Source of the DNA: Diacronema lutheri
Lineage: Eukaryota; Haptophyta; Pavlovophyceae; Pavlovales; Pavlovaceae
Assembly: GCA_019448385.1 (NCBI GenBank)
Contig: JAGTXO010000014.1
Coordinates: 186,001 to 250,000, forward strand
Reading direction: 5' to 3'
DNA: 64,000 nt
Of the stretch, positions 1 through 64,000 are shown in pieces. Position 1 is the first letter of the stretch; each line of letters begins with the position of its first letter. Position numbers and translations under genes: made by a program. Below the pieces are notes generated by a model. That model was given only the letters and a program-made list of their open reading frames with translations. It was not told the DNA's origin and ran no database searches.

Positions 1-747
1 CACGACGCGCACGCCGGACGAGAGGGCCATCTTGAACGGGCCGCGCTTGAACGGGAGCAGCGCGCCGTTGGGTGTCGTCGTGCCCTCGGGAAACGCAAGG
101 ATCGACTCGCCGCTCTTGAGCAGCTTCACCGCGTCAATGAAGACGCGCGCCTCGGAGCGGCGGTCGCCGCGCGTGACGCACAGGTCGCGCGCGAGCGCGA
201 GCTTCGCGCCGATGACGGGCAGCTTTTTCACCTCCGACTTGGAAATGTACTTGAGCGGGCGACGCAGCAGGCCGGTCACCGGCACGTCCAGGTAGCTGCA
301 ATGGTTGGCCACGTACATGATCGCCTCGGACGCGGGCGGCAGCAGGTGCGCACCGACGACCGTCGCCTGGATGCCGGTGCAGCGCAGCACGGTGCGGCCC
401 CAAAAGTTGCCGATGCGGGAGACGAGGATGCGGCGCGCGTCGACGAGCGATGCGAGCCACATTGGGAGGAGCAGCACCGCGCCGAAGAGGAAGGCGTTCA
501 GCCCAAAGAGCAGCCCGAACGCGTTCAGCTTGCTCGAGCCGATCCGCTCGATGCCGCGCGCCGGCCGCGGGCTCGGCGCCGCCGCGGCCGCGCTGAGCGC
601 CACGCGAGAGACCAACGCGGGCGCAAGCGTTCGCCGCAGCCCGCACGCGCGAGGCACAACTGCCGCGCCGCTCGCGCGAGCGACAACCGCCGCGCCGCTC
701 GCACGAGCGACGATCGCTGCGCCGAGGAGGAGCGCCAACCCGCGCAT
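1..747 (-). CDS. 1-acyl-sn-glycerol-3-phosphate acyltransferase (PlsC/LPAAT family), 3' end cut off
   Basis: The frame opens at an ATG (complement of 745-747) and runs off the left edge of the window, giving 249 residues without a stop. About residue 148 it carries NHCSYLD, matching the NHxxxxD acyl-transfer motif, and about residue 217 it carries FPEGT, the glycerol-3-phosphate-binding motif; these two define the PlsC family that converts lysophosphatidate to phosphatidate. A hydrophobic stretch (FGLLFGLNAFLFGAVLLLP) precedes the catalytic part. The N-terminus begins MRGLALLLGAA, Ala/Arg-rich and almost free of acidic residues, and contains a repeated ASGAAVV block; this would suit a signal plus plastid transit peptide, which is an inference. 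It is divergent from the gene at 843 with 95 nt between start codons. The C-terminus is not visible. Confidence 0.85.
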   Translation of the reverse strand, partial: MRGLALLLGAAIVARASGAAVVARASGAAVVPRACGLRRTLAPALVSRVALSAAAAAPSPRPARGIERIGSSKLNAFGLLFGLNAFLFGAVLLLPMWLASLVDARRILVSRIGNFWGRTVLRCTGIQATVVGAHLLPPASEAIMYVANHCSYLDVPVTGLLRRPLKYISKSEVKKLPVIGAKLALARDLCVTRGDRRSEARVFIDAVKLLKSGESILAFPEGTTTPNGALLPFKRGPFKMALSSGVRVV

Positions 748-842
748 TTGATTCCCCCCCAAACCGGAAGCCCCCTTGGCACTGATTTTATTTGGAATAA
801 TAATTTTTAGTATTTTTATGTTTTTTTTTGATTTTTATACCC
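748..842. promoter_or_regulatory. AT-rich spacer between divergent genes
   Basis: Between the two divergent start codons the sequence changes abruptly to A/T, especially 782-840 with runs of T and AATAATAATTT-like stretches, in an otherwise GC-rich window. This is the only non-coding DNA available as promoter for both flanking genes, so a shared bidirectional promoter is inferred. No canonical TATA box can be assigned with certainty. Confidence 0.45.
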
Positions 843-2303
843 ATGGCCGGTGAGATGTCTACGCCCGGCGTGGTCCACGTGCCGTGTGGCGCGAGGCTGG
901 TCGCGATCCAGGTGGACCCGAGCAAGCTGCTCCGCTCGCGCGAGGGTTACAACAATTTGTGCAGCCACTGCGACGGCACCATCTCCGTCGGCGACGCCAT
1001 CTGGCCGATACCGCCTGAGGGCAAGGGCAAACGCCGGTGGGTGCACCTGCGCTGCGCCGCGGACCTGCTCGGCGAGCCGCTCGTGCCGCCGCCGTGTAAG
1101 CATTATTCGCGCTCGGGCTACTGCTTGTTCCACGACGCGTGTTTCTTCTCCCACCCGCCTGAGGTCCCGCCCGCCGACGGCCTCGCACCCTTCTCCGAGG
1201 CGAAGGCGCGCGAGGACGGCCGGCTGCGGCGCGAGGCGCGCGCCAAGGCGGCGTCGGGCGCCGGCACCGCGCAGCCGAGCGCGCGCACGGGCTGCAAGGC
1301 GCGCAATCGCGTGAAGAACAGGCATCGCGCGAGCACGATCCGCAGATTCCTCGTCGAGACCTACGGCTATGATCGCCTCGCGTCGGGCTCGGGCGTCCTC
1401 GAGATTGCAGGCGGGAAGGGCGAGATCTCGTTCCAGCTCGTCAAGGTGAACGGCGTGGCCGCGACCAACGTGGACCCGCGGCCGGGAAACCTGTCGAGGT
1501 TCCGGCGTGCTTGGGCGCACGGCTTCTACACGCGCAACCGCATGTGCGCGCCGATGGACGCGCGCGCGACGACGGCCGCCGCCGTGCCGGTCGAGAGCGA
1601 GCCGCGGCTGATCCGCGCCTTTTTCGAGATGGACAACCTCACGCGCGCCAGAGGACGGAGAGGCGGCGCGCGCGACGATCCGGACGACGCTCAGCTTGAC
1701 GCGCAGCCACGTGCCGTGCCGCGCTTTGCCCTCAGCCACGACGCGTGGACGGCGCAGCTCGAGCGAGCACAGGCTGTGCGCTGGACCAACAAGGGCCTCG
1801 AGCTGATCGGCACGCGGGTGCCGGCGCACGCGGGCGCGGGCGCGCTCCCGCCCGGGTGCGCCGAGTGCGGCGCGTGCGGCTGTTGCACTGCCGAGCACGG
1901 CGTGGATGGCGCGTGCGAGGCGGATGACGACGACGACGACGGCGACGACGACGGCGACGACGACGGCGCCGTCGACCGGCCTCAGCGCGTACGCACGCTC
2001 GAGGAGGCCGAGGCGATCCTCGACAGCGTGAGCTTTGTCGTCTCAATGCACGGCGACGCGGCGATCGACCACGCGCTCGAGTTTGCGCTGAGCAAGGGCG
2101 TGCCCTTCGCGCTCGTGCCGTGCTGCGTGTACCGCGAGTTGAGCCCGTGGCGAGCAAACGTGCACAGCTACGAGCACCTGCTCGAGCACCTCGAGAGGCG
2201 CGCTCAGAGCGCGGGCGTGGCGGTCGCGCGCGCAACGCTCAATTTTGGCGGCAAGAACCAGGCCATATACTCGCCTCCAGCGCGCGGGGGGGGTGGGTTG
2301 TGA
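843..2303 (+). CDS. CCCH zinc-finger protein with methyltransferase-like domain
   Basis: This is a 486-residue protein starting at CCATGG. Near the N-terminus C40-x2-C43 with H68-x2-C71 resembles a treble-clef zinc site. A CCCH finger follows with C85-x8-C94-x5-C100-x3-H104. After a basic, Ala-rich spacer, residues about 183-213 (GVLEIAGGKGEISFQLV, then NVDPRPGN) look like the nucleotide-binding loop and acidic strand end of a class I SAM methyltransferase. Further on SFVVSMHGDAAIDHAL and VPCCVYRE resemble the later strands of the Methyltransf_32/TRM13-type fold. A poly-Asp/Gly linker (DDDDDGDDDGDDDG) lies between the halves. A role in RNA, perhaps tRNA, methylation is inferred from this combination; the true substrate is unknown and the family match is weak. 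Confidence 0.7.
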   Translation: MAGEMSTPGVVHVPCGARLVAIQVDPSKLLRSREGYNNLCSHCDGTISVGDAIWPIPPEGKGKRRWVHLRCAADLLGEPLVPPPCKHYSRSGYCLFHDACFFSHPPEVPPADGLAPFSEAKAREDGRLRREARAKAASGAGTAQPSARTGCKARNRVKNRHRASTIRRFLVETYGYDRLASGSGVLEIAGGKGEISFQLVKVNGVAATNVDPRPGNLSRFRRAWAHGFYTRNRMCAPMDARATTAAAVPVESEPRLIRAFFEMDNLTRARGRRGGARDDPDDAQLDAQPRAVPRFALSHDAWTAQLERAQAVRWTNKGLELIGTRVPAHAGAGALPPGCAECGACGCCTAEHGVDGACEADDDDDDGDDDGDDDGAVDRPQRVRTLEEAEAILDSVSFVVSMHGDAAIDHALEFALSKGVPFALVPCCVYRELSPWRANVHSYEHLLEHLERRAQSAGVAVARATLNFGGKNQAIYSPPARGGGGL

Positions 2304-2716
2304 CGATGTCGGTTGTGCGTTGCCGCGCGTGCCGCTCGTACGGGTGCACAAGATTCACCGCGCGCCTTGTCGAGATGCGGCACGGGATCTGCCGCGCGCC
2401 CTGTCAAGATGTTGCACGAGATTCGCCGCGCGCCTACCGTGCTGCCTCGTGAGTCACGCCCTTACGTGATACGTCGACCTGGGAGTCCTCGCCATTGGTC
2501 ATTTCCGGCGTGCACAGGGTCGACGCCCTGATTTCGGCCTGATGTTGCGTGCGCCCTTTCGCTCGCTCCCTCCGTCACGCCTCGGCCCCGTGCGCGCCCC
2601 TCCTGCTGACCCGCCTGTAATTATAAGCGTCGTTAGTATTTCGGTATGAGATCTATTTCAACCCCACGGACTTAACTTAACACTTTACTTGAGTGACAAC
2701 TGCCGCTCGCGCCGGC
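2304..2716. other. Intergenic region with short tandem repeat and AT-rich end
   Basis: No convincing gene is seen here. It holds the 34-bp tandem repeat listed separately and, from about 2620 to 2692, a less GC-rich stretch with TTATAAGCG and TTAACTTAAC that could serve as the promoter of the gene at 2717. Confidence 0.5.
2347..2434. repeat. 34-bp tandem repeat, about 2.6 copies
   Basis: Units begin at 2347, 2381 and 2415 and each starts CAC(A/G)(A/G)GAT followed by CGCGCGCC. The first two span 34 bp each with several substitutions, and the third is partial. It lies between genes and no function is evident. Confidence 0.7.
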
Positions 2717-3394
2717 ATGTCGGGCACGCGGGCGCGGAGAGCTCTCGCGGCCAAGCATTTGCCGCTCCTGCGCCGGCAGTCGTCGGACGGCCGTGCGCAG
2801 CTCTTCCCTCCGCACCACGCCGCCAAGATCTGGCGCATCTCGTGGCTTTGCTTAGTGAGCTTTGCTGTTGCGCTCAGATGCTCGCCCGACCTGTGCGCGT
2901 TCCCTGGCGTTGTGCTGCTCACATCCCTGAACTACTGGCGCAAGCCCGGCCCGGGCCTTCGTCGCGTGCTCGACATTGCCGCCGTGCACGCGAGCGCTGT
3001 TGTATGCATGTGGCGCTCCTTTGAGCTCGACGCCTCACACTTCTGGGGCTACTGGTTTGCGACGAGCTTAGCTGTCGGGAGCTACTACGCGGGCTGCTGC
3101 ATGGGCGGCAACCTGGACGCGGCCGTGCGCTTCCACATGGGCCTTCACACTCTCGCCAACGTCGGCAACATCATCCTCTTCGTCGGCTCGCGACCAGGCG
3201 TGAAGCCGTCCGGGCCCGGCGCAGAGCCCGACATGACGCGCGTTGTGTTCCTCGCGTTCGGCGGGCTGCTCGCCGTCGCGTACAACTTTTTGCCCGAGCG
3301 CTCGGCACAGGCCGTGCTCTTCGTGGGGCCGCTTGTCCCGGTGTTCCTCTTCTCGCTGCGCGCGGCCTGCCCCGAGTGTCTGGTCGCTGCTTGA
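2717..3394 (+). CDS. Multi-pass membrane protein of unknown function
   Basis: This is 225 residues from the first ATG; an upstream in-frame GTG at 2693 is an unlikely start. The basic N-terminus (about 40 residues) is followed by five or six hydrophobic segments, for example ISWLCLVSFAVAL, FPGVVLLTSL, FWGYWFATSLAVGSYYAG, LANVGNIILFVG, VVFLAFGGLLAVAYNF and AVLFVGPLVPVFLFSL. A conserved-looking loop contains NLDAAVRFHMGLHTLAN. No family is recognised. It is convergent with the membrane-protein gene at 3546-4193, separated by a long poly-C tract. Confidence 0.65.
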   Translation: MSGTRARRALAAKHLPLLRRQSSDGRAQLFPPHHAAKIWRISWLCLVSFAVALRCSPDLCAFPGVVLLTSLNYWRKPGPGLRRVLDIAAVHASAVVCMWRSFELDASHFWGYWFATSLAVGSYYAGCCMGGNLDAAVRFHMGLHTLANVGNIILFVGSRPGVKPSGPGAEPDMTRVVFLAFGGLLAVAYNFLPERSAQAVLFVGPLVPVFLFSLRAACPECLVAA

Positions 3395-3458
3395 GGTCAG
3401 ATCGAGAGTCGCGAGTCCCTAGTTCACGTATTTATTCACCGACGTGCACAGATGTTCG

Positions 3459-3533
<75 letters not shown>
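3459..3533. repeat. 75-nt uninterrupted poly-C tract
   Basis: Seventy-five consecutive C residues lie between the 3' ends of two convergent genes. Reading frames across it encode only poly-Pro or poly-Gly and are artefacts. It may be a genuine G-quadruplex-prone tract or a length-uncertain assembly of a homopolymer. Confidence 0.95.
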
Positions 3534-3534
<1 letters not shown>

Positions 3535-3545
3535 CTGCCCGCGCA

Positions 3546-4193
3546 TCATCCCAATTGCCGACTGGTGAACGCGGGCTCGCCCGCAGGAGCATCGGAGGCC
3601 GCCGTTGAGCCACTGGGGCCGGCAGCGTCCGTCGCGACGTCCGCGCGGGCGATGCCGTCGCCGCCCGGCATGTCGTACTCCGTCGCGGGCGCAGCGTGAT
3701 CGAGGGGAAGCTCGGCGCTATCGTGCATGACGAGCGGCTCGCTCGCCGAAGCGGCTGGCACGGCTGAGAGGGGCAGCAGCGGCTGCTCCGCCGCGCGCAC
3801 CACGCGCACCGTGAGGAGCGCGAGGACGAAGCAGTGCGCGGCGCACAGCACGAGCATGTTGGCGCAGAGCTTGGCGACGTCCTTGCCGCCCTCGAGCTTG
3901 GTCGCGAGGTCGAGGAGCCAGAGCGCGAAGCCGATCGCCACGATGCGTGCGCTGAAGGCGCGCCAGTCCGGATCGAGTTGGCGGATTCGCACGCGGTACA
4001 CATAGACGACCAGGATGAGCACGTGCAGCACGACGAGGCCGACGGTGAAGAGCGCGGCGGGGATGCTCTGCTTGAACGCGATGAGCGGCACGAGCGCGTA
4101 CGAGAGCACGACGACGAACAGGCTCTTCTTGAGGAAGAGTCGCCAGTCCGTCGTCAGTCTGTAGCCGCAACACGCCCCCGGCCGCTTCGCCAT
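3546..4193 (-). CDS. Four-TM membrane protein of unknown function
   Basis: This is 215 residues from the ATG at 4193. An in-frame extension up to 4352 would overlap the UBR gene on the other strand and has no homology-like content, so it was not used. Hydrophobic segments are visible at SLFVVVLSYALVPLIAF, ALFTVGLVVLHVLILVVYVY, IVAIGFALWLLDLA and ANMLVLCAAHCFVLALLTV. The C-terminal 70 residues are hydrophilic, rich in Ala, Pro and Asp, and presumably cytosolic. The family is not recognised. Its start codon is only 29 nt from that of the UBR gene, the tightest divergent pair in the window. Confidence 0.65.
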   Translation of the reverse strand: MAKRPGACCGYRLTTDWRLFLKKSLFVVVLSYALVPLIAFKQSIPAALFTVGLVVLHVLILVVYVYRVRIRQLDPDWRAFSARIVAIGFALWLLDLATKLEGGKDVAKLCANMLVLCAAHCFVLALLTVRVVRAAEQPLLPLSAVPAASASEPLVMHDSAELPLDHAAPATEYDMPGGDGIARADVATDAAGPSGSTAASDAPAGEPAFTSRQLG

Positions 4194-4222
4194 CACGCCT
4201 CTTCTGAGAGGTTCCTCACAGG

Positions 4223-6488
4223 ATGGAGCTCTCGCTGGCCGCCCTGCCGTCAAGCGCCTACGCCGAGTCCCTCCTGCGCGAGGGCGGGCTGCCGCGGCTG
4301 CGCGCGGCGCTCGCGCACGAGCTCGCGGAGGGTGATGCGCAGCAGCTGCCAAAGTGGCTCGACCTCGTGCTTTGCGCGCGCGCCCTCCCGGACGGCGGCG
4401 AGCCGCGCGCGCTGCTCGAGTCGCTCGGCAACGCGCGGCAGGAGCAGCGGTGCTCCTACGTCTTCAAGAGCGGCGACATTGCGTGGAACTGCCGCACCTG
4501 CCAGGTCGACTCGACGTGCGTGCAGTGCATGGAGTGCTTCCGCAACGCGTCGCACGAGGGGCATGAGATCACCTTCCACCGGACGGCGCGCGGCGGCTGC
4601 TGCGACTGCGGCGACGAGGAGGCGTGGAGCCCAGCGGGCTTCTGCTCGCGGCACAGCGGCGCGCGCGCGTCCGCCGCGTGCCAGCCTTGCGCCGAGCTGC
4701 CTGCGCCGCTGAGCGCCACATGGCCGCTGCTCATCGACGACGTGCTCGCGCTCCTGCGCAAGACGATTGCGCGCGCGGTCGGCTCATTCCACCCCGCCGA
4801 GGTGCCGCCGCAGCCGGCCGCGGCGGACGAGCGCGTCGGCGGCGAGGGTGGCGTGGCGGAGAGCGCGACGCGCGACGATTGGGGCATGCCGTGGGACCCA
4901 CAGCCCGTCGCGAGCGCGAGCGCCGCGGCCGCGGCCGTGGCCGCGGCCGCAGAGTCGGGCGCGCGCGCGGGCGGCTGCGCCGGCGGCGCCGTCAACGTCG
5001 GCGCGAGCGCAGGCGCCGGCGGCAGCGGCAGCGTGATGGTCGTGCTGCACAACACGGACGTGCACACGTTCGAGGAGGTGGCGAGCGCGCTGATGGCGAT
5101 CGGCTGCGCGCGCGAGTGGGCGTACGAGCTGACTCACCTAATTGACCGGACCGGCGAGTCCGTTGTCGCCATCGCGCCCGCCGCCGACGCGCTGCACAAG
5201 TGGACGGTGCTGCACGGCGCGACGCTGCTCGTCTCGCTCACGGACAAGGCGCAGCGCGCACGCGAGGCGCGCGCCGAGGCCGCCGTTCACTGGCTCTGCC
5301 ACATCTGCGAGCTTTCCGACGCCGCGACCACCTCGCTCGGCGAAGCGCTCACGGCCGCGCCCGCCGCGGCGGAGCTGTTCTTTCGGCGCGTGCGCGGGCG
5401 CGCGAGCGGCCGGGCGCGCGAGCGGCCGATGGGCGCGGCCGAGCCGAGCGCCGCCGCCGTGTCGCGCGCAGCTGCCGGCTGCGGTGCGAGCGCGGCCGCC
5501 GCGCCGCCCGCGCCTACATCCACGCCGTCGCACCGCCCGGCGGCCGTCGCCGCGGCGGCCGAGGCAGCGGCCGCCGCGACGGAGGCAGCCGCGGCCGCCG
5601 CCATCGCAGCCGCGACCGCGGCGGTCGCGCCGCAGCCGAGCGTCGACGGCTGGAGTCTGCTGCAGGCGGCGCTGGCGAACGATGCGCTCTTGCCGCGTCC
5701 GCTGCAGCGCGCGTTGCACGCGCTCTTTTTGAAATTGATTGGCGAGCCTCGGCTGAAGCTCGGCTTTGCGCGCGCGTTCTGCGGCGCGTACCGCCACCTC
5801 GCCGGACAGTACGCGCGCGGCGTGGGCACGTCGGAGGACAGCGCGCTCTCGTTCTCCGTGCAGCTGTTCACCGCGCCGTCCGTCGTCGTGGCGCTCTGCC
5901 GCGAGGGGCTCGTGCAGATGCTTCTCGAAGCGCTGCGCGACGCGCTTGACTGCGCGGCGGGCGGGCCGGCGCCGCGCCGCGTCATCGACTGCGGCAGCGC
6001 GTGCGTGCGGCGCAACCGTTACTCGCCGATCCTGCGCGATCTTGAATATGCGCTGTCGATTCGGCACGTCGCCGCGCACGTCGCGCTCGCCGCCGACCGC
6101 GCCGAGCGCGCCGAGCTGTCGGACGCAGCGTGCGACGCGCTCGGCTACGCGTCCGACGCGGCCGAGCCGCTCCTCCGCGCGTTCATGCGCGAACTCGCAC
6201 GCACGCAGGGCGCGGATCCGCACGCTCGCCGCACAGTCGAGCACGTCACCTTTGAGTCGCGTGCGTGGATCTGGGCCTTTCACTTGGGGATGGCGCTCGG
6301 CAACACCTCCTCGATCCTCGTCGGCTACGCGCTCGGCACCGACGCCAACTCGGCCGCCGCGGTGCGCGCCAACGCCTTCGCCACCGAGGTGCGCGGCGGC
6401 GGCGGCGACGGCGGCGGCATGAGCGCCGGTGCGGTCGCCGAGCGCGCGCGCGCGGGCGCCGGCGCCGGCACCGGCGCCGACGCCGTGC

Positions 6489-6524
<36 letters not shown>

Positions 6525-9500
6525 TGGCGGAGGATTGTGCCGCGGTCGCGCGCTCGTTTGCGCGCGCGGCGGGCGTCGAGGTGCGCGCGTGGCTCGCGTC
6601 GCGCGCGGCCGCGCCGACGCGCCGGCTCGTGCGCCGGCTGCCCGGCTCGGCCGCTGCCCTTGCCGCGCGTGGCGCGGACGGCGGCGGCCGCGGCGGCCCG
6701 TCCGCGCGCGCCGCCTCTTCCGACGATGAATCCGATCGCTCGTCGGACGATGGCGGCGGCGGTCCGGCCAGCGATGGCGACGGCGACGATGACGCGCAGG
6801 CCACCCAAGGAACGCCCGGCGCGCTGCGCCCGCCACGCCGGCGCGCTCTGCGCGGGCTCGACCTGTGCTTGTGGCGCGACCCGGTCTCAATCCACTGGGC
6901 GCTGCACCGCCATTTCGCAACGGTCATCGGCGAGTGCGCGCGCGCGGATGGCGGATCGGCGCGCGCGGGGCTGCTTCGTTCGCTGCTCGACGCTGCGCTC
7001 GACTCGACGGCGGGCGGCGGCGGCGTCGGCGGCGGTGGCGGCGCGGCGCGCGCGCTGCTCGCCGGGCTCGTCGAGTACCCGCTGCTCGCGCTCGCGCACT
7101 GCGCGCAGGTGCTCGTGGGCATGTGGCGGCGTAACGGCAACTCAATCCTGTCACAGGCGACCAATTATGCCAAGGTGATGCCGTGGTGCATGCGGCTGCG
7201 CGACCGTGACGTGCTCCTCCTCCAGTATGGGATGGCGCATGGCCGCGCGAGCGACGTGCTTGAACGCGCGGTCCACCGCTTCGGGCTGTGGCCATGGTTG
7301 AGCGTGGCGCCGCTCAGCCTGCCGACGGGCGCGGCGGCGTCGCGCGCGTGGCCCGTGCGCGCAACGTGGGCGCCCGAGCACGCCGCGGCGCTCACGTGCG
7401 AGCTGCTCAGTTTGCTCGTCTCATGCGCGACCGAGATGCCGCCGCCCGCCGGCGCCGACGCCGAGCGCACGTGGCTGCGCCGCGAGCTCGTGCACCGCCT
7501 CGCCGCGCAGCCGGCGACGCGCTCGGAACTTTCCGATTGGTTCCAGCACTTCAAGCTCGCGAGTGTCGGCGGCGCGTGCGGCAGCACCGGGCTGAACGAC
7601 TCGCTCGTCGACGAGGTGGCGCGGCCGACGGCGGGCGCGGGCGCGGCCGGCGGCGCGGGCGCGGGCGCAGCGGCGCTCGCGGCCGCGGGCGCTGGCGCCG
7701 CGACCGCGGTGGGCGCCGGCACGGAGCCTCCGCGGCTCGAGCTGCGCGCCGAGCTGTGGGCGAGCTTCGATCCGCAGTTCTGGCACCTCACGCCGTCCGA
7801 GCTGCGCTCAGCCGTCGAGCGCCAGCCTCGTCCGCCGCCGTGCGACCCTGCGCGCCCGCTCGGCGCGCCCGCTCGACCGATCGCGCCGCCGCCGCCGCGC
7901 TGCCACCCCTTCTTTGCGCCCGCGCGCCGCGCGCTCCTCACGCAGCCGCCGCTCCCCTTCCTGTGCGCCGCCTTGCTCGCGCGCACCCTCGCCGCGGCCG
8001 GCGCGGCCGGCGCGGCCGGCGGCGCTGACGCGACGGCCGGCGGCGAGGGCAGCGGCGGTGGCTGCGGCGACGCGCCGTGGAGCGCGGGCGCGGCGGGCGC
8101 GCACGTGAGCGCGCGCCGGTCGACGCCGCCCGCGCGCCCATCGACGAGCGACGCGGCGGCTGCGTGGTTGGCGGTCGGCTGGCAGACGGAGGGGTTGCTC
8201 GCGCTTGTCGTGCACCTGCTCACGCTCGGTGTGCACGTGGCCGCCGACGACGACGCCGACGGCGAGGAGTACGCCGACGCCGGCGGTGTCGTTGGTGGCG
8301 CGGGCGCGCGTGAGGCTGAACGCACCGCCGCGCGCGAGGCCTTCTTCCGCCTGCTGCTCGAGCCGCACCCGACGCTGCGCGCCGCGCCAGTCGCACGCGG
8401 CGCCGACGCGCCCGCGTCGCCGCCGCACGGCTCCGTCGTCGACGGGCTCGTGCGCGCGCTCGCGGCGGCGCGCGACGCGCTCGCGAGCGGCGCCATGCCA
8501 CCGGCGCCGGCGACGCTCAGTGGGCTCTGCTGGCTGCTGCGCGCGCTGCACGACCGTTCGCCGTCGGTGCGCGCGGCGCTCGACGTGAGCGGCGCGCTCG
8601 GAGCGCGCGGCGGCGCCGGCGGCGCGCCGGCGGACGCGGCGTGCGGTGCAGCGAGCGCGAGCGCGGGCTCTGGGGCCGGCGCGGGCGCGGGCGGGGCGGC
8701 CACCGACGGCGGCGACGAGAGGGCGGCGAGGCGCGAGGCGGCGCGCGCGGCGCGCGAGCGCGCCCTGCGCGACATGGCGGCCGGCCGCACCGCCTTCCTC
8801 GCCGCGAGCGCGCCCGCGCCTGGCGCGCGCGACGCGCAGGGAGGCGCGTGCGCCACCGAGCCTGGCGCGATCGGCCGCGTTGGCGGGCCGGCGCGTGCGT
8901 GCGCGGCCGACGCGGCCGGCAGCAGCAGCGTGCCCGCCTCGCCGGCGCTCGCGTTCACGCCGGCCGGCGCGGGCTCGGCCGATACGCTCGTGATCGACAA
9001 CGATGACGACGACGACGCGGAGGAGGGGGAGGAGGGGGAGGATGCCCTTCCGCTGTGCATCATTTGCCACACGCCGGACGCGCGCACCGCCGCGTCCGGG
9101 CAGGATGGCGATGAGAGCGCGCGCGTCGACGGCGCAGACGGCGGCGCAGACGACGGCGGCGACGGCGAGGCGCTCGACGTCGACGCGCGGCTGCTGCTCA
9201 TGGCGTACGTGCAGCCGTCCGCCGCGCTCGTCTGCGCTGCGGACCAGTGGGGCGGACGCGGCTTTCGCGAGGTCGCGGGCGAGCGGTACAGCGCCGGCGT
9301 GCACGTGCGCGCGTGCGGCCATGCTGTCCATCGCGGCTGCTTTGCGCGCCACTCTGCAAACCTGCGCGCGCGCGACGACGTTGAGCCGCTGATCGATGGG
9401 CGATCCGCCGTCGACATCTCGCGCGGCGAGTTCCTCTGCCCGCTCTGCAGGCGGCCGTGCAACGCCCTACTGCCCGTGCTCCGCGCGCGCGCAGATGCGA

Positions 9501-12077
9501 GCGCCCGCGCCGTCGCCGACGCCGACGCCGGCGCGCAGCCCGCAAACACCGCGGCGGCGGCGCTCGCTGATTGGCTCGAGACGCGCGCGCCCGTCGCGCT
9601 GTCAGTCGCCAACGACGGAGCTCCGCGCCTCGGCGCGCTCGACGCCGGCGCGGCGCGGCGCGCTCCGCGCGCGCTCGGCGCGCTCGCGCTGCGCCTCGGC
9701 GCGCTCGCAGCTCTCGACCCGCCCCTCTTCCAGCCGACCGCCGACCCGCTCGGCGACGGCGAGGTACCGCGCCGCGCCGCGCGCGCACCCACGACGGGCG
9801 CGCCACTGCTCGGCGCGGCCGACGCGCCGCCGCGCGTTGGTGCTCGCGCCGGCGACGCGGCGCGCGTCACCGCCGGCGCAGACGGCGGCGGGCGCGCCGG
9901 CGACGACGGCGGCGGCCGGCGAGCGTCGGAGGCTCCGCTCACGCCGGCGGAGGTCGCGGGCGTCGTCTGCGGCGCGATCGCGTTCACGCTCGCGGCCGAC
10001 CAGCTCGCCGCCGACACGATCGCGCGTCGCATCGGCGCGCGCGCCCCCGCCGTGCCGCCGAGCGCTGCGCTGCGCGCGCTCGCGCTGTGCGCGGCGCATG
10101 CGCGCGCCGAATTTGAAAGTGACGGCGCGTACGATGGCGCCGTGCTCTCGCCGCTGCGCGCGCTGCTCGCGCTCGGCGTCGCGCCCGACAGCTCGCATGT
10201 GGACGAGGAGGAGGGCGCGCGACTCCGGCGGCTCCACGCGCCCGACGCCTCGGAGTCTTTGAGCGCCGCCTCTCGCACCGTCACCGTGGGGCTCGCGCAC
10301 ACGGCAGAACGCCTGGCGGCCGCGGCCACGGCCGCGGCACTCGACGACGACGACGACGACGACGCGGGCGCGCGCACGGTGGCGGCCGCCGTCGCGGCGA
10401 GAGCCGCACATACCCTCGCACACGGCGCCGACGGCGCGGGCGGCGCAGCCATTGCTGTCCCGTCCGCACAGGCCGAGCGCGCCGCGCGGCCGCTTTTGGG
10501 GCTACGCGTCCTTCGGGGCCCATTGTTGCGCGCCGACATGGGCGAGCTGCTCGTGCGCGCGCTGTGCGCGTGCCCGACGCTCGCCGACGCGGTCGAGTGC
10601 GCGCGCGCGCTGTGCTGCGCTGCACTGGCGCACGCGCTCATCCCGACGCCCGCGGCCGCGGCCGCGCGCGCCGCGCTTAGCGGCGCGCCGAGCGCGGCAA
10701 ACGGCCAAGGCGGCACGATGGCGGTCGCCTCGCACATGGAGGCGGGGGCGAGCGTCGGCGCGGACGCGCTTGCCGCGCTGCGGCGGCTGCGCGCGCTGCT
10801 CGGCGAGACGCCCGGCGCGGGCGGCATGACGGTCGCACAGGCCGCGCGCGCAGCCGGCAATCATGCGCGCGACGACGACGCCGGCGACGACGACGACGAT
10901 GCGCGCTCGCTCGGCGCGGTGGCAGAGGTGGTGGCCCTCCTTCTGCGCCGCGCGCTCACGCTGCTTCGCGCGCTCGCCGAGAGCACAGCGCAGCGCCCGC
11001 ACGGCGGCCCCGCGCAGCTGCGCGCGCTCGGCGTGCGCGTGAACGATGGGGGCGGACCCGACGGCGCGGCCGATCGACTCGCGAGCGGCGGCGCGGCCGC
11101 GGTGGCACTCGAGGAGATGCAGCGGTTGCTCGGTGCGCCAACGGCCGTGGAGCTTGCCGCCGACGCACGCATGCTGTGCACTCTGCGCACGTGGGTGCGC
11201 GCGTACACGCCGAGTGCGACCGCGGACAATTTGCCACGCGAGGCGGCTGATGCGTTGCTCGGCGTGTACCGGCCGGGCGGCGCGGCGGCCGCGCGGCGCG
11301 CGGCGCTGCTCGAGTCGCCGGCGCGCGGCTTGACGCCGCACCGGCCACCGCGCGTGCAGCAGCTCGTGCAGCTCGCGCCCTCCTTCACGGAGGAGTACGC
11401 ACTGCAGTCCTCGCGCCTGTGCAGCCGGTGCCATTGCTGGCCCGATGAACCGGCCGTGTGCCTCTGCTGCGGCGCGCTGCTTTGCGCGGGCAGCGCGTGC
11501 TGCCGCGTGCGCGGCGTGGGCGAGCTCACGCTGCACGCGAGGACGTGCGGCCATGGTGTCGGCATCTTCTTCCTCCTCCACCGATGCGTTGTGCGCGCGC
11601 GCGCCGCGCGCCGCCGAGACGCGCCGTCGCCGCACGCCGGCCCACTCCGCGCGCGCCGTTGCCCGACGCGCGCGCTCAAAACGTGCGCGTCGCCATCGCG
11701 CGTCCGCTGCCCATCGTCGCCAGGCGCTCCTCATCCGCGGCTCGCGCGCTGCGTACGCGCCGTCGCCCTACGTCGACGCGCATGGCGACGAGGACCCGAT
11801 GCTCAAGCGCGGCAAGCCGCTCTTCTTGCACGCGGGGTGCGCAGCTCCACGGCGCCTCGCGGCGCGCGCCGCGTGCTGGGCTGGCGCGCTCCGCCGCCGC
11901 GTGCGCGCGCGCGCGGCGAGCAGCGCAAGCACCCTTGCCACGCGCGCCGCCGCGCGCCCCCCCGCGCGCAGGCGGATGGCGCAGCTCGAGGCGCTGTGGC
12001 TGACGCATGGCGTCGCAGCGGAGATCGTGCGCGTGATCAACACGTCGGAGCGCGTCATTCGCAACAACTACTACTGA
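4223..12077 (+). CDS. UBR-type E3 ubiquitin ligase (N-recognin, UBR1/2-like)
   Basis: Proposed exons are 4223-11590, 11724-11836 and 11972-12077, giving 2,528 residues. Residues 77-145 form a UBR box with the expected Cys/His pattern (CSYVFKSGDIAWNC, CDCGDEEAW, FCSRH), which binds type-1 N-degrons. About residues 270-330 (LHNTDVHTFEEV, then LIDRTGESVV) resemble the ClpS core that reads bulky N-terminal residues. About 1606-1750 is an expanded RING: CIIC, a long acidic insert, ACGHAVHRGCF and CPLCRRPC. The C-terminus has the UBR1-type autoinhibitory cap, with TCGHGVGIFF joined across the first intron to SPYVDAHGDED and then RMAQLEALWLTHG. The protein thus has the parts of the Arg/N-degron pathway ligase. 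Long Ala/Gly/Asp-rich inserts enlarge it beyond animal UBR1. The second intron is a multiple of three and is inferred from homology. Confidence 0.88.
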
Positions 12078-12094
12078 ATATAGGGCGGGTTCGG

Positions 12095-12234
12095 AACACT
12101 TCACGGCACCTTCTCTTTCGCTCGCTTCGTTCGTTGCCTCACGGCCCGGTGGGCCGTGAGGCACCTTCTCTTTCGTCCACCGGGCCGTGAGGCAACGAAC
12201 GAAGCGAGCGAAAGAGAGGGTGCCGTGAAGTGTT
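12095..12234. repeat. Near-perfect inverted repeat, 58-bp arms, 24-nt loop
   Basis: The left arm 12095-12152 and right arm 12177-12234 are reverse complements at 57 of 58 positions. The loop repeats part of the arm (GCCGTGAGGCACCTTCTCTTTCG), so several alternative foldbacks are possible. It begins 17 nt after the UBR stop codon and is followed by a poly-C tract. It could be a small foldback/MITE-like element or a strong RNA hairpin at the 3' end of the UBR transcript. Confidence 0.9.
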
Positions 12235-12247
12235 GCCTCACGCCCCC

Positions 12248-12248
<1 letters not shown>

Positions 12249-12292
<44 letters not shown>
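12249..12292. repeat. 44-nt poly-C tract
   Basis: Forty-four consecutive C residues, preceded by CGCCCCCT, lie in the gap between the UBR and Patched-like genes. It resembles the tract at 3459-3533. The true length may be uncertain in the assembly. Confidence 0.9.
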
Positions 12293-12293
<1 letters not shown>

Positions 12294-12391
12294 CTGACCC
12301 GCTGACCCGCAAGCTTGCATGTCTCAGTTGCTCGAGTTTCGATGGATGATTGTTCAATCGATCACAATCGGCTCAGGGCCAGGGGATAGAC

Positions 12392-15300
12392 ATGTGGACG
12401 GCCAGCCACGCGCAGTTTGCAAGCACGCGGGTGCATCCGTTCGCCAGGCTGCTCTCGCGACGGCCGCGCCAGATGCTCGTGTCGCTATACGTCGTCTACG
12501 TTGTGCTCAGCATCGCTGGTGTGCGCGTGGTAAAGGTGCGACCGCGCGCGCGAATCGCATCGCTTCCGCGCGGCGCGCCGCGGTTCCCCGCCAAAGCCTC
12601 CCCGCCATCGGCGCGCGGCGCGCGCGGGCCGGCCGCAGGTGAGCTTTGGCAGCCCATCCGGGCGCAATGCCTATTCGCCCTCCAGAGCCATCGAGACGTA
12701 CCGCATGGACATGTACATCAACGCGCAGGACACGGTCTCGGTCACGTCCGGCACGACGGAGCAGCAGACCCACGCCTTCCCCGGCTTCCAGCTCATGTTT
12801 GAGGTCGTTCGGCCGGATGGCGCGCCCAACGTCGACGCAGACATTTTTACGCCCGACAATCTCGCGCTCATGCGGCGCGCGCAGCAGACGATTGAGCGCG
12901 CGCCGGGCTTTACTGAACACTGCCTACGATGCCCGTTCGACGAGCCACGCGCGTGCACGCTCGCCAAGCGCGCGATGGCGGCTGCGCATGCGCTCGTCAA
13001 CGCGCTCAGCAACGCGTCGGCGTCAGACATCGGTGCGGCCGCGACAGGTGCGGCGCAGCACACCGTCGCGCTGTGCAACGAGGTGCGCCAGACGTGCCCA
13101 ATCTCGGAGTGCGCGGCGCAGGCTCGGGCGTCTGTCGAAGCGAACTCGCATCTCGGCGGCGCGCTCAGCGAGCTGCGCGAGCTGGCGGGCGCATGTGTCC
13201 TTGGCGGCGCAATCCAAGCGCGCAACGGTGTATGCGCGACCACGCCCGGCTGCGGCGGGGCGCGCAAAGGCGCGCCGCGCTGCCAGCGCACCTACTCGCC
13301 GCTCGCCTACTTCTACTCCGACGACGGCTACGAGCGCGGCCAGAACGACGACATTCCAAATGGCTGGCGCGCGCTTGATTCGGAGATCGAGCTGCCGCAG
13401 ACGTCGGAGCTCGCGCGGCGCATTTCGTGGGCGCCCGCCTCCTTCTTCCTGCCGCGTGAGTACGACAAGGGCGACCGGCGGACGCACCGGACGCGACTGC
13501 AGGTTGTGCTCGGATTGCCCCTTGAGGGCCACCCGGACGTCAACGACCGGCGCGAAGAGCAGGAGGACAAGGCGAACGCGTGGCTCATACGCACATACCC
13601 GCGCCTTGAGGCGCTGCGCGCGGAATACGAGGCCGCCAACTACTCGATGCGGCTGCGCTGGGTCGCGAGCGACGACGTGGTCAACTACGTTTTTAGGGAG
13701 ATTTTGAACGCAGACATTCGGTACGCAATCTGTGCGCTGCTCTTCGTCGGATGCTACGTGGCCTGCCACACACGCTCGCTTTTCGTCTCGGCGGTCTCGA
13801 TGGCCGGCGTCATGCTCTGCTTCACTGTCGGCACCTTCTGGAGCATCCAAGTCTGCGGCATCACCTTCTTTGGTGTGAAGCCGAGTGGACGGCGCGCGAG
13901 GGCGTGCGCCGCGGCGAGCGTCGCACAGCGCATGCGCATTCACACCGCACCGCGCCGCGCATGTGCACCCGCGGCGTGCAGACCCGCTCAACATCTTCTT
14001 GCTTTATGTCGTGGTCGGCCTCGGCGCTGACGGGATCTTCATCGTCTTCGACGCGTTCGAGCAGTCGCGCGGCGGGATGGTCTACTGGCGGCTGCACCAT
14101 GGCGAGGAGGAGGCGGGTGTGTACCGCATGTCCTACGTCTGGCGGCGCACGTCCAAGGCGATGCTCGCGACCAATCTTACGACGGCGCTCGCGTTCGTCG
14201 CGAACGTGCCTGCGGCTGTGATGCCCATGAGCGCGTTCGGGGCACTCGCGACCTTTGTCATCGTGCATAATATGCTGCTGGACGTGGTGGCCGTGCCGTG
14301 CATCGTTGTCATTTGGGAGCAATCGCTTCGCAGCAAGCGCGCCTGCTGCCGCACGCCAAGCAGGCGCGCGGACGTCGCGTCGGTCACAGGCGCCGGCGTC
14401 GAGCGCGCCGGCGCGCCGGTGATCACACCGGCCGGCGGCTCGCGCAAGGCCACGGAGTGCCGCGGCGCGCGCGCGCTGGACGAGTCGGCAGAGGGCGCCA
14501 TCGCCGCCGCGGCCGCCGCCACGCGCGAAGAGTCCGGGCCGCACGTACCCAAGCGCGTGGAGGCCTTCTTTGCCAACGTGTACGCGCCGTTTGTGATTCG
14601 GTTCCGCGCGTCGATCGCGCTTGTCAGTGTGGCGGTTGTCGGGGTGTTCCTCGCGCACGCAGCGCGGCTCGAGGCGGCGCGGGAGCCGCCGCAATTCCTG
14701 CCTGACGACAACCCGCTCTGGATCGCGCTCACATCGCTGCGCGACGGCTGGCGCGCGTCGGAAAGCGACCCGCGCTCGGAGCTCTACCTGATCTGGGGCA
14801 TCAAGGCCAACGAGTACGGCCGATACACAAGCTACCAGTTTGGGACGGACGCGTGCGACGGCGGGCCGTGCGGCGAGGCCGTCTGGGACGACTTCGACCC
14901 GTCGCCCCCCGACGTGCAGCGCTACCTCGCGCGCGCGTGCGACGACGCGCGCGAGCTACGCGCGCCCGGTGCAGGCGACGCCGAGTTCATTGAGCAGCAG
15001 CGGATCTCGGCATGCCTGATGCACGATTTTCGCGCGTGGCTCGCCGAGTCGTCGACTGCATTCCCCGTCGAGCCCGCCGACCGCTTCTGGCGCGAGATGC
15101 ACGAGTTCCTTCGGCCGCCGTCGGACGGGCGAAGCGCAGGCCGAGGGTACCGCCACATCGAACGCAAACTCACGCGCGTCGGCACCGATGGCGCGGCGCG
15201 CATGTTCTTCCTGATCTCGGCGGTCGAGACGAGCTTCAAGCCCGAACTCTTCTACTCGGTGCCTGAGGTCCTGCGCGCGCGCGACGCCGACTATGCATTC

Positions 15301-16023
15301 GAGGCCAAGCAGAACACCAAGCGGCCGCAGGGGCTCACGCCCTTCTTCGTGTCAACGTCGAGCGGCCTCTTCACGGCGATGCGCATGCAGCAGGCGTACG
15401 TCTCATCAACGTTCAGAGGCGTGTTGGTGGCACTCTGCCTCGCGCTCGCCTTGCTCGTCGCCTTTGTGGGCAACGTGATCGTTGCGCTCGTCGCCTTCGC
15501 GTGCATTACGAGCGTCGTCGGCTGCACGCTCGGTGCGATCGTCATGCTCAGCTGGTCGCTCGGCCCGATCGAGGCGATCTGCGCGACGATCGTCACGGGG
15601 TTCAGCGTGGACTTTTGCGTGCACTACGCGCTCGCGTACTGCGAAGCGCCCGAGCGCACGCGCCACGAGCGGCTCACGCGCGCTCTCGTCGAGATGGGCA
15701 TCTCGGTGCAGTCGGGCGCGATCACGACGATGGGTGCGTCGGCCTTCTTGCTTGCGACCAACATCCGCTTCCTCTTCCAGTTTGGCGTTTTCATGCTCCT
15801 GACGGTGGCCTTCTCGCTCGTCGTTGCCAACCTGCTCTTCACGTCCCTCATCGCCATCGTCGGACCGCAGGACGATGTCGGGTCCGTCCGCGCGCTGTGC
15901 GCGCGCGTGCGCGCGAGCTGCGCGAACGGATCGCGCGAGCGCCAGCCCGAGGCAAGTACGCCAGCAGCGGCGACGCTCCCCGGGCGAGTGAGCAGGGGGA
16001 ACGTGCACGGGGCTGAGGCGTGA
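12392..16023 (+). CDS. Patched/Dispatched-type RND transporter with sterol-sensing domain
   Basis: Exons 12392-12535, 12639-13872 and 13982-16023 join in frame to 1,139 residues. One TM helix (MLVSLYVVYVVLSIAGV) precedes a large extracytoplasmic loop of about 310 residues with many Cys. Then come five TM helices containing VVGLGADGIFIVFDAFEQS, the sterol-sensing region with the conserved intramembrane Asp. A second loop and six more helices follow, including VTGFSVDFCVHYALAY, the equivalent Asp-bearing helix shared with Dispatched, Patched and NPC1. This 12-TM, two-fold RND architecture implies cation-driven export of a lipid or sterol-like cargo; the cargo is not known. It ends 196 nt from the convergent malate dehydrogenase gene. 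Splice sites are GTGCGA/CAG and GTGTGA/CAG. Confidence 0.85.
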
Positions 16024-16219
16024 CGACCGACGAACGTAGCGGGCGAGAGATCGCAGCGCAGCGTCAATCCACTACCGCGTTGTTCTCAAAAATGCAGTGC
16101 GAGGCGGCAGGCGGGCAGCAGCCTCAGCAGACTCGAGAGCTCGGCAGGGCGAGCCAACCGACCTCCCTCTTGGACTCACGCCTCAGGCGCGGCCGCGCGC
16201 ACGCGTGCGCGAACCAACT

Positions 16220-17218
16220 TTACTCCGCCGCCGCCGCAAGGGCGTCCTGCAGCTCGGCCGCGAGCTCATCCTCGGTCGCCTTCATCATGCCGCGCGAGTA
16301 GTCGTCAATCTCAAGGCCCTGCACAATCTGGAAGGCGCCGCCGCCGGTGCACGCGCACGGGAACGAGTAGACGAGGCCGGGCTGGACGCCGTACGAACCG
16401 TCGGACGCGACGCCCATCGACACCCAGTCGTCTGCGCCGTTGAGCAGGTCGTGCAGGTGGTCCGAGATGGCCTTGGCGGCGCTCATCGCCGACGAGAGCT
16501 TGCGTGCTTTGATGATCGCAGCGCCGCGCTTCTGCACGCACGCGATAAGGTCGCCACGCAACCAAGCCGTGTCGTCGGCGGAGGGGAGCGCCTCGCCAAC
16601 GGGCGTGCCGGCGATCGTCGCGCGTGACGCGTCGGGAAACTGCGTGCTCGAGTGGTTGCCCCAGATGACAGCGTGCCGCACGTCGTCGAGTCGCGCGCCC
16701 GCGCGGAGCGCGAGCTGTGAGTTGAGGCGGTTGTGGTCGAGGCGCGTGAGCGCGGTCACGTTCTGCGCGGGGATCGTCGGTGCCGCGTTGCGCGCGAGGA
16801 TCGCCGCATTCGTGTTCGCCGGGTTGCCCACGACGAGGACCTTGCATGTCGGCTTGCCGACTCGCGCGAGCGACTTGCCCGCCTCGGCGAAAATGTGGCA
16901 GTTCTTCTTGAGCAGGTCGGCGCGCTCCATGCCGTCTTTGCGCGGAAACGCGCCGAGCATCACCGCCACATCCGCGCCGGTAAACGCCGTCTCCTGGTCG
17001 TCCGTCGTGAGCACGCGGCCGAGCGTTGGCAGGCGGAGGTCCTCGAGCTCGAGCTTGACGCCGCCGAGCGCCTCGAGCGCGGGCGTCACGTCGAGCAGGT
17101 GTAGGTTGACCTTGACGCGCGCGCCAAAAATGGTGCCGTCGAGCAGGCGCGGCAGCAGCGAGTAGGCGATCTGGCCCGCGGCGCCCGTCACGGCGACCGT
17201 CACGTCGGGCGCGGACAT
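16220..17218 (-). CDS. MDH1: Malate dehydrogenase, cytosolic type
   Basis: This is a 332-residue enzyme starting MSAPDVTVAVTGAAGQIAYS. The Rossmann glycine motif (TGAAGQI), LGAFPRKDGMERADLL, VVGNPANTNA, TRLDHNRLNSQLA and the active-site segment VIWGNHSSTQFPD are all intact, matching the eukaryotic cytosolic MDH family that interconverts malate and oxaloacetate with NAD(H). No targeting peptide precedes the ATG chosen here. The frame stays open upstream to 17365, which would add about 49 residues overlapping the divergent glycosyltransferase gene and is unlikely to be real. Length is typical of the family. The start codons of this gene and its divergent neighbour are 43 nt apart. Confidence 0.93.
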   Translation of the reverse strand: MSAPDVTVAVTGAAGQIAYSLLPRLLDGTIFGARVKVNLHLLDVTPALEALGGVKLELEDLRLPTLGRVLTTDDQETAFTGADVAVMLGAFPRKDGMERADLLKKNCHIFAEAGKSLARVGKPTCKVLVVGNPANTNAAILARNAAPTIPAQNVTALTRLDHNRLNSQLALRAGARLDDVRHAVIWGNHSSTQFPDASRATIAGTPVGEALPSADDTAWLRGDLIACVQKRGAAIIKARKLSSAMSAAKAISDHLHDLLNGADDWVSMGVASDGSYGVQPGLVYSFPCACTGGGAFQIVQGLEIDDYSRGMMKATEDELAAELQDALAAAAE

Positions 17219-17261
17219 TCTTGGTGGGCAGAGGACGGCCGATCTGCTTTGACGAAACCAG

Positions 17262-18551
17262 ATGGCGGCGCCTCCTCGCCTGCAGGGCCTGCCTGCCTCG
17301 AACACGAAAAGGGCGGCAAAAAAAATGTTCTCCACGCGTGCAGCCGACACGCGCCAGCGCTCCACGTCGCTCCTCGCCGCGCTCCTCCTTGTTCAAGCGT
17401 TCGGCGCGACGCCAATCGCACCGCCGCAGCGCTTTGTCCTCTTCTCGCGCGTTTTCGAGGACGGCCCATACTCAGCGTTCTTCGTCGACTACCATCTCGC
17501 GCTGGGCTTTGACACGATCATCCTGCTCGACGCGCGTCGGGGCGGCCAACCGCGTGTCAGCTTTGCGCAACCACACCGCGTGCACGTCCACCGCGTTCGC
17601 AACGCTGGCAATGATCTTCTCGCAGAGCATTTTGCGCTCGTCGTCGCGTCGCGCGCCGAATGGGTCTTCGTCGCCGACAGCGACGAGTTCTTGCTCGTCG
17701 ATGAGCCGACGATCGGCGCATACGTGGACCGCGTCGAACGCGCGCACGGCCCTATCGACGTCTTTTCCTTCCGCTGGGCGATGATCGATTACTTTGCGCC
17801 GCGCTGCGCGCACGAGGTCGATTTTGTGCGATTCGTGCGCGCCGAGTGCTGCACGCCGCACTTTTTGCACAAGCAGCTCTCGCGCGTGGCCAAAGTCAGG
17901 GGTCTCACGCCGCACTGCGCGAGCTGGCGCGACCCGTCCATGCCGCTGCGCGTCTTTCATGACGGCGTCGCACTTACCGCTGCGCGCCCAAACGCGCTCT
18001 GCCGCACGGTAAATGCGGCGAACAGCACCACGCCGCCGCGATATGCCACGTCGGTGGTGCACGTGCACACTCGTTCAATCACCGACCTGCTGATCAAGGC
18101 GCTGCGCACCACCCTCAGCAGAAAGCGCCTGCGAAATCCGCACCGCCTCGTCGAGCTGATGCGAGCTGCGCCCGTCGTACCGCGCGACGAGCTGCTCGGC
18201 GCGTTCCTTGCGGCGGTCGGCAACAAGGCGGCGCTCCCACTCGCAAACATGGCGACTATTCCACGCCGCTTTGACGCGCAGCACGGCGCCGGCGTGGCCG
18301 CGCACCTCGTGCGCCAGCGCCTCGCACGTCTGCTGCCTCACGCACCCACCATTGCTACGCGGCGCGGCATCTGCACGCAGCACCTCGAACGACACGCCGT
18401 CCGCGCGCTGCTTGCCGAACTTACCAACGCGACGGTCAGCGTGCCTGAGTACAACCGCTTCGCCGCGGCGGTCGCCGCCGCGTACATCCGAGAGCGTCAA
18501 GTGTACGAGCGCAACCGCGCGCGGCACGTGCTGCGGGTCAAAGCCATGTAA
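17262..18551 (+). CDS. Glycosyltransferase family 2/92-like protein
   Basis: This is 429 residues. An N-terminal hydrophobic stretch (STSLLAALLLVQAFGA) suggests a signal peptide or type II membrane anchor, so a Golgi/ER lumenal enzyme is inferred. RFVLFSRVFEDGPYSAFFVDYHLALGFDTIILLD looks like the first Rossmann strands of a GT-A fold (quoted in part: FVDYHLALGFDTIILLD), and WVFVADSDEFLLV supplies the DxD-like metal-binding motif seen in GT92/GT2-type enzymes. The middle contains many Cys and His. A second ATG at 17324 is an alternative start that would leave the hydrophobic stretch nearer the N-terminus. The sugar donor and acceptor cannot be deduced. Confidence 0.7.
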   Translation: MAAPPRLQGLPASNTKRAAKKMFSTRAADTRQRSTSLLAALLLVQAFGATPIAPPQRFVLFSRVFEDGPYSAFFVDYHLALGFDTIILLDARRGGQPRVSFAQPHRVHVHRVRNAGNDLLAEHFALVVASRAEWVFVADSDEFLLVDEPTIGAYVDRVERAHGPIDVFSFRWAMIDYFAPRCAHEVDFVRFVRAECCTPHFLHKQLSRVAKVRGLTPHCASWRDPSMPLRVFHDGVALTAARPNALCRTVNAANSTTPPRYATSVVHVHTRSITDLLIKALRTTLSRKRLRNPHRLVELMRAAPVVPRDELLGAFLAAVGNKAALPLANMATIPRRFDAQHGAGVAAHLVRQRLARLLPHAPTIATRRGICTQHLERHAVRALLAELTNATVSVPEYNRFAAAVAAAYIRERQVYERNRARHVLRVKAM

Positions 18552-18624
18552 CGCAATCAGAATTGGGGGGCCAGACGCACGATCGGTGAGGCTCACAGAC
18601 GCGTGCGCGTCGTGGTCGAGCCAT

Positions 18625-18704
18625 GGTCGCCCATCATCTCGACGCCCGGTCGTGCGCGAGCGCCCGGTCGTGGTGGTTGCCCATCATCTTGACGCTTGGC
18701 CGTG
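18625..18704. repeat. Two copies of a 30-bp motif, 50-bp period
   Basis: Copies at 18625-18654 and 18675-18704 share GG(T)NGCCCATCATCT with GACGC, then GG(C/T)CGTG, with a few substitutions. They lie between the convergent glycosyltransferase gene and the small gene at 18751. No function is evident. Confidence 0.7.
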
Positions 18705-18750
18705 TGACTGCGTCGCGCTGGACTGCGCCGGCGCTCCGTGAACGAGTCGA

Positions 18751-18981
18751 TCAGTCGCCCATGCACACCTCGCGCGCTTGGTCGGCAGTCGACGCCGACG
18801 GCGCGGCGTAGCCGTACGACGGCGACGGCGCGTCGGCGGTCGCGGCGGCCTTGAACTTCTCGCTTGCGCGTGACACGAGCTTGGGGGCTTGGTGCGCCTT
18901 CTCGCCGCCCTCGGCGAACCAGGCCGCGAGGCCAGCGGCCGCCGCCGCGCCGATCAGGAAGGTTGTCGCCTTGGTGGACAT
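18751..18981 (-). CDS. Small single-TM protein, unknown function
   Basis: This is 76 residues from ATG: MSTKATTFLIGAAAAAGLAAW forms one hydrophobic segment, followed by a polar tail that includes EKFKAAATADAPSPSYGYAAP. It begins with ATG, has a full stop, and sits alone between two other genes on a strand with no competing candidate. Small single-span proteins of this kind occur in mitochondrial and plastid membranes, but no family is recognised. It could also be a chance frame, since such frames are common at this GC content. Confidence 0.4.
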   Translation of the reverse strand: MSTKATTFLIGAAAAAGLAAWFAEGGEKAHQAPKLVSRASEKFKAAATADAPSPSYGYAAPSASTADQAREVCMGD

Positions 18982-19225
18982 CAGGCCGTCCTACTTTTCC
19001 TTCGTCGCGCGGCAAGCTCACCTGCGGACGAACCCCGGATAGGCGGCGGACAGCCGGACTTTCATTTTCACAGTCTAACACCAGCTGACTCAGCTCGGGC
19101 CGCGCGGGCGAGCCGCTTCCGGCTTCCGCCCTTCCGGACAGCGAGCGAGCTGCGCGCAGCTCCAACTCCGCACGCGCGCTCGTCGCGAACCGCCGACGAG
19201 GCGCCGCGCACCAAAGCGGCCGCGC

Positions 19226-20251
19226 TCATGCGCGCGGTGGCGCGTGCACAACACTGAGAATCCACTTGGAGATGGCATGCTTGATGACGGGCTCCTGCAG
19301 CAGCCCGAGGAGTGTGATGCGCTCGCGCTCGTCCCGCGTGAGCAGCCGCGGCACGAGCGCGCGCAGCTCGGGCGAGTAGGCGTCGGGCAGTGCGTTTGCG
19401 AGCTTGACCTGCTCGATGTTCAAGTAGAGCTGCGGGAAGCTGTCGGCCTTGAAGGCGTACTCGAGCGTCATCAGCTCGACGAGCACGCAGCCCAGGCCCC
19501 ATACGTCGCTCGCGTACCCGTACGCCTCGCCGCGTAAGATCTCGGGCGACATGTAGAGCGGCGTGCCGGTCGTCGTGTGCGCGAGCCCGTCGTCCGTATC
19601 GATGATCAGCTTCGAGATGCCAAAATCGCCGATCTTGATGCAGCCGGCGGGGGTGAGGAAGATGTTGGCTGTCTTGAGGTCGCGGTGCAGGATGCCGCGC
19701 GAGTGCAGGTGCATCAGCCCAAGCGCCATGTGGCCGATCCACAGGATGATCCTGCTCTCCGAGATCGGGCAGCCGCTCTCGCGCGCAAGCTTGATCTGGT
19801 GGCCGAGCGTGCCGCCGTCGGCGTAGTCCATCACGATGCAGAGCTTCACCTTGCAGCGCCCGCCCCGGTTAAGCTCAAGGATATCCGCCGCTGTGCGCCA
19901 CTCGAGGCCCCCACCCTCCGTTTGATCGGCGGCCGCGACGACGATCCGGAACGACGCGTGTGCGCCACCGTGCTCGGCGACGCTAATCCACGCCTCATGG
20001 AAGCGGATGATGTTGCCGTGATTGATCGCGAGTGCCAGGTTCACCACCTCGCCACACGCCCGCTCGAAGGAGCTTGCGCCCATCTTGGATACGTCGTTCT
20101 CCTTGAGCACGAGCTTGACGCCGTCCGCGCGGCGCTCGACAACGTTGACCGAGCCCTGCGCGCCGCTGCCAAGGTAACTGCGCAATGCGTACGACTCATT
20201 TGGGTCAGCCTCCACGAGGACAAACTTGGTGACGATCGCCGCCTCAGGCAT
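19226..20251 (-). CDS. NEK-like serine/threonine protein kinase
   Basis: This is 341 residues from the ATG at 20251; the in-frame codon at 20266 is GTG. All kinase landmarks are intact: glycine loop LGSGAQGSV (about 27-35), the VLK lysine at about 50, catalytic loop HRDLKTANIFL, DFGISKLI, activation-segment end GTPLYMSPEIL and SDVWGLGCVLVELMTL. A NEK-type assignment rests on HRDLKTANIFL, DFGISK and the YMSPE segment. There is an insert of about 35 residues between strands 4 and 5, rich in Gly and Glu. The catalytic domain occupies nearly the whole protein, with no regulatory tail. Related kinases act in cell-cycle and ciliary control; that role is inferred by family only. Confidence 0.85.
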   Translation of the reverse strand: MPEAAIVTKFVLVEADPNESYALRSYLGSGAQGSVNVVERRADGVKLVLKENDVSKMGASSFERACGEVVNLALAINHGNIIRFHEAWISVAEHGGAHASFRIVVAAADQTEGGGLEWRTAADILELNRGGRCKVKLCIVMDYADGGTLGHQIKLARESGCPISESRIILWIGHMALGLMHLHSRGILHRDLKTANIFLTPAGCIKIGDFGISKLIIDTDDGLAHTTTGTPLYMSPEILRGEAYGYASDVWGLGCVLVELMTLEYAFKADSFPQLYLNIEQVKLANALPDAYSPELRALVPRLLTRDERERITLLGLLQEPVIKHAISKWILSVVHAPPRA

Positions 20252-20309
20252 GTCGCGCGTGCGCACGGGGGTGGCGCCTGTGGCCGGAGGTGTCGTCGGC
20301 GCGCGTTTG

Positions 20310-20394
20310 TGGCTTCCTTTTTTTGGGCGCGAATTCCAGAGTTGAATTATTTATTATTCTTTGAAGACCCGAGGCCTGATTTTAAAAATATCCG
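20310..20394. promoter_or_regulatory. AT-rich spacer between two minus-strand genes
   Basis: A/T-rich DNA (TTGAATTATTTATTATTC and TTTTAAAAATAT) lies between the 3' end of the armadillo gene and the 5' end of the kinase gene. It probably contains the polyadenylation region of the first and the promoter of the second. No AATAAA hexamer was found on the minus strand within it. Confidence 0.4.
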
Positions 20395-23300
20395 CTAGTA
20401 CGATGGCTTTTTGGCGCCCTGCTCGTTGACGCGGTCGACGGTCTTGGCCGCGGCCGAGCCGATGACGATGACGCCGGACGACGAGAGTGGCAGCAGCGCG
20501 GCGAGCGCCCACGACGCCTGCTTCCTGCTCTTAAGCCGGCGCGACGTGAGCATCTCGAAGAGCGTGCGCACGACCTCTTGCGACTGCGAGAAGAACTCGA
20601 CGTGCGGCCCGTACCAGCAGAGCACCGCGAGCGCCTTGCACGCGCCGTCGAGGAGGACAACGTTCGCCGGGTTAAACGGGCTGCCCGCCTCCGCGAAGAC
20701 GCTGAGCAGCTGCAGGTGCCAGTCGGTACTGGCGGTGCCGATGCGCGCCCTCGCCGCCGCCTTGTCGATCATGCAAATGTTGCCGAACGCGTGCAGCGAG
20801 AACGACTGGCAAGTGCGCACGCGCGAGCGGCGCGGCCGCAGCCGCGCGGTGAGGCGTGCGGCCGTGCGCGAGGAGCACGCGCGGGAGCGCGCACCCGGAC
20901 GGTGGGCGAGTCGGCGGTCCACATGTCGACGAGCTTGCCGAGCCGGGGCATGAGCACCGACGCGGTCTCGTCGCTCGGCGCGACGACGGCGAGATTTGCG
21001 CACAGCCGGCACGTTGCGGCGGACAAGAGCTCGTGCGGCCCGCCCGACTCTTGAAGGCGGTCGATCGCATCATCCAGTCTCTGCAGCACGTCGCCATGCA
21101 CGACGCGGGACGCGTTCTCATCCGAGAGCATCAGGTCGGCGAGCGAGGTCGCCGCGTCCGTCTGCGCGCGCCGCCGCCACGGTGCGCGGTCGTCAGCGCG
21201 CAGTTGCCGGCGCGCGCGGCGCGCGGTGCGCGCGGGCGCGGCGGGCGCACGGTGCGCGCGCGTGGCGTGCGCGTGTGGCGCGCGCACGCGCATGAAATCG
21301 TCCTCCGAGCTGAGGGACTTGAGCAGCGTTGCGATCGGCCCGCTGCCCGCCCGGTTGGAGGCTCCGCGCCCGATGAGCTGCGCGATCTCGCGCGTGAGCG
21401 TCCGGCGAATCATCTGCGCGTGCGCCTGCGCGATCGACTCCTTGGTCGGCGCCGTGTACACCACGAGCTCGTTCACCTGCGCGCGATCCGTGGTCGCCGA
21501 GCGGCTGGTGGTTGCGCGCTCGTCCGCGCTGCGCCCTTCGGCGAGTCGCTCCGCGCGCGACGGCGGCTGCAGGCTGGAGCCGAGCGCGACGGTGTTGATG
21601 CCGCCGCCTCCGTCCGCGCTGCCGCCGAGCCCAGCATCGAGCGCAGTAGCAAGGTCCGCAGCAATGCGCGCGCGCTCGCGCTGGACCGTCTCCGAGTCGT
21701 CGAGCGCGACGCCGCTCTCTGCGCGCTGCGCGTCTGCGCGCCGCTGCGCGTCTCGCGCGAGCATCTGCAGCTCGACGGGGTGGAGCATGGCAAGCTCGGA
21801 GTAGGCCTCCGTCACGCTCTCGACGATGCCATCCTCGTTGCTCACGTGCGCCTCGGCGGCGAGCTTCTTGAGCGCGTTGTACACCGCCTTGCGCGCGTGC
21901 ACGTCGGGCGCGGCGAGTATGGAGCTGAGATGCGGCTGCGAGCGGCCATGCTGCACCTCGAGGGGCTCGCGGTCTGCCTCGTCGCCTCCGCCGCCGAGCA
22001 GGCGCGAGACGCTGTACACCGCGTCGCGCCGCACGCGCGCCGAGTCATTGCGCGCGCCCGCCACGAGCGCCTTGACGATACTGCGCCCGCACGCCTCGAG
22101 GACGAGGCCCGTGTTGAGCGGCACGCGCAGCAGCGACGCGAAGGTGGCAACCGCCGCCGCGCCGATCGCCTGCGTCTCCGAGGCGGCAAGGTGCATGAGT
22201 GCGCAGAGTAGAAATGGCGATGTGCACAGGCTGAGCGCGCTCTCGTCCGAGTGCGCGGCGAGGTTGCGCATCGCGCCGATCGCGTGCGCCTGCTGCTCGA
22301 TGCCGCTCGCACGGCCCATCGCGCTCGCGAGCGCGGCCGCCACCTCACTCGACGCGGCAAGCTCGTGGTGGCCGGGCTCGAGCTCGGTCAAGCTCTCGAA
22401 TGCTGCCATGCACGCCGTGGTCACGATGGGCGCGTAACCGCCAAGCGTGACCTTTGCGAGCGGCGGCGCGAGGTGGAACGTGAGCGCGAGCGCGTTCCGC
22501 CCGAGCTGGTGCCGCGCGAGCGTCGCGAGCGCGACGACGATGTCCTCGATCATGCCGACCGCGCGCGCGCGCGACTCGTCCGACTGCAAGTCGCCGATCG
22601 GCGCCGGCACGGGGCGCTCGGGCAGCGGCGGCAGCTCGGGCTCGGCGAGCGGCACCAATGCAGGCGAACCCGCGCCCATGAGGCGGCCGGCGCGCGCGTC
22701 AGCGTGCGCCGCGCTCCGCCCGCCCGCTGGCCCGGCCGCGCCGCCGAACAAGAGCCGCGGCACGGGCGCCAGCGCACGGCCGGCCGTCAGCGCGCCGTGC
22801 GTGGCGTGCGCGGTGGTGCCGCCGGGCGCCGTCTCCACTGCTTGCGCGCCTACCGAGCCATCGACCGCTCTGGCGCCCGCGGGCGTCGACGCCGCCTCCA
22901 TCAACGGCGCGTGGAAGGCGCGGCTCGGCGCCGGCGGCGGAGGCGAAAGCGCGGGCGTGAGCGGACGGTTGGCGGGAAAGCGCATCGCCTCGCCGCGCGC
23001 GAGCGCGCCCGGCTCGGGCGCCGTGGCCGGCCGTCCGTCCCGCTGCCCCGCCACCGCGCGATGCAGCGGGCGCAGCGTCGCCGGGCGCGAGCCCGGCCGC
23101 GCGCCGTCCCTTTTGAGCGCGATGCCGCTGCCGAGCAGCGCCGCGCCGCGCCGCGCGTGCTGCGGCCGCGCGAGCGCGCCTGCGCGCGCGCCCGCGCCAA
23201 GCTTGGACTGCTCTGCGGCCTCGCGCGTGTGGCGCGCGTGCTTAGCCATTCCCGCGTGCGCCGCGCAGAGCAGCTCCGTGAGCGCAGAGAGCGCGGCGAC

Positions 23301-25268
23301 CGTGCCGGCCGTGTCGAGAAAGCCGAGCGGCTTATCGACCGACGACTTGGTTGCCGCGCGCTGCGACGCGGTGGAGCGGTCGGCGCGCGCACACGTGGCG
23401 AGGTCGCCGGCGTGCGCCGCACCGGACTCGCCCTCCTTTCCGGACTCGCCCTCCTTCCGGATGCGCTGCTGCAGCGCCGCGCGCTGATTGGCCGCGCCCT
23501 CGCCAAGGAGCGTGAAGGGCGAGCCGGGCTGCGCGGTGAGTTGGCAAAAGGCGCTCGCTGCCTGAGCTTGCAACGCGAGGTCGGCCTCGGAGAGCAGCGG
23601 GACGAGGAGGAATGGCAGCTCGAGGCAGAGCCTGTTGAGCTGCTCGTCGCTCGCGCGCGGGATCGCAAGCTCGAGCACGCGCGTCGCGCTCTGCGCGAGC
23701 GGCCAGAAGGCGCGGAGGCGGTCGTAGCACGCGCGCGCGCCGTCCGGGCGCGCGCCCTTGGCGAGGGCGGCGCTGTGCGCGAGCTCGGCGTCGGCGCGCA
23801 GCTTCGCAAAGTGTGCGAGCAAGTGGAGCGTCGGCGCGAGCAGCCCGCCCGGCGGCGTCGTCAGCGCGAGCAGCTGCGAGCACACCTCGCCCGACTGCGC
23901 GCACAGCTCGGCGAGCACGCGCAGCGATGGCTCGGCCGCCTCCGGCTCGCGCGCCGAGACGCAGCTTACGATGCACGCGAGGAGCCCAGGCTGGGCAGCA
24001 ATGGCGTCCGTGGCGTGCTCGCGCTCGCGCGTCGCCATGCTGAGCAGCAGCTCGATCGTCGCGCGCCGCGCCGCAACGCCCAACGCGTTGCCCGGCTTGA
24101 CGACAGTCGTCACGTAGCGGAGCACATCGGACGCGTGCCGCGCGGGCGCGAGCATGTCGTCGAGCACGGCGGCGCACGCGCCCACCTCAAGGCCCTCGCA
24201 GAGCATGCGGCTGAGCGCGGCGGCGAGCATGCGCCGATCGCACTTCCTGATCGCCTCCGCGCCGAGCAGGCGGAGCATGTTGGCCGCCGCGCCGCGCAGT
24301 ACGTCGTCCGTCGTTTGCAGGAGGGTCGTGACAAGCTCGGGCACGTTGTGCTCTGTGAGCAGCCATGCGCCCGCGCGCGCAGGCTCGCGTTCGAGCAGCC
24401 GCGGGAGCATCGCGACGAGCTGCCGCCTCGTCTTGGCCGGCGTGCTCACCTCGTACAGCGCGCCGAGCGCCACGGGCAGCAGCCCGGTCGACATGTTCAG
24501 CAGCGCGCGCGACGCGAGCTCGCCGACGCGCGCGCCATCGCGCTCGCGCATGAGTCGAATGAGCTCGGCGCACGCGCTCGTGCGCGAGACGAGGTAGGTA
24601 CGCAGGTGCGCCGAACGCATCGCCTCGCCAAGCGCCTCGACCGCCGACGCGAGCGCCTCCTCCGTCACCGCGCCGCGCTCAGGCGCGAGCAGCGCGAGCA
24701 GCTCGTCGAGGTCGCCTGTTCGCACACCGCGCCGCGCCTCGTCCGTCGCGCCGAGCGAAGCGGCGATCGCCGCCGTGGCGTGCTGCTGGCAGGCGGTGGT
24801 CAGCTGCAGCGCCGAGCCCGCGGGCGGGAGCGCGCCCTCTGCGCGCGGCCGTGGCCCGTCGAGCATGCTGCTGAGCGCCGGCATCACACAGCCAGTGAAG
24901 GCGGCGGCGACCGCGCCGCTGCCCGCGAGCGCCGCGTACGCGCGGACGCAGTTCAGACGCACGTCTTCCTCCGGCGCGTTGAGCTGGCGCGCGATGGCAC
25001 CGACGAGGCCCTCATCGCGCTGGAAGACGGCGCGCAACTTCTCGTCGTGTGTCGCCTGCACCGCGACCCCGAGCGCGGCGATCTCGCGCGCTGGCCGGCT
25101 CTTCGCGCGCAGCAGCTTGCCGAGCGAGCGGGCCATCGCCTCGCGCCGATCGAGAAAGATGTCGTCGAGGTGCTTGAGCTCGAGGCCGTCGGAGAAGGTG
25201 AAGTCGAGCTCCCGCGCCGCCGAATCCTTGGCCGACCGCGGCGCCGCGCGCGGCCTCCACGCCGCCAT
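20395..25268 (-). CDS. Large armadillo/HEAT-repeat protein
   Basis: Exons in transcript order are 25268-21288, 21161-20895 and 20805-20395, giving 1,552 residues. The N-terminal ~700 residues consist of successive helical repeats (for example LVGAIARQLNAPEEDVRLNCVRA, shown in part as IARQLNAPEEDVRLNC; LLQTTDDVLRGAAANMLRLL). A long low-complexity Ala/Gly/Pro-rich region follows, and further repeats lie towards the C-terminus, where the spliced sequence reads DSPTVR-SFSLHAFGNICMID without a break. The last exon ends QGAKKPSY. Both introns start GTGCGC and end CAG. ARM repeats bind proteins, so a scaffold role is inferred; no specific orthologue is recognised. Its start lies 46 nt from that of the divergent channel gene. 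Confidence 0.75.
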
Positions 25269-25314
25269 CGCGCGAAACGTACGTCCGTTATAAGCTGGTC
25301 TTGGCGGTTTGTCG

Positions 25315-28300
25315 ATGGCGGGGGGGGCGCGGGAGCGTGAGCGCGAGCGCGAGCTGCGATTTGGCGGCTCGCCGAGCTCGAGGCAGGTGCACCACATCGG
25401 CCCGGCGGGCGAGGTGATACCAGGACCCGCGCCGCGCCGGCAGGACGGCGCGTCGCCCGGCACCACACGCTGGCGGCATGCCCGGACAATCGTGCCGCTG
25501 CTGCACTCGTGGTGGCGCGAAGCTCCGTCGCGCGCCGCGGAGGACGGCGCGCGCACTTCAGACGGCGCGGCGGCGCCGGTAGCGGCGGGCGCGGCGGTAG
25601 TGGGGCTGCGCCGACAGGTCACGCTCGTCGAGCGGGTGGCGCACGGCAGCCTCGTCGCCCTCGTCGATGGGCTGCGCGCGTTTGCGGACGTCGAGCCGCA
25701 CGTGACGGCGCAGCGCGCGTACCACGGCCGCGCGCTTCTGTGCCTGCGGCCCAAGGGCGCGCTACGCCGGCTGTGCATCGCAACGATCGAGTGGCGTTGG
25801 TTTGACCGCGCGGTCCTCGCTGTCATCGCCGCCAACTGCGCGTTCCTCGCGGCGCAGCAGCCGTGGTCGCCGGCGCTCACGTGGTGGGAGCCGGTCGAGC
25901 TCGCGTTCCAGGTTGTCTTTACGGTGGAGCTCGTCATCAAGGTGGGCGCGCTCGGGCTCGCGCTGCACGAGGGCGCCTACTTGCGCGACGCGTGGAACTG
26001 GATCGACTTTGTCGTCGTGCTCGTCGGCTGGCTCGCCTACTTCCCAGCGATCGAGAACGTCTCTGCCATCCGCTCCTTCCGCCTGCTCCGGCCGCTGCGC
26101 ACGATCACGCAGGTGCGCGGGATGCGCGTGATCGTCACGTCGCTGCTCGACTCGGTGCCGATGATGGCCAACGTCCTCCTTCTCTTCGCATTTGTCATCT
26201 TCTGCTTTGGCGTGATTGGTGTACAGCTCTTCATGGGGCGGTTGCGATACCGCTGTTTCCCGTCGGCGGGCGCGCCGAGCCCATCCGAGCCCGAGCAGGT
26301 GTGCCACTGCGGCGTCGACTTCTTTGACTTTTCGCGCGCGCCGACGCTGTGCCCGCCCGAGCTCGAGGGCTTTTACCGCTGTCCGGGCGCGCAGGTCTGC
26401 CGGCAGGTGCGCACAAATCCAAATTATGGCGTCACGTCCTTTGACAACCTGGGCGCGGCGGTGTACAACATCTTCGAGGGGCTCACACTCGAGGGATGGA
26501 CGGACGTGGTGTACATGCTGCAGGCGGGCTCCGACTCCCCTCTGCCCGTCGTCTTCATGTCCGCGCTCGTCGTGTTCCTTGCATTCTTCATCGTCAACCT
26601 GTTCCTCGCCGTCATCTTCCTCTCGTTTGAGAACGCGAGGAAGGCGGAGCAGCAAGCACAGGCATCGTCCGCGCAGCGCGACGCCGCTGCCGCAGCCGCC
26701 GCCGGCGACGGCGGCGTCGTTGGCGCCGCCACGCCGGCGGGCGCCGCCGCCGTGCCCATGCACAACTGCGCGTACCGCGTCATCACGCATGCGCGCTTCA
26801 CGGCCTTCTTCACGCTCGTGATCGTGGCCAACACGCTGCTGATGGCGTGCGAGTACCATCGCATGCCCGAGGACTTTGCCGCTGCGTTGCGGTGCGCCGC
26901 GCGCGCCACGAACACGCTGCGCCCGTCCGTGGCGCGCCGCACGCACGCGTGCGCGCGCGCGCCTTCGCGGCGCGCTGCCATGGCGCGCCTTGAGCGCGCG
27001 CCACGCCCCGCGCGGGTGCCCGGCGCGTCGTCGACGGGCAGGTACGCCAACTATGCGTTCACGATGCTCTTCGCGTGCGAGATGGTCCTCGTGATGGCCG
27101 GGCTCGGCTGGCGCGAGTGGGCGGCGGACCGCTTCAACACCTTCGACGCGCTCGTCGTCCTCATCTCGCTCACGGAGGTGAGCCTCGAGCTGGTGGACGT
27201 CTCGCTGCCGGGCAACCTGTCGGTGCTGCGCGCCTTTCGGCTCCTCCGCGTCTTCAAGCTCGCGCGCTCGTGGACGGGTCTGCAGAAGGTGCTTACGACA
27301 GTTCTTGGCTCGATGCGCGACATGGCGTACCTTGCGCTCCTGCTGCTACTGCTCATGTTCGTCTTCGCGCTGCTCGGCATGCAGCTGTTCGGCACCATCT
27401 ACGGCGACCCTTCGCAGCCGGGCGTGCTCGACGCGACGCCCAACACCAACTTCAACGCGCTCGGCTGGGCGATGATCACGATCTTCACGGTCGTCTCGGC
27501 GGAGAATTGGTCGAGCACCTTCCACGACACTGTCGGCGCGTTGCGCGAGACGGGCGGCTCGGTTGCGACGGCGTACGTCTACTACATTGCACTCGTGCTT
27601 GTAGGCAACTTTGTGCTCATCAACCTCTTCGTTGCGATCCTCCTCTCGAGCTTCGAGTCAACGTCTGAGGACTTGCGGCAGGGGAGCGCGGCCAAAGTCC
27701 TCCAACGCCTCGCCGCCGTGATGTCCTCGCGCGAGGGGACGACGACGACGACGGGACTGCACAGCTTCAGCGGCAGCTCGCGGCGCGGCAGCTTCCCGCC
27801 GCAGCGCAGCCTGACGCTCAGACCGGGCAGCGACGGCGCCTCGGCCACCGGCGCCGGCGCGCCAGCCGGCGCAGACCAACGACGCCATCTGGGAGGTGCG
27901 GCGGGTGCAACAGCGCCGCGGCCCGCGCCGGCAGAAGCGGGCGTGGTGTGCGCGTCGACGTCGGCTGGCGGTGTGGCCGACGCGCCGGGTGAATCGGCCG
28001 ATCCGAAGATGCGCGCCGCTTCCGCCCTCGCCGCGCTCACGACGGGCAGCGCCGGCGCGCGCACGCCGGGGCTCGCCGAGCGCGCGCGCGCGGGCGACGT
28101 GGCCTCGTCGCTCGATGACGGCACGCCCGACGGCGCGGGCGAGCGCGACGCGGCGCGGCAGCTTCCGGCGCTGCCCGAAGAGCGCACGCTCCTCCTCTTC
28201 TCGCCGACCAACCCCGTGCGGCTCGGGTGCGTAGCCATCGTGCACCACCGATGGTTCGATCCGACGATTGTCGTCCTCATCGCCGTCTCGTCGGCGCTGC

Positions 28301-30940
28301 TCGTCGTCGACTCGCCGTTCGCGACGGACGAGCGGCTGCTCGCCTTCTTGCACGTCACCGACCTCTTCTTCACCGCCGCCTTCGCCGCCGAGCTCGTGCT
28401 CAAGGTGGTCGCCTCGGGCCTGCTCTTCACGCGCGCCGCCTACCTGCGCGATCCGTTCAACGTTCTCGACGCGTTTGTCGTGGCCGTCTCGCTCGCGTCG
28501 ATCGCGCTCGCGAACGAGCCGCTCGCGTCGAATGGGCTGCAGGCACTCCGCGCGCTCCGCGCGCTCCGCGCGCTCCGCCCGCTCCGCCTCATCTCGCGCA
28601 ACCCGGGGATGAAGCTCGTGATCGACGTGCTGTACAAGAGCCTGCCGGCCATGTGGAACGTGTGCCTCATCTTCTTGCTCTTCCTGCTCATCTTTGGCAT
28701 CCTCGGCGTGCAGCTCTTTGCTGGCCGGCTCGGCGCGTGCTCTGACCCGGCCGTGCACACGCGCGCCGAGTGCGTCGGCGCGTTCGCACCGGACGGCGCG
28801 GCCGGACTGGTCGAGGCGCGCACCTGGGCCAACCCGCCCGGCGGCAACTTTGACTTCATCGGCTCGGCAAGCCTGCTGCTCTTCGAGATGATCACGTTCG
28901 AGATGTGGCCCGACGCCATGTACGCGACAATCGACGCCTCGCAGGACGCCGTCGACGTCGGGCCCGAGCGCGACGTGAACCCGGCCGCGTCCCTCTACTC
29001 AATCGGCTGGATCCTCGTCGGCTCCTATTTTATGCTCAACCTTTTCGTCGGCGTCGTGATTGACGAGTTCAATCGGCTCAAGACGGCGCAGCAGGGCTCA
29101 GCGCTGCTCACGCCGCAGCAGCGCGAGTGGGTCGCGATGAACAACCTGATGGTCAGCCTGCGCGTGCCCGACCGCATGCTTCGGCCTGCGCACGGCGCGC
29201 GCGAGCGGCTCTTCGCCATCGTCGAGTCGTCGGCTTTCAAGACGACGATCGCGCTTGCGATTGTGCTCAACTCGCTCGCGATCGCGAGCACTCACCTCGG
29301 CCAGAGTGACGAGTGGACGCACGCGCTGTACGTCTCAAACTACGTCTTCTCCGCCGTCTTCATTGCTGAGGCGGTTTTGAAGGTGAGCGCGTACGGCGCG
29401 CGCGACTACATCGCCGACTCGTGGAATGCCTTCGACCTGGTGCTCGTGCTGGTGACGTTCGTCGACATCGCGCTGGATGTCCAATCCGTCGAGCTGCCCG
29501 TCAACCCGACCGCGCTGCGAGTCTTTCGCATCCTCCGCCTCGCGCGCCTTCTCCGCCTCGTGCGCGCGACACGGCGCGCCGGCGCGCGCCATGCCGCGCG
29601 CCGCGCGCCCTGCCTGCGCCCGCCGCTCCGCCTCCGCCTAACGTCGCGCGCTCACCGCCTCGCTTGGCCGTCCGTCGCCGCGCGCGCGGCCGCCCCCGTG
29701 TGGCGCGCGCGAGCAGCTGCGCAGCGCTCGCAAGCTGACCAAGCTGTTCAAGACGCTCTTCATGTCCGCGCCCGCGCTCGTCAACGTCGGCTCGCTGCTG
29801 CTGCTGCTGATGGCGGTGTACGCGCTCTTCGCCGTGCAGCTCTTCCACTCGGTGCGCGGCACGGTGGCGCAGATCCGCGCGGGCGCGGGAACCAACTACG
29901 ACTTCGTCAACGAGTATGCGAACTTTGAATCGTTTGGCGTCTCGCTTTTCACAATGTTTCGGTGCGTGACTGGCGAGTCGTGGAACGGGCTGATGCACGA
30001 CTGCTACCGCGTCTCGACGTGGATCTCGATCATCTTCTTCACGTCCTACTTCATCGCCGGTCGCATCTTCCTCCTCAATCTCTTCATCGCGGTGATCCTC
30101 GAGAACTTCTCCGACGTCGCCGAGGAGTACGAGGCGCCCGTCACGCCGCTCCACCTGCGCCAGTTTGTCGAGGCGTGGGCCGACTTCGATCTGCGTTCGG
30201 CGCACACGCCTACCAAGGCGAGCTACACCATGTCCACAGTGAACTTGATGGCGCTGCTCATGGCCGTGCCGCCTCCACTCGGGCTGTGTGGCACAGAGGT
30301 CGACCGCGCGCAGGTCCTCAAGCGCGTGCGCGAGCTGCACGTGCCAGACCATGAGGGCGTCGTGCACTTGCACGAGGTGCTGTACGCGTGCGCGCAGTAC
30401 GTGTGCGGCGTGGCCCTCTCCGACAAGGAGCACGAGACGCGCATCGGCGCGCGCGCGACCAAAGCCTTCCCAACCCTGCAGGAGCTGCGCGACAAGCGGC
30501 CCGCTAAGCAAGAGGTGGCCAACTTTTACGCCGCGTCCTACGTGCAGGCGGCGTGGCGCGGGTTCGTTGCGCGCGGGCTGCCGCCGTCGCCGCTGCCGTC
30601 GACCAGCAAGGCACAGCGCGCCGCCGCGGACCGGCTCAGCGCGGCCGGCGCAATCGGCGTGGGCGCCGGGCGCGTCGCGCCGTGGGCGCCCGCCGAGGGC
30701 GAGACAGCTGTTGGCGCGCCACATGCGCGTGCTGTCGACGCCGCCACGGACGCTGCCGCGCCGCGCGAACGGTGGCCGCGTGAGCTGCCGCCGCTCCGCA
30801 ATCCGCCGCTGCTGCGGCCACACGTCACAGCGCGCGTCGGAGCGATGGCGCCGCCGTCGCGCAGCGCGGTCATTTCCGGCCGCGCCGGCGCGGACCTGAC
30901 CTCGGCCGGCGCGCTCTACAGCACACCCCCGCGCCGATGA
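25315..30940 (+). CDS. Four-domain voltage-gated Ca2+ channel alpha subunit
   Basis: Exons 25315-26891, 27042-29559 and 29717-30940 give 1,772 residues in four homologous 6-TM domains (about 25780-26660, 26790-27690, 28230-29070, 29210-30110). Each has an S4 with Arg/Lys every third residue: SFRLLRPLRTI, AFRLLRVFKLA, ALRALRALRPLRL and VFRILRLARLLRLLR (the last spans the second intron). The pore loops contain LTLEGW, SAENW, TFEMW and TGESW, one Glu in each, the EEEE ring typical of Ca2+-selective channels rather than the DEKA of Na+ channels. The C-terminal tail has an IQ-like segment, YVQAAWRGFVARG, a possible calmodulin site. The II-III linker is long and Ser/Ala-rich. It should act in the plasma or flagellar membrane. 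The stop codon lies 12 nt from that of the convergent DOLPP1 gene. Confidence 0.92.
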
Positions 30941-30952
30941 CAGTTCGCGCTC

Positions 30953-31618
30953 CTATCGGGTTCGTCTGCCGACTGACTCGGCCCGCGCAGCGGCGATCGC
31001 CGCGTGTTCCCACGAGACCACGTCGGACAGGTGAGAGCAGTCGCGCACGTAGAAATATTCGAGCAGTGGAGCGCGCAAGAGTGCGACCACATTCGGCCGT
31101 ACGGCGGCCTCGTACAGCGCGTACCAGCACGCGCCAATCAGGGCGCCGATGCAGCCGCCCACGGCCACCTGCGCGGCCGAGTGCTCGCCGAGGTACACGC
31201 GCGATGTTGCGACGAGCACGGCGAGCAGCGCGACGGCTGCGCCAAGCAGTGGCCTCCAGCCGGCGCGGTGCGCAAAGCGGACGCGCACGGCGAGGAAGGC
31301 ACAAATGTACGTTGCCCAGAATCCCATGAACTGCGCGTGATCCGACGGCATCCCAGCGTCCGTTCGCTCGGCGCCCGACGGACGCGGCTCGCCAATCGCC
31401 GCCTTCAGCGCGGCGTTGAGACGCACGTTTGCGAGCTGGCCGACCAGGACAAAACCGACGTGAAGCTCGCGCCGGCTCACGATCAGGGTGGCGTACGCGA
31501 CAATGATGAAGATTGGCGCGAGGCTGAGAAGCGCGGCCAGCTCTCCGACGCGATCCCCTTCGACAAACCGGACGTGAGTGGGCGCGAACGGCACTTTTGG
31601 TTGCATCGGCGGCGCCAT
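30953..31618 (-). CDS. DOLPP1: Dolichyl-diphosphatase (PAP2 superfamily)
   Basis: This is 221 residues. The three phosphatase motifs are present: KAAIGEPRP (KxxxxxxRP), GMPSDHAQF (PSxH) and SRVYLGEHSAAQV (SRxxxxxHxxxx). The third ends in Gln where most PAP2 enzymes have Asp, as in the DOLPP1/CAX4 branch. Four hydrophobic segments surround these motifs, consistent with an ER membrane enzyme with a lumenal active site. The family removes a phosphate from dolichyl diphosphate to recycle the carrier for N-glycosylation. It is convergent with the Ca2+ channel gene (12 nt between stops) and divergent from the RING gene (60 nt between starts). Confidence 0.88.
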   Translation of the reverse strand: MAPPMQPKVPFAPTHVRFVEGDRVGELAALLSLAPIFIIVAYATLIVSRRELHVGFVLVGQLANVRLNAALKAAIGEPRPSGAERTDAGMPSDHAQFMGFWATYICAFLAVRVRFAHRAGWRPLLGAAVALLAVLVATSRVYLGEHSAAQVAVGGCIGALIGACWYALYEAAVRPNVVALLRAPLLEYFYVRDCSHLSDVVSWEHAAIAAARAESVGRRTR

Positions 31619-31678
31619 GAGTGCGAAGTAGGATACGCGTTTCCTATTCCTATTAACCCTTTCTGTTTAAGGTCAATC

Positions 31679-32467
31679 ATGGAAGACATCTTGGAGAGGC
31701 CGATGGAGATGTCGGGAGGCGGCCTCCGCCTCGCGAGCTTCGCAGACCTGCAGGCGCGCATGGCCCGGCAGAGCGAGCTGATGCGATTGGCGGCGCGCGA
31801 TGCCGCCGCGCCCGTCACAAACGCGCCGCCGTCCGATTGTGACCCAAGCGCGCGCGAGCTTCGCCGCCTGACGCACGACGTCCGCTCGCTTTCGGCCTCC
31901 GTCGAGGGCAATCGCGCGCGGCTCGAGGCGCTCCGCGAGCAGACTGAGGCCATCGGCACGCTTGCGCTCGAAGTGTCGATGCTCGCCTCGACCACAAACC
32001 TCGCGTTCATCCGATCGAGCGTCGGAGACAGGAGCTCGCGTTCATCCGGGCAGGCACTGGCGTCTGCACGGGCTAGCGTGCCTGTGCAGACGCCGCGAGC
32101 GTACGTGCACGCCGAGGAGGAGCTGGATGCCAGCCTTACGGAAGACGGCGAGCGGCCCACAACCCATCTCAGCTGGGCCGAGCTCATGCGCGGGCGCGAC
32201 TTTGAGGCGATCGAACATATCCGCGACGCGCTCGACGACCTCGACGTGCCGCGCGGTGTGCCCCGGGGCGTTCTCGAGACCGCGCTCAAGCCGCACGCGC
32301 TCCTAGCGGCCATGTCCGACTGCTGCGCGATCTGCCTCGCGCCGATGCTCGCGGGCGAGAGCGCCGTCGCGCTGGCGTGCTCGCACACGTTTCACTGCTC
32401 GTGCGTGCGCGAGGCGGCCATGCACCGCGCCGCCTGCCCCATCTGCCGGCGCGTTATTCCCTGGTGA
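31679..32467 (+). CDS. RING-H2 finger protein (putative E3 ligase)
   Basis: This is 262 residues from the ATG at 31679; the frame is open further upstream but that part overlaps the divergent DOLPP1 gene. The last ~50 residues form a RING-H2 finger: CCAICLAPM, LACSHTFHCSCVREA and CPICRRVIPW, ending at the protein's C-terminus. Residues about 55-105 are predicted helical with a heptad-like pattern (ELRRLTHDVRSLSASVEG), suggesting a coiled coil for dimerisation. A ubiquitin-ligase role follows from the finger type; substrates are unknown. The short upstream gap (31640-31678) is AT-rich with CCTATTCCTATTAACC. Confidence 0.75.
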   Translation: MEDILERPMEMSGGGLRLASFADLQARMARQSELMRLAARDAAAPVTNAPPSDCDPSARELRRLTHDVRSLSASVEGNRARLEALREQTEAIGTLALEVSMLASTTNLAFIRSSVGDRSSRSSGQALASARASVPVQTPRAYVHAEEELDASLTEDGERPTTHLSWAELMRGRDFEAIEHIRDALDDLDVPRGVPRGVLETALKPHALLAAMSDCCAICLAPMLAGESAVALACSHTFHCSCVREAAMHRAACPICRRVIPW

Positions 32468-32513
32468 GGTCCGATGGTCGTGATCTTCTTGCAAAAAAGA
32501 AACAAAGAAAGGG

Positions 32514-33782
32514 CTACGCGTGCGGCTGAAAGCCCGTCAAGCGGTGCTGTGCGAGGCACTCCGTCGCGCAGTAGCGGAAGCCCAATTTCTCCAAGAAGCG
32601 CTGGTCCTCGGGGAGCCGGTCGTGCTCGTGCAGCGGCCCGTCGTAGCTCGCGCGGCACCACTCGCACGTCCATCGCACCATCGTTCGGCCGGCCGGCGGT
32701 GGAGGCTGCCACCAGCAAAGTAGACGCGCGGCGTTGCGTTCGGTCATCGCGCGCAGCGCCTCGTCGTCCACCCCGCCCGCGCGCAGCAGCGGCGCGAAAA
32801 AGTCGCGGCAGTGCCCGTAGCCGCCGCCGCCGTACCGCTCGCGCTGCAGCCGCAGCCGCACGCCCGTGCTGAGAACCAGCTGGCTGCCATGGCCTGCGGC
32901 GAGCAGCGCGCGCACTGTGTCCGCAATCTCACCATCGTGCGGCAACCGCACCGGCCCGCGCTCGACGTCGCGCCTCGCCGGCAGCCACACATCAGGCATG
33001 CCGAGCCCGCAGATGCAGGCAAACGTGCCGCGCGAGAGCGCGGCGCAAAGCGCGTCGGGCCGGCGCGCGCACGCGGCGAGCGAGAGGCCGGCGAGCACGA
33101 GGCAGACGCGACCGGGCGAGGCGCCCGCCGCTTCAAGCTCGGCGAGCGTCTGCGCGACAGCCTCGTCCGCCGGCTGCTCGAGCGCGGGCAGCTGGACGAA
33201 GACGGGCGCGAGCGATCTGCGCGACGCGATCGCTGCTGCGCGTAGCAGCTTGAGCTCGAGCGGCGTGGGCGTGGGCGCGGAGACAGCGGCGGTGATCGCA
33301 CCCACGCGAATGCGGCTCTCCTCCACGCCCTCGCTCAGCTCGCGCAGCATCGGCCGCGCGATCTCCTCGTCGCTCGCCGTGCGCACCCAGCCCGGCAGGC
33401 CGTGCGCCTCGCTTGGGTAGCCCGTGCTGCACACCACCTGCACGCGGCGGCAATTGCGCGCGAGCTGGAGGAGTGCGACGGGATCGCGGCCGCATCCGAT
33501 TGGCGTGCAATCGACCAGGGTGCACATGCCCGGCGCCCGCGCCTCCATCGAGCGCAGCTCCTCCTGCGCCTCGGCCGCGTCGGCGAGGTCGAGGTTTGCC
33601 TCGCACGCGAGCGGCGCGTGGCGCACAGCGCCGAGGTTGGCCATGCAGAGCGGCGCGCAGCGCAACACATCATCGGACGGCACACTCAGGCCGCGCAGCG
33701 AGGCGACCAGATGCTCTGACGCGAGCACCGTCCCCAAACCGAGCGACAAAGGGCCTCCAACGCCCAAACCGAGCGACGCCAT
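32514..33782 (-). CDS. Phosphotriesterase-like protein lacking metal ligands, with C-terminal Cys cluster
   Basis: This is 422 residues from the ATG at 33782. The order of segments matches the PTE/PTER amidohydrolase family: [63 protein letters not shown] and [16 protein letters not shown]. Several catalytic positions are changed. The first His of the HxH pair is Ser22; no carboxylated Lys follows RVGAI; the [10 protein letters not shown] strand has Gln where family members have His; and the SHD segment reads STG. It is therefore probably a pseudoenzyme. A 55-residue tail adds a possible zinc site (WTCEWC and YCATEC). An upstream in-frame ATG at 33899 overlaps the first exon of COPB2 on the other strand and was rejected. 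Confidence 0.72.
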
Positions 33783-33879
33783 GCGAGGAGTGCCGGAGCA
33801 CTTCTGGTACAGTAGTCCGGGGTGCCGCGATCGCCATTGCTCTCTCGTCGGTCGCGGACGACCTGAGCCGGCCCGCCGA

Positions 33880-36800
33880 ATGCCGCTCAGGCTCGACATC
33901 AAGGTGGACGCGCGCCGCGCGCCGCGGGGCTGCCCGGCGTCAGCGTGCGGCTCGTCGTCCGCTCCTTGTCAGCGGCTCGCCGCCGGGCCCACGCACTCAC
34001 CCGTGCCATGCCGCGCGCGCGCGACGCCGCGCCCTGCAGCGCAAGCTCTCGGCGCGGTCCGACCGAGTAAAGAGCGTCGATGTGCACCCGGTCGAGCCGT
34101 GGGTGCTCTCGGCGTTGTACAATGGCCATCTGTTCCTCTGGAACTATAACACGCAGGTGCGCACGAGCTTGCACGCGCGAGCGCGCGCATCGCATTCGGG
34201 CGGCGCTGCCAACGGGCGTATGGCCATTGCCGCGCGCGTGCAGCCAGGTGCGAGCCCGCGCTGAGGCAGAGGACCTTCGTCTGCGCCGCCGCGGCGCGCG
34301 TGCGTGTCGTGCGCGCCGTGCGTGCCGTGCAGACCCTCGTCAAGTCCTTCGAGGTGACCGACCTCCCCGGTACACGCGCGCGCTCGCCCGGCGCGCCTGG
34401 CGCACACACACCCGCGCGCGCGCGCGAGGGAGGGGGGGGGGGGGGTGGGGGGGGAGGAGGGGGAGGCGCACGCGCTGACGCCGCGCGCGCACGCCTGTGT
34501 GTGGCTGCGACGCGCCGACGCCGCGCAGTGCGCTGCGCCAAGTTCATCGCGCGCAAGCAGTGGGTGATCGCGGGCTCGGACGACAACAACTTGCGCGTGT
34601 ACAACTACAACACGATGGAGAAGGTGAAGGTGTGGGAGGCGCACTCGGACTACATCCGGTGCATCGCCGTGCACCCGACGCAGCCGCTCGTCGTCTCGTC
34701 CTCCGACGACATGTCCATCAAGCTGTGGGACTGGGAGAAGAGCTGGCAGAACACGATGACCTACGAGGGCCACTCTCATTATGTGATGATGGTCTGCTTC
34801 AACCCAAAGGACGCGAACACGTTCGCGTCGGCGTCGCTTGACAAGACGATCAAGGTGTGGGGGCTGCACAACCCGTCGCCGCACTTCACGCTCGAGGGTC
34901 ACGAGAAGGGCGTGAACTGCATCGACTACTTCTCCGGCGGCGACAGGCCGTACCTCGTCTCGGGCGCGGACGACAAGGCGGTCAAGGTGTGGGACTACCA
35001 GACGAAGCAGTGCGTGCAGACGATGGAGGGGCACCAGCACAACGTCGCGACGATCTGCTGCCATCCCGAGCTGCCGCTCATCCTCACTGGCGGCGAAGAC
35101 GGCACAGTCCGGCTCTGGCACTCCGGCACGTACCGGATGGAGGGGACCCTGTCCTACGCCTTTGAGCGGTGCTGGTCGATCTGCGCGCTCAAGGGCACGC
35201 ACCGCGTCGCAATCGGGTACGACGAGGGCACGATCATGGTGAAGCTGGGGCGGGAGGACCCGATCTCATCCATGGACCCGACGGGCAAGATCACGTGGGC
35301 CAAGCACAACGAGATCCAGCAGGCGAACCTCAAGGCGGTCACGGAGGACGTGCCCGACGGCGAGCGGCTGCCGCTCGCGACCAAGGAGCTCGACGTGTGC
35401 GAGATCTACCCGCAGTCGCTGCAGCACAACCGGAAGGGGCAGCTCGCCGTCGTGTGCGGCGACGGCGAGTACATCGTCTACACCGCGCTCGCGTGGCGCA
35501 AAAAGTCCTTTGGGCAGGCGCTCGACTTCGTGTGGGGGATGGATACGGCCGAGTACGCCGTGCGCGAGTCGCTCAACTCGGTGAAGGTCTTCAAGCAGTT
35601 CAAGGAGACGCACGCGTTCCGCCCGCCGATGCTCGTCGAGGCGATCTTTGGCGGGGCGCTTCTCGGCGTGCGCAACCAGGACGTGCTCATGCTCTACGAC
35701 TGGGCCGAGTGCCGCCTCGTCCGACGGATCGACGTGTGCCCGCGCGAGGTCTACTGGAACGAGGCGGGTGACCTGGTCGCGCTCGCGTGCGAGGAGAGCT
35801 TCTACGTGCTGCGGTACAACAAGGAGGTGGCGCACGCGGTCTTTGACGGCGGCGAGCCCGTGCCCGAGGAGGGCATCGAGATCGCTTTTGAACTGCTGTA
35901 CGAGGTCCATGACACCGTGCGGACGGCCGTGTGGGTGGGCGACTGCTTCATCTACACGAACGGCGTCGAGGACATGCCGTCGAGCAGACTCAATTACACG
36001 GTGGGCGGGCAGGTGGTGACGCTGCAGCACCTAGACGCGCCTCTCTACCTCGTCGGGTACATGCCGCGCGAGAACAAGCTCTACCTGCTCGACAAGAACT
36101 ACAACGTCGTCGCGTACACGCTCCTCCTCTCGTTGCTCGAATACCAGACGGCCGTCGTGCGGCGCGACTTCGCCGCGGCGGCCGCCGTGCTGCCGAGCAT
36201 TCCGGCGGAGCAGCATAACCGGATCGCGCGCTTCCTCGAGGCGCAGGGCTTCCCACTCGAGGCGCTCGAGGTGGCGACAGACCCCGAGCACCGCTTCGAG
36301 CTCGCCGTGCAGCTTGGCAAGCTGGATGTGACGCACGAGATCTGCAAGACCGCCGAGTCGGACGCAAAGTGGCGGCAACTCGCAGACATGGCTCTCAAGG
36401 CGAGCGTGCTGCCCCTCGCCGAGGAGGCGATGACTAACGCGGGTGACTATGCCGGGCTGCTCATGCTGCACACATCGTCGGGCGATAGCGGCAAGGTGGA
36501 CGAGCTCGCGATCGCCGCGGAGGTGCGCGCGCCGGCGGCCGCCCGCGCCGCGCCGAGCCGCGCCGCGCCGCGCCGCGCCGCGTCGCGCGCTCGCGCCCCA
36601 CGGCCCCGCCGCGCTTCTCGACGTGCGCGATCTCGGCGTGCAGGCGGCTGGGCGCGGCAACATCGCCTTCCTCTGCCTCTTCCTGCGCGGCAAGGTGGGC
36701 GAGTGCATCGAGCTGCTCCTGCGCACCAGGCGCACGCCCGAGGCCGCCTTCTTCGCGCGCACGTACGCGCCGTCGCAGATGGCGCGCGTCGTCGAGCTGT

Positions 36801-37626
36801 GGCGCAGCGAGTTGCGCGAGAGGAGTGAGAAGGCCGCGAACGCGATCGCCGATCCGGTCGAGTACCCGAACTTGTTCGAGCGCCTCGACCTGGCGCTCAA
36901 GGCGGAGGAGTGGGCGAGCGCGCACCGCGTGAGCGACTTGCCCGCGTCCAAGTACGTCGAGCACGAGGACGATTTGAATCTCGACGTGCTCGGTTTCGTC
37001 AGCGGCCTGATCGACGCGGGCGCGGCGCTCAGCGCGCCAGCGCCGGGCGGCGCGGCGCGCACTGAGCCCGAGCCGGGCCCCGAGCCCGCGCCCGCGCCGC
37101 CCGTCGCGTCGGTGGAGCCGGAGCCCGTTGCAACGGACGGGGCGATCGGAACAATCGAAACGATGGCGGACGAGGCGCAGCCGGCGGAGCCAGCGGTGCC
37201 GCCTACGGCCGCGCCGCCCAAGCCGACCGCGCCGACGGCTGCGGGCGTTGAGCTTGCGGAGAGCGAGGGGGGCTGGGGTGATGATGCGGCAGGCGACCCG
37301 ACCGACGGAGACCTCGACGCGGAGCTCGCCGCTGCAACGGTCCGCGCTCGCGCGCGCGCATCGCACGATGCTGCCATCTCTCTCTTACGCGCGCGCGATG
37401 TGCCCTGAGAGTCTTTGGCTGTGCCCCGAGGGCGCACATGCGCGCTACCGCGGCGATGCGATGCGTTGCGCTCACGCGCAAAGTCCGTTCGCCCTTGTGC
37501 ACCCGCGCTGTGACGCGCCGGCCTGCGCGCCGCGTGACGATGGTGCAGGCCGACCTCTCCACCGCTGACTCTGACGCGGCGGCGCTCGAGGCTGAGCTTG
37601 ACAAGGAGCTGGGCGAGCTGAGCTAG
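33880..37626 (+). CDS. COPB2: Coatomer subunit beta-prime (COPI)
   Basis: Six exons (33880-33903, 34040-34156, 34333-34369, 34529-36522, 36644-37339, 37549-37626) join in frame to 981 residues. The first exon encodes only MPLRLDIK, the conserved start of beta-prime-COP. It is followed by [17 protein letters not shown] and six WD repeats (for example [15 protein letters not shown] and LDKTIKVWG), then a second propeller and the alpha-solenoid with [11 protein letters not shown] and [15 protein letters not shown]. The protein forms the beta-prime/alpha subcomplex of the COPI coat that binds dilysine cargo in Golgi-to-ER traffic. The acidic C-terminus on the last exon ([12 protein letters not shown]) parallels animal COPB2. 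Donors are GTGGAC, GTGCGC, GTACAC, GTGCGC and GTCCGC, with all acceptors CAG; the fourth and fifth junctions are less certain. Confidence 0.92.
34426..34466. repeat. G-rich purine tract inside COPB2 intron 3
   Basis: A run of G interrupted by single A or T residues (GAGGGAGGGG, GGTGGGGG, GGAGGAGGGGG) lies on the coding strand of the third COPB2 intron (34370-34528). It could form an RNA G-quadruplex near the splice sites; that is an inference from composition. Confidence 0.7.
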
Positions 37627-37768
37627 GCCGAGGCCGGGTGGAGCACCGCGCGCGCACGGCTGAGACGAGCCGAATGGGAGGGATACACACGCGCAAGACA
37701 GCAGGGTGGAATGGGCCCGCTAGGGGCGCCTCGAGTCGGCGCCTAGCCCATCTGACGCGCCGGGCGGG

Positions 37769-38170
37769 CTATCCATTGTCCTTCCACCTGTTGCCGCACG
37801 AGCTGCTGGTGCACTTGTAGAAGGTAGTCATCGGCTCGTCGGCCGAGCGGATCTGCAGCTGGAAGAAGTAGGCGGTCGTGTTCTGGCACTTTGGACAGAT
37901 CACCTCAGTCTGGTCGACGTTCGACCACGCCTCCTCGCCACCCATCACGTCGTCGACCGCCTTGCGCTCGAGCTTCACCTCGCTCACCACGGGCTTTCGG
38001 ATCTGGTAGACGTAAGGGCAGAGGTGGCAGAAGAAGCGGAACGAGCCGTGGTGCGCGTCGATCATGAGGAGCGAGCCGTCGCGCGGGCAGAAGTGCATGC
38101 CACCACTCGCCTCGACGCGCGTGCTCGCCCGCTCGATCACCTCCACCTCCGCATCATCGTCGTCAAACAT
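37769..38170 (-). CDS. POLR3K: RNA polymerase III subunit RPC11 (TFIIS-like)
   Basis: This is 133 residues from MFDDDDAEVEVIE. An N-terminal zinc ribbon (FCPRDGSLL and CHLCPYVYQI) and a C-terminal TFIIS-type ribbon (CPKCQ, then CTSSSCGNRW) are joined by a linker containing VDDVMGGEEAW. The hallmark RSADEPMTTFYKC is intact, including the DE pair that stimulates RNA cleavage in the active site. The subunit promotes transcript cleavage, termination and reinitiation by polymerase III. An N-terminal extension of about 25 residues, acidic then polar, is absent in the animal protein. It is divergent from the zinc-finger/MYB gene with 105 nt between starts. Confidence 0.93.
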   Translation of the reverse strand: MFDDDDAEVEVIERASTRVEASGGMHFCPRDGSLLMIDAHHGSFRFFCHLCPYVYQIRKPVVSEVKLERKAVDDVMGGEEAWSNVDQTEVICPKCQNTTAYFFQLQIRSADEPMTTFYKCTSSSCGNRWKDNG

Positions 38171-38275
38171 GCGACAGGCGCCTCCGCACCAGCGGCCGCT
38201 GCTGTCGCCCCCCACCCAGCCCGGGACTCGTAGCTCCGCCCGGCTCGAGCGGTGATCTCTCAAGCTTGAGCCAAA

Positions 38276-40563
38276 ATGGTGACGGCTACGGCTCGGCGCA
38301 AGAGGTGGTCACAGCCGCTGCTCGACGCGGCGGCCGCGCCCGCGGCGGGCGTGCCGGCACCGCTCGCGGCGAGCTCGTTCGCGCTCGACCTCGCCGCCTT
38401 CCAGGCTACCCACCTCGCCGCGGCGGTCGCTTTTCGCCAGGCGCTCTTTGAGTGCGCGGAGCTGTCCGACGGCGGGGCGGACGCGCCGGCGCACTGGCTC
38501 AAGTGCGACTTTTGCCCGCGCACGTTCGCGACGCGCCGTGGCCTCAAGCGGCACCGCTACAACTGCCGGCTGCACTTCCTCGAGCGCGGCGGCGAGGACG
38601 TTGAGGAGGACGAGGAGGACGCGGCGGCCGCCGCTGCGGACAGTGCGACCATGTGGGTGCCGTGCGACCTGTGCAACAAGCGCTGCCGGACCAAGCGCGG
38701 ATACACGCGACATCGCCTGGTGTGCAGCGTCAAGCACGAGGCGGGCACCGCCGCACACGAGCCGTCCAATGGCGCCGCGCTGCTTCTCGCCGCCGAGGCG
38801 GGCGGCAGTTTCTCGTGCGACCTGTGTGCACGCGCCTTCACGACCGAGCGCGGCCTCAAGCGGCACCGGCACGCGTGCGCGCAGCAGCTGCAACAGCAGC
38901 AGCAGCAGCAGTACCCGTACCGCGCGTCGGGGCACATCGCGCACGGCATCATCGTCGACGCGACGCTCGAGCCGGCCGGCACGAGCGGCACGCTTGTCAA
39001 CGCGAGCGTGGTTGGTGCGGACGGCGCGGCGGCCAGCGGCCACACGCAGCCGCGCCACGCGGTGCTCGACGCCGTCGTCGTCTCAGTCGAGGCCGCGAAC
39101 CCGACGTCGGCCGTCGTCGCGGGCCACGTGGTGGGGCACGTGATGGGCGTGGGCATGGTCGTCGACGAGGCCGACGACGACACGCGGCATGGCCCGCGCG
39201 GTGCGCACGCCGGCGCGGCGCGCGCTGGCGGAGGCGCGGATGAGCAGATCGACGCGTGGTGCCGGCGGCAGATCTTCGACATGATGGCGCGGGGCGAAAT
39301 GACGCTGCGCGATGTCGCGCTTGCTTCGGGTATTGTGCCGAGCATGGGCAAGGCGGGTGATGTCCATCTGAATGACTTCCTGCATGTATGGGCGCGCCCC
39401 GCGCCCGCGCGTCGCGCGCACCGCGCGTCGCGCGCCGCGCCGCCGTTGATGCACAGCGCTCTCTGTCGCGGGAGCCGCGTCGCGCGCCAGCCAAGCCGGC
39501 CATTCATACGCGCGCGCACGCGCGCGCCCCCTTCCGGGGCCTTCGCTTTGCCCAGGGAAAACACGTGGGCGGCAAGCAGGCGCAGGAAGTGCGCGGCATG
39601 CTGCTGCGCTGGTTCGAAGAGCGCGATTCGACCGAGGATGAGGCGGACGTACCCGGCGCAAGCGCCACGCCGAGCCGGCCGCGCGCGCACTTCGCGCAGC
39701 CCCCGCTGCAGCCTCACGGACCGAATGGCGTGCACATGGCGCCCGCCGCCGTCCTCGCCGCACAGCCGCACGCGTTCGGTGTCGGAGCGGGCGGGCCAAA
39801 CGCGCCGGTCCTCGCCATGCCGTGGCGCCCCAGCCCTGGCGTCGCTGGCCCGACAGTGGCAACGGCCGTCACTGTTGGCTGCTCGAGCGCAGGCTCGGGT
39901 GGCGCCGGCTCACCCAACCCGTCCGTCGTCGTCGGCGTGCCCGTCGCAATTGGAGGCGAGGGCGGTGGCGCCGGCGGTGGCAATCAGGCCGAGCAGCGCC
40001 GCCGATTGTGGTCGACTGACGAGGACAACCGACTGCGTGAGCTCGTCGCGCTGCACGGGCAGGAGGCGTGGCCACAGATCGCACAGCACTTTTCGGAGCG
40101 ACTGCCCCGCCAGTGCCGGATGCGCTACGTCAACTACCTCGCGCCCGGCATCTCGCACGACGAGTACTCGCCCGAGGAGGACGCGCGCCTCCTCGCCGCC
40201 GTCGCGCAGATGGGCGAAGGGCACTGGGCGCGCCTTGCCGCGCAACTGCCCGGCCGCAGGCCAGACTCGGTGCGCAACCGGTGGCGTCTCCTCTCGGGCA
40301 CATGTCGCAGCACGGACGGCGTCGATGCGGCCGAACAGCACCAGGCGGGCGCGCCGCTCGTCGTCGAGGCGCAGCGTGCGCACGTTGGCGCGGGTGGGCA
40401 CAACGTGCAGGGTGCTGTGCGCGTGGAGGCTGTGCAGCCTCTTGCCGTCGCCGACGCAATCGCGCCCGCGCACGCGCACGCAATCGGTGTCGGGCATCTC
40501 GGCGGGCCCGCGCTGCCGTCTGCGCATGCACGCACAGTCGCGCCACCTTCGACTGCGCAGTGA
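38276..40563 (+). CDS. Zinc-finger plus R2R3-MYB fusion protein
   Basis: Exons 38276-39385 and 39556-40563 give 705 residues. Three fingers of the same type (CDFCPRTFATRRGLKRHRYNC, shown in part as CDFCPRTFATRRGLKRH; CDLCNKRCRTKRGYTRH; CDLCARAFTTERGLKRH) each end in His then Cys, so they are C2HC rather than C2H2. A poly-Gln run follows. The second exon carries two MYB repeats, LWSTDEDNRLRELVALHG with QCRMRYVNYL, and EYSPEEDARLLAAVAQMG with SVRNRWRLL, the R2R3 arrangement. Both parts bind DNA, so a transcription factor is inferred. The exon junction reads FLH-GKHVGGKQAQEV. The intron begins GTATGG, one of the exceptions to GTGCG here. The C-terminal 100 residues are Ala/His-rich and probably disordered. 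Confidence 0.78.
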
Positions 40564-40641
40564 CTGTGAGGCGTGGGCACTGAGCTTGACCAGTGTTTAA
40601 ACTGAATGCAAAGAAGTTTGGGCATGACCTCCGATGCATGC

Positions 40642-42576
40642 TCACCGCGTCGCGCTGAAGAAGCCAAACGCCCATCGCGCGGCCGCAGCGATCGCGAGCG
40701 CGCGCACGACGGGGGACGCCGTGCCGAGCGCGAGTTGTCCCGCGCCGAGCGCAAAGAGGAGGAGCTGCTGGCGAGCGCTCTGCCGTTCTAGCCGCTCAAG
40801 CCGCGCCTCGAGCTGCACTGAGCTCACCTGCAGCGGCGTCTCGGCCGCCTCCCACCGCTCGAGCCGCCGCGCGATGCCCTCGACCGACGCCGGCACGCGC
40901 AGCGCTGCAAGGAGCGCGTCCACGTGCAACGCCTCGCCGATGCGATTGAGCTGCGCCTGGACAAGGAAGCCGCCGCCGTCCATCTGCGCGACGAACGGCG
41001 CAACCTCGTTGACGAAATCAAAGTCGGGCGTGAGGCTCTTCCCTACGCCGCCCATCTGAGTGAGCGCTCGAAAGATGAAGGTGTACACTGACGACAGTTG
41101 GAGAAAGTCCGCCTCGCCGCCACGTCGGCCGCCACCGCGGGCGGCGGCAGGGCCGTCGCGCGCCGAGCTCGTCGACGCGTTCGCTGCCGCGCCGTCGCCG
41201 CGCGCCGCGCGCGCGCCCGCCCCGCGGCCGAGCCTGCCAGTCGCAAAATTGCGCTTGATCGTGTCGCGCAGCGCCATGCGGTCGGCGGAAGGGCTCACGA
41301 TGCCAAGTTCGTCAAAGGCGCGGATGCACGCGGCGGCGTCGCTCGCGAGGATCGCCTTAAGCACCAACAGGATTCCGCGACACTCGTGCGGCGCGATGCG
41401 CGAGCATTGCCCAAAGTCGTAGATGAGCAAGCGACCGCCGGGAAACGCCGTGTCCACGGCGAGGTTGCCCGCGTGCGGGTCAGCCTGCAGCAGGCCGAAA
41501 CGGCAGAATTGGAGGAGGTAGGCGTGGGCGAGGCGCGAGGCGATCAGGCGCGGCTCGAGCCCCTCCGTCCGCGCGATCGCGTCCGCGTCCGTCAGCTTCA
41601 GCCCGGGCAAAAACTGCATGGTGAGGACGCGGCTCGACGACAGGTTATGATAGATGGCCGGCACGCCGATCCAAGGTTCGCTCGCAAAGTACGCGCCGAA
41701 CTCGGCCTGCGAGGCGGCCTCCTGTGTGTAGTCGAGCTCGCGGAGTAGCAGCCGCGCCGACTCGTCCGCAAAGTCGCGCCACCTGCGCCGGTCGGCGTCG
41801 GTGCGCTCGCGACCGAACGCGCACACGGCCGCAATGAAGTCGGCGGCGCGCGCCACCTTTCGGATGTTGCCCATGTCGGTGTCGTAGATCTCCTTGAGGA
41901 GCGGACGCTGCACCTTGACCACTACCTCCTCGCCACTGTGCAGCGTCGCGCGGTGCACCTGCCCGAGCGACGCGGCCGCGAGCGGCGCCTCGTGAAAGGT
42001 GGCGAACGATTCGGCGAGCGGCCGGCCGAGCTCGGCCTCGATCGTCGCGCGCACGGTCTCGAACGAGTTGGCGGGGACGTCGTCCTGCAGCACCTTGAGC
42101 TGCTCGATGTACTCGGCCGCGAGCAGGTCTGGCCTGCACGAGGCCACCTGCCCGAGCTTGATGTATGTCGGCCCCAGCCGCAGCAGCTCGCTCACGATGC
42201 GCACCGCGCTCGCGCGCCGGCGCTCGCGCGCCTGAGGGCTCGCAGGATCGAGGCCGCGCGTGCGGAGCACGGAGAAGCAGATGCGCAGCGCGGTGAACGA
42301 GAGCGATCGGAACCGCGCGCCAGGCGCCTTAGCAAAGCGCGCCCACGACCGCGCCATCTCTTCTCCATCCTGCCGCGCCAACCCTGGCGGCGCGCTCTCG
42401 CCGCGGCGTGCGCCGCGCGGATCCGCCGGCAGCGCGGTGCCGAGCGCTGCGCTGCCATACGCTGCGCGGCGTGGCACGACTGCGCGGCGCTGGCCGACCG
42501 CGCACCCCACTCGCCCAGGCGCGATGACGTAGGCGCCCGACCGCGCGCAAAACAGCGCGAGCACGATCAGCCGCAT
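40642..42576 (-). CDS. ABC1/UbiB-family atypical kinase, probably plastid
   Basis: This is 644 residues from the ATG at 42576. The start MRLIVLALFCARSGAYVIAPG, followed by an Arg/Ala-rich stretch, looks like a bipartite signal/transit peptide of a secondary plastid. Family motifs are complete: YIKLGQVASCRPDLL (KxGQ), APLAAASLGQVHRA (Ala-rich nucleotide loop), VVKVQRP, LLQADPHAGNL and YDFGQ. Plastid ABC1K proteins regulate prenylquinone metabolism and plastoglobule function; that role is by family. Near the C-terminus a Gly/Ala-rich insert and two hydrophobic stretches (LLLFALGAGQLALGTA) suggest membrane association. It is convergent with the MYB gene (78 nt between stops). Confidence 0.86.
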   Translation of the reverse strand: MRLIVLALFCARSGAYVIAPGRVGCAVGQRRAVVPRRAAYGSAALGTALPADPRGARRGESAPPGLARQDGEEMARSWARFAKAPGARFRSLSFTALRICFSVLRTRGLDPASPQARERRRASAVRIVSELLRLGPTYIKLGQVASCRPDLLAAEYIEQLKVLQDDVPANSFETVRATIEAELGRPLAESFATFHEAPLAAASLGQVHRATLHSGEEVVVKVQRPLLKEIYDTDMGNIRKVARAADFIAAVCAFGRERTDADRRRWRDFADESARLLLRELDYTQEAASQAEFGAYFASEPWIGVPAIYHNLSSSRVLTMQFLPGLKLTDADAIARTEGLEPRLIASRLAHAYLLQFCRFGLLQADPHAGNLAVDTAFPGGRLLIYDFGQCSRIAPHECRGILLVLKAILASDAAACIRAFDELGIVSPSADRMALRDTIKRNFATGRLGRGAGARAARGDGAAANASTSSARDGPAAARGGGRRGGEADFLQLSSVYTFIFRALTQMGGVGKSLTPDFDFVNEVAPFVAQMDGGGFLVQAQLNRIGEALHVDALLAALRVPASVEGIARRLERWEAAETPLQVSSVQLEARLERLERQSARQQLLLFALGAGQLALGTASPVVRALAIAAAARWAFGFFSATR

Positions 42577-42763
42577 CCACGATGATGCAACCACCTTCCT
42601 TCCGCCTTTGACTCCGGACTCCGGAATAGAGTACAGCTCGGCAAGGTCGGCGGCGCGGCTCTGCGGCGTCCAGGTCTTTGCTGCGCATCGTGGCCTCGTC
42701 GATGGCCTCGTTGACCTGCTCGCACGTGCGCAGATTGGCCGCCCTATATATGGCCTCGGTCAT
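42577..42763 (-). other. Coding-like open frame and TATA-like motif upstream of the ABC1 kinase
   Basis: Reading the minus strand from an ATG at 42763, a frame begins MTEAIYRAANLRTCEQVNEA and continues with coding-like composition to about 42650. With one base skipped near 42646-42656 it continues as DLAELYSIPESGVKGGRK into the kinase frame. CTATATAT at 42744-42751 is the clearest TATA-like string in the window. This may be an upstream small gene, a missed first exon, or the kinase promoter with a chance frame. Confidence 0.25.
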
Positions 42764-42882
42764 CCCACGCGGCACGCCGTCTCAAGAGTCAGCGGGACGT
42801 CGGACGGGCGCGCGCGCGTGTCGCACCGACAGGACACGTCCACACGCGAGTGCAGCGCGGCGCGGCGCGGCTCGACCGATGC

Positions 42883-43359
42883 TCAAAGCCGGGGCGTACG
42901 CACGGCGTCGACTGCGCGCACACGTAGCACGTGCGTCTCGGCCGTCAAGCGGTTCGCCCATGACGCCCACCGGTTGTCGGGCTGCTTTTGCTGCGCGTAG
43001 ACAAAAGCGCACGCGCCCGCCACCGCCATGACGCGCGTGTCCCCGACGAGCACGGCACCGCACAGCCAGCCAGTGGCACCGCCCGCGGCCGCGGCCTCGT
43101 AGACCGTAGGCGAGATCGTCTTCCCCGAGATCTGCCTCCGGAGCTCGCCCGCTTTGCGCGAGCTCCCCTTGGCCGCGCGCTCAAACAGCGAGAGCGCGCG
43201 GTCGGCGCCGCTGAGCAGCGGGTCGGCGCTGCCGCGCGCGGTGCAGAGGGTGGCTAGAGTGAGCACCGGGAGCGCACGACCGGCGCCTGTCAGCGCGAAG
43301 GCTCGCGTGCGCGCCACAGACACCGCCGTCACCAGCCAGAACGCGCTGATGCGCGCCAT
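42883..43359 (-). CDS. Probable plastid-targeted membrane protein, unknown function
   Basis: This is 158 residues from the ATG at 43359. MARISAFWLVTAVSVARTRAF resembles a signal peptide with an Ala-x-Ala/Phe boundary followed by transit-like sequence. The mature part is basic (RAAKGSSRKAGELRRQ), then has two short hydrophobic stretches, GGATGWLCGAVLVG and VMAVAGACAFVYAQ. No family is recognised. It forms a divergent pair with the SAP/cold-shock-like gene, 62 nt between starts, and that neighbour also has a targeting-type N-terminus. Confidence 0.6.
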   Translation of the reverse strand: MARISAFWLVTAVSVARTRAFALTGAGRALPVLTLATLCTARGSADPLLSGADRALSLFERAAKGSSRKAGELRRQISGKTISPTVYEAAAAGGATGWLCGAVLVGDTRVMAVAGACAFVYAQQKQPDNRWASWANRLTAETHVLRVRAVDAVRTPRL

Positions 43360-43421
43360 CTGATGGAGCACGATGGCGGTCGTCGCGGTCTGACGTGAGC
43401 ACGTTCTCGCATCTCGTTGGG

Positions 43422-44539
43422 ATGGCGGTGAGGAGCAGGGCGGGGCTCGTCGGCGCGGCGCTACTCCTGCTTTGCGCGCGGCCAGATGGACGTGCGCCGC
43501 CGCGGTCCGCTCGCGCGGCGTCGCGCGTGCGCACCTCGTCGGCTACCGCCGCATCGATGCGTGTGGGCCGCGCGCCAGCCGCGCCTGCCGCTGCGGTGGC
43601 CGTGCTGTCGGAGCTAACGGTGTACGAGCTCAAGGCGATCTGCCGCGCCAAGGGTCTCAAGGTGAGCGGGCGCAAGCTCGAGCTCGTCGGACGAATCCGC
43701 GAGTCGGATGACGCTGCATCGGCGGCTATCCTCGAGGAACCCGCACGCGCCGCGCGCGGCGCGAGCAGCGGCGCACAGGCGCCCGCGCCTGTCGCTGAGG
43801 GTGCGGCCGCCGTGCTTGCGCCTGCGCATGTCTCGTGGCTGTCCGCGCGCGGCGCCGGTCCGGCGCCGCGTGCAGCCGGCGGCGCGGTCGAGGTCATCAC
43901 CGCCGAGGATGCGCTGCATGCCGAGATCGCCGAGCGGCGCGCGCAGAGGCGGCAGCGGCTGGCCGCCTACTACGAGGATGAGGTGGGCAAGCTGAACGGC
44001 GGCATTGCGCACCCGCACGTTGCTTCCGCGGACGAGGTCGCGAGCCGCCTCTACACGACCCCTTACCGGGCGAGGAGTACGCGCTCGCGATGGCGGCGGG
44101 CGGCGCGGTGCGCGACGTGCCGATCGGCGCTTCAGGCGCGAGCGTTGCGTACGCGCGCGAGGCCCCCGAGCTAGCGCAGCTCGCGGCGGCAGAGCCCGAA
44201 CAAATCGTGCGACTCGCGTGGTGCCGGGCCTTCTCCGTCGAGGAGGGCGCAGGCGTGCTTGTCGATCTGCAGAGCAAGAGCGAGTTCTGCGTGCGCAGGG
44301 CGCAGTTGCGCGTCTCGGATGAGCTCGACGCGATCTCCGACGCAGAGCGGTGCCTCTTCCGCGGCGAGTTCGTCGAGTACGAGCTGAAGCGCGAGAGCGC
44401 CGGCGGCGGCGGCGAGGCGGACGCGGCGCGCGGGCTGCGCGTCGTGCGCGTGCAGGGCATTGAGGGCTGGCCGCTCATGTTTGAGGCCGCCTTCATGCTC
44501 CGCCAGGAGCAGCGCGCGCGCGGCGCGGCGCGGCCCTGA
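43422..44539 (+). CDS. SAP-domain and cold-shock-like protein, frame broken at about 44060
   Basis: From the ATG at 43422 the frame encodes a targeting-type N-terminus (MAVRSRAGLVGAALLLLCA), a SAP motif (LTVYELKAICRAKGLKVSG, then GRIRESD) and a helical stretch. The C-terminal part (RLAWCRAFSVEEGAGVLVD, then FCVRRAQLRV and FRGEFVEYELKRES) resembles a cold-shock/OB fold and is in another frame. The two frames meet at 44059-44062 (CCCC): adding one C would give TTPLPGEEYALAMAAGG and restore a single protein of about 372 residues. No intron fits. A sequencing or assembly error in the C run is the simplest explanation. SAP plus a nucleic-acid-binding fold suggests a plastid nucleoid or RNA role, by inference. 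Confidence 0.6.
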
Positions 44540-44610
44540 GGCTGTCCGTGAGTCGTGACTCGTACACTCGTCAAGGAACGGACATTCGAACTCTCGAGGG
44601 AACTTGGCCG

Positions 44611-46011
44611 ATGCTCGGCGGCGGCCTGCTTGCGTCCGTCGCGTGCGCCATGCTTGCAGTGTGCTCGGGGGCGCGGCTGGCGGCGAGCCGGGCTGCGCGC
44701 GCCGCGCCGTGCCGCCCGCGCGCGCTCGTCAGCGCCGCCGCCGGCTCAGACGCCAACATCTGCATCGTCGGTGGCGGGTTTGGCGGGCTGAACACGGCGC
44801 TGAAGCTCGCGGCGCTGCCGTGGGAGGGCGCGCAGCGGCCCAAGATCACGCTGATTGACCGTTCGGACCGGCACGTCTTCCTACCAATGCTGTACGACCT
44901 CACGTGCGGTGACGTGAGTGAGTGGGAGGTCGCCCCGCGCTTTGACGAGCTGCTCGTCGGCACGGGCGTCGAGCACGTGCAGGGCGAGCTCGTCGCGCTC
45001 GACACGGGCACGCGCGAGCTGACGGTGCGGGGCGCGGAGGGGCGGCAGACGCTGGCTTACGACAAGCTGGTACTCGCGCTCGGCGCGCAGCCCGTCAAAC
45101 CGCCCGCCAAGGGCACGATGACCTTCCGCACGCTCGACGATGCGCTCGCGCTCCGCTTCAAGCTGCGCGCGCTCCTCGCGAGCGGCGCGCCGCTCGTGCG
45201 CGTGCTGGTGGTCGGCGCGAGCTACTCGGGGATCGAGCTCTCGACGCAACTCGCGCGCACGCTCGGCCCGCGCCGCGGCCTCGTGACGCTCGTCGGCCGC
45301 GCCGACGCCGTTCTCAAGTCGGGCGCCAAGGGGAGCCAGGAGGCGTCTGTCGAAGCGCTCCGCGCGGCGGGCGTGGAGCTGATCCTCAATCGCGATGTGG
45401 AGCTGGATGGGCCGAGCCGCGCGCGGCTGGTCGAGGTGCGCAGTGCCACCACCGACGCCGACGTGCCGTCCGCCGCCGCCGCTGCGGAGTATGTCGATGC
45501 GGACCTTGTGGTCTGGTGCGCCGGATCAGCTCCGCTCTCGCGCGCGGCCGAGCTGCGGCTGCCGCTGGCGGTGGACGGGCGGATCGCGACGACGTCGACG
45601 TTGGGCGTGCGCGACCTGCCCGACGTCTTCGCCATCGGCGACATGGCCGCGTGCGAACCGCTCGGCGAGAGCGACGCGAACGCGCAGAACGCGCAGGTGG
45701 CGGTGCAGCAGGCGGAGTACGCGTCGTACAACGTGTGGGCGGCGCTGAGCGGGAAGGAGCCGATGCCGTACCGGTACCTCAAGGCGGGCGAGATGCTCGC
45801 CTTCGGTCCGACCGATGCTTCCGTGAACGCGTTCAACATGTTTAACATCGGCGGGCTGCCCGGCGCGACGATCCGGCGCGCGGCGTACCTGTACCGGATG
45901 CCAACGGGCGCGCACAAGGCCAAGGTGGGCTTTAGCTGGGCGTTTGACGCCGCGCTCCGCTCCGCCGACGCGGTGCTCGGCCGCGCGCGCAAAACGCAGT
46001 CGACCATCTGA
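44611..46011 (+). CDS. NDC1: Type II NAD(P)H:quinone oxidoreductase, NDC1-like
   Basis: This is 466 residues from the ATG at 44611; the in-frame GTG at 44548 was not used. MLGGGLLASVACAMLAVCSG with a following Arg/Ala-rich segment looks like a bipartite plastid peptide. The FAD-binding motif IVGGGFGGLNTA starts at about residue 52, the NAD(P)H motif VLVVGASYSGIELSTQLA lies near residue 200, and the second FAD contact is VFAIGDMAACEP. The family passes electrons from NAD(P)H to plastoquinone or phylloquinone without proton pumping. No EF-hand is present, as in the NDC branch rather than the NDB branch. It follows the SAP gene by 71 nt in the same direction. Confidence 0.88.
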   Translation: MLGGGLLASVACAMLAVCSGARLAASRAARAAPCRPRALVSAAAGSDANICIVGGGFGGLNTALKLAALPWEGAQRPKITLIDRSDRHVFLPMLYDLTCGDVSEWEVAPRFDELLVGTGVEHVQGELVALDTGTRELTVRGAEGRQTLAYDKLVLALGAQPVKPPAKGTMTFRTLDDALALRFKLRALLASGAPLVRVLVVGASYSGIELSTQLARTLGPRRGLVTLVGRADAVLKSGAKGSQEASVEALRAAGVELILNRDVELDGPSRARLVEVRSATTDADVPSAAAAAEYVDADLVVWCAGSAPLSRAAELRLPLAVDGRIATTSTLGVRDLPDVFAIGDMAACEPLGESDANAQNAQVAVQQAEYASYNVWAALSGKEPMPYRYLKAGEMLAFGPTDASVNAFNMFNIGGLPGATIRRAAYLYRMPTGAHKAKVGFSWAFDAALRSADAVLGRARKTQSTI

Positions 46012-46145
46012 AACGTGTCGTTTTGATGACGACCTTTCCATGGCGTCGCGCCCGTCCAAACTTGGGCTGACTTTTTGTCAGAGCTCCCTATTTCGGATTC
46101 GAGCGGAGTGCGGAGCGGGCCGGCAAGGGGAACGCGCGCAGCCCC

Positions 46146-48740
46146 ATGCCGCAGGGCCCAGCGCTGCTCGCGGCGCTGGTGGGTGTGGCAGTGGCAAACG
46201 AGCGATACATTGTGCACTTCCCGCCCGTCGCGCCCGGCGTCGCGCGCGCCGAGTCGGCTGGGCACGCCGCCGCGCGCGCGCTCGCAACCGCGCCCAAGGG
46301 CGCGCGGCTGCGCGTGTCGCGCACGTACGGCCAGCTGCTTCACGGCTTCTCGGGCGAGCTCGACAGCGAGTCGGTGCGGCACTTTGAGTCAATCGGCGCA
46401 GTGGTCATTCCAGACGGCCCCGTGCGCAAGCACGGCTACGCGACGGCCGACGACGAGCGTGTAAGCGGCGGCGCAGCGCTGGGCGCGCTGACCGGCCAGG
46501 CGGCGACGACGAGGTGGAACCTCGACCGGCTCGACCAGCCAGCGCTGCCGCTGGACGGGCAGTACGTCGCGCCGTACGACGGCGCTGGCGTCCACATCTT
46601 CATGATCGACTCGGGCGTCAACCTGTTGCACGACGAGTTCGTCGGCCGTGTCTCCACGGGCTACGATTTTCTCGAAAGCCACGAGCGACCGTTAGACTGC
46701 GACGGGCACGGCTCGCATACGGCGGGCGTCGCGCTGGGCACAACGTACGGCGTGGCGAGGAAGGCGACGCTCCACCCGCTCCGCGTCCTCGATTGCGATG
46801 GCCTCGGCTCATTCTCGGATGTGATCAGCGCACTCGAGTGGGTAAGTGGGTACGGCACTGACGGCCCGAAGGTCGCGTCGCTCTCGCTGGGCGGCGCGTT
46901 CAACACCGCGCTCAACGCGGCGGTGGATGCGCTGCGCGCGCGCGGCGTTGTCGTCGTCGCGTCCTCGGGCAACGCCGGCGCCGACGCGTGCGCCTTCTCG
47001 CCGTCGAGCGCGGCGGGCGCGTTTGCAGTTGGGATGACAGACGCTGCGGACGTGGCGGCCGCGAACTCCAACGCGGGCGCGTGCGTGCGGATCCTTGCGC
47101 CGGGCGTCGGCGTGCGCTCGGCGCACATTGGCGTCGCGTCCGCGTCGCGCGTGCTGACGGGCACGAGCATGGCCGCGCCGCATGCGGCGGGTGTGTTCGC
47201 ACAGCTCCTCGGCTACCACCACGCGCTCGGCGGCACGCTCTCGCCAGCGGCGGCGGCGGCGCGCGTCGCGCAGCTCGGCGTCGCCGGCAACGTGAGCGAC
47301 TCGCCGGCGGCGCCCGGACGCAACATACCAAACTTGCTCCTCCAGGCGTTCGTTCGCGCCGAGCCGCAGCCACCGCCGAGCCCGCCCCGCCCGCCGGCGC
47401 CGCCACCCTCCCCGCCAGCGCCGCCGGGTCCGCCGAGCCCGCCGCCCGCGCCGCTGCTGCTCGTGCGCGTCGTGCCCGACCTGTTCCCACAGGAGTCGTC
47501 GTGGAAGCTGCTTGCACGCGCCGACGAATCGACGCTCTGGGCGCAGGTCGCCGCCGAGCAGCTCGCGCCCGGTGACACAGGGCGTGATTGGACGGTTACG
47601 GTGCAGGACGGCCGTTACCGTTGGGTCCTTTTCGACGCGTTCGGCGACGGCATCTGCTGCGCTCATGGCGCGGGCTCGTACTCGCTCGCGCTCGACGGCG
47701 AGCTGATGGCTGCCGGCACGCTCGACGGCGGCACGCTCGTTGCAGTCAACTTTGACGTGGGCAACATTTCCTACGCACCGTCGCCGCCCGCACCGCCGCC
47801 CGCGCCGCCGAGCCCGCCCGCGGTCGCGCTCGGCGACGCGCCGGGCGTGCTCTTCGTCGCGCTGCTCCCGGACGCCGTGCCCGAGGACATCTCGTGGACG
47901 CTGCACGCGCTCAAGACGGGCGCGCCGCCCACGCTCGTCGCGCGCGCGTCGCTCGGCCCGACATCCACGGCGCTGCAGACCTGGGAGCGTACGCTCGCGC
48001 CGGCGACACTTTACCGCTTCGAAGTGGCGGATGCGTCGGCGAACGGGCTTTGCTGCGCGTACGGCCAGGGCTCGCTCGTGCTGCGCTGGCGCGGCGCGCT
48101 CTTCTGGAGCGCGGCGGCCTTTGGGCGTGGCGCCGCCGTGGAGTTCACGCCCGCCGACCTCTTCACGCCCGCGCCGCCCCCGCCGCTCGCGCCGCCGGCG
48201 GCGGCGACCTCGTCGGCCTCGTCGGCGCACAGCCCGCCGGCCGCGCGCCGGCCGAGCGCGGCGACGAACACGTCGACCGACTCGCAGCCGCCATCGCTCC
48301 TTGCACGCCTCGAGCGCGACACGCTTGCGATTGCGTTTGGAGGCATGGGCTTGCTCACCCTTGTCTCGGTCGCCATTGTGCTCTACACGCTCTCGCGTCG
48401 GCCGCGCGCGCCGGCGGCCGCGCGCGCCGAGCGCGGCGCGGTCGACGGCGAGGAGGGCGAGCGCGAGTCTGGCCGCGGCGTGCCGCTTGAGGAGCGCGAC
48501 ACGCGCGCGAGGGGCAGCGTCAGCGTGTTTCCGTTGCCGTGGGGCGCGGCGCGAGCGATGTCGGCGCAGCCGCCGCGCGGCGCTGCGCGCACAGGATCGC
48601 GCGCGCCGGCGAGCGCATCCGCGCGCACCTCCAGCGGCAAGCCCGCGGCCGTGTCCGGGCCGAGTTTCCGTGAGATCGTGATTGCGCACCATGCGGGCGG
48701 TGAATCGAGCCGCAGCGCCCGGGCGCCAGCGCGCCGGTGA
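46146..48740 (+). CDS. Membrane-anchored subtilisin-like protease with proline-rich linkers (paralogue A)
   Basis: This is an intronless gene of 864 residues. A signal peptide (MPQGPALLAALVGVAVA) precedes an inhibitor-like propeptide and a proteinase K-type S8 domain with Asp155 (MIDSGVN), His188 (DCDGHGSHTAG), oxyanion Asn (ASSGNAGADAC) and Ser341 (GTSMAAPHAAG). Two proline-rich linkers (PPSPPRPPAPPPSPP, then PSPPAPPPAPPSPP) each precede a module of about 90 residues with a W-x-L strand and a GDGICCAHG or NGLCCAYG motif. A C-terminal TM helix (IAFGGMGLLTLVSVAIVLYTL) and a basic cytosolic tail follow. A cell-surface or secretory-pathway protease is inferred. The catalytic triad is complete. 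It is followed by paralogue B 184 nt downstream. Confidence 0.9.
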   Translation: MPQGPALLAALVGVAVANERYIVHFPPVAPGVARAESAGHAAARALATAPKGARLRVSRTYGQLLHGFSGELDSESVRHFESIGAVVIPDGPVRKHGYATADDERVSGGAALGALTGQAATTRWNLDRLDQPALPLDGQYVAPYDGAGVHIFMIDSGVNLLHDEFVGRVSTGYDFLESHERPLDCDGHGSHTAGVALGTTYGVARKATLHPLRVLDCDGLGSFSDVISALEWVSGYGTDGPKVASLSLGGAFNTALNAAVDALRARGVVVVASSGNAGADACAFSPSSAAGAFAVGMTDAADVAAANSNAGACVRILAPGVGVRSAHIGVASASRVLTGTSMAAPHAAGVFAQLLGYHHALGGTLSPAAAAARVAQLGVAGNVSDSPAAPGRNIPNLLLQAFVRAEPQPPPSPPRPPAPPPSPPAPPGPPSPPPAPLLLVRVVPDLFPQESSWKLLARADESTLWAQVAAEQLAPGDTGRDWTVTVQDGRYRWVLFDAFGDGICCAHGAGSYSLALDGELMAAGTLDGGTLVAVNFDVGNISYAPSPPAPPPAPPSPPAVALGDAPGVLFVALLPDAVPEDISWTLHALKTGAPPTLVARASLGPTSTALQTWERTLAPATLYRFEVADASANGLCCAYGQGSLVLRWRGALFWSAAAFGRGAAVEFTPADLFTPAPPPPLAPPAAATSSASSAHSPPAARRPSAATNTSTDSQPPSLLARLERDTLAIAFGGMGLLTLVSVAIVLYTLSRRPRAPAAARAERGAVDGEEGERESGRGVPLEERDTRARGSVSVFPLPWGAARAMSAQPPRGAARTGSRAPASASARTSSGKPAAVSGPSFREIVIAHHAGGESSRSARAPARR

Positions 48741-48924
48741 GGGCGAGGGGCGGCGCGTTGGCCGCCAGCGCGCCCGTGGCCGCTGCGCCGGCGCCGCCGT
48801 CGCCCAATGGCATGGCGATCTGCGTCGACTGCTGGCATGGACGCTTCAGCAGTACTATAAGACAGGAACTAGTACCCATGGGTGAAAACTGAAAGAAAAC
48901 GCCCGCCCCCCCCAAAAGCAAACG

Positions 48925-51900
48925 ATGGGGCGGCTGGGCGTCCTGGGCGTACGAGTAGCCCTCCTCCCCCTCCTCGCGGTCTGGCTCGATCCGGTGGAGA
49001 CGGCCGACTCCGGACGCGACGGCCGAGTGCGATACATTGTGCAGTTTGATCCTGCGCGCGTGACCGCGGCAGGCGTCGAGAGCTCGCTCGGCCGCGCACC
49101 CGCGGGCACCGTCGTCCGCCGCCGTTTCGCGCGGCTCCTGTCGGGCTTCTCGGCTGAGCTCGACGAGGCGGGGCGCGCCTATTATGAGAGCCTTGGCGCG
49201 CGTGTCGGGCCCGTCTTTCGTGTTCAAGCCGCCGCTGTGCCGAGCTGGGGCCTGGATCGCGTCGACCAGCGCTCGCTCCCGCTCGACGGCGCGCCGTACG
49301 CTCCCGCGCTGCGCGGCGACGGCGTCTCCATCTTCGTGCTCGACACGGGTGTCAACCTCGCGCATTTGGAGTTCAGCGGGCGTATTGCGGACGGGTACGA
49401 CTTTGTGAGCGATGACACTGTGCCCAACGACTGCAACGGCCACGGCACGCACGCTGCAGCGACTGCGCTCGGCGCGACGTTTGGCGTCGCGCCAGGCGCG
49501 CGGCTCCATGCGCTGCGCGTCCTCGACTGCGCGGGCAACGGCGCGAGCGACGACGTGCTTGCCGCGCTCGAGTACGTGGCAAACCACAAGGCGACGCTCA
49601 AGGTCGCCAGCCTCTCCCTCGGCGGCGCCGGCCGCGACCGTCTTCTCGAGGAGGCGGTCGAGCGTGTAGTCGCGCTCGGCACAACGGTCGTTGTCGCGTC
49701 GGGCAACGAAGGCCGAGATGCGTGCGCGTACACGCCCGCCGCGACGCCGAGCGCGATCACGGTGGGTGCGACGACGTCGACCGATTTTGGCGCCGACTTC
49801 TCCAACGCCGGCGCATGCGTTGATATTCTCGCTCCCGGCGCGGCGATCCGATCGGCATGGATCGGCGGGAGCTCACGTAGCGCGACTCTCTCGGGGACGA
49901 GCAGTGCGCGCGCTCGCGCGCGGCGCGGCGCGGCGCGCAGCGTGGCGCGGCACGTAACATGGCACCGCGCGCGCTCCGCACGCGCGCTCACCCACGCCCT
50001 TCTCCTTCTCGCCGCACGCATGCGTGCGCGCGCGCGCGCGCGCCCGCGCCCGCGCCGCTGCCGCTGCAGTGGCGACGCCGCACGTCTCGGGGATGGCGGC
50101 CCAACAGCTGCAGAGGCTGGGGGCGGGCGCGACGCCCGCGGACGTGTGGGCTGCGATCCGCGCGCGTGCGCTCGAGGGCGCGCTCACGGACTCGGCGGCG
50201 AACCCGGGCCGCACAGTACCCAACCGCCTCCTTGTCCTCGGCACCGCGCACGCCCCGGTCGTCCCGCCGCCGCCTCCGCCCGCGGGCGCTCGCGGCGCAG
50301 CGCGAGAGCTCACGGTGCGCATCCGGCCGGACCGCTATCCGGAGGATGTGACCTGGGATCTGTTCCGCGAGGACGCGAACGGGCTTGGCTGGACGCGCGT
50401 GCGCGGCGGTAGGCTCAACGACGGCGCGGCTGAGACGAGCTGGCGGAGCGACGTGGCGCCTGGGCGCTTCTTGTTCGCCATTGCTGATTACTTCAGCGAT
50501 GGGCTCGGCTGCTGCACGGACGCGTGCCCGTCGATCGCGCCGCAATGTGGCGAGTTCGAGCTGCTTGTCGACGGTGAGCGTGTCGCGTACGGTGACGGGA
50601 CAAGTTACGCGCTTCTCGCCTTTCGGCCGTTCACCGTCGCGGGTTGGCCGCCGCCCGCGATGCCGCCACCGGCACCCGACCCGCCTCGCCTGCCGCCGCC
50701 GCGGCCGCCGCCTACGCCGCCTTCCGCGCCACCGCCGTCGCCATTGCCGCCTGAGCCGCTCAGCCCGCCGCCGTCCGCACCGCCGCGACGCCCTTGGCCA
50801 CCGCCACCCACGCCAACACCGCGGCCACCGCCGCCGCGCTCGCCGCCAAGCCCGCCGCCAAGCCCGCCGCCACCCTCGCCGCCAAGCCCGCCGCCACCCT
50901 CGCCGCCAAGCCCGCCGCCATCCTCGCCGCCAAGCCCGCCGCCACCCTCGCCGCCAAGCCCGCCGCCACCCTCGCCGCCAAGCCCGCCGCCACCCTCGCC
51001 GCCAAGCCCGCCGCCACCCTCGCCGCCAAGCCCGCCGCCACCCTCGCCGCCAAGCCCGCCGCCACCCTCGCCGCCAAGTCCGCCGCCACCCGCGCCATCG
51101 CCCTCGCGGCCGCCGAGCCCACCGCCACTGCCACCGTCATCGCGCATGCCACCGTCCACGCGGCCGCCGCAACCACCGCCGCCGCGCTCGCCGCCTGCAC
51201 CGCCGCCGCCCCGGTCGCCTGGGCCGCCCGCAGCGCGCGCGCCGCGCGCCTTCTTCGCTGTGGACGTGCAGGCGGCGCTGGCCGATTTTGAATACGGCGC
51301 GGCGCGCGCGCAGCTCGTCTCCGGCCTTGCCGCGCTCCTCGGCGTGGCGCAGGCCGACGTGCGCGTCGAAGCACTCATGGCGGCGTCGGTACGCATTGTC
51401 TATTCGGTGCGGGCTCGCGCCGGCTTCGGCGGCAGTGGAACAGATGCGGAGGCGGTGGGCGCACTGCGCGCAGTGTTGCTCAACGTCACCGTCGAGCAGC
51501 TCACAGCAGCGGCGGGCGTGCCTGTGAGTGCAGCTGCACAGATCGTGCCATCGGGCTGTGCGCTCGCCTCGGCTCCCAATTTCGACTCGGGCGCAGCCTA
51601 CGACGACGGGTCGTGCGCTCCGCCCGCGCCCGCGCCGACGCACGCGCCCGAGACGAGCGATGCGATGGCCGCACACGGCGCGGTCAGCTCTGGCGGCGAG
51701 GCTGCACGCGACGACGCCACGCGAAACAGCTCGGACGCAGGCGAGGGCGGCCCAAGCCTCGCCGACGGCGCGGGCGCGCGCATGGGCGGCCTTACAATCT
51801 TTGCGCTCGTCTGCGCAGCGCTCGCAATCGCGCTCGTCGCCGGCGTCTGCGTCGCCGCGCGTGTGCGCTCGCGGCGAAAGCGCGCGCGCCAACAAGACGG

Positions 51901-52486
51901 GCGCTCGACGGTGATCTTCGTATCGCACGCGCGCGCGTTCGGTGCGCGCGCGCAGGGCGCGAGCAACGCCGCGGCGGACGGCGGCGCGCCGACGGACTGC
52001 GCCGCGGGCGCGCTGCAAGGCGCCAGGCCATTCGCTACTCATGCGGCGGCGCCCATTGCCATGCCGGCCGCGTCGGCTGACGTGCGGCTGGGCGGCGCGC
52101 CGCAGCTGCCCGTGTCGACATCGCCGTCACCCGACGCGTTACAAGGCGCGCGACCCCACGCGCCAGGCGTGCGCGTGGCTGCCGCCCCTGACGCGTCTGC
52201 GCTGCCCGGCGCCGCCGCGCGCGCTCGACGCGCGGCGCGATTGCGCGCGCTGGAGGCACCTTCGCCGCCGCTGCCCGCGCGTGCAGCCCTGGCAGCAGCG
52301 AGCGAGCCCAATGCCGCGCTGAGTTGGCATGAGGGCACGCCAGCACTACGTGAGAACGAGCGAAGTGCTGCGGCACGCGCGGGCAGCTTTGGTGCGGGCA
52401 TGAGCGCGGCGGAACGCAGGCGGCTGCGAAGGGAAGCGTGCGCTGCGGCTGCGGCTGAAAAGCGAATTGCCAGCAGCGGCGAGTGA
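48925..52486 (+). CDS. Membrane-anchored subtilisin-like protease with SPPPP stalk (paralogue B)
   Basis: Exons 48925-49903 and 50070-52486 give 1,131 residues. The layout mirrors paralogue A: signal peptide, propeptide, S8 domain with Asp140 (VLDTGVN), His173 (NGHGTHAAA), Asn (ASGNEGRDAC) and Ser326. The intron cuts the codon just after the catalytic Ser, restoring GTS-MATPHVSGMAA on splicing. One module with DGLGCCTDAC follows, then about 150 residues of hydroxyproline-rich-type repeats (SPPSPPPP) like those of algal cell-wall glycoproteins. An extra globular region (FFAVDVQAALADFEY) and a TM helix (LTIFALVCAALAIALVAGVCV) complete it. Proline-rich stalks of this kind are O-glycosylated in green algae; that is only inferred here. 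Confidence 0.88.
50841..51090 (+). repeat. 24-bp tandem repeat encoding SPPSPPPP
   Basis: About nine to ten copies of a 24-bp unit (GCCGCCAAGCCCGCCGCCACCCTC and near variants, described here by its encoded SPPSPPPP) lie in exon 2 of subtilisin B. One copy has a substitution giving SSPP. The near identity at the DNA level indicates recent unit expansion; the copy number is likely to vary. Confidence 0.9.
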
Positions 52487-52790
52487 TCCTTTTTAAAAGA
52501 GGGGGGCAGGCCCCGAGGGGGCCGATTGCTGATTTCGGCGAAGTCTTTAGTCCAGCGCGTGGTTGTGCAGGCGTGTGCAACGCGTGGTTGTGCAGGCGTG
52601 GTTGTGCAGGCCTGCCGGCGCAGGCCGCCGCCGTGCTGCGCGACCGGCAGGAACAGCCGGCGGCAGGCGTGAGCATCCGTGGACACCGAGACGCCAAGGG
52701 CGACGGTGGCGGCCCGAAGGACGGCAGCGTCGAAGGTCGCCGCCGCGCCGGCCGCGTCGGAAGGGTAGGAGTGGGCGGTGAAGTACGTGA
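52487..52790. other. Non-coding stretch with short repeats
   Basis: No gene is supported. It starts with CCTTTTTAAAAGAGGGG just after the subtilisin stop, includes the GGTTGTGCAGG repeat listed separately, and shows no conserved protein in any frame. It may be the outer part of the degenerate transposon that follows. Confidence 0.4.
52557..52610. repeat. Three copies of GCGTGGTTGTGCAGG
   Basis: Exact 15-bp copies start at 52557, 52582 and 52596, the last two overlapping by one base. They lie just outside the hAT-like fragment and could be subterminal repeats of a transposon, which is an inference. Confidence 0.75.
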
Positions 52791-53222
52791 GGCGGTGCTG
52801 GAACGAGCACGGTCTCTTATACCCATAAGAACGGTCTCACCAGTTTTTTTGGTGCCAGTGTGCCAGAGCTTCGGGCGCCTGGCGGCGCCCATCCAGTATA
52901 CTGCGAGGCAGCTGTCGGGATCAAGGAGCACCTCGAGTCTCGCTTCCAAGAGTTTGGCCTCACTAACTCGGACATCGCGTCTATCGCGACCGACTCGGGC
53001 GCGAACGTGCGCCAGTGCTGCATCGACCTCGCCAAGGAGAAGGGCATCGATTGGGTGCCGTGCATCAACCATGGCCTGCACAACTCCTCAAGGTATGCCT
53101 TTGGCCTCGTCGACGAGGACATCGAGGTCAATGAGGAGGAGGACCCCATCTTCGACAATGGGTGCGACGAGTTCCAGCTTGATGAGGAGCCGGACGAGGA
53201 GGGAGCACCGGCGAGCGCGTGA
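52791..53222 (+). mobile_element. hAT-type transposase fragment
   Basis: An open frame bounded by stops encodes about 143 residues. DIASIATDSGANVRQCCIDL and DWVPCINHGLHNSSRYAFG match the core of hAT/ZBED transposases, where a catalytic Asp (TDSGAN) is followed by a WxPCxxHxLN segment. The frame lacks an ATG at a sensible place, lacks the BED finger and the C-terminal dimerisation part, and ends in an acidic stretch. It is therefore a degraded or partial element, or one exon of a domesticated gene. Target-site duplications and terminal inverted repeats could not be identified. Confidence 0.7.
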
Positions 53223-53317
53223 GCAGCTTGAGGGCGCAGGTTGCCTGCGCGGACGCGCGCGCAGCCCGGCGCACCGCGCCCACTCCCGGACTCTGGCCGG
53301 ACTGCTGCACGGTCTCT

Positions 53318-53425
53318 TGTACGGACTCGACCCGTGTACGGTACGGACTCGCGCCACGACAGCCGCTGTACGGACTCGGCTGTACGGACAGCCGGCGCCA
53401 GGGGGCTGTGTACTGTACGGACTCG
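53318..53425. repeat. TGTACGGACTCG short repeat cluster
   Basis: TGTACGGACTCG occurs at 53318, 53367 and 53414, with a one-base variant at 53340 and a truncated copy at 53381. Such clustering is typical of transposon subterminal regions; no coding function is seen. Confidence 0.75.
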
Positions 53426-53464
53426 AAAAGTGTAGCCACAGGAGGGTTTGCCAATCTTGCTCAA

Positions 53465-53525
53465 CCAAGATTGAGTGGCCAATCTTGGCTGGCCGGACGG
53501 AACACGCATCCAAGATTGAGTGGCC
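53465..53525. repeat. CCAAGATTGAGTGGCC direct copies with inverted partner
   Basis: Exact 16-bp copies at 53465-53480 and 53510-53525 flank GGCCAATCTTGG (53478-53489), which is partly their reverse complement. Foldback structures are therefore possible. This lies between the hAT piece and the SDR remnant. Confidence 0.75.
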
Positions 53526-53589
53526 GCCCGACTCTCGCTCGAACGACCAGCACGCCTCGGCTCCGGCCGAGACGGCGCCGCTCAAGATC

Positions 53590-54098
53590 CCTTCGACCTC
53601 TCCATTCGCCACGCTGCTGGTCCTCGCGTACAGTGTGGGCGCGTTCGCTCTCTGGTCCTTCTTCGCGTCGATCATCCTCGCGTGCAAGGCCGCGCCCACA
53701 CTGTACGCGTGCAGATACCGCTGGCCCTTCTCCGGCGACATCCCGCCCACACTGTACGCGTGCAAGGCCGCGCTCTGCCTGCTGCAGCGCCAGCTTCGCC
53801 CGGCATCGGCGCTCAGATCGCGCGAGAGCTCGCGTGCCGCGGCTTCGACCTGATCCTCGTCGCGCGCCGCGGCGACAGGCTCGCGGCGCTGCAGCAGGAG
53901 CTGCAGGCCTTGTCGCTCGTCCACGCCAAGCGCAAGGCGGACGTGCGCATGTTCCCGTACGACCTCTCCAAGCCCGACGACGTGGCGTCTCTCTGCTCTG
54001 AGCTCGCCAGCCTGCCCGTCGCCATCCTCGTCGGCGTGACGCGCGCGCTGCGCGCGCGCGGCCGGCGCTGGCGGACGCTGTCGCGCGACCCGACCTGA
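53590..54098 (+). pseudogene. Broken short-chain dehydrogenase/reductase (3-oxoacyl-CoA reductase-like)
   Basis: A hydrophobic stretch (PFATLLVLAYSVGAFALWSF) resembles the N-terminal anchor of ER-bound SDRs. From 53793 another frame gives ASPGIGAQIARELACRGFDL and LILVARRGDRLAALQQEL, matching the nucleotide-binding start of 17-beta-HSD12/KAR-type enzymes, then FPYDLSKPDDVASLC. The expected VTGA residues before the glycine motif, the NNAG, the catalytic Ser-Tyr-Lys and the whole second half are absent; the frame stops at 54098. Short duplicated repeats sit between the two pieces. It is either a pseudogene disrupted by repeats or a misassembled region. Confidence 0.6.
53628..53764. repeat. 16-bp inverted repeat plus duplicated ACACTGTACGCGTGCA
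   Basis: GTACAGTGTGGGCGCG (53628-53643) and its exact reverse complement (53691-53706) are separated by 47 nt. GCCCACACTGTACGCGTGCA recurs as direct copies at 53693-53712 and 53745-53764. The repeats fall inside the disrupted SDR gene, so a small insertion or local duplication is inferred. Confidence 0.75.
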
Positions 54099-54260
54099 GC
54101 GCGACGCCGCGCAGGCAAGAGCGCGAGGCCGACTCGATCTTCGAGTGTATCGACGGGCACCCGCATCCGAATAGCGCGTACACCGCCGGGCACAAGCCTG
54201 GGCCCAAGTGCGCGCTGCTGATGGCTTTCGATGAGCCGTCGTCGGATACGGGCAAACCGT

Positions 54261-55817
54261 TTATACCTTCCGCGGTGCGTGCCAGCCGCGCTGAATGGCC
54301 TCCACGTGGTTGGCTGCGGGCTCGACGCCGAGCGATGGCGGCTCGGACGGGAGCGCGTGCGGAGAGCCGGACGGGTTGGCAGTGGTCACGTTGATGTTGG
54401 TCAGGTTGCCGAGCGGCTGAGTGTGCTGGAAGGACGCCTGAGCAACGGGCGGCGCGCAGCTCGGGCCGTGTGCCGCGTGCACCTGTGGCGTAGCTGCGCG
54501 CGCACCGCCGGCCACCGCTCCAATCGCTTTTGGCGCGCACGGCGCGTGCCCAGACGTGGGCGACGTGCGTGCCCAACCTCCGAGCTGCTGCTGCTGCTGG
54601 TGTGGCGCCGGCACCAGATTCGGCCGTTGACACATTGACTGCACACCTCCACCAAAGGTTGCCCCTGCGCCCGACATGCCGAGCTGCTGTTGCTGCTGCT
54701 GCTGCGGCTGCCGACACACCTGCAAGCCATATTGCGGCTGCATCTGCACCTGCGGCTGCTGCACCTGTTGTGGTGCAAGTGACACGGGGGCCCCCGCGCC
54801 ACCTGCGGCGAGAGGCGGCGAGCACGATGGCGGCGCGCCGCCATCGTGCGGAGCGTGGCACGCGCAGCCGCCACCGCCGCCACCGCCACCGCCCTGTGCC
54901 GGCTGGCGATCAAACGCGTGCTGCGGCTGCTGCTGCAGCTGCGGCTGCGGCGGCTGCTGCTGCTGCTGCGGCTGCGGCTGCTGCTGCGCACGAGAGACTT
55001 GCGCGCTTGCATGCTGCGCGTGCACGCTCGCCGAACAGCTCGGCGCACTGGCCACGCCACACGCGCTCGCATGCATCGCGCGCGGCTGCCAGGCGCCTTG
55101 CGCGGGCGCGGTCGAGCTCGGCGCAACGCCTGGCGCCGCATGGCTGCCCGTTGTTCGTTGCGGGTGCTGCACGGCTTGCGGTGGCGGGCCGCACGCGTTC
55201 GAACAGCCGGCGGCGAGGCTCGGGTCGAGCGGCAGTCCTGGCAACGGCCCGTCCGCAGAGCGGAGCGCGTCGGCGCCTCCGGCGGTCGCCGTGCGCGCGC
55301 GCTTGCTCGCACCGTCGCGTTTGAGCTGCTGCACGTGGGCCGTGTCGTAAATGGACAAGCCAAGGGCATGCCCAAACGACTTGAGCGCGCGCTTGGTCGC
55401 GTCGGAGACGGCCTCCTTCTTGGCGTTCTCGATCGCCTTGCCGCGGTCCGTCTGCTTCTCCATCGAGCCGAAGCCCACGTCCTCGTGGAAGGTGCCGCAC
55501 TTGAGCGTCACGCGCACGACGACGGTGTAGCCGCAGCTCGTCCGCCCATCACGCGTCTCCATGTACTCCTGGTTCATGTCGACGATCGTTGAGCTCCAGC
55601 CGTCAAAGCCGAGGATCTGATTGGAGCGCTCGACGACGCGCCAAAACTCCATGTACGAGAACTCCTTGCCCGACTGCCCCGGGCGGCTTGCGATCGCCTC
55701 GGGCGGCAGCTTGGTCGCAAGCTCGACCGCGATTCGCTCGCGCTCATCCGCCGTCCAGCCCGGCGCGGCGACGGCGCCGGCTTCGGTCTCGACCTCCGCG
55801 CGGTTCGGCGGCGGCAT
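54261..55817 (-). CDS. RAD52: RAD52 homologue, single-strand annealing protein
   Basis: This is 518 residues from the ATG at 55817. Residues about 25-170 form the RAD52 N-terminal ring-forming domain: SYMEFWRVVERSNQILGFDG, GYTVVVRVTLKCGTFHEDVG and RGKAIENAKKEAVSDATKRA are close to animal and fungal RAD52. This domain binds single-stranded DNA, anneals complementary strands and acts in recombination. The remaining 350 residues are low complexity, with repeated Gln/Pro runs, one Gly run and scattered Ala/His. No clear RPA- or RAD51-binding motif could be seen. It is divergent from the ferredoxin gene, 137 nt between starts. Confidence 0.92.
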   Translation of the reverse strand: MPPPNRAEVETEAGAVAAPGWTADERERIAVELATKLPPEAIASRPGQSGKEFSYMEFWRVVERSNQILGFDGWSSTIVDMNQEYMETRDGRTSCGYTVVVRVTLKCGTFHEDVGFGSMEKQTDRGKAIENAKKEAVSDATKRALKSFGHALGLSIYDTAHVQQLKRDGASKRARTATAGGADALRSADGPLPGLPLDPSLAAGCSNACGPPPQAVQHPQRTTGSHAAPGVAPSSTAPAQGAWQPRAMHASACGVASAPSCSASVHAQHASAQVSRAQQQPQPQQQQQPPQPQLQQQPQHAFDRQPAQGGGGGGGGGCACHAPHDGGAPPSCSPPLAAGGAGAPVSLAPQQVQQPQVQMQPQYGLQVCRQPQQQQQQQLGMSGAGATFGGGVQSMCQRPNLVPAPHQQQQQLGGWARTSPTSGHAPCAPKAIGAVAGGARAATPQVHAAHGPSCAPPVAQASFQHTQPLGNLTNINVTTANPSGSPHALPSEPPSLGVEPAANHVEAIQRGWHAPRKV

Positions 55818-55954
55818 GCTGCCCGGAAACACCGCGCCGGCTCCTTGTGAGTGCCAGCGCCCGGCGCCCTGGTCCTCACTGGTGTAAGAGAGGGCACACC
55901 GCCCACCTCGCCAACCAACGCGGTTTCAAACTTGGTCGGCCGGGGATTGCAATC

Positions 55955-56332
55955 ATGGCCCTGCTCGCCCCTGGACGTGCGATCCTCGCGCTCGCGCTCG
56001 CGCTCGTGCTGCTCTGCCACGCGCACGCCCTGGTCCTGCCGGCCTCCGGCCGCACGGCGTTTGCACCCGTCCGATTGGCCATCGCGCCGCGTGCGGCGCC
56101 GTCGATGACCGTGCTGAACATCAACGGGAAGAAGATTGACGTGCCTGCCGGCAGCAACCTGGGCAAGGCGTGCGAGAAGGGCGGGCTCAAGCCCAAGTAC
56201 AGCTGCAAGAAGGGCGAGTGCGGCAGCTGCACGGTGACGGTCGGTGGGACGCGCATGAAGGCGTGCGTCGAGAAGGTGCCACCCCCGCCCAAGCTCAAGT
56301 CCCTGCTCGAGAACGGGCTGGTCGTGCGCTAG
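55955..56332 (+). CDS. Plastid-type [2Fe-2S] ferredoxin-like protein with short cluster loop
   Basis: This is 125 residues. MALLAPGRAILALALALVLL followed by CHAHALVLPASGRTAFAPVR looks like a signal peptide plus a transit peptide beginning near a Phe, the pattern used for secondary red plastids. The mature domain (from about residue 51) has C84-x4-C89-x2-C92-x11-C104 (YSCKKGECGSCTVTVGG, then MKACVEKVP). Photosynthetic ferredoxins have about 29 residues before the last Cys, so this is a short-loop relative and not the main photosystem I acceptor. A role in plastid electron transfer is inferred. The protein is complete, with a stop at 56332. Confidence 0.83.
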   Translation: MALLAPGRAILALALALVLLCHAHALVLPASGRTAFAPVRLAIAPRAAPSMTVLNINGKKIDVPAGSNLGKACEKGGLKPKYSCKKGECGSCTVTVGGTRMKACVEKVPPPPKLKSLLENGLVVR

Positions 56333-56614
56333 CGCGTGAGGCGGTGGCGGGCAGCGAGGCTGCTCGGGCGCGGCGCGAGCTCGGCAGCGTGCAGCACGGT
56401 TGCGTGCGCTAGGCAGGTCTGTGAGAGGCGGCAATGTTCATACGCCGCACGCGAGCGGCACGCCGGGTCGAAGGGGAGCGGGGCTTAGGCGGGCACAGAT
56501 ACTGGTTGCGGGCGTGGACGAGCGGGGCGCAAAGGCACTCATCGACGTGCACGGGCGTGACAGCCGCGAGCCTGAAATTTGCACCGGCTGACATTCAGGA
56601 CGTTGCACACGCGG
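56333..56614. other. Intergenic region, nothing recognised
   Basis: This gap lies between the stop codons of the ferredoxin gene and the convergent kinase-RING gene. Frames here show no conserved motif. It presumably holds both 3' untranslated regions. Confidence 0.5.
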
Positions 56615-59600
56615 CTAGCGCGCCCTGCGCCGCCCGCGCGAGCGCCGCGCGGCGTTGGTCGCGCCGCTCCCGGCGGACGCGCCGGCCGTCTCGAGCGGCG
56701 CACGGTGGTCGAACGTCTCGGCAAAGTAGCCCGTCTCGAAGCTCGTCACCGCTGCGCGGCAGACGGGGCAGCTGGGCTGCGCGGACACATACAAGGCCTG
56801 TGCGCACACCGCGCATAGGCACGCATGGTAGCATGGGAGCAGACGTGCCTGCCGCACGCACTCTGGCGCGCGCGCGAGCTCGGCGTACCCGTGCAGGCAC
56901 ACGGCGCACTCGCCCTCGCGGCTGCGCCTACCGCGCGCTCCGCCGTCTGCGCCGGCCCCGTCCGCCGCGGGCTGCGGACGCGTCGCGGGCGCAGAGGGCG
57001 CGACGGCAGCGAGGCGCACGGCCGCGTCCGCCGCCGACGCGCGCTGCGCGGGCCGGCTTTCGACGAGCGCAAACGCAACCCTCCCAAGCTCGCGCAGCGC
57101 CCCGGCGCTCCGCACGCCGCTCTGCTCGCGCCAGCACGCAGCGAGCGCGTGCTCGACGCCGCGCAGCTGCGCGCGCCTCACGAGGAGCGGCGGAGCGCAC
57201 GTTGGGTCCACGGGCGGCATGCCGGTGAGCAGCTCGAGCAGCACGACGCCAAGCGCAAAGGCGTCCGTCGCGCTCGACGCGTGTAGCACGTCCTGTGCTC
57301 GCAGCTCGTCCGCCTGGTAGCCGAGCGTGCCCGCGATCCCGCCGCCGGTGTGGAATGTTGCGCCACGCTCAGACAAGGCACCGGGCGTACCGTCCTCGTC
57401 AACTGCGGCGAGCGCCTCTCGCGCGATGCCCGCGTCGCAGAGCATGGGCAGCCCTCGCTCGTCGAGCAGTATGTTGGCCGCCTTCACGTCCTTGTGCACG
57501 AACCGGCACGCGTGCATGTGCGCAAGCCCGTCGGCCGCGCCGTGCGCAACGTCGAGCCGCTGGGCGGCGCCAAACCGACTCGCGCGCCAGCCGTCGTCGT
57601 AACGGCTCGTGTGCAGCACGTCGTGCAGCGAGCCGAGGCGCATCGCGGGCGTGACGATGCACGGCGGCACGCCCGGCTCGTCGCAAAAGGCCCACACGGG
57701 CAGCACGCGCGCGTGGCGCACGTGCAAGAGGATGGACACTTCCCGCGCAAAAGCCGAACGCACCTGAGGGTCAGCCTGCCGGTCGGGCCGGCAGCGCTTA
57801 ATCGCGACGGCGCGGCTCTCGCCGCCGAACACGAGCGTTGCGGCGTAGACGGCGCACGAGCTGCCACGGCCGATCAGCGCGACATCGTGCCAGTCGTTGG
57901 TGGCCTCCGTCAGCGAGTGGTACGTAACCGCCGGCGCGGACGGCGCCAGCAATGGGGCGTGCGCGCGCGCGTGCGCTGGCTGTACGATGGCTGGCGCGGC
58001 GGGCGGCGTGTTCGCATGCATGTGCGCAGGCAGGTGCTGCTGCGGTGGTGGCTGTCGCGGCTGCTGCGTTGGCCGTGGCGGTGGCGGCGGTGGCTGGCGC
58101 TGCTGTGGCTGGTGCGGCGGCCGCGGCTGCTGCTGTGACCGGGGCTGGGGTTGCGGTTGCGGCTGCGGTGGCCGGGGCGGTGGAGGCGGCGGCTGGCGCT
58201 GCTGCGGCTGCAGCGGCTGCGGCAGCGACGGGGGCTGCAGCTGAGCATGCGGTGGCCGGGGCGGTGGTGGCGGCGGCTGGCGCTGCTGCGGCTGCTGCCG
58301 CCGCGACTGCTGCTGCTGCTGCTGCTGCTGCAGCTGCTGCTGCGGCGGCTGCAGCTGCGGCTGCGGCAGCGGCTGCGGCGGCTGCAGCTGCGGCTGCAAA
58401 GGCAGCAGCGGCGGCTGCGGCTGCGGCTGCGGCTGCTGCGGCTGCGGCGGCTGCAAAGGCTGCGGCCGCTGCTGCTGCTGCTGCGGCTGCGGCTGCGGCT
58501 GCGGCAGCGGCAGCGGCTGCGGCAGCGGCTGCGGCTGCGGCTGCGGCTGCGGCAGCGGCTGCAAAGGCAGCAGCGGCGGCTGCGGCTGCGGCTGCGGCTG
58601 CTGCGGCTGCGGCGGCTGCAAAGGCTGCGGCCGCTGCTGCTGCTGCTGCGGCTGCGGCTGCGGCTGCGGCAGCGGCAGCGGCTGCGGCAGCGGCTGCGGC
58701 TGCGGCTGCGGCTGCGGCTGCGGCTGCGGCAGCGGCGGCCGCTGCTGCGATGGTGCAAGTGGCTGATGCATCAGCCGCTGCAGCAGCGCCTGCTCCGCTG
58801 CGTTGAGAAGGCGCGCCTGCAGATTGCATGAATCTGTCGTGGGCGCGCACGGAGACTGCGCCAACTGGGCGATGCTTGCCAGTGGCATGGCGGCGGCCGC
58901 GAGAGGCCCCCCAGTGCTGTCGCTATCGCCGCCCATGCTGGTGCTGTCGCCATCGCCGCCCATGCTGGTGCTGCGGCCATCGCTGTCGATGTCCCCGCTC
59001 TCGCCCGGCATGGAAGCGGCAGGCTGGCGTGGCTGCTCGAGTGCGGCGGCTGCGCGTGAAGGCTTGCCCGGCGCTCCGGTTGCCGCCTGCGCGCGCGCCA
59101 GTGGCACGTGTGGCAAACTCGCCTCACTCGCGCTGCCGCTGCCCTTCGCCGTCGGCAGAGGCTGCACGCATGCGGACCGCGATGCCGCGTCACCGTCACC
59201 GTCACCGCACGCTCCGCCGCCGGTCGCAACGCGCTCGCCGCGGCCGTCGCAGCCATGGACGTCGTTGGCACTGCGCACGCACATCGACAGTACTGCCGCG
59301 TCGCGCTGCATGGCCTGGCTGACCTGCGCGAGCGCGCGCGCGCGGTCATGCCCTTGCTCGGCCGCCTTGAGCGCTCGAACGGCGTCGATGCCACCGTACA
59401 GCAGCTCGAGCTTCACCGATGCGGTGCCACTTGGCGGGAATCCACGGTGCCCGCAAAACTCGTCAGCGAAAACGAGCTTTGCGCTCAAGGCGCGCAGCTT
59501 TGCGCTGCGTTTGATCTGGAAGACGACGCCAACGAAACCGTTGAGCGATGCGGCCACGCCGACCTCCATGCGCGAGCTGTCGTCGTCGCCGGGTTGGTAC

Positions 59601-60627
59601 GCGCCCAGCTCCGGCACGCGGATGACCGCGAGCGCATCGACGCGCACGCCGCGTGCTGCGGCGCGCGCCATCGCCTCCTCGTACTCGAGCCGCTGCAGCG
59701 AGGCCTCCTCGCGCGCGCGCAGCTGGCGCAGCGCCGCATCGCGCTTCTCTGCAAGCTGCGCTCTCTGCCGCCCAGAGAAGAGAGGCGAATCGGCCGCCGC
59801 GCCAAGCGCACCCTCGTACGCGCCGCCGTCCGCGTCGTGGACGAGCAGTTGGAATAGGCGCAGCCGGTCGCCGCCCAGCTCGCTCAACAGCTTGTCCGGG
59901 TCGTGCACAGCGTAGTGGAGGCTTTCAAACCTGCGCGCACGCGCGCGCGCGCGGGTGGCAGATGGCCCGAAGCGCGGGCGCGCGCACGCGCGCGCGCGCT
60001 CCGTGAGCGTGTCACGGGCGACCCGCCCCGAGCGCGGCGGCGAGCGCGGCGGCGGCGCGCGTGTGCACCGCACCAGCGGTTGAAATCGCCATCCTGCAGC
60101 TTGCGCTGGATGTGCGTTTTAAAAGTGCGCCGCTCCTCGGCGCGGCGCGCCGGCTGCAAGAGCGCTTGCAGGTCGGTGAGAAGGGCTTGCGCCTTGCGCA
60201 CCTCGGTCGTGGCCGCAACCACGTCGTTGTCGCCCGCAAGGTCGTGCAGCGCCGTATGCGCGTCAATCGCCTCTCGCACGTGCATCACGCGCTCGTGCAA
60301 GCGTCGCGACGCCTCTGCGACCTTCGCCGCGCTGCCCACTGCGCCGCTGCGCCGCTGCACGTCCGCGTGCAGCGCGCTCACGAAGAGACCAAGCGAGCGC
60401 GTCGCGTCGCGCAGCGCGCGCCTGTGCGCGCGCTGCGCGCGTACGCGCTCCTCCGAATCGGCGCTCTGTCGGCCGAATCGGGAGCGGCGGACGGCGCGGC
60501 GGACGGCGGCGCGGCGAGGCGCGCGGTAAGTGAAGGGACGCAAGCAAGCCTGCAGGCGCGTTACTCGAGCCGCGGCTGAGGTGCGGGCACAGCAGGCAGG
60601 GAGCGCGCGTGCACGCGCAGCGGGCAT
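56615..60627 (-). CDS. Protein kinase fused to C-terminal RING finger, with Gln/Pro-rich linker
   Basis: Proposed exons in transcript order are 60627-60074 and 59930-56615, giving 1,289 residues; the splice reads NRW-FESLHYAVHDPDKLL. The N-terminal ~450 residues are largely helical, with a possible coiled coil. About 230 residues of Gln/Pro-rich sequence follow. The kinase domain has IGRGSSCAVYAA, VAIKRCRP, FAREVSIL, HKDVKAANILL and CDAGIA. The catalytic loop is HKD instead of HRD and the DFG motif reads DAG, but Lys, Glu, Asp and Asn are kept, so activity is possible. The tail is a C3HC4-type RING (CAVCLHGY, PCYHACLCAVC, CPVC). Kinase-RING fusions occur in plants (KEG), but the order there differs. 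The first exon and start are uncertain because 60627 is only 40 nt from the stop of the upstream gene. Confidence 0.72.
58394..58723. repeat. 165-bp tandem duplication within the Gln/Pro-rich linker
   Basis: The segment starting CTGCAAAGGCAGCAGCGG at 58394 recurs at 58559, a period of 165 bp (55 codons). The copies are nearly identical, including internal runs of GCTGCG. In the coding strand this duplicates a QPQP/QQQQ/LQPPQP block. The repeat continues in shorter units outside these limits. Confidence 0.88.
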
Positions 60628-60667
60628 CCGAACGCGTCCGGCCGCGAACGCGCCGTAGCGGGCGCTT

Positions 60668-63496
60668 TCAGACACCCGTCCGGTCGCGCCGACCGGACGC
60701 CGGTGAGCGCCCGAGACGCCGTTGCCACGCGCGCAGCGCGCGCCGCGCGCGGAGGGCAGGCGTGGTGCTGCGCGCGCGCACGAGGTGTGAGATGGCGCAG
60801 GGCAGCGACCACGAGGTGGCCACGCAGGGCGCGTCGGCGCCGGCCGGCCGCTGCCTGAGGCGCCAGCGCAGGCTGAAGTGGCCTTCCTGCGCGCCCAGAT
60901 CCACCTGCACGCGCACGCGCCAGCGCGGCACGCCATCGTGCCTTGCCACCCGGCCGCCATCGTGCGGCCAATTGAGCTCGAGCGGTGCGTAGTCGCGCCA
61001 GCCGCGCGCGCCGTGCGCGTATAGCACGCTCAGCTCGAGCAGCGCGCAGCAGTCGCCCGTCGAGCTCGGCGCGCAACGAATGTGTTGCGCAGACGCGCCC
61101 AGCTCCACGTCAATCTCTGCCGCGACGCGCTGCGCGCCGCCGGACCCCGCGGCGGCCACGCCATCGCCCGTCTGCTGCGCGCGCATCTGCGCCAACGATG
61201 CGCGCGCCGCCGCGTCCGCAGCAGCGGCCTCCTCGCGCGCCTGGGTCGCTGCAGACAGCTCGCGCGTCGCAGGTAGCTCCCCGGCGAGCGCAACGGCGAG
61301 GGCGCGCACGGTCTGCTCTTCATGACGCGCGGCGCTCTCGCACTTCAACTTGTGCGTCGCGCAAACGGCGTGCAACCACTTGTCGCCCGTGCCCGTGCGC
61401 AGCGCGAGCGCCTGCCAGTCTGCATCGGCGATGAGCTTGGCCGCGTCTGCGCGCGCGTCGGCCGCTGTGGCGTCCGCGTCCACTGCACGCGCCTCTTCAT
61501 CCTTGATTGCCTTCTGTTTCAGCATGGCGGCCTCGCTCTCCGTCTCGGCGCGCGCGGATGCGAAGCCGATCATGGCGAACACGCGCTGCACATTCTTCAC
61601 CGCGCTCGAGTACATCCAATCCGACGCGGGTCGCTGGCTGAGCGCCGCGGCCTGTGCGCGCAGTTCCACTCCTCGCGCGACACTGCGCTCCGCAGCTGCG
61701 ATGCGCGCGTCAGCCAACTTGCGCGCCTGCGCGATGAGCTCGTCGGCGCGCAGAAACCGCTTCTCGTACTCCCTTGTGACGTCGGCCTCGGCTGCGAGGA
61801 ATGCCTTGCCTGCTGCCACGCACGCGGCGCGCGCCGTGCGAACGACAGACTCTGCAGCCGCGCGCGTGGAGGCCACGTGCTTGCGCCGCTTCTGAGCCGC
61901 GCGCTCCGCCTGCACCGCGGCCTTGAGCTGTTTGGCGCTCCGCGTGACGGCCATCTCGACATCGTCGGCCGCCTGGCGCTCAGCGTGCTGCGCACGGCGC
62001 GCCCCAACGTCCACCGCGCGCAGGCGCTCGAGCGCAGCCTCGCTCGCCTCGTGCACCGCGAAGCAATCGCCCAGTGCGGTCGCGCGCACGGCGAGCGCGC
62101 TAGCGGTGCTGTGCGCGAGCGTGCCGAGCAGCACGGCGCGCGGCGGTACGAATGCGTCGTCGCCGTGCTCAGCCAAGTCAAAGGCGCGACCACCGCCAGC
62201 CATCGTGTCGTAGCCGTGCTCCTGCAGCCACCGCGCCGACGCGTCTGCGAGCACCGCGCCGCGCGCCTGCGCCGCCGCCTCTCGCGCGTTGGCGTCGAGC
62301 GGCAAGCCCGCATCGCGGAGCTCGTTTTCGACAAGCGACTCGAGCACGGGCGGCTCTTGCGCGCCGAGCAGACGGAGCAACGCCACGGAGTAAGCGCGTG
62401 CATGGTCGGCGTCACTGAGCGCGATCTTCGCGCGGGAGAGCAGCACGTACGGCCCGTCCTCGCCGCCATTCTTGTCCGGATGCAGCCGGATCGCAGCAAA
62501 TCGGAAATGGCGCTCGACCGCAGCCCGCGCGGCCGCGTCGGCGTCGGTCGTGCGGGGGGCCCGCACTGTGCCGAGCGCGGTGCCATCCGCCGAAGCGCCG
62601 CTTGCCTCGGCTGGGTCGCCCGCCGCCAACTCGGCCTCGAGCACGTCGGCCTCGTGCGCGGCGAGCGCGCGCATGGCGGCGGCGGGCCTGCCGCGCGTGC
62701 CCTGCATCTTACCCACGACGGCGCGCAGCAGCCGGACCGTCGTGGCCAGGGCGTCGCGGGCGAGCGCCACGCGTAGCGACTCACGGAGGGCGTCGAGGGC
62801 GGCAGCGGCGCGCTTCGAGTCGGCGGCCAATGGCGCGCCGCTCGGCTCGTCGCGCACCGAGTGCGGCAGGTGCAAGTCCCGGTAGAGCGGCAGCTCGTGC
62901 AGCGCCTCGCGCGCCGCAAGCATGGGCTGCGCGAGCGTCGACTCCCACGCGGCGTGGAAGGCGTTGAGCTCGCGCGCTTGCGCCAGGTTGTCGAGCGCTG
63001 GGAGCGCGCCATCGTGCGCGGCGAGGACGTGCATGAAGCGGCACACCTCGCGCAGGTAAAGGGCACGGTGCAGATCGTCCAAGAGCATCGCGAACGAGAG
63101 CAGGCCGCCCGCCTTGCCGCCGGCGTCGGCTGGGCGCGCTGCCAGCGCCGCGTGAAGCTCGTCGCGCACGCTCGCGGCGGCTTTCGCATCGTTGACGTGT
63201 TGCACGCCCGCGGCGGCGCATGCCATCTCGCGCGCCAGCGCGATCACGAGTGGCGCACGCGCGCGGCCCGCGCTGGCCTCGCGCCGACCAGGCGCGCGGC
63301 TGTCAGAGTCACCGAGCACATCGACCACAGCCGGCACGCGCGCGAGGTGCTGCTCCACGTCGGGCGGCGGGTACGGGAAATGAGCACGGTAAAAGAGGCC
63401 ATCCGCCGGGCTATCAAGGCTGTCTTTGAGCGCGATCGCCGCCTGCACATCCGCCTCCTCGCTGTCCAGCGCCTCGGCCGCGTACCGGTTGGCCAT
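60668..63496 (-). CDS. Large helical protein with internal J-like domain
   Basis: This is a single-exon gene of 942 residues from the ATG at 63496. About residues 325-375 contain FAAIRLHPDKNGGEDGPYV and LLSRAKIALSDADHARAYSV, carrying the HPD tripeptide and the following helix of a J-domain, which stimulates Hsp70 ATPases. J-domains usually lie at an end; here it is central. The rest is mostly Ala/Arg/Glu-rich and helical, with coiled-coil-like stretches (for example RAQHAERQAADDVEMA). The C-terminal ~150 residues are richer in Trp and beta-like (PRWRVRVQVDLG, HFSLRWRLRQRP). A co-chaperone role is inferred from HPD; the complete J-domain fold needs checking. Confidence 0.72.
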   Translation of the reverse strand: MANRYAAEALDSEEADVQAAIALKDSLDSPADGLFYRAHFPYPPPDVEQHLARVPAVVDVLGDSDSRAPGRREASAGRARAPLVIALAREMACAAAGVQHVNDAKAAASVRDELHAALAARPADAGGKAGGLLSFAMLLDDLHRALYLREVCRFMHVLAAHDGALPALDNLAQARELNAFHAAWESTLAQPMLAAREALHELPLYRDLHLPHSVRDEPSGAPLAADSKRAAAALDALRESLRVALARDALATTVRLLRAVVGKMQGTRGRPAAAMRALAAHEADVLEAELAAGDPAEASGASADGTALGTVRAPRTTDADAAARAAVERHFRFAAIRLHPDKNGGEDGPYVLLSRAKIALSDADHARAYSVALLRLLGAQEPPVLESLVENELRDAGLPLDANAREAAAQARGAVLADASARWLQEHGYDTMAGGGRAFDLAEHGDDAFVPPRAVLLGTLAHSTASALAVRATALGDCFAVHEASEAALERLRAVDVGARRAQHAERQAADDVEMAVTRSAKQLKAAVQAERAAQKRRKHVASTRAAAESVVRTARAACVAAGKAFLAAEADVTREYEKRFLRADELIAQARKLADARIAAAERSVARGVELRAQAAALSQRPASDWMYSSAVKNVQRVFAMIGFASARAETESEAAMLKQKAIKDEEARAVDADATAADARADAAKLIADADWQALALRTGTGDKWLHAVCATHKLKCESAARHEEQTVRALAVALAGELPATRELSAATQAREEAAAADAAARASLAQMRAQQTGDGVAAAGSGGAQRVAAEIDVELGASAQHIRCAPSSTGDCCALLELSVLYAHGARGWRDYAPLELNWPHDGGRVARHDGVPRWRVRVQVDLGAQEGHFSLRWRLRQRPAGADAPCVATSWSLPCAISHLVRARSTTPALRARRALRAWQRRLGRSPASGRRDRTGV

Positions 63497-63553
63497 CCCG
63501 ACAGACGAGGCGGAAGGGCGCGGGTGCGTTTTAAAATGTTTTTAAAAACAAAA
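63497..63553. promoter_or_regulatory. AT-rich gap between divergent start codons
   Basis: The 57-nt gap contains GTTTTAAAATGTTTTTAAAA and further A/T up to the right-hand ATG, in a GC-rich setting. It is the only sequence available as a shared promoter for both genes. TTTTAAAA may serve as a TATA-like element; that is an inference. Confidence 0.5.
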
Positions 63554-64000
63554 ATGATGGGGAGAGAGGCGCTTGTACTCGAGATTGCCGACCTCCTGGC
63601 CGCGCAGCCGGATGGCGCGCGCGCCGCGCTCTGCGAGGACGCGTTGCACCTTGCTGCGCAGCCGGCCGAAGCGCGCGCGGCGCTATGCGCGGCGCGGCTC
63701 TCGGCGTCCTTTGGGCTGGGCGAGGCGACAATTGAGTCGGTGCTCGCAGAGCTCTCGATGGCCGCCAAGTACGAGCTGACGTTCGGCGAGTACGAGCTGA
63801 CGCATGTGCGCCAGCTGCTCGCGCTTGGCGAGCGCGGTTGCGTCGACCATCTCGCTGAGCTGGGCGTGACGCCCAACGACCGTGACCGGCTCGCCGCGCA
63901 CGTCTTTTGCGCCGACCGCCCCAACGTCACGTGCGGCGGCGCCTTCTCGCCCTCGTGGCTGCGCGTCGCGCGCGGCCTCTACTCGCAACATATGGGGTGC
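63554..64000 (+). CDS. Unknown helical protein, 3' end cut off
   Basis: From the ATG at 63554 (another ATG follows at once) the frame stays open to the window edge, giving 149 residues. It begins MMGREALVLEIADLLAAQPD and is mostly alpha-helical, with a short internal duplication KYELTFGEYELTH. Cys are scattered (ALCEDAL, ALCAAR, VFCADR, VTCGG) without a recognisable metal site. No family is recognised. It is divergent from the J-domain gene with an AT-rich gap. The C-terminus lies outside the window. Confidence 0.6.
   Translation, partial: MMGREALVLEIADLLAAQPDGARAALCEDALHLAAQPAEARAALCAARLSASFGLGEATIESVLAELSMAAKYELTFGEYELTHVRQLLALGERGCVDHLAELGVTPNDRDRLAAHVFCADRPNVTCGGAFSPSWLRVARGLYSQHMGC

Follow-up and report, generated by a model that had tools for sequence, protein, structure and literature searches.

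Head-to-head gene pairs with very short gaps between start codons in a contig of the haptophyte Diacronema lutheri

We analyzed a stretch of 64,000 nucleotides from Diacronema lutheri (GenBank assembly GCA_019448385.1, contig JAGTXO010000014.1, positions 186,001 to 250,000), which we call the window. The initial annotation had listed ten head-to-head gene pairs in it, with just 29 to 137 nt between their start codons. ATGs are present at all ten places, on the expected strands, and the gaps are exactly as listed. A gene-finding HMM that was trained without this list reproduced every one of the ten divergent pairs and kept the annotated start for 17 of the 20 genes. The other three starts were moved downstream (17262 to 17325, 31679 to 31703, and 63554 to 63557); with the HMM's starts, the ten gaps range from 29 to 137 nt, with a median of 89.5 nt. 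The observation of tightly spaced head-to-head pairs is therefore confirmed, with small corrections to the starts. The window contains no tRNA (as identified by ARAGORN) and no match to Rfam at the gathering score.

The first gap (748..842; 95 nt, 33% GC) separates an acyltransferase-family gene, which starts at 747 on the minus strand, from a plus-strand gene without a Pfam match over the cut-off (start at 843). The shortest gap, 29 nt (4194..4222), lies between a short minus-strand gene that also lacks such a match (start at 4193) and a plus-strand gene for a UBR-box/PRT6-like E3 ligase (start at 4223). Malate dehydrogenase (minus strand, start at 17218) and a glycosyltransferase-family gene (plus strand) are 43 nt apart (17219..17261), or 106 nt with the HMM's start at 17325. 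At 25269..25314, 46 nt separate a minus-strand gene with no Pfam match (start at 25268), which has more in-frame ATGs upstream, from a multi-domain Ion_trans channel gene on the plus strand (start at 25315). The gap between a PAP2-family gene (minus strand, start at 31618) and a RING-finger gene (plus strand) is 60 nt (31619..31678), or 84 nt with the HMM's start at 31703. A phosphotriesterase-like/VATC gene (minus strand, start at 33782) is 97 nt (33783..33879) from the gene for coatomer beta' (plus strand, start at 33880). The ATG annotated for RPC11 (minus strand, 38170) is 105 nt (38171..38275) from a gene model with C2H2 and MYB domains (plus strand, start at 38276). An ABC1-kinase gene model (minus strand, start at 43359) and a SAP-domain gene (plus strand, start at 43422) are separated by 62 nt (43360..43421). 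The longest gap, 137 nt (55818..55954), lies between a Rad52-family gene (minus strand, start at 55817) and a 2Fe-2S ferredoxin-like gene (plus strand, start at 55955). Finally, a kinase/RING gene model (minus strand, start at 63496) is 57 nt (63497..63553), or 60 nt with the HMM's start at 63557, from a plus-strand gene that leaves the window and has no Pfam match over the cut-off in the part that was searched.

Most of these starts are predictions; homologs were checked for malate dehydrogenase, coatomer beta' (beta'-COP), its phosphotriesterase-like partner, and RPC11. Residue 6 of malate dehydrogenase aligns with residue 5 of its relatives in PDB, which places the N terminus within one residue. 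In beta'-COP, Met1 aligns with Met1 of a PDB relative, and the first exon is just 24 nt long, so the 89-amino-acid open reading frame that is visible at 33880 runs into an intron. For the gene on the other side of this gap, alignment to a phosphotriesterase relative begins at residue 8. These two alignments give the 97-nt gap the strongest support of the ten. In RPC11, the residue opposite residue 3 of PDB chains is residue 26. The true start is therefore probably the methionine at codon 25 (38098), which is 24 codons downstream, and this gap would be about 177 nt instead of 105 nt. The initial list of gaps thus holds as distances between ATGs, but it needs this probable correction and perhaps the HMM's three. 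For four of the 20 starts, there are also additional in-frame ATGs upstream that fall within the partner gene.

Sixteen of the 20 paired genes match a Pfam family over its curated cut-off (for the beta'-COP, ABC1, and kinase/RING models, the match is in an exon that the HMM joined to the start). Every one of the ten pairs has at least one matched partner, and six have two. Judging from the family names, the partners in these six pairs look unrelated, and the mixing of functions within pairs that was initially described is real. One of the examples given for it, RPC11 with a MYB factor, should be qualified: the MYB repeats are in the second exon of the partner's gene model, and the first exon contains C2H2 fingers.

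To see beyond the window, we relied on the same HMM, which is small and was trained on the window plus its two 100-kb flanks (264 kb in total). It forbids overlapping genes. Of its 160 introns, 141 end with CAG and 49% begin with GTGCG, a context shared by just 9% of GT sites overall, which suggests that the splice sites it recognizes are real. It predicted 106 genes and hence 105 pairs of neighbors, all on one contig; according to this gene finder, intergenic DNA makes up just 6.8% of the 264 kb. The genome of D. lutheri NIVA-4/92 is reported to comprise 43,502,671 bp in 103 contigs, the longest of 3.042 Mb, with 14,446 genes, 61.2% coding sequence, and 45% single-exon genes; the results and methods of that paper, which also describes strand-specific RNA-seq, do not discuss gene orientation (PMC8379373). 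Our sample is 264 kb of these 43.5 Mb.

Within the window, 20 of the 27 predicted genes that touch it belong to the ten pairs; about half would be expected if strands were random. Taking head-to-head pairs to be adjacent genes with facing 5' ends, there are 37 in the 264 kb, including all ten in the window, and the distance between start codons (as distinct from transcription starts) is under 1,000 bp in all 37. The other neighbors comprise 37 convergent and 31 tandem pairs. Random strands predict about 26 divergent, 26 convergent, and 52 tandem pairs (chi-square P = 1.5e-4). In other words, the strand switches between 74 of 105 neighbors (70.5%; P = 1.6e-5). The excess is present in the window (19/26, P = 0.0145) and in the two flanks, considered together (55/79, P = 0.00032) or separately (left, 31/43, P = 0.0027; right, 24/36, P = 0.033). 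The head-to-head pattern is not peculiar to the ten annotated pairs: it is also present in the surrounding 200 kb.

Across seven settings of the HMM, 66 to 70.5% of neighbors switched strands. When we ran the HMM on 20 synthetic contigs, in which gene order and orientation were randomized, it called switches for 52.6% of neighbors (true value, 52.1%), with a maximum of 63.2%, as compared to 70.5% in the actual sequence; this control is blind to genes that were already fused in the original calls. However, around MYB genes, we saw no excess of switches in eight 3.1-kb loci: just 4 of 11 neighbors switched (3 divergent, 1 convergent, and 7 tandem, from calls scoring above 15), which differs from the 264 kb (P = 0.038). 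These loci, seven of which are on other contigs, were picked for their MYB domains, and they form a small sample with gene fragments at the ends. Still, they warn against extending strand alternation to all genes.

The lengths of the gaps also depend on orientation. Across the 105 pairs, the median gap was 101 bp for divergent, 88 bp for convergent, and 179 bp for tandem neighbors. Divergent gaps were shorter than tandem gaps (P = 0.0008) and as short as convergent gaps (P = 0.87); 29 of the 37 were 137 nt or less. In an additive model, tandem gaps combine a promoter side with a terminator side, and convergent gaps are made up of two terminator sides. If the two promoter sides of a divergent gap were independent, its length should be 2 x 179 - 88 = 270 bp, as compared to the 101 bp observed. 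Bootstrapping the difference (observed minus additive) gave 95% intervals of -397 to -49 with medians, -319 to -24 with means, and -325 to -85 with trimmed means. If errors in start codons are equal across the classes, they cancel, so this comparison is not affected by them. The shortfall is our best evidence for overlap of two promoters, and it lends indirect support to putative bidirectional promoters. The gaps are also AT-richer (63% GC) than coding DNA (72.5%) or introns (78%).

We did not identify a convincing promoter signal in the divergent gaps. By k-mer enrichment, ACGATGGC stands out: 6 of the 37 divergent gaps contain one complete copy each, as compared to 0.11 expected from shuffling; it is in one tandem gap and no convergent gap. 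We take this sequence to resemble the YY1/TISU element (an ATGGCGG-type site). The genome has 26 matches to the C2H2 fingers of YY1, of which the best five are 46 to 51% identical; these are at most candidate orthologs. As a shared promoter element, ACGATGGC is a doubtful candidate that we did not adopt: it is common in coding DNA (54 occurrences in the 264 kb), it resembles a start codon, and a motif search by EM missed it. That search used the first 200 nt of 36 of the 37 divergent gaps (one gap of under 15 nt was dropped) and found no motif above background: the best log-likelihood ratio (LLR) was 46.3, as compared to 40.5 to 54.6 in eight simulations. The best EM motif in these gaps differs from ACGATGGC. 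In the other gaps, AT-rich motifs did beat all eight simulations (tandem, 62.2 versus at most 48.2; convergent, 56.7 versus at most 45.7).

Two genome-wide patterns were also set aside. First, ACGATGGCSG is in excess (3,715 occurrences on both strands versus 137 for the reversed pattern), but we discounted this since codon usage can inflate it. Second, we counted arrangements that would correspond to close divergent starts encoding Met-Ala, with each palindromic match counted once. GCCAT-N32..62-ATGGC occurs 3,266 times, as compared to 2,388 for ATGGC-N32..62-GCCAT; at a spacing of N400..430, the counts are 2,329 and 2,212. The direction of the excess fits close divergent starts, but we draw no conclusion, as a few repeats and a minisatellite account for many of the first matches listed.

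Overall, our data from a single contig (264 kb) establish four features: head-to-head pairs, the lengths of their gaps, strand switching in excess of chance, and divergent spacing below what two separate promoters would need. We think it likely that, in a strongly compacted genome, each head-to-head pair of ordinary protein-coding genes shares a very short two-way promoter region. The DNA between paired start codons would be a single nucleosome-free region, with open chromatin shared by both genes, from which RNA polymerase II would start in both directions, and both mRNAs would carry very short leaders. The partners would not have to be related or coexpressed. Initiation complexes occupy about 70 to 80 bp each, so where the gap is around 60 nt or less, two of them would hardly fit abreast: they would have to alternate, or one would overlie the partner's coding region and start there. 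The initial annotation had deduced that the shortest gaps seem to require very short leaders or overlapping transcripts. This deduction is sound, and we consider either outcome plausible.

The alternative that fares best is that, in the tightest pairs, transcription of one gene or of both begins inside the partner's coding sequence, which would yield head-to-head overlapping transcripts. We view this as possible but on the doubtful side, and for the shortest pairs it could be compatible with a shared promoter. Eleven of the 37 divergent pairs are separated by no more than 62 nt, which leaves scant space for two initiation complexes. There are precedents as well: microsporidia are reported to have very short 5' untranslated regions and overlapping transcripts (PMC3629993), and Plasmodiophora is reported to have overlapping untranslated regions (PMC4815078). 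On the other hand, promoters inside the partner's coding sequence might be expected to lower GC3 in the first codons of short-gap genes, and we saw no such dip, but this is a weak test. A more speculative proposal, to which we give somewhat less credence still, is that the basic promoter unit of this haptophyte is a module that spans less than about 100 bp and is two-way by nature. The genome would have drifted, or been selected, to strand alternation, with most genes sharing a module with an unrelated neighbor. At the shortest gaps, the two polymerase complexes would be mutually exclusive or would initiate within the coding sequence of the partner, and paired genes would then compete instead of cooperating.

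It is also conceivable, but quite improbable, that there is nothing here besides compaction: intergenic DNA would be short everywhere, strands would be random, and no shared promoter would be required. The small intergenic fraction, convergent gaps that are as short as divergent ones, and the lack of excess switching at the MYB loci all fit this explanation. It does not account for the switches between 74 of 105 neighbors, which were replicated in flanks that the initial annotation had not covered, or for divergent gaps that are shorter than tandem gaps and far below the additive expectation. Least probable of all is that misplaced start codons, or untranslated first exons elsewhere, hide much larger distances between transcription starts: the start of RPC11 is probably wrong, three HMM starts disagree with the annotated ones, four starts have in-frame ATGs upstream, and the first exon of beta'-COP shows that tiny 5' exons occur, but the N termini of malate dehydrogenase and beta'-COP match those of PDB relatives at residue 1 or within one residue, the phosphotriesterase-like protein can be aligned from residue 8, a conserved ATG fixes the coding start, and uniform errors would cancel in the additive comparison.

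If shared two-way promoters extend across the genome, then D. lutheri would be a very tight case in a photosynthetic, nonparasitic eukaryote. It would offer a natural test of the minimum spacing of opposed core promoters and of competition between neighbors. The gaps of 30 to 140 bp would be candidate two-way promoters for engineering this oil-producing alga, and for many genes, it would be impossible to change the promoter without affecting the neighbor.

Our literature searches turned up nothing on point about bidirectional promoters or start sites in haptophytes or about alternating gene orientation in compact protists, and nothing on point about the untranslated regions of Pavlova among the matches listed; a paper on Auxenochlorella deals with promoters located within genes (PMC12636532) and was set aside. 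In other groups, there are several comparable systems. In the yeast Saccharomyces cerevisiae, 1,504 head-to-head, 2,856 tandem, and 1,574 tail-to-tail pairs were tallied, with 626 overlapping pairs excluded (PMC3303733). As in our sample, head-to-head neighbors in yeast are transcribed outward from a common intergenic region, but orientation in yeast is near random, unlike the 74 of 105 switches here, and just 9.8% of the head-to-head coding distances in yeast are reported as 0 to 200 bp, as compared to 32 of 37 here. Nannochloropsis oceanica, like D. lutheri, is a compact alga with short intergenic regions between divergent genes, and its bidirectional promoters, which were selected for coexpression, can drive two transgenes (PMC5785352). 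Two-way activity was demonstrated there, whereas ours are putative promoters and the partners look unrelated. In microsporidia and Plasmodiophora, as here, intergenic regions are too short for separate regulatory regions to fit easily; however, those are intracellular parasites with transcript evidence, whereas D. lutheri is photosynthetic and is grown in seawater medium, and any overlap of its transcripts is hypothetical.

The closest parallel is the brown alga Ectocarpus, in which 61.7% of genes flanking intergenic regions adjacent to transcription start sites are reported to be in divergent pairs; close divergent pairs have a common nucleosome-depleted region, and the expression of the partners is uncorrelated (PMC7784034). 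Two of its characteristic features, an excess of opposite-strand neighbors and divergent gaps that are shorter than tandem gaps, are found in our 264 kb of one contig (70.5% switches; medians of 101 and 179 bp). The corresponding medians in Ectocarpus are 409 and 2,293 bp, while ours were measured from ATG to ATG and from stop to ATG; also, nucleosome depletion and uncorrelated expression were measured in Ectocarpus, whereas for D. lutheri a shared open region is predicted. The arrangement is thus of a known kind, as in Ectocarpus but tighter, and it is this tightness, in a photosynthetic alga, that stands out.

Across the 264 kb that comprise the window and its flanks, predicted introns were the GC-richest class of sequence (78% GC) and intergenic DNA was the GC-poorest (63%). 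Predicted introns began with GTGCG 49% of the time, as compared to 9% of GT sites. The intron predicted after the first coding exon of the beta'-COP gene runs GTGGAC...CTGCAG; this exon, which lies together with that intron at 33880-34039 of the window, is predicted to be 24 nt and to encode MPLRLDIK. Protein homology supports the predicted exon from Met1 onward.

One predicted protein on the minus strand of the window (32514-33782) has a phosphotriesterase-family domain and, at its C-terminus, a VATC (Vms1-associating treble clef) domain, which is, to our knowledge, an unusual combination. A plus-strand model (38276-40563) joins C2H2 fingers in exon 1 to MYB repeats in exon 2, and it could represent either a single fusion gene or two separate genes in tandem. 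Downstream of a subtilase-family gene (46146-48740, plus strand) lies an 8-exon model in the same orientation, and together they span 46146-54098. By eye, the two N-termini resemble each other. The 8-exon model may be wrong because the long open reading frame within it (50093-52486) has no match in Pfam.

At eight loci around MYB genes, 7 of 11 neighbors were in tandem, in contrast to the 264 kb of window and flanks. It may be that genes for transcription factors avoid sharing a promoter with a neighbor.

Pattern counts across the assembly were dominated by a minisatellite of GCCATGGCTGCC-like units at 41877-42208 of contig C1 and by other repeats copied over contigs C1-C4. The assembly we analyzed has as many contigs as the published one and falls 9,875 bases short of its length.

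Among the ten head-to-head gaps in the window, 748-842 is the most AT-rich (33% GC), with long T runs. When we ranked 8-mers by their enrichment in the divergent gaps of the window and flanks, ACGATGGC came first: it is present in 6 of 37 divergent gaps (0.11 expected from shuffling), one tandem gap, and no convergent gaps. One copy is at 43370-43377 of the window, and the others in divergent gaps are in the flanks. This 8-mer resembles a YY1/TISU site, but it may instead be sequence that is start-codon-like or codon-driven.
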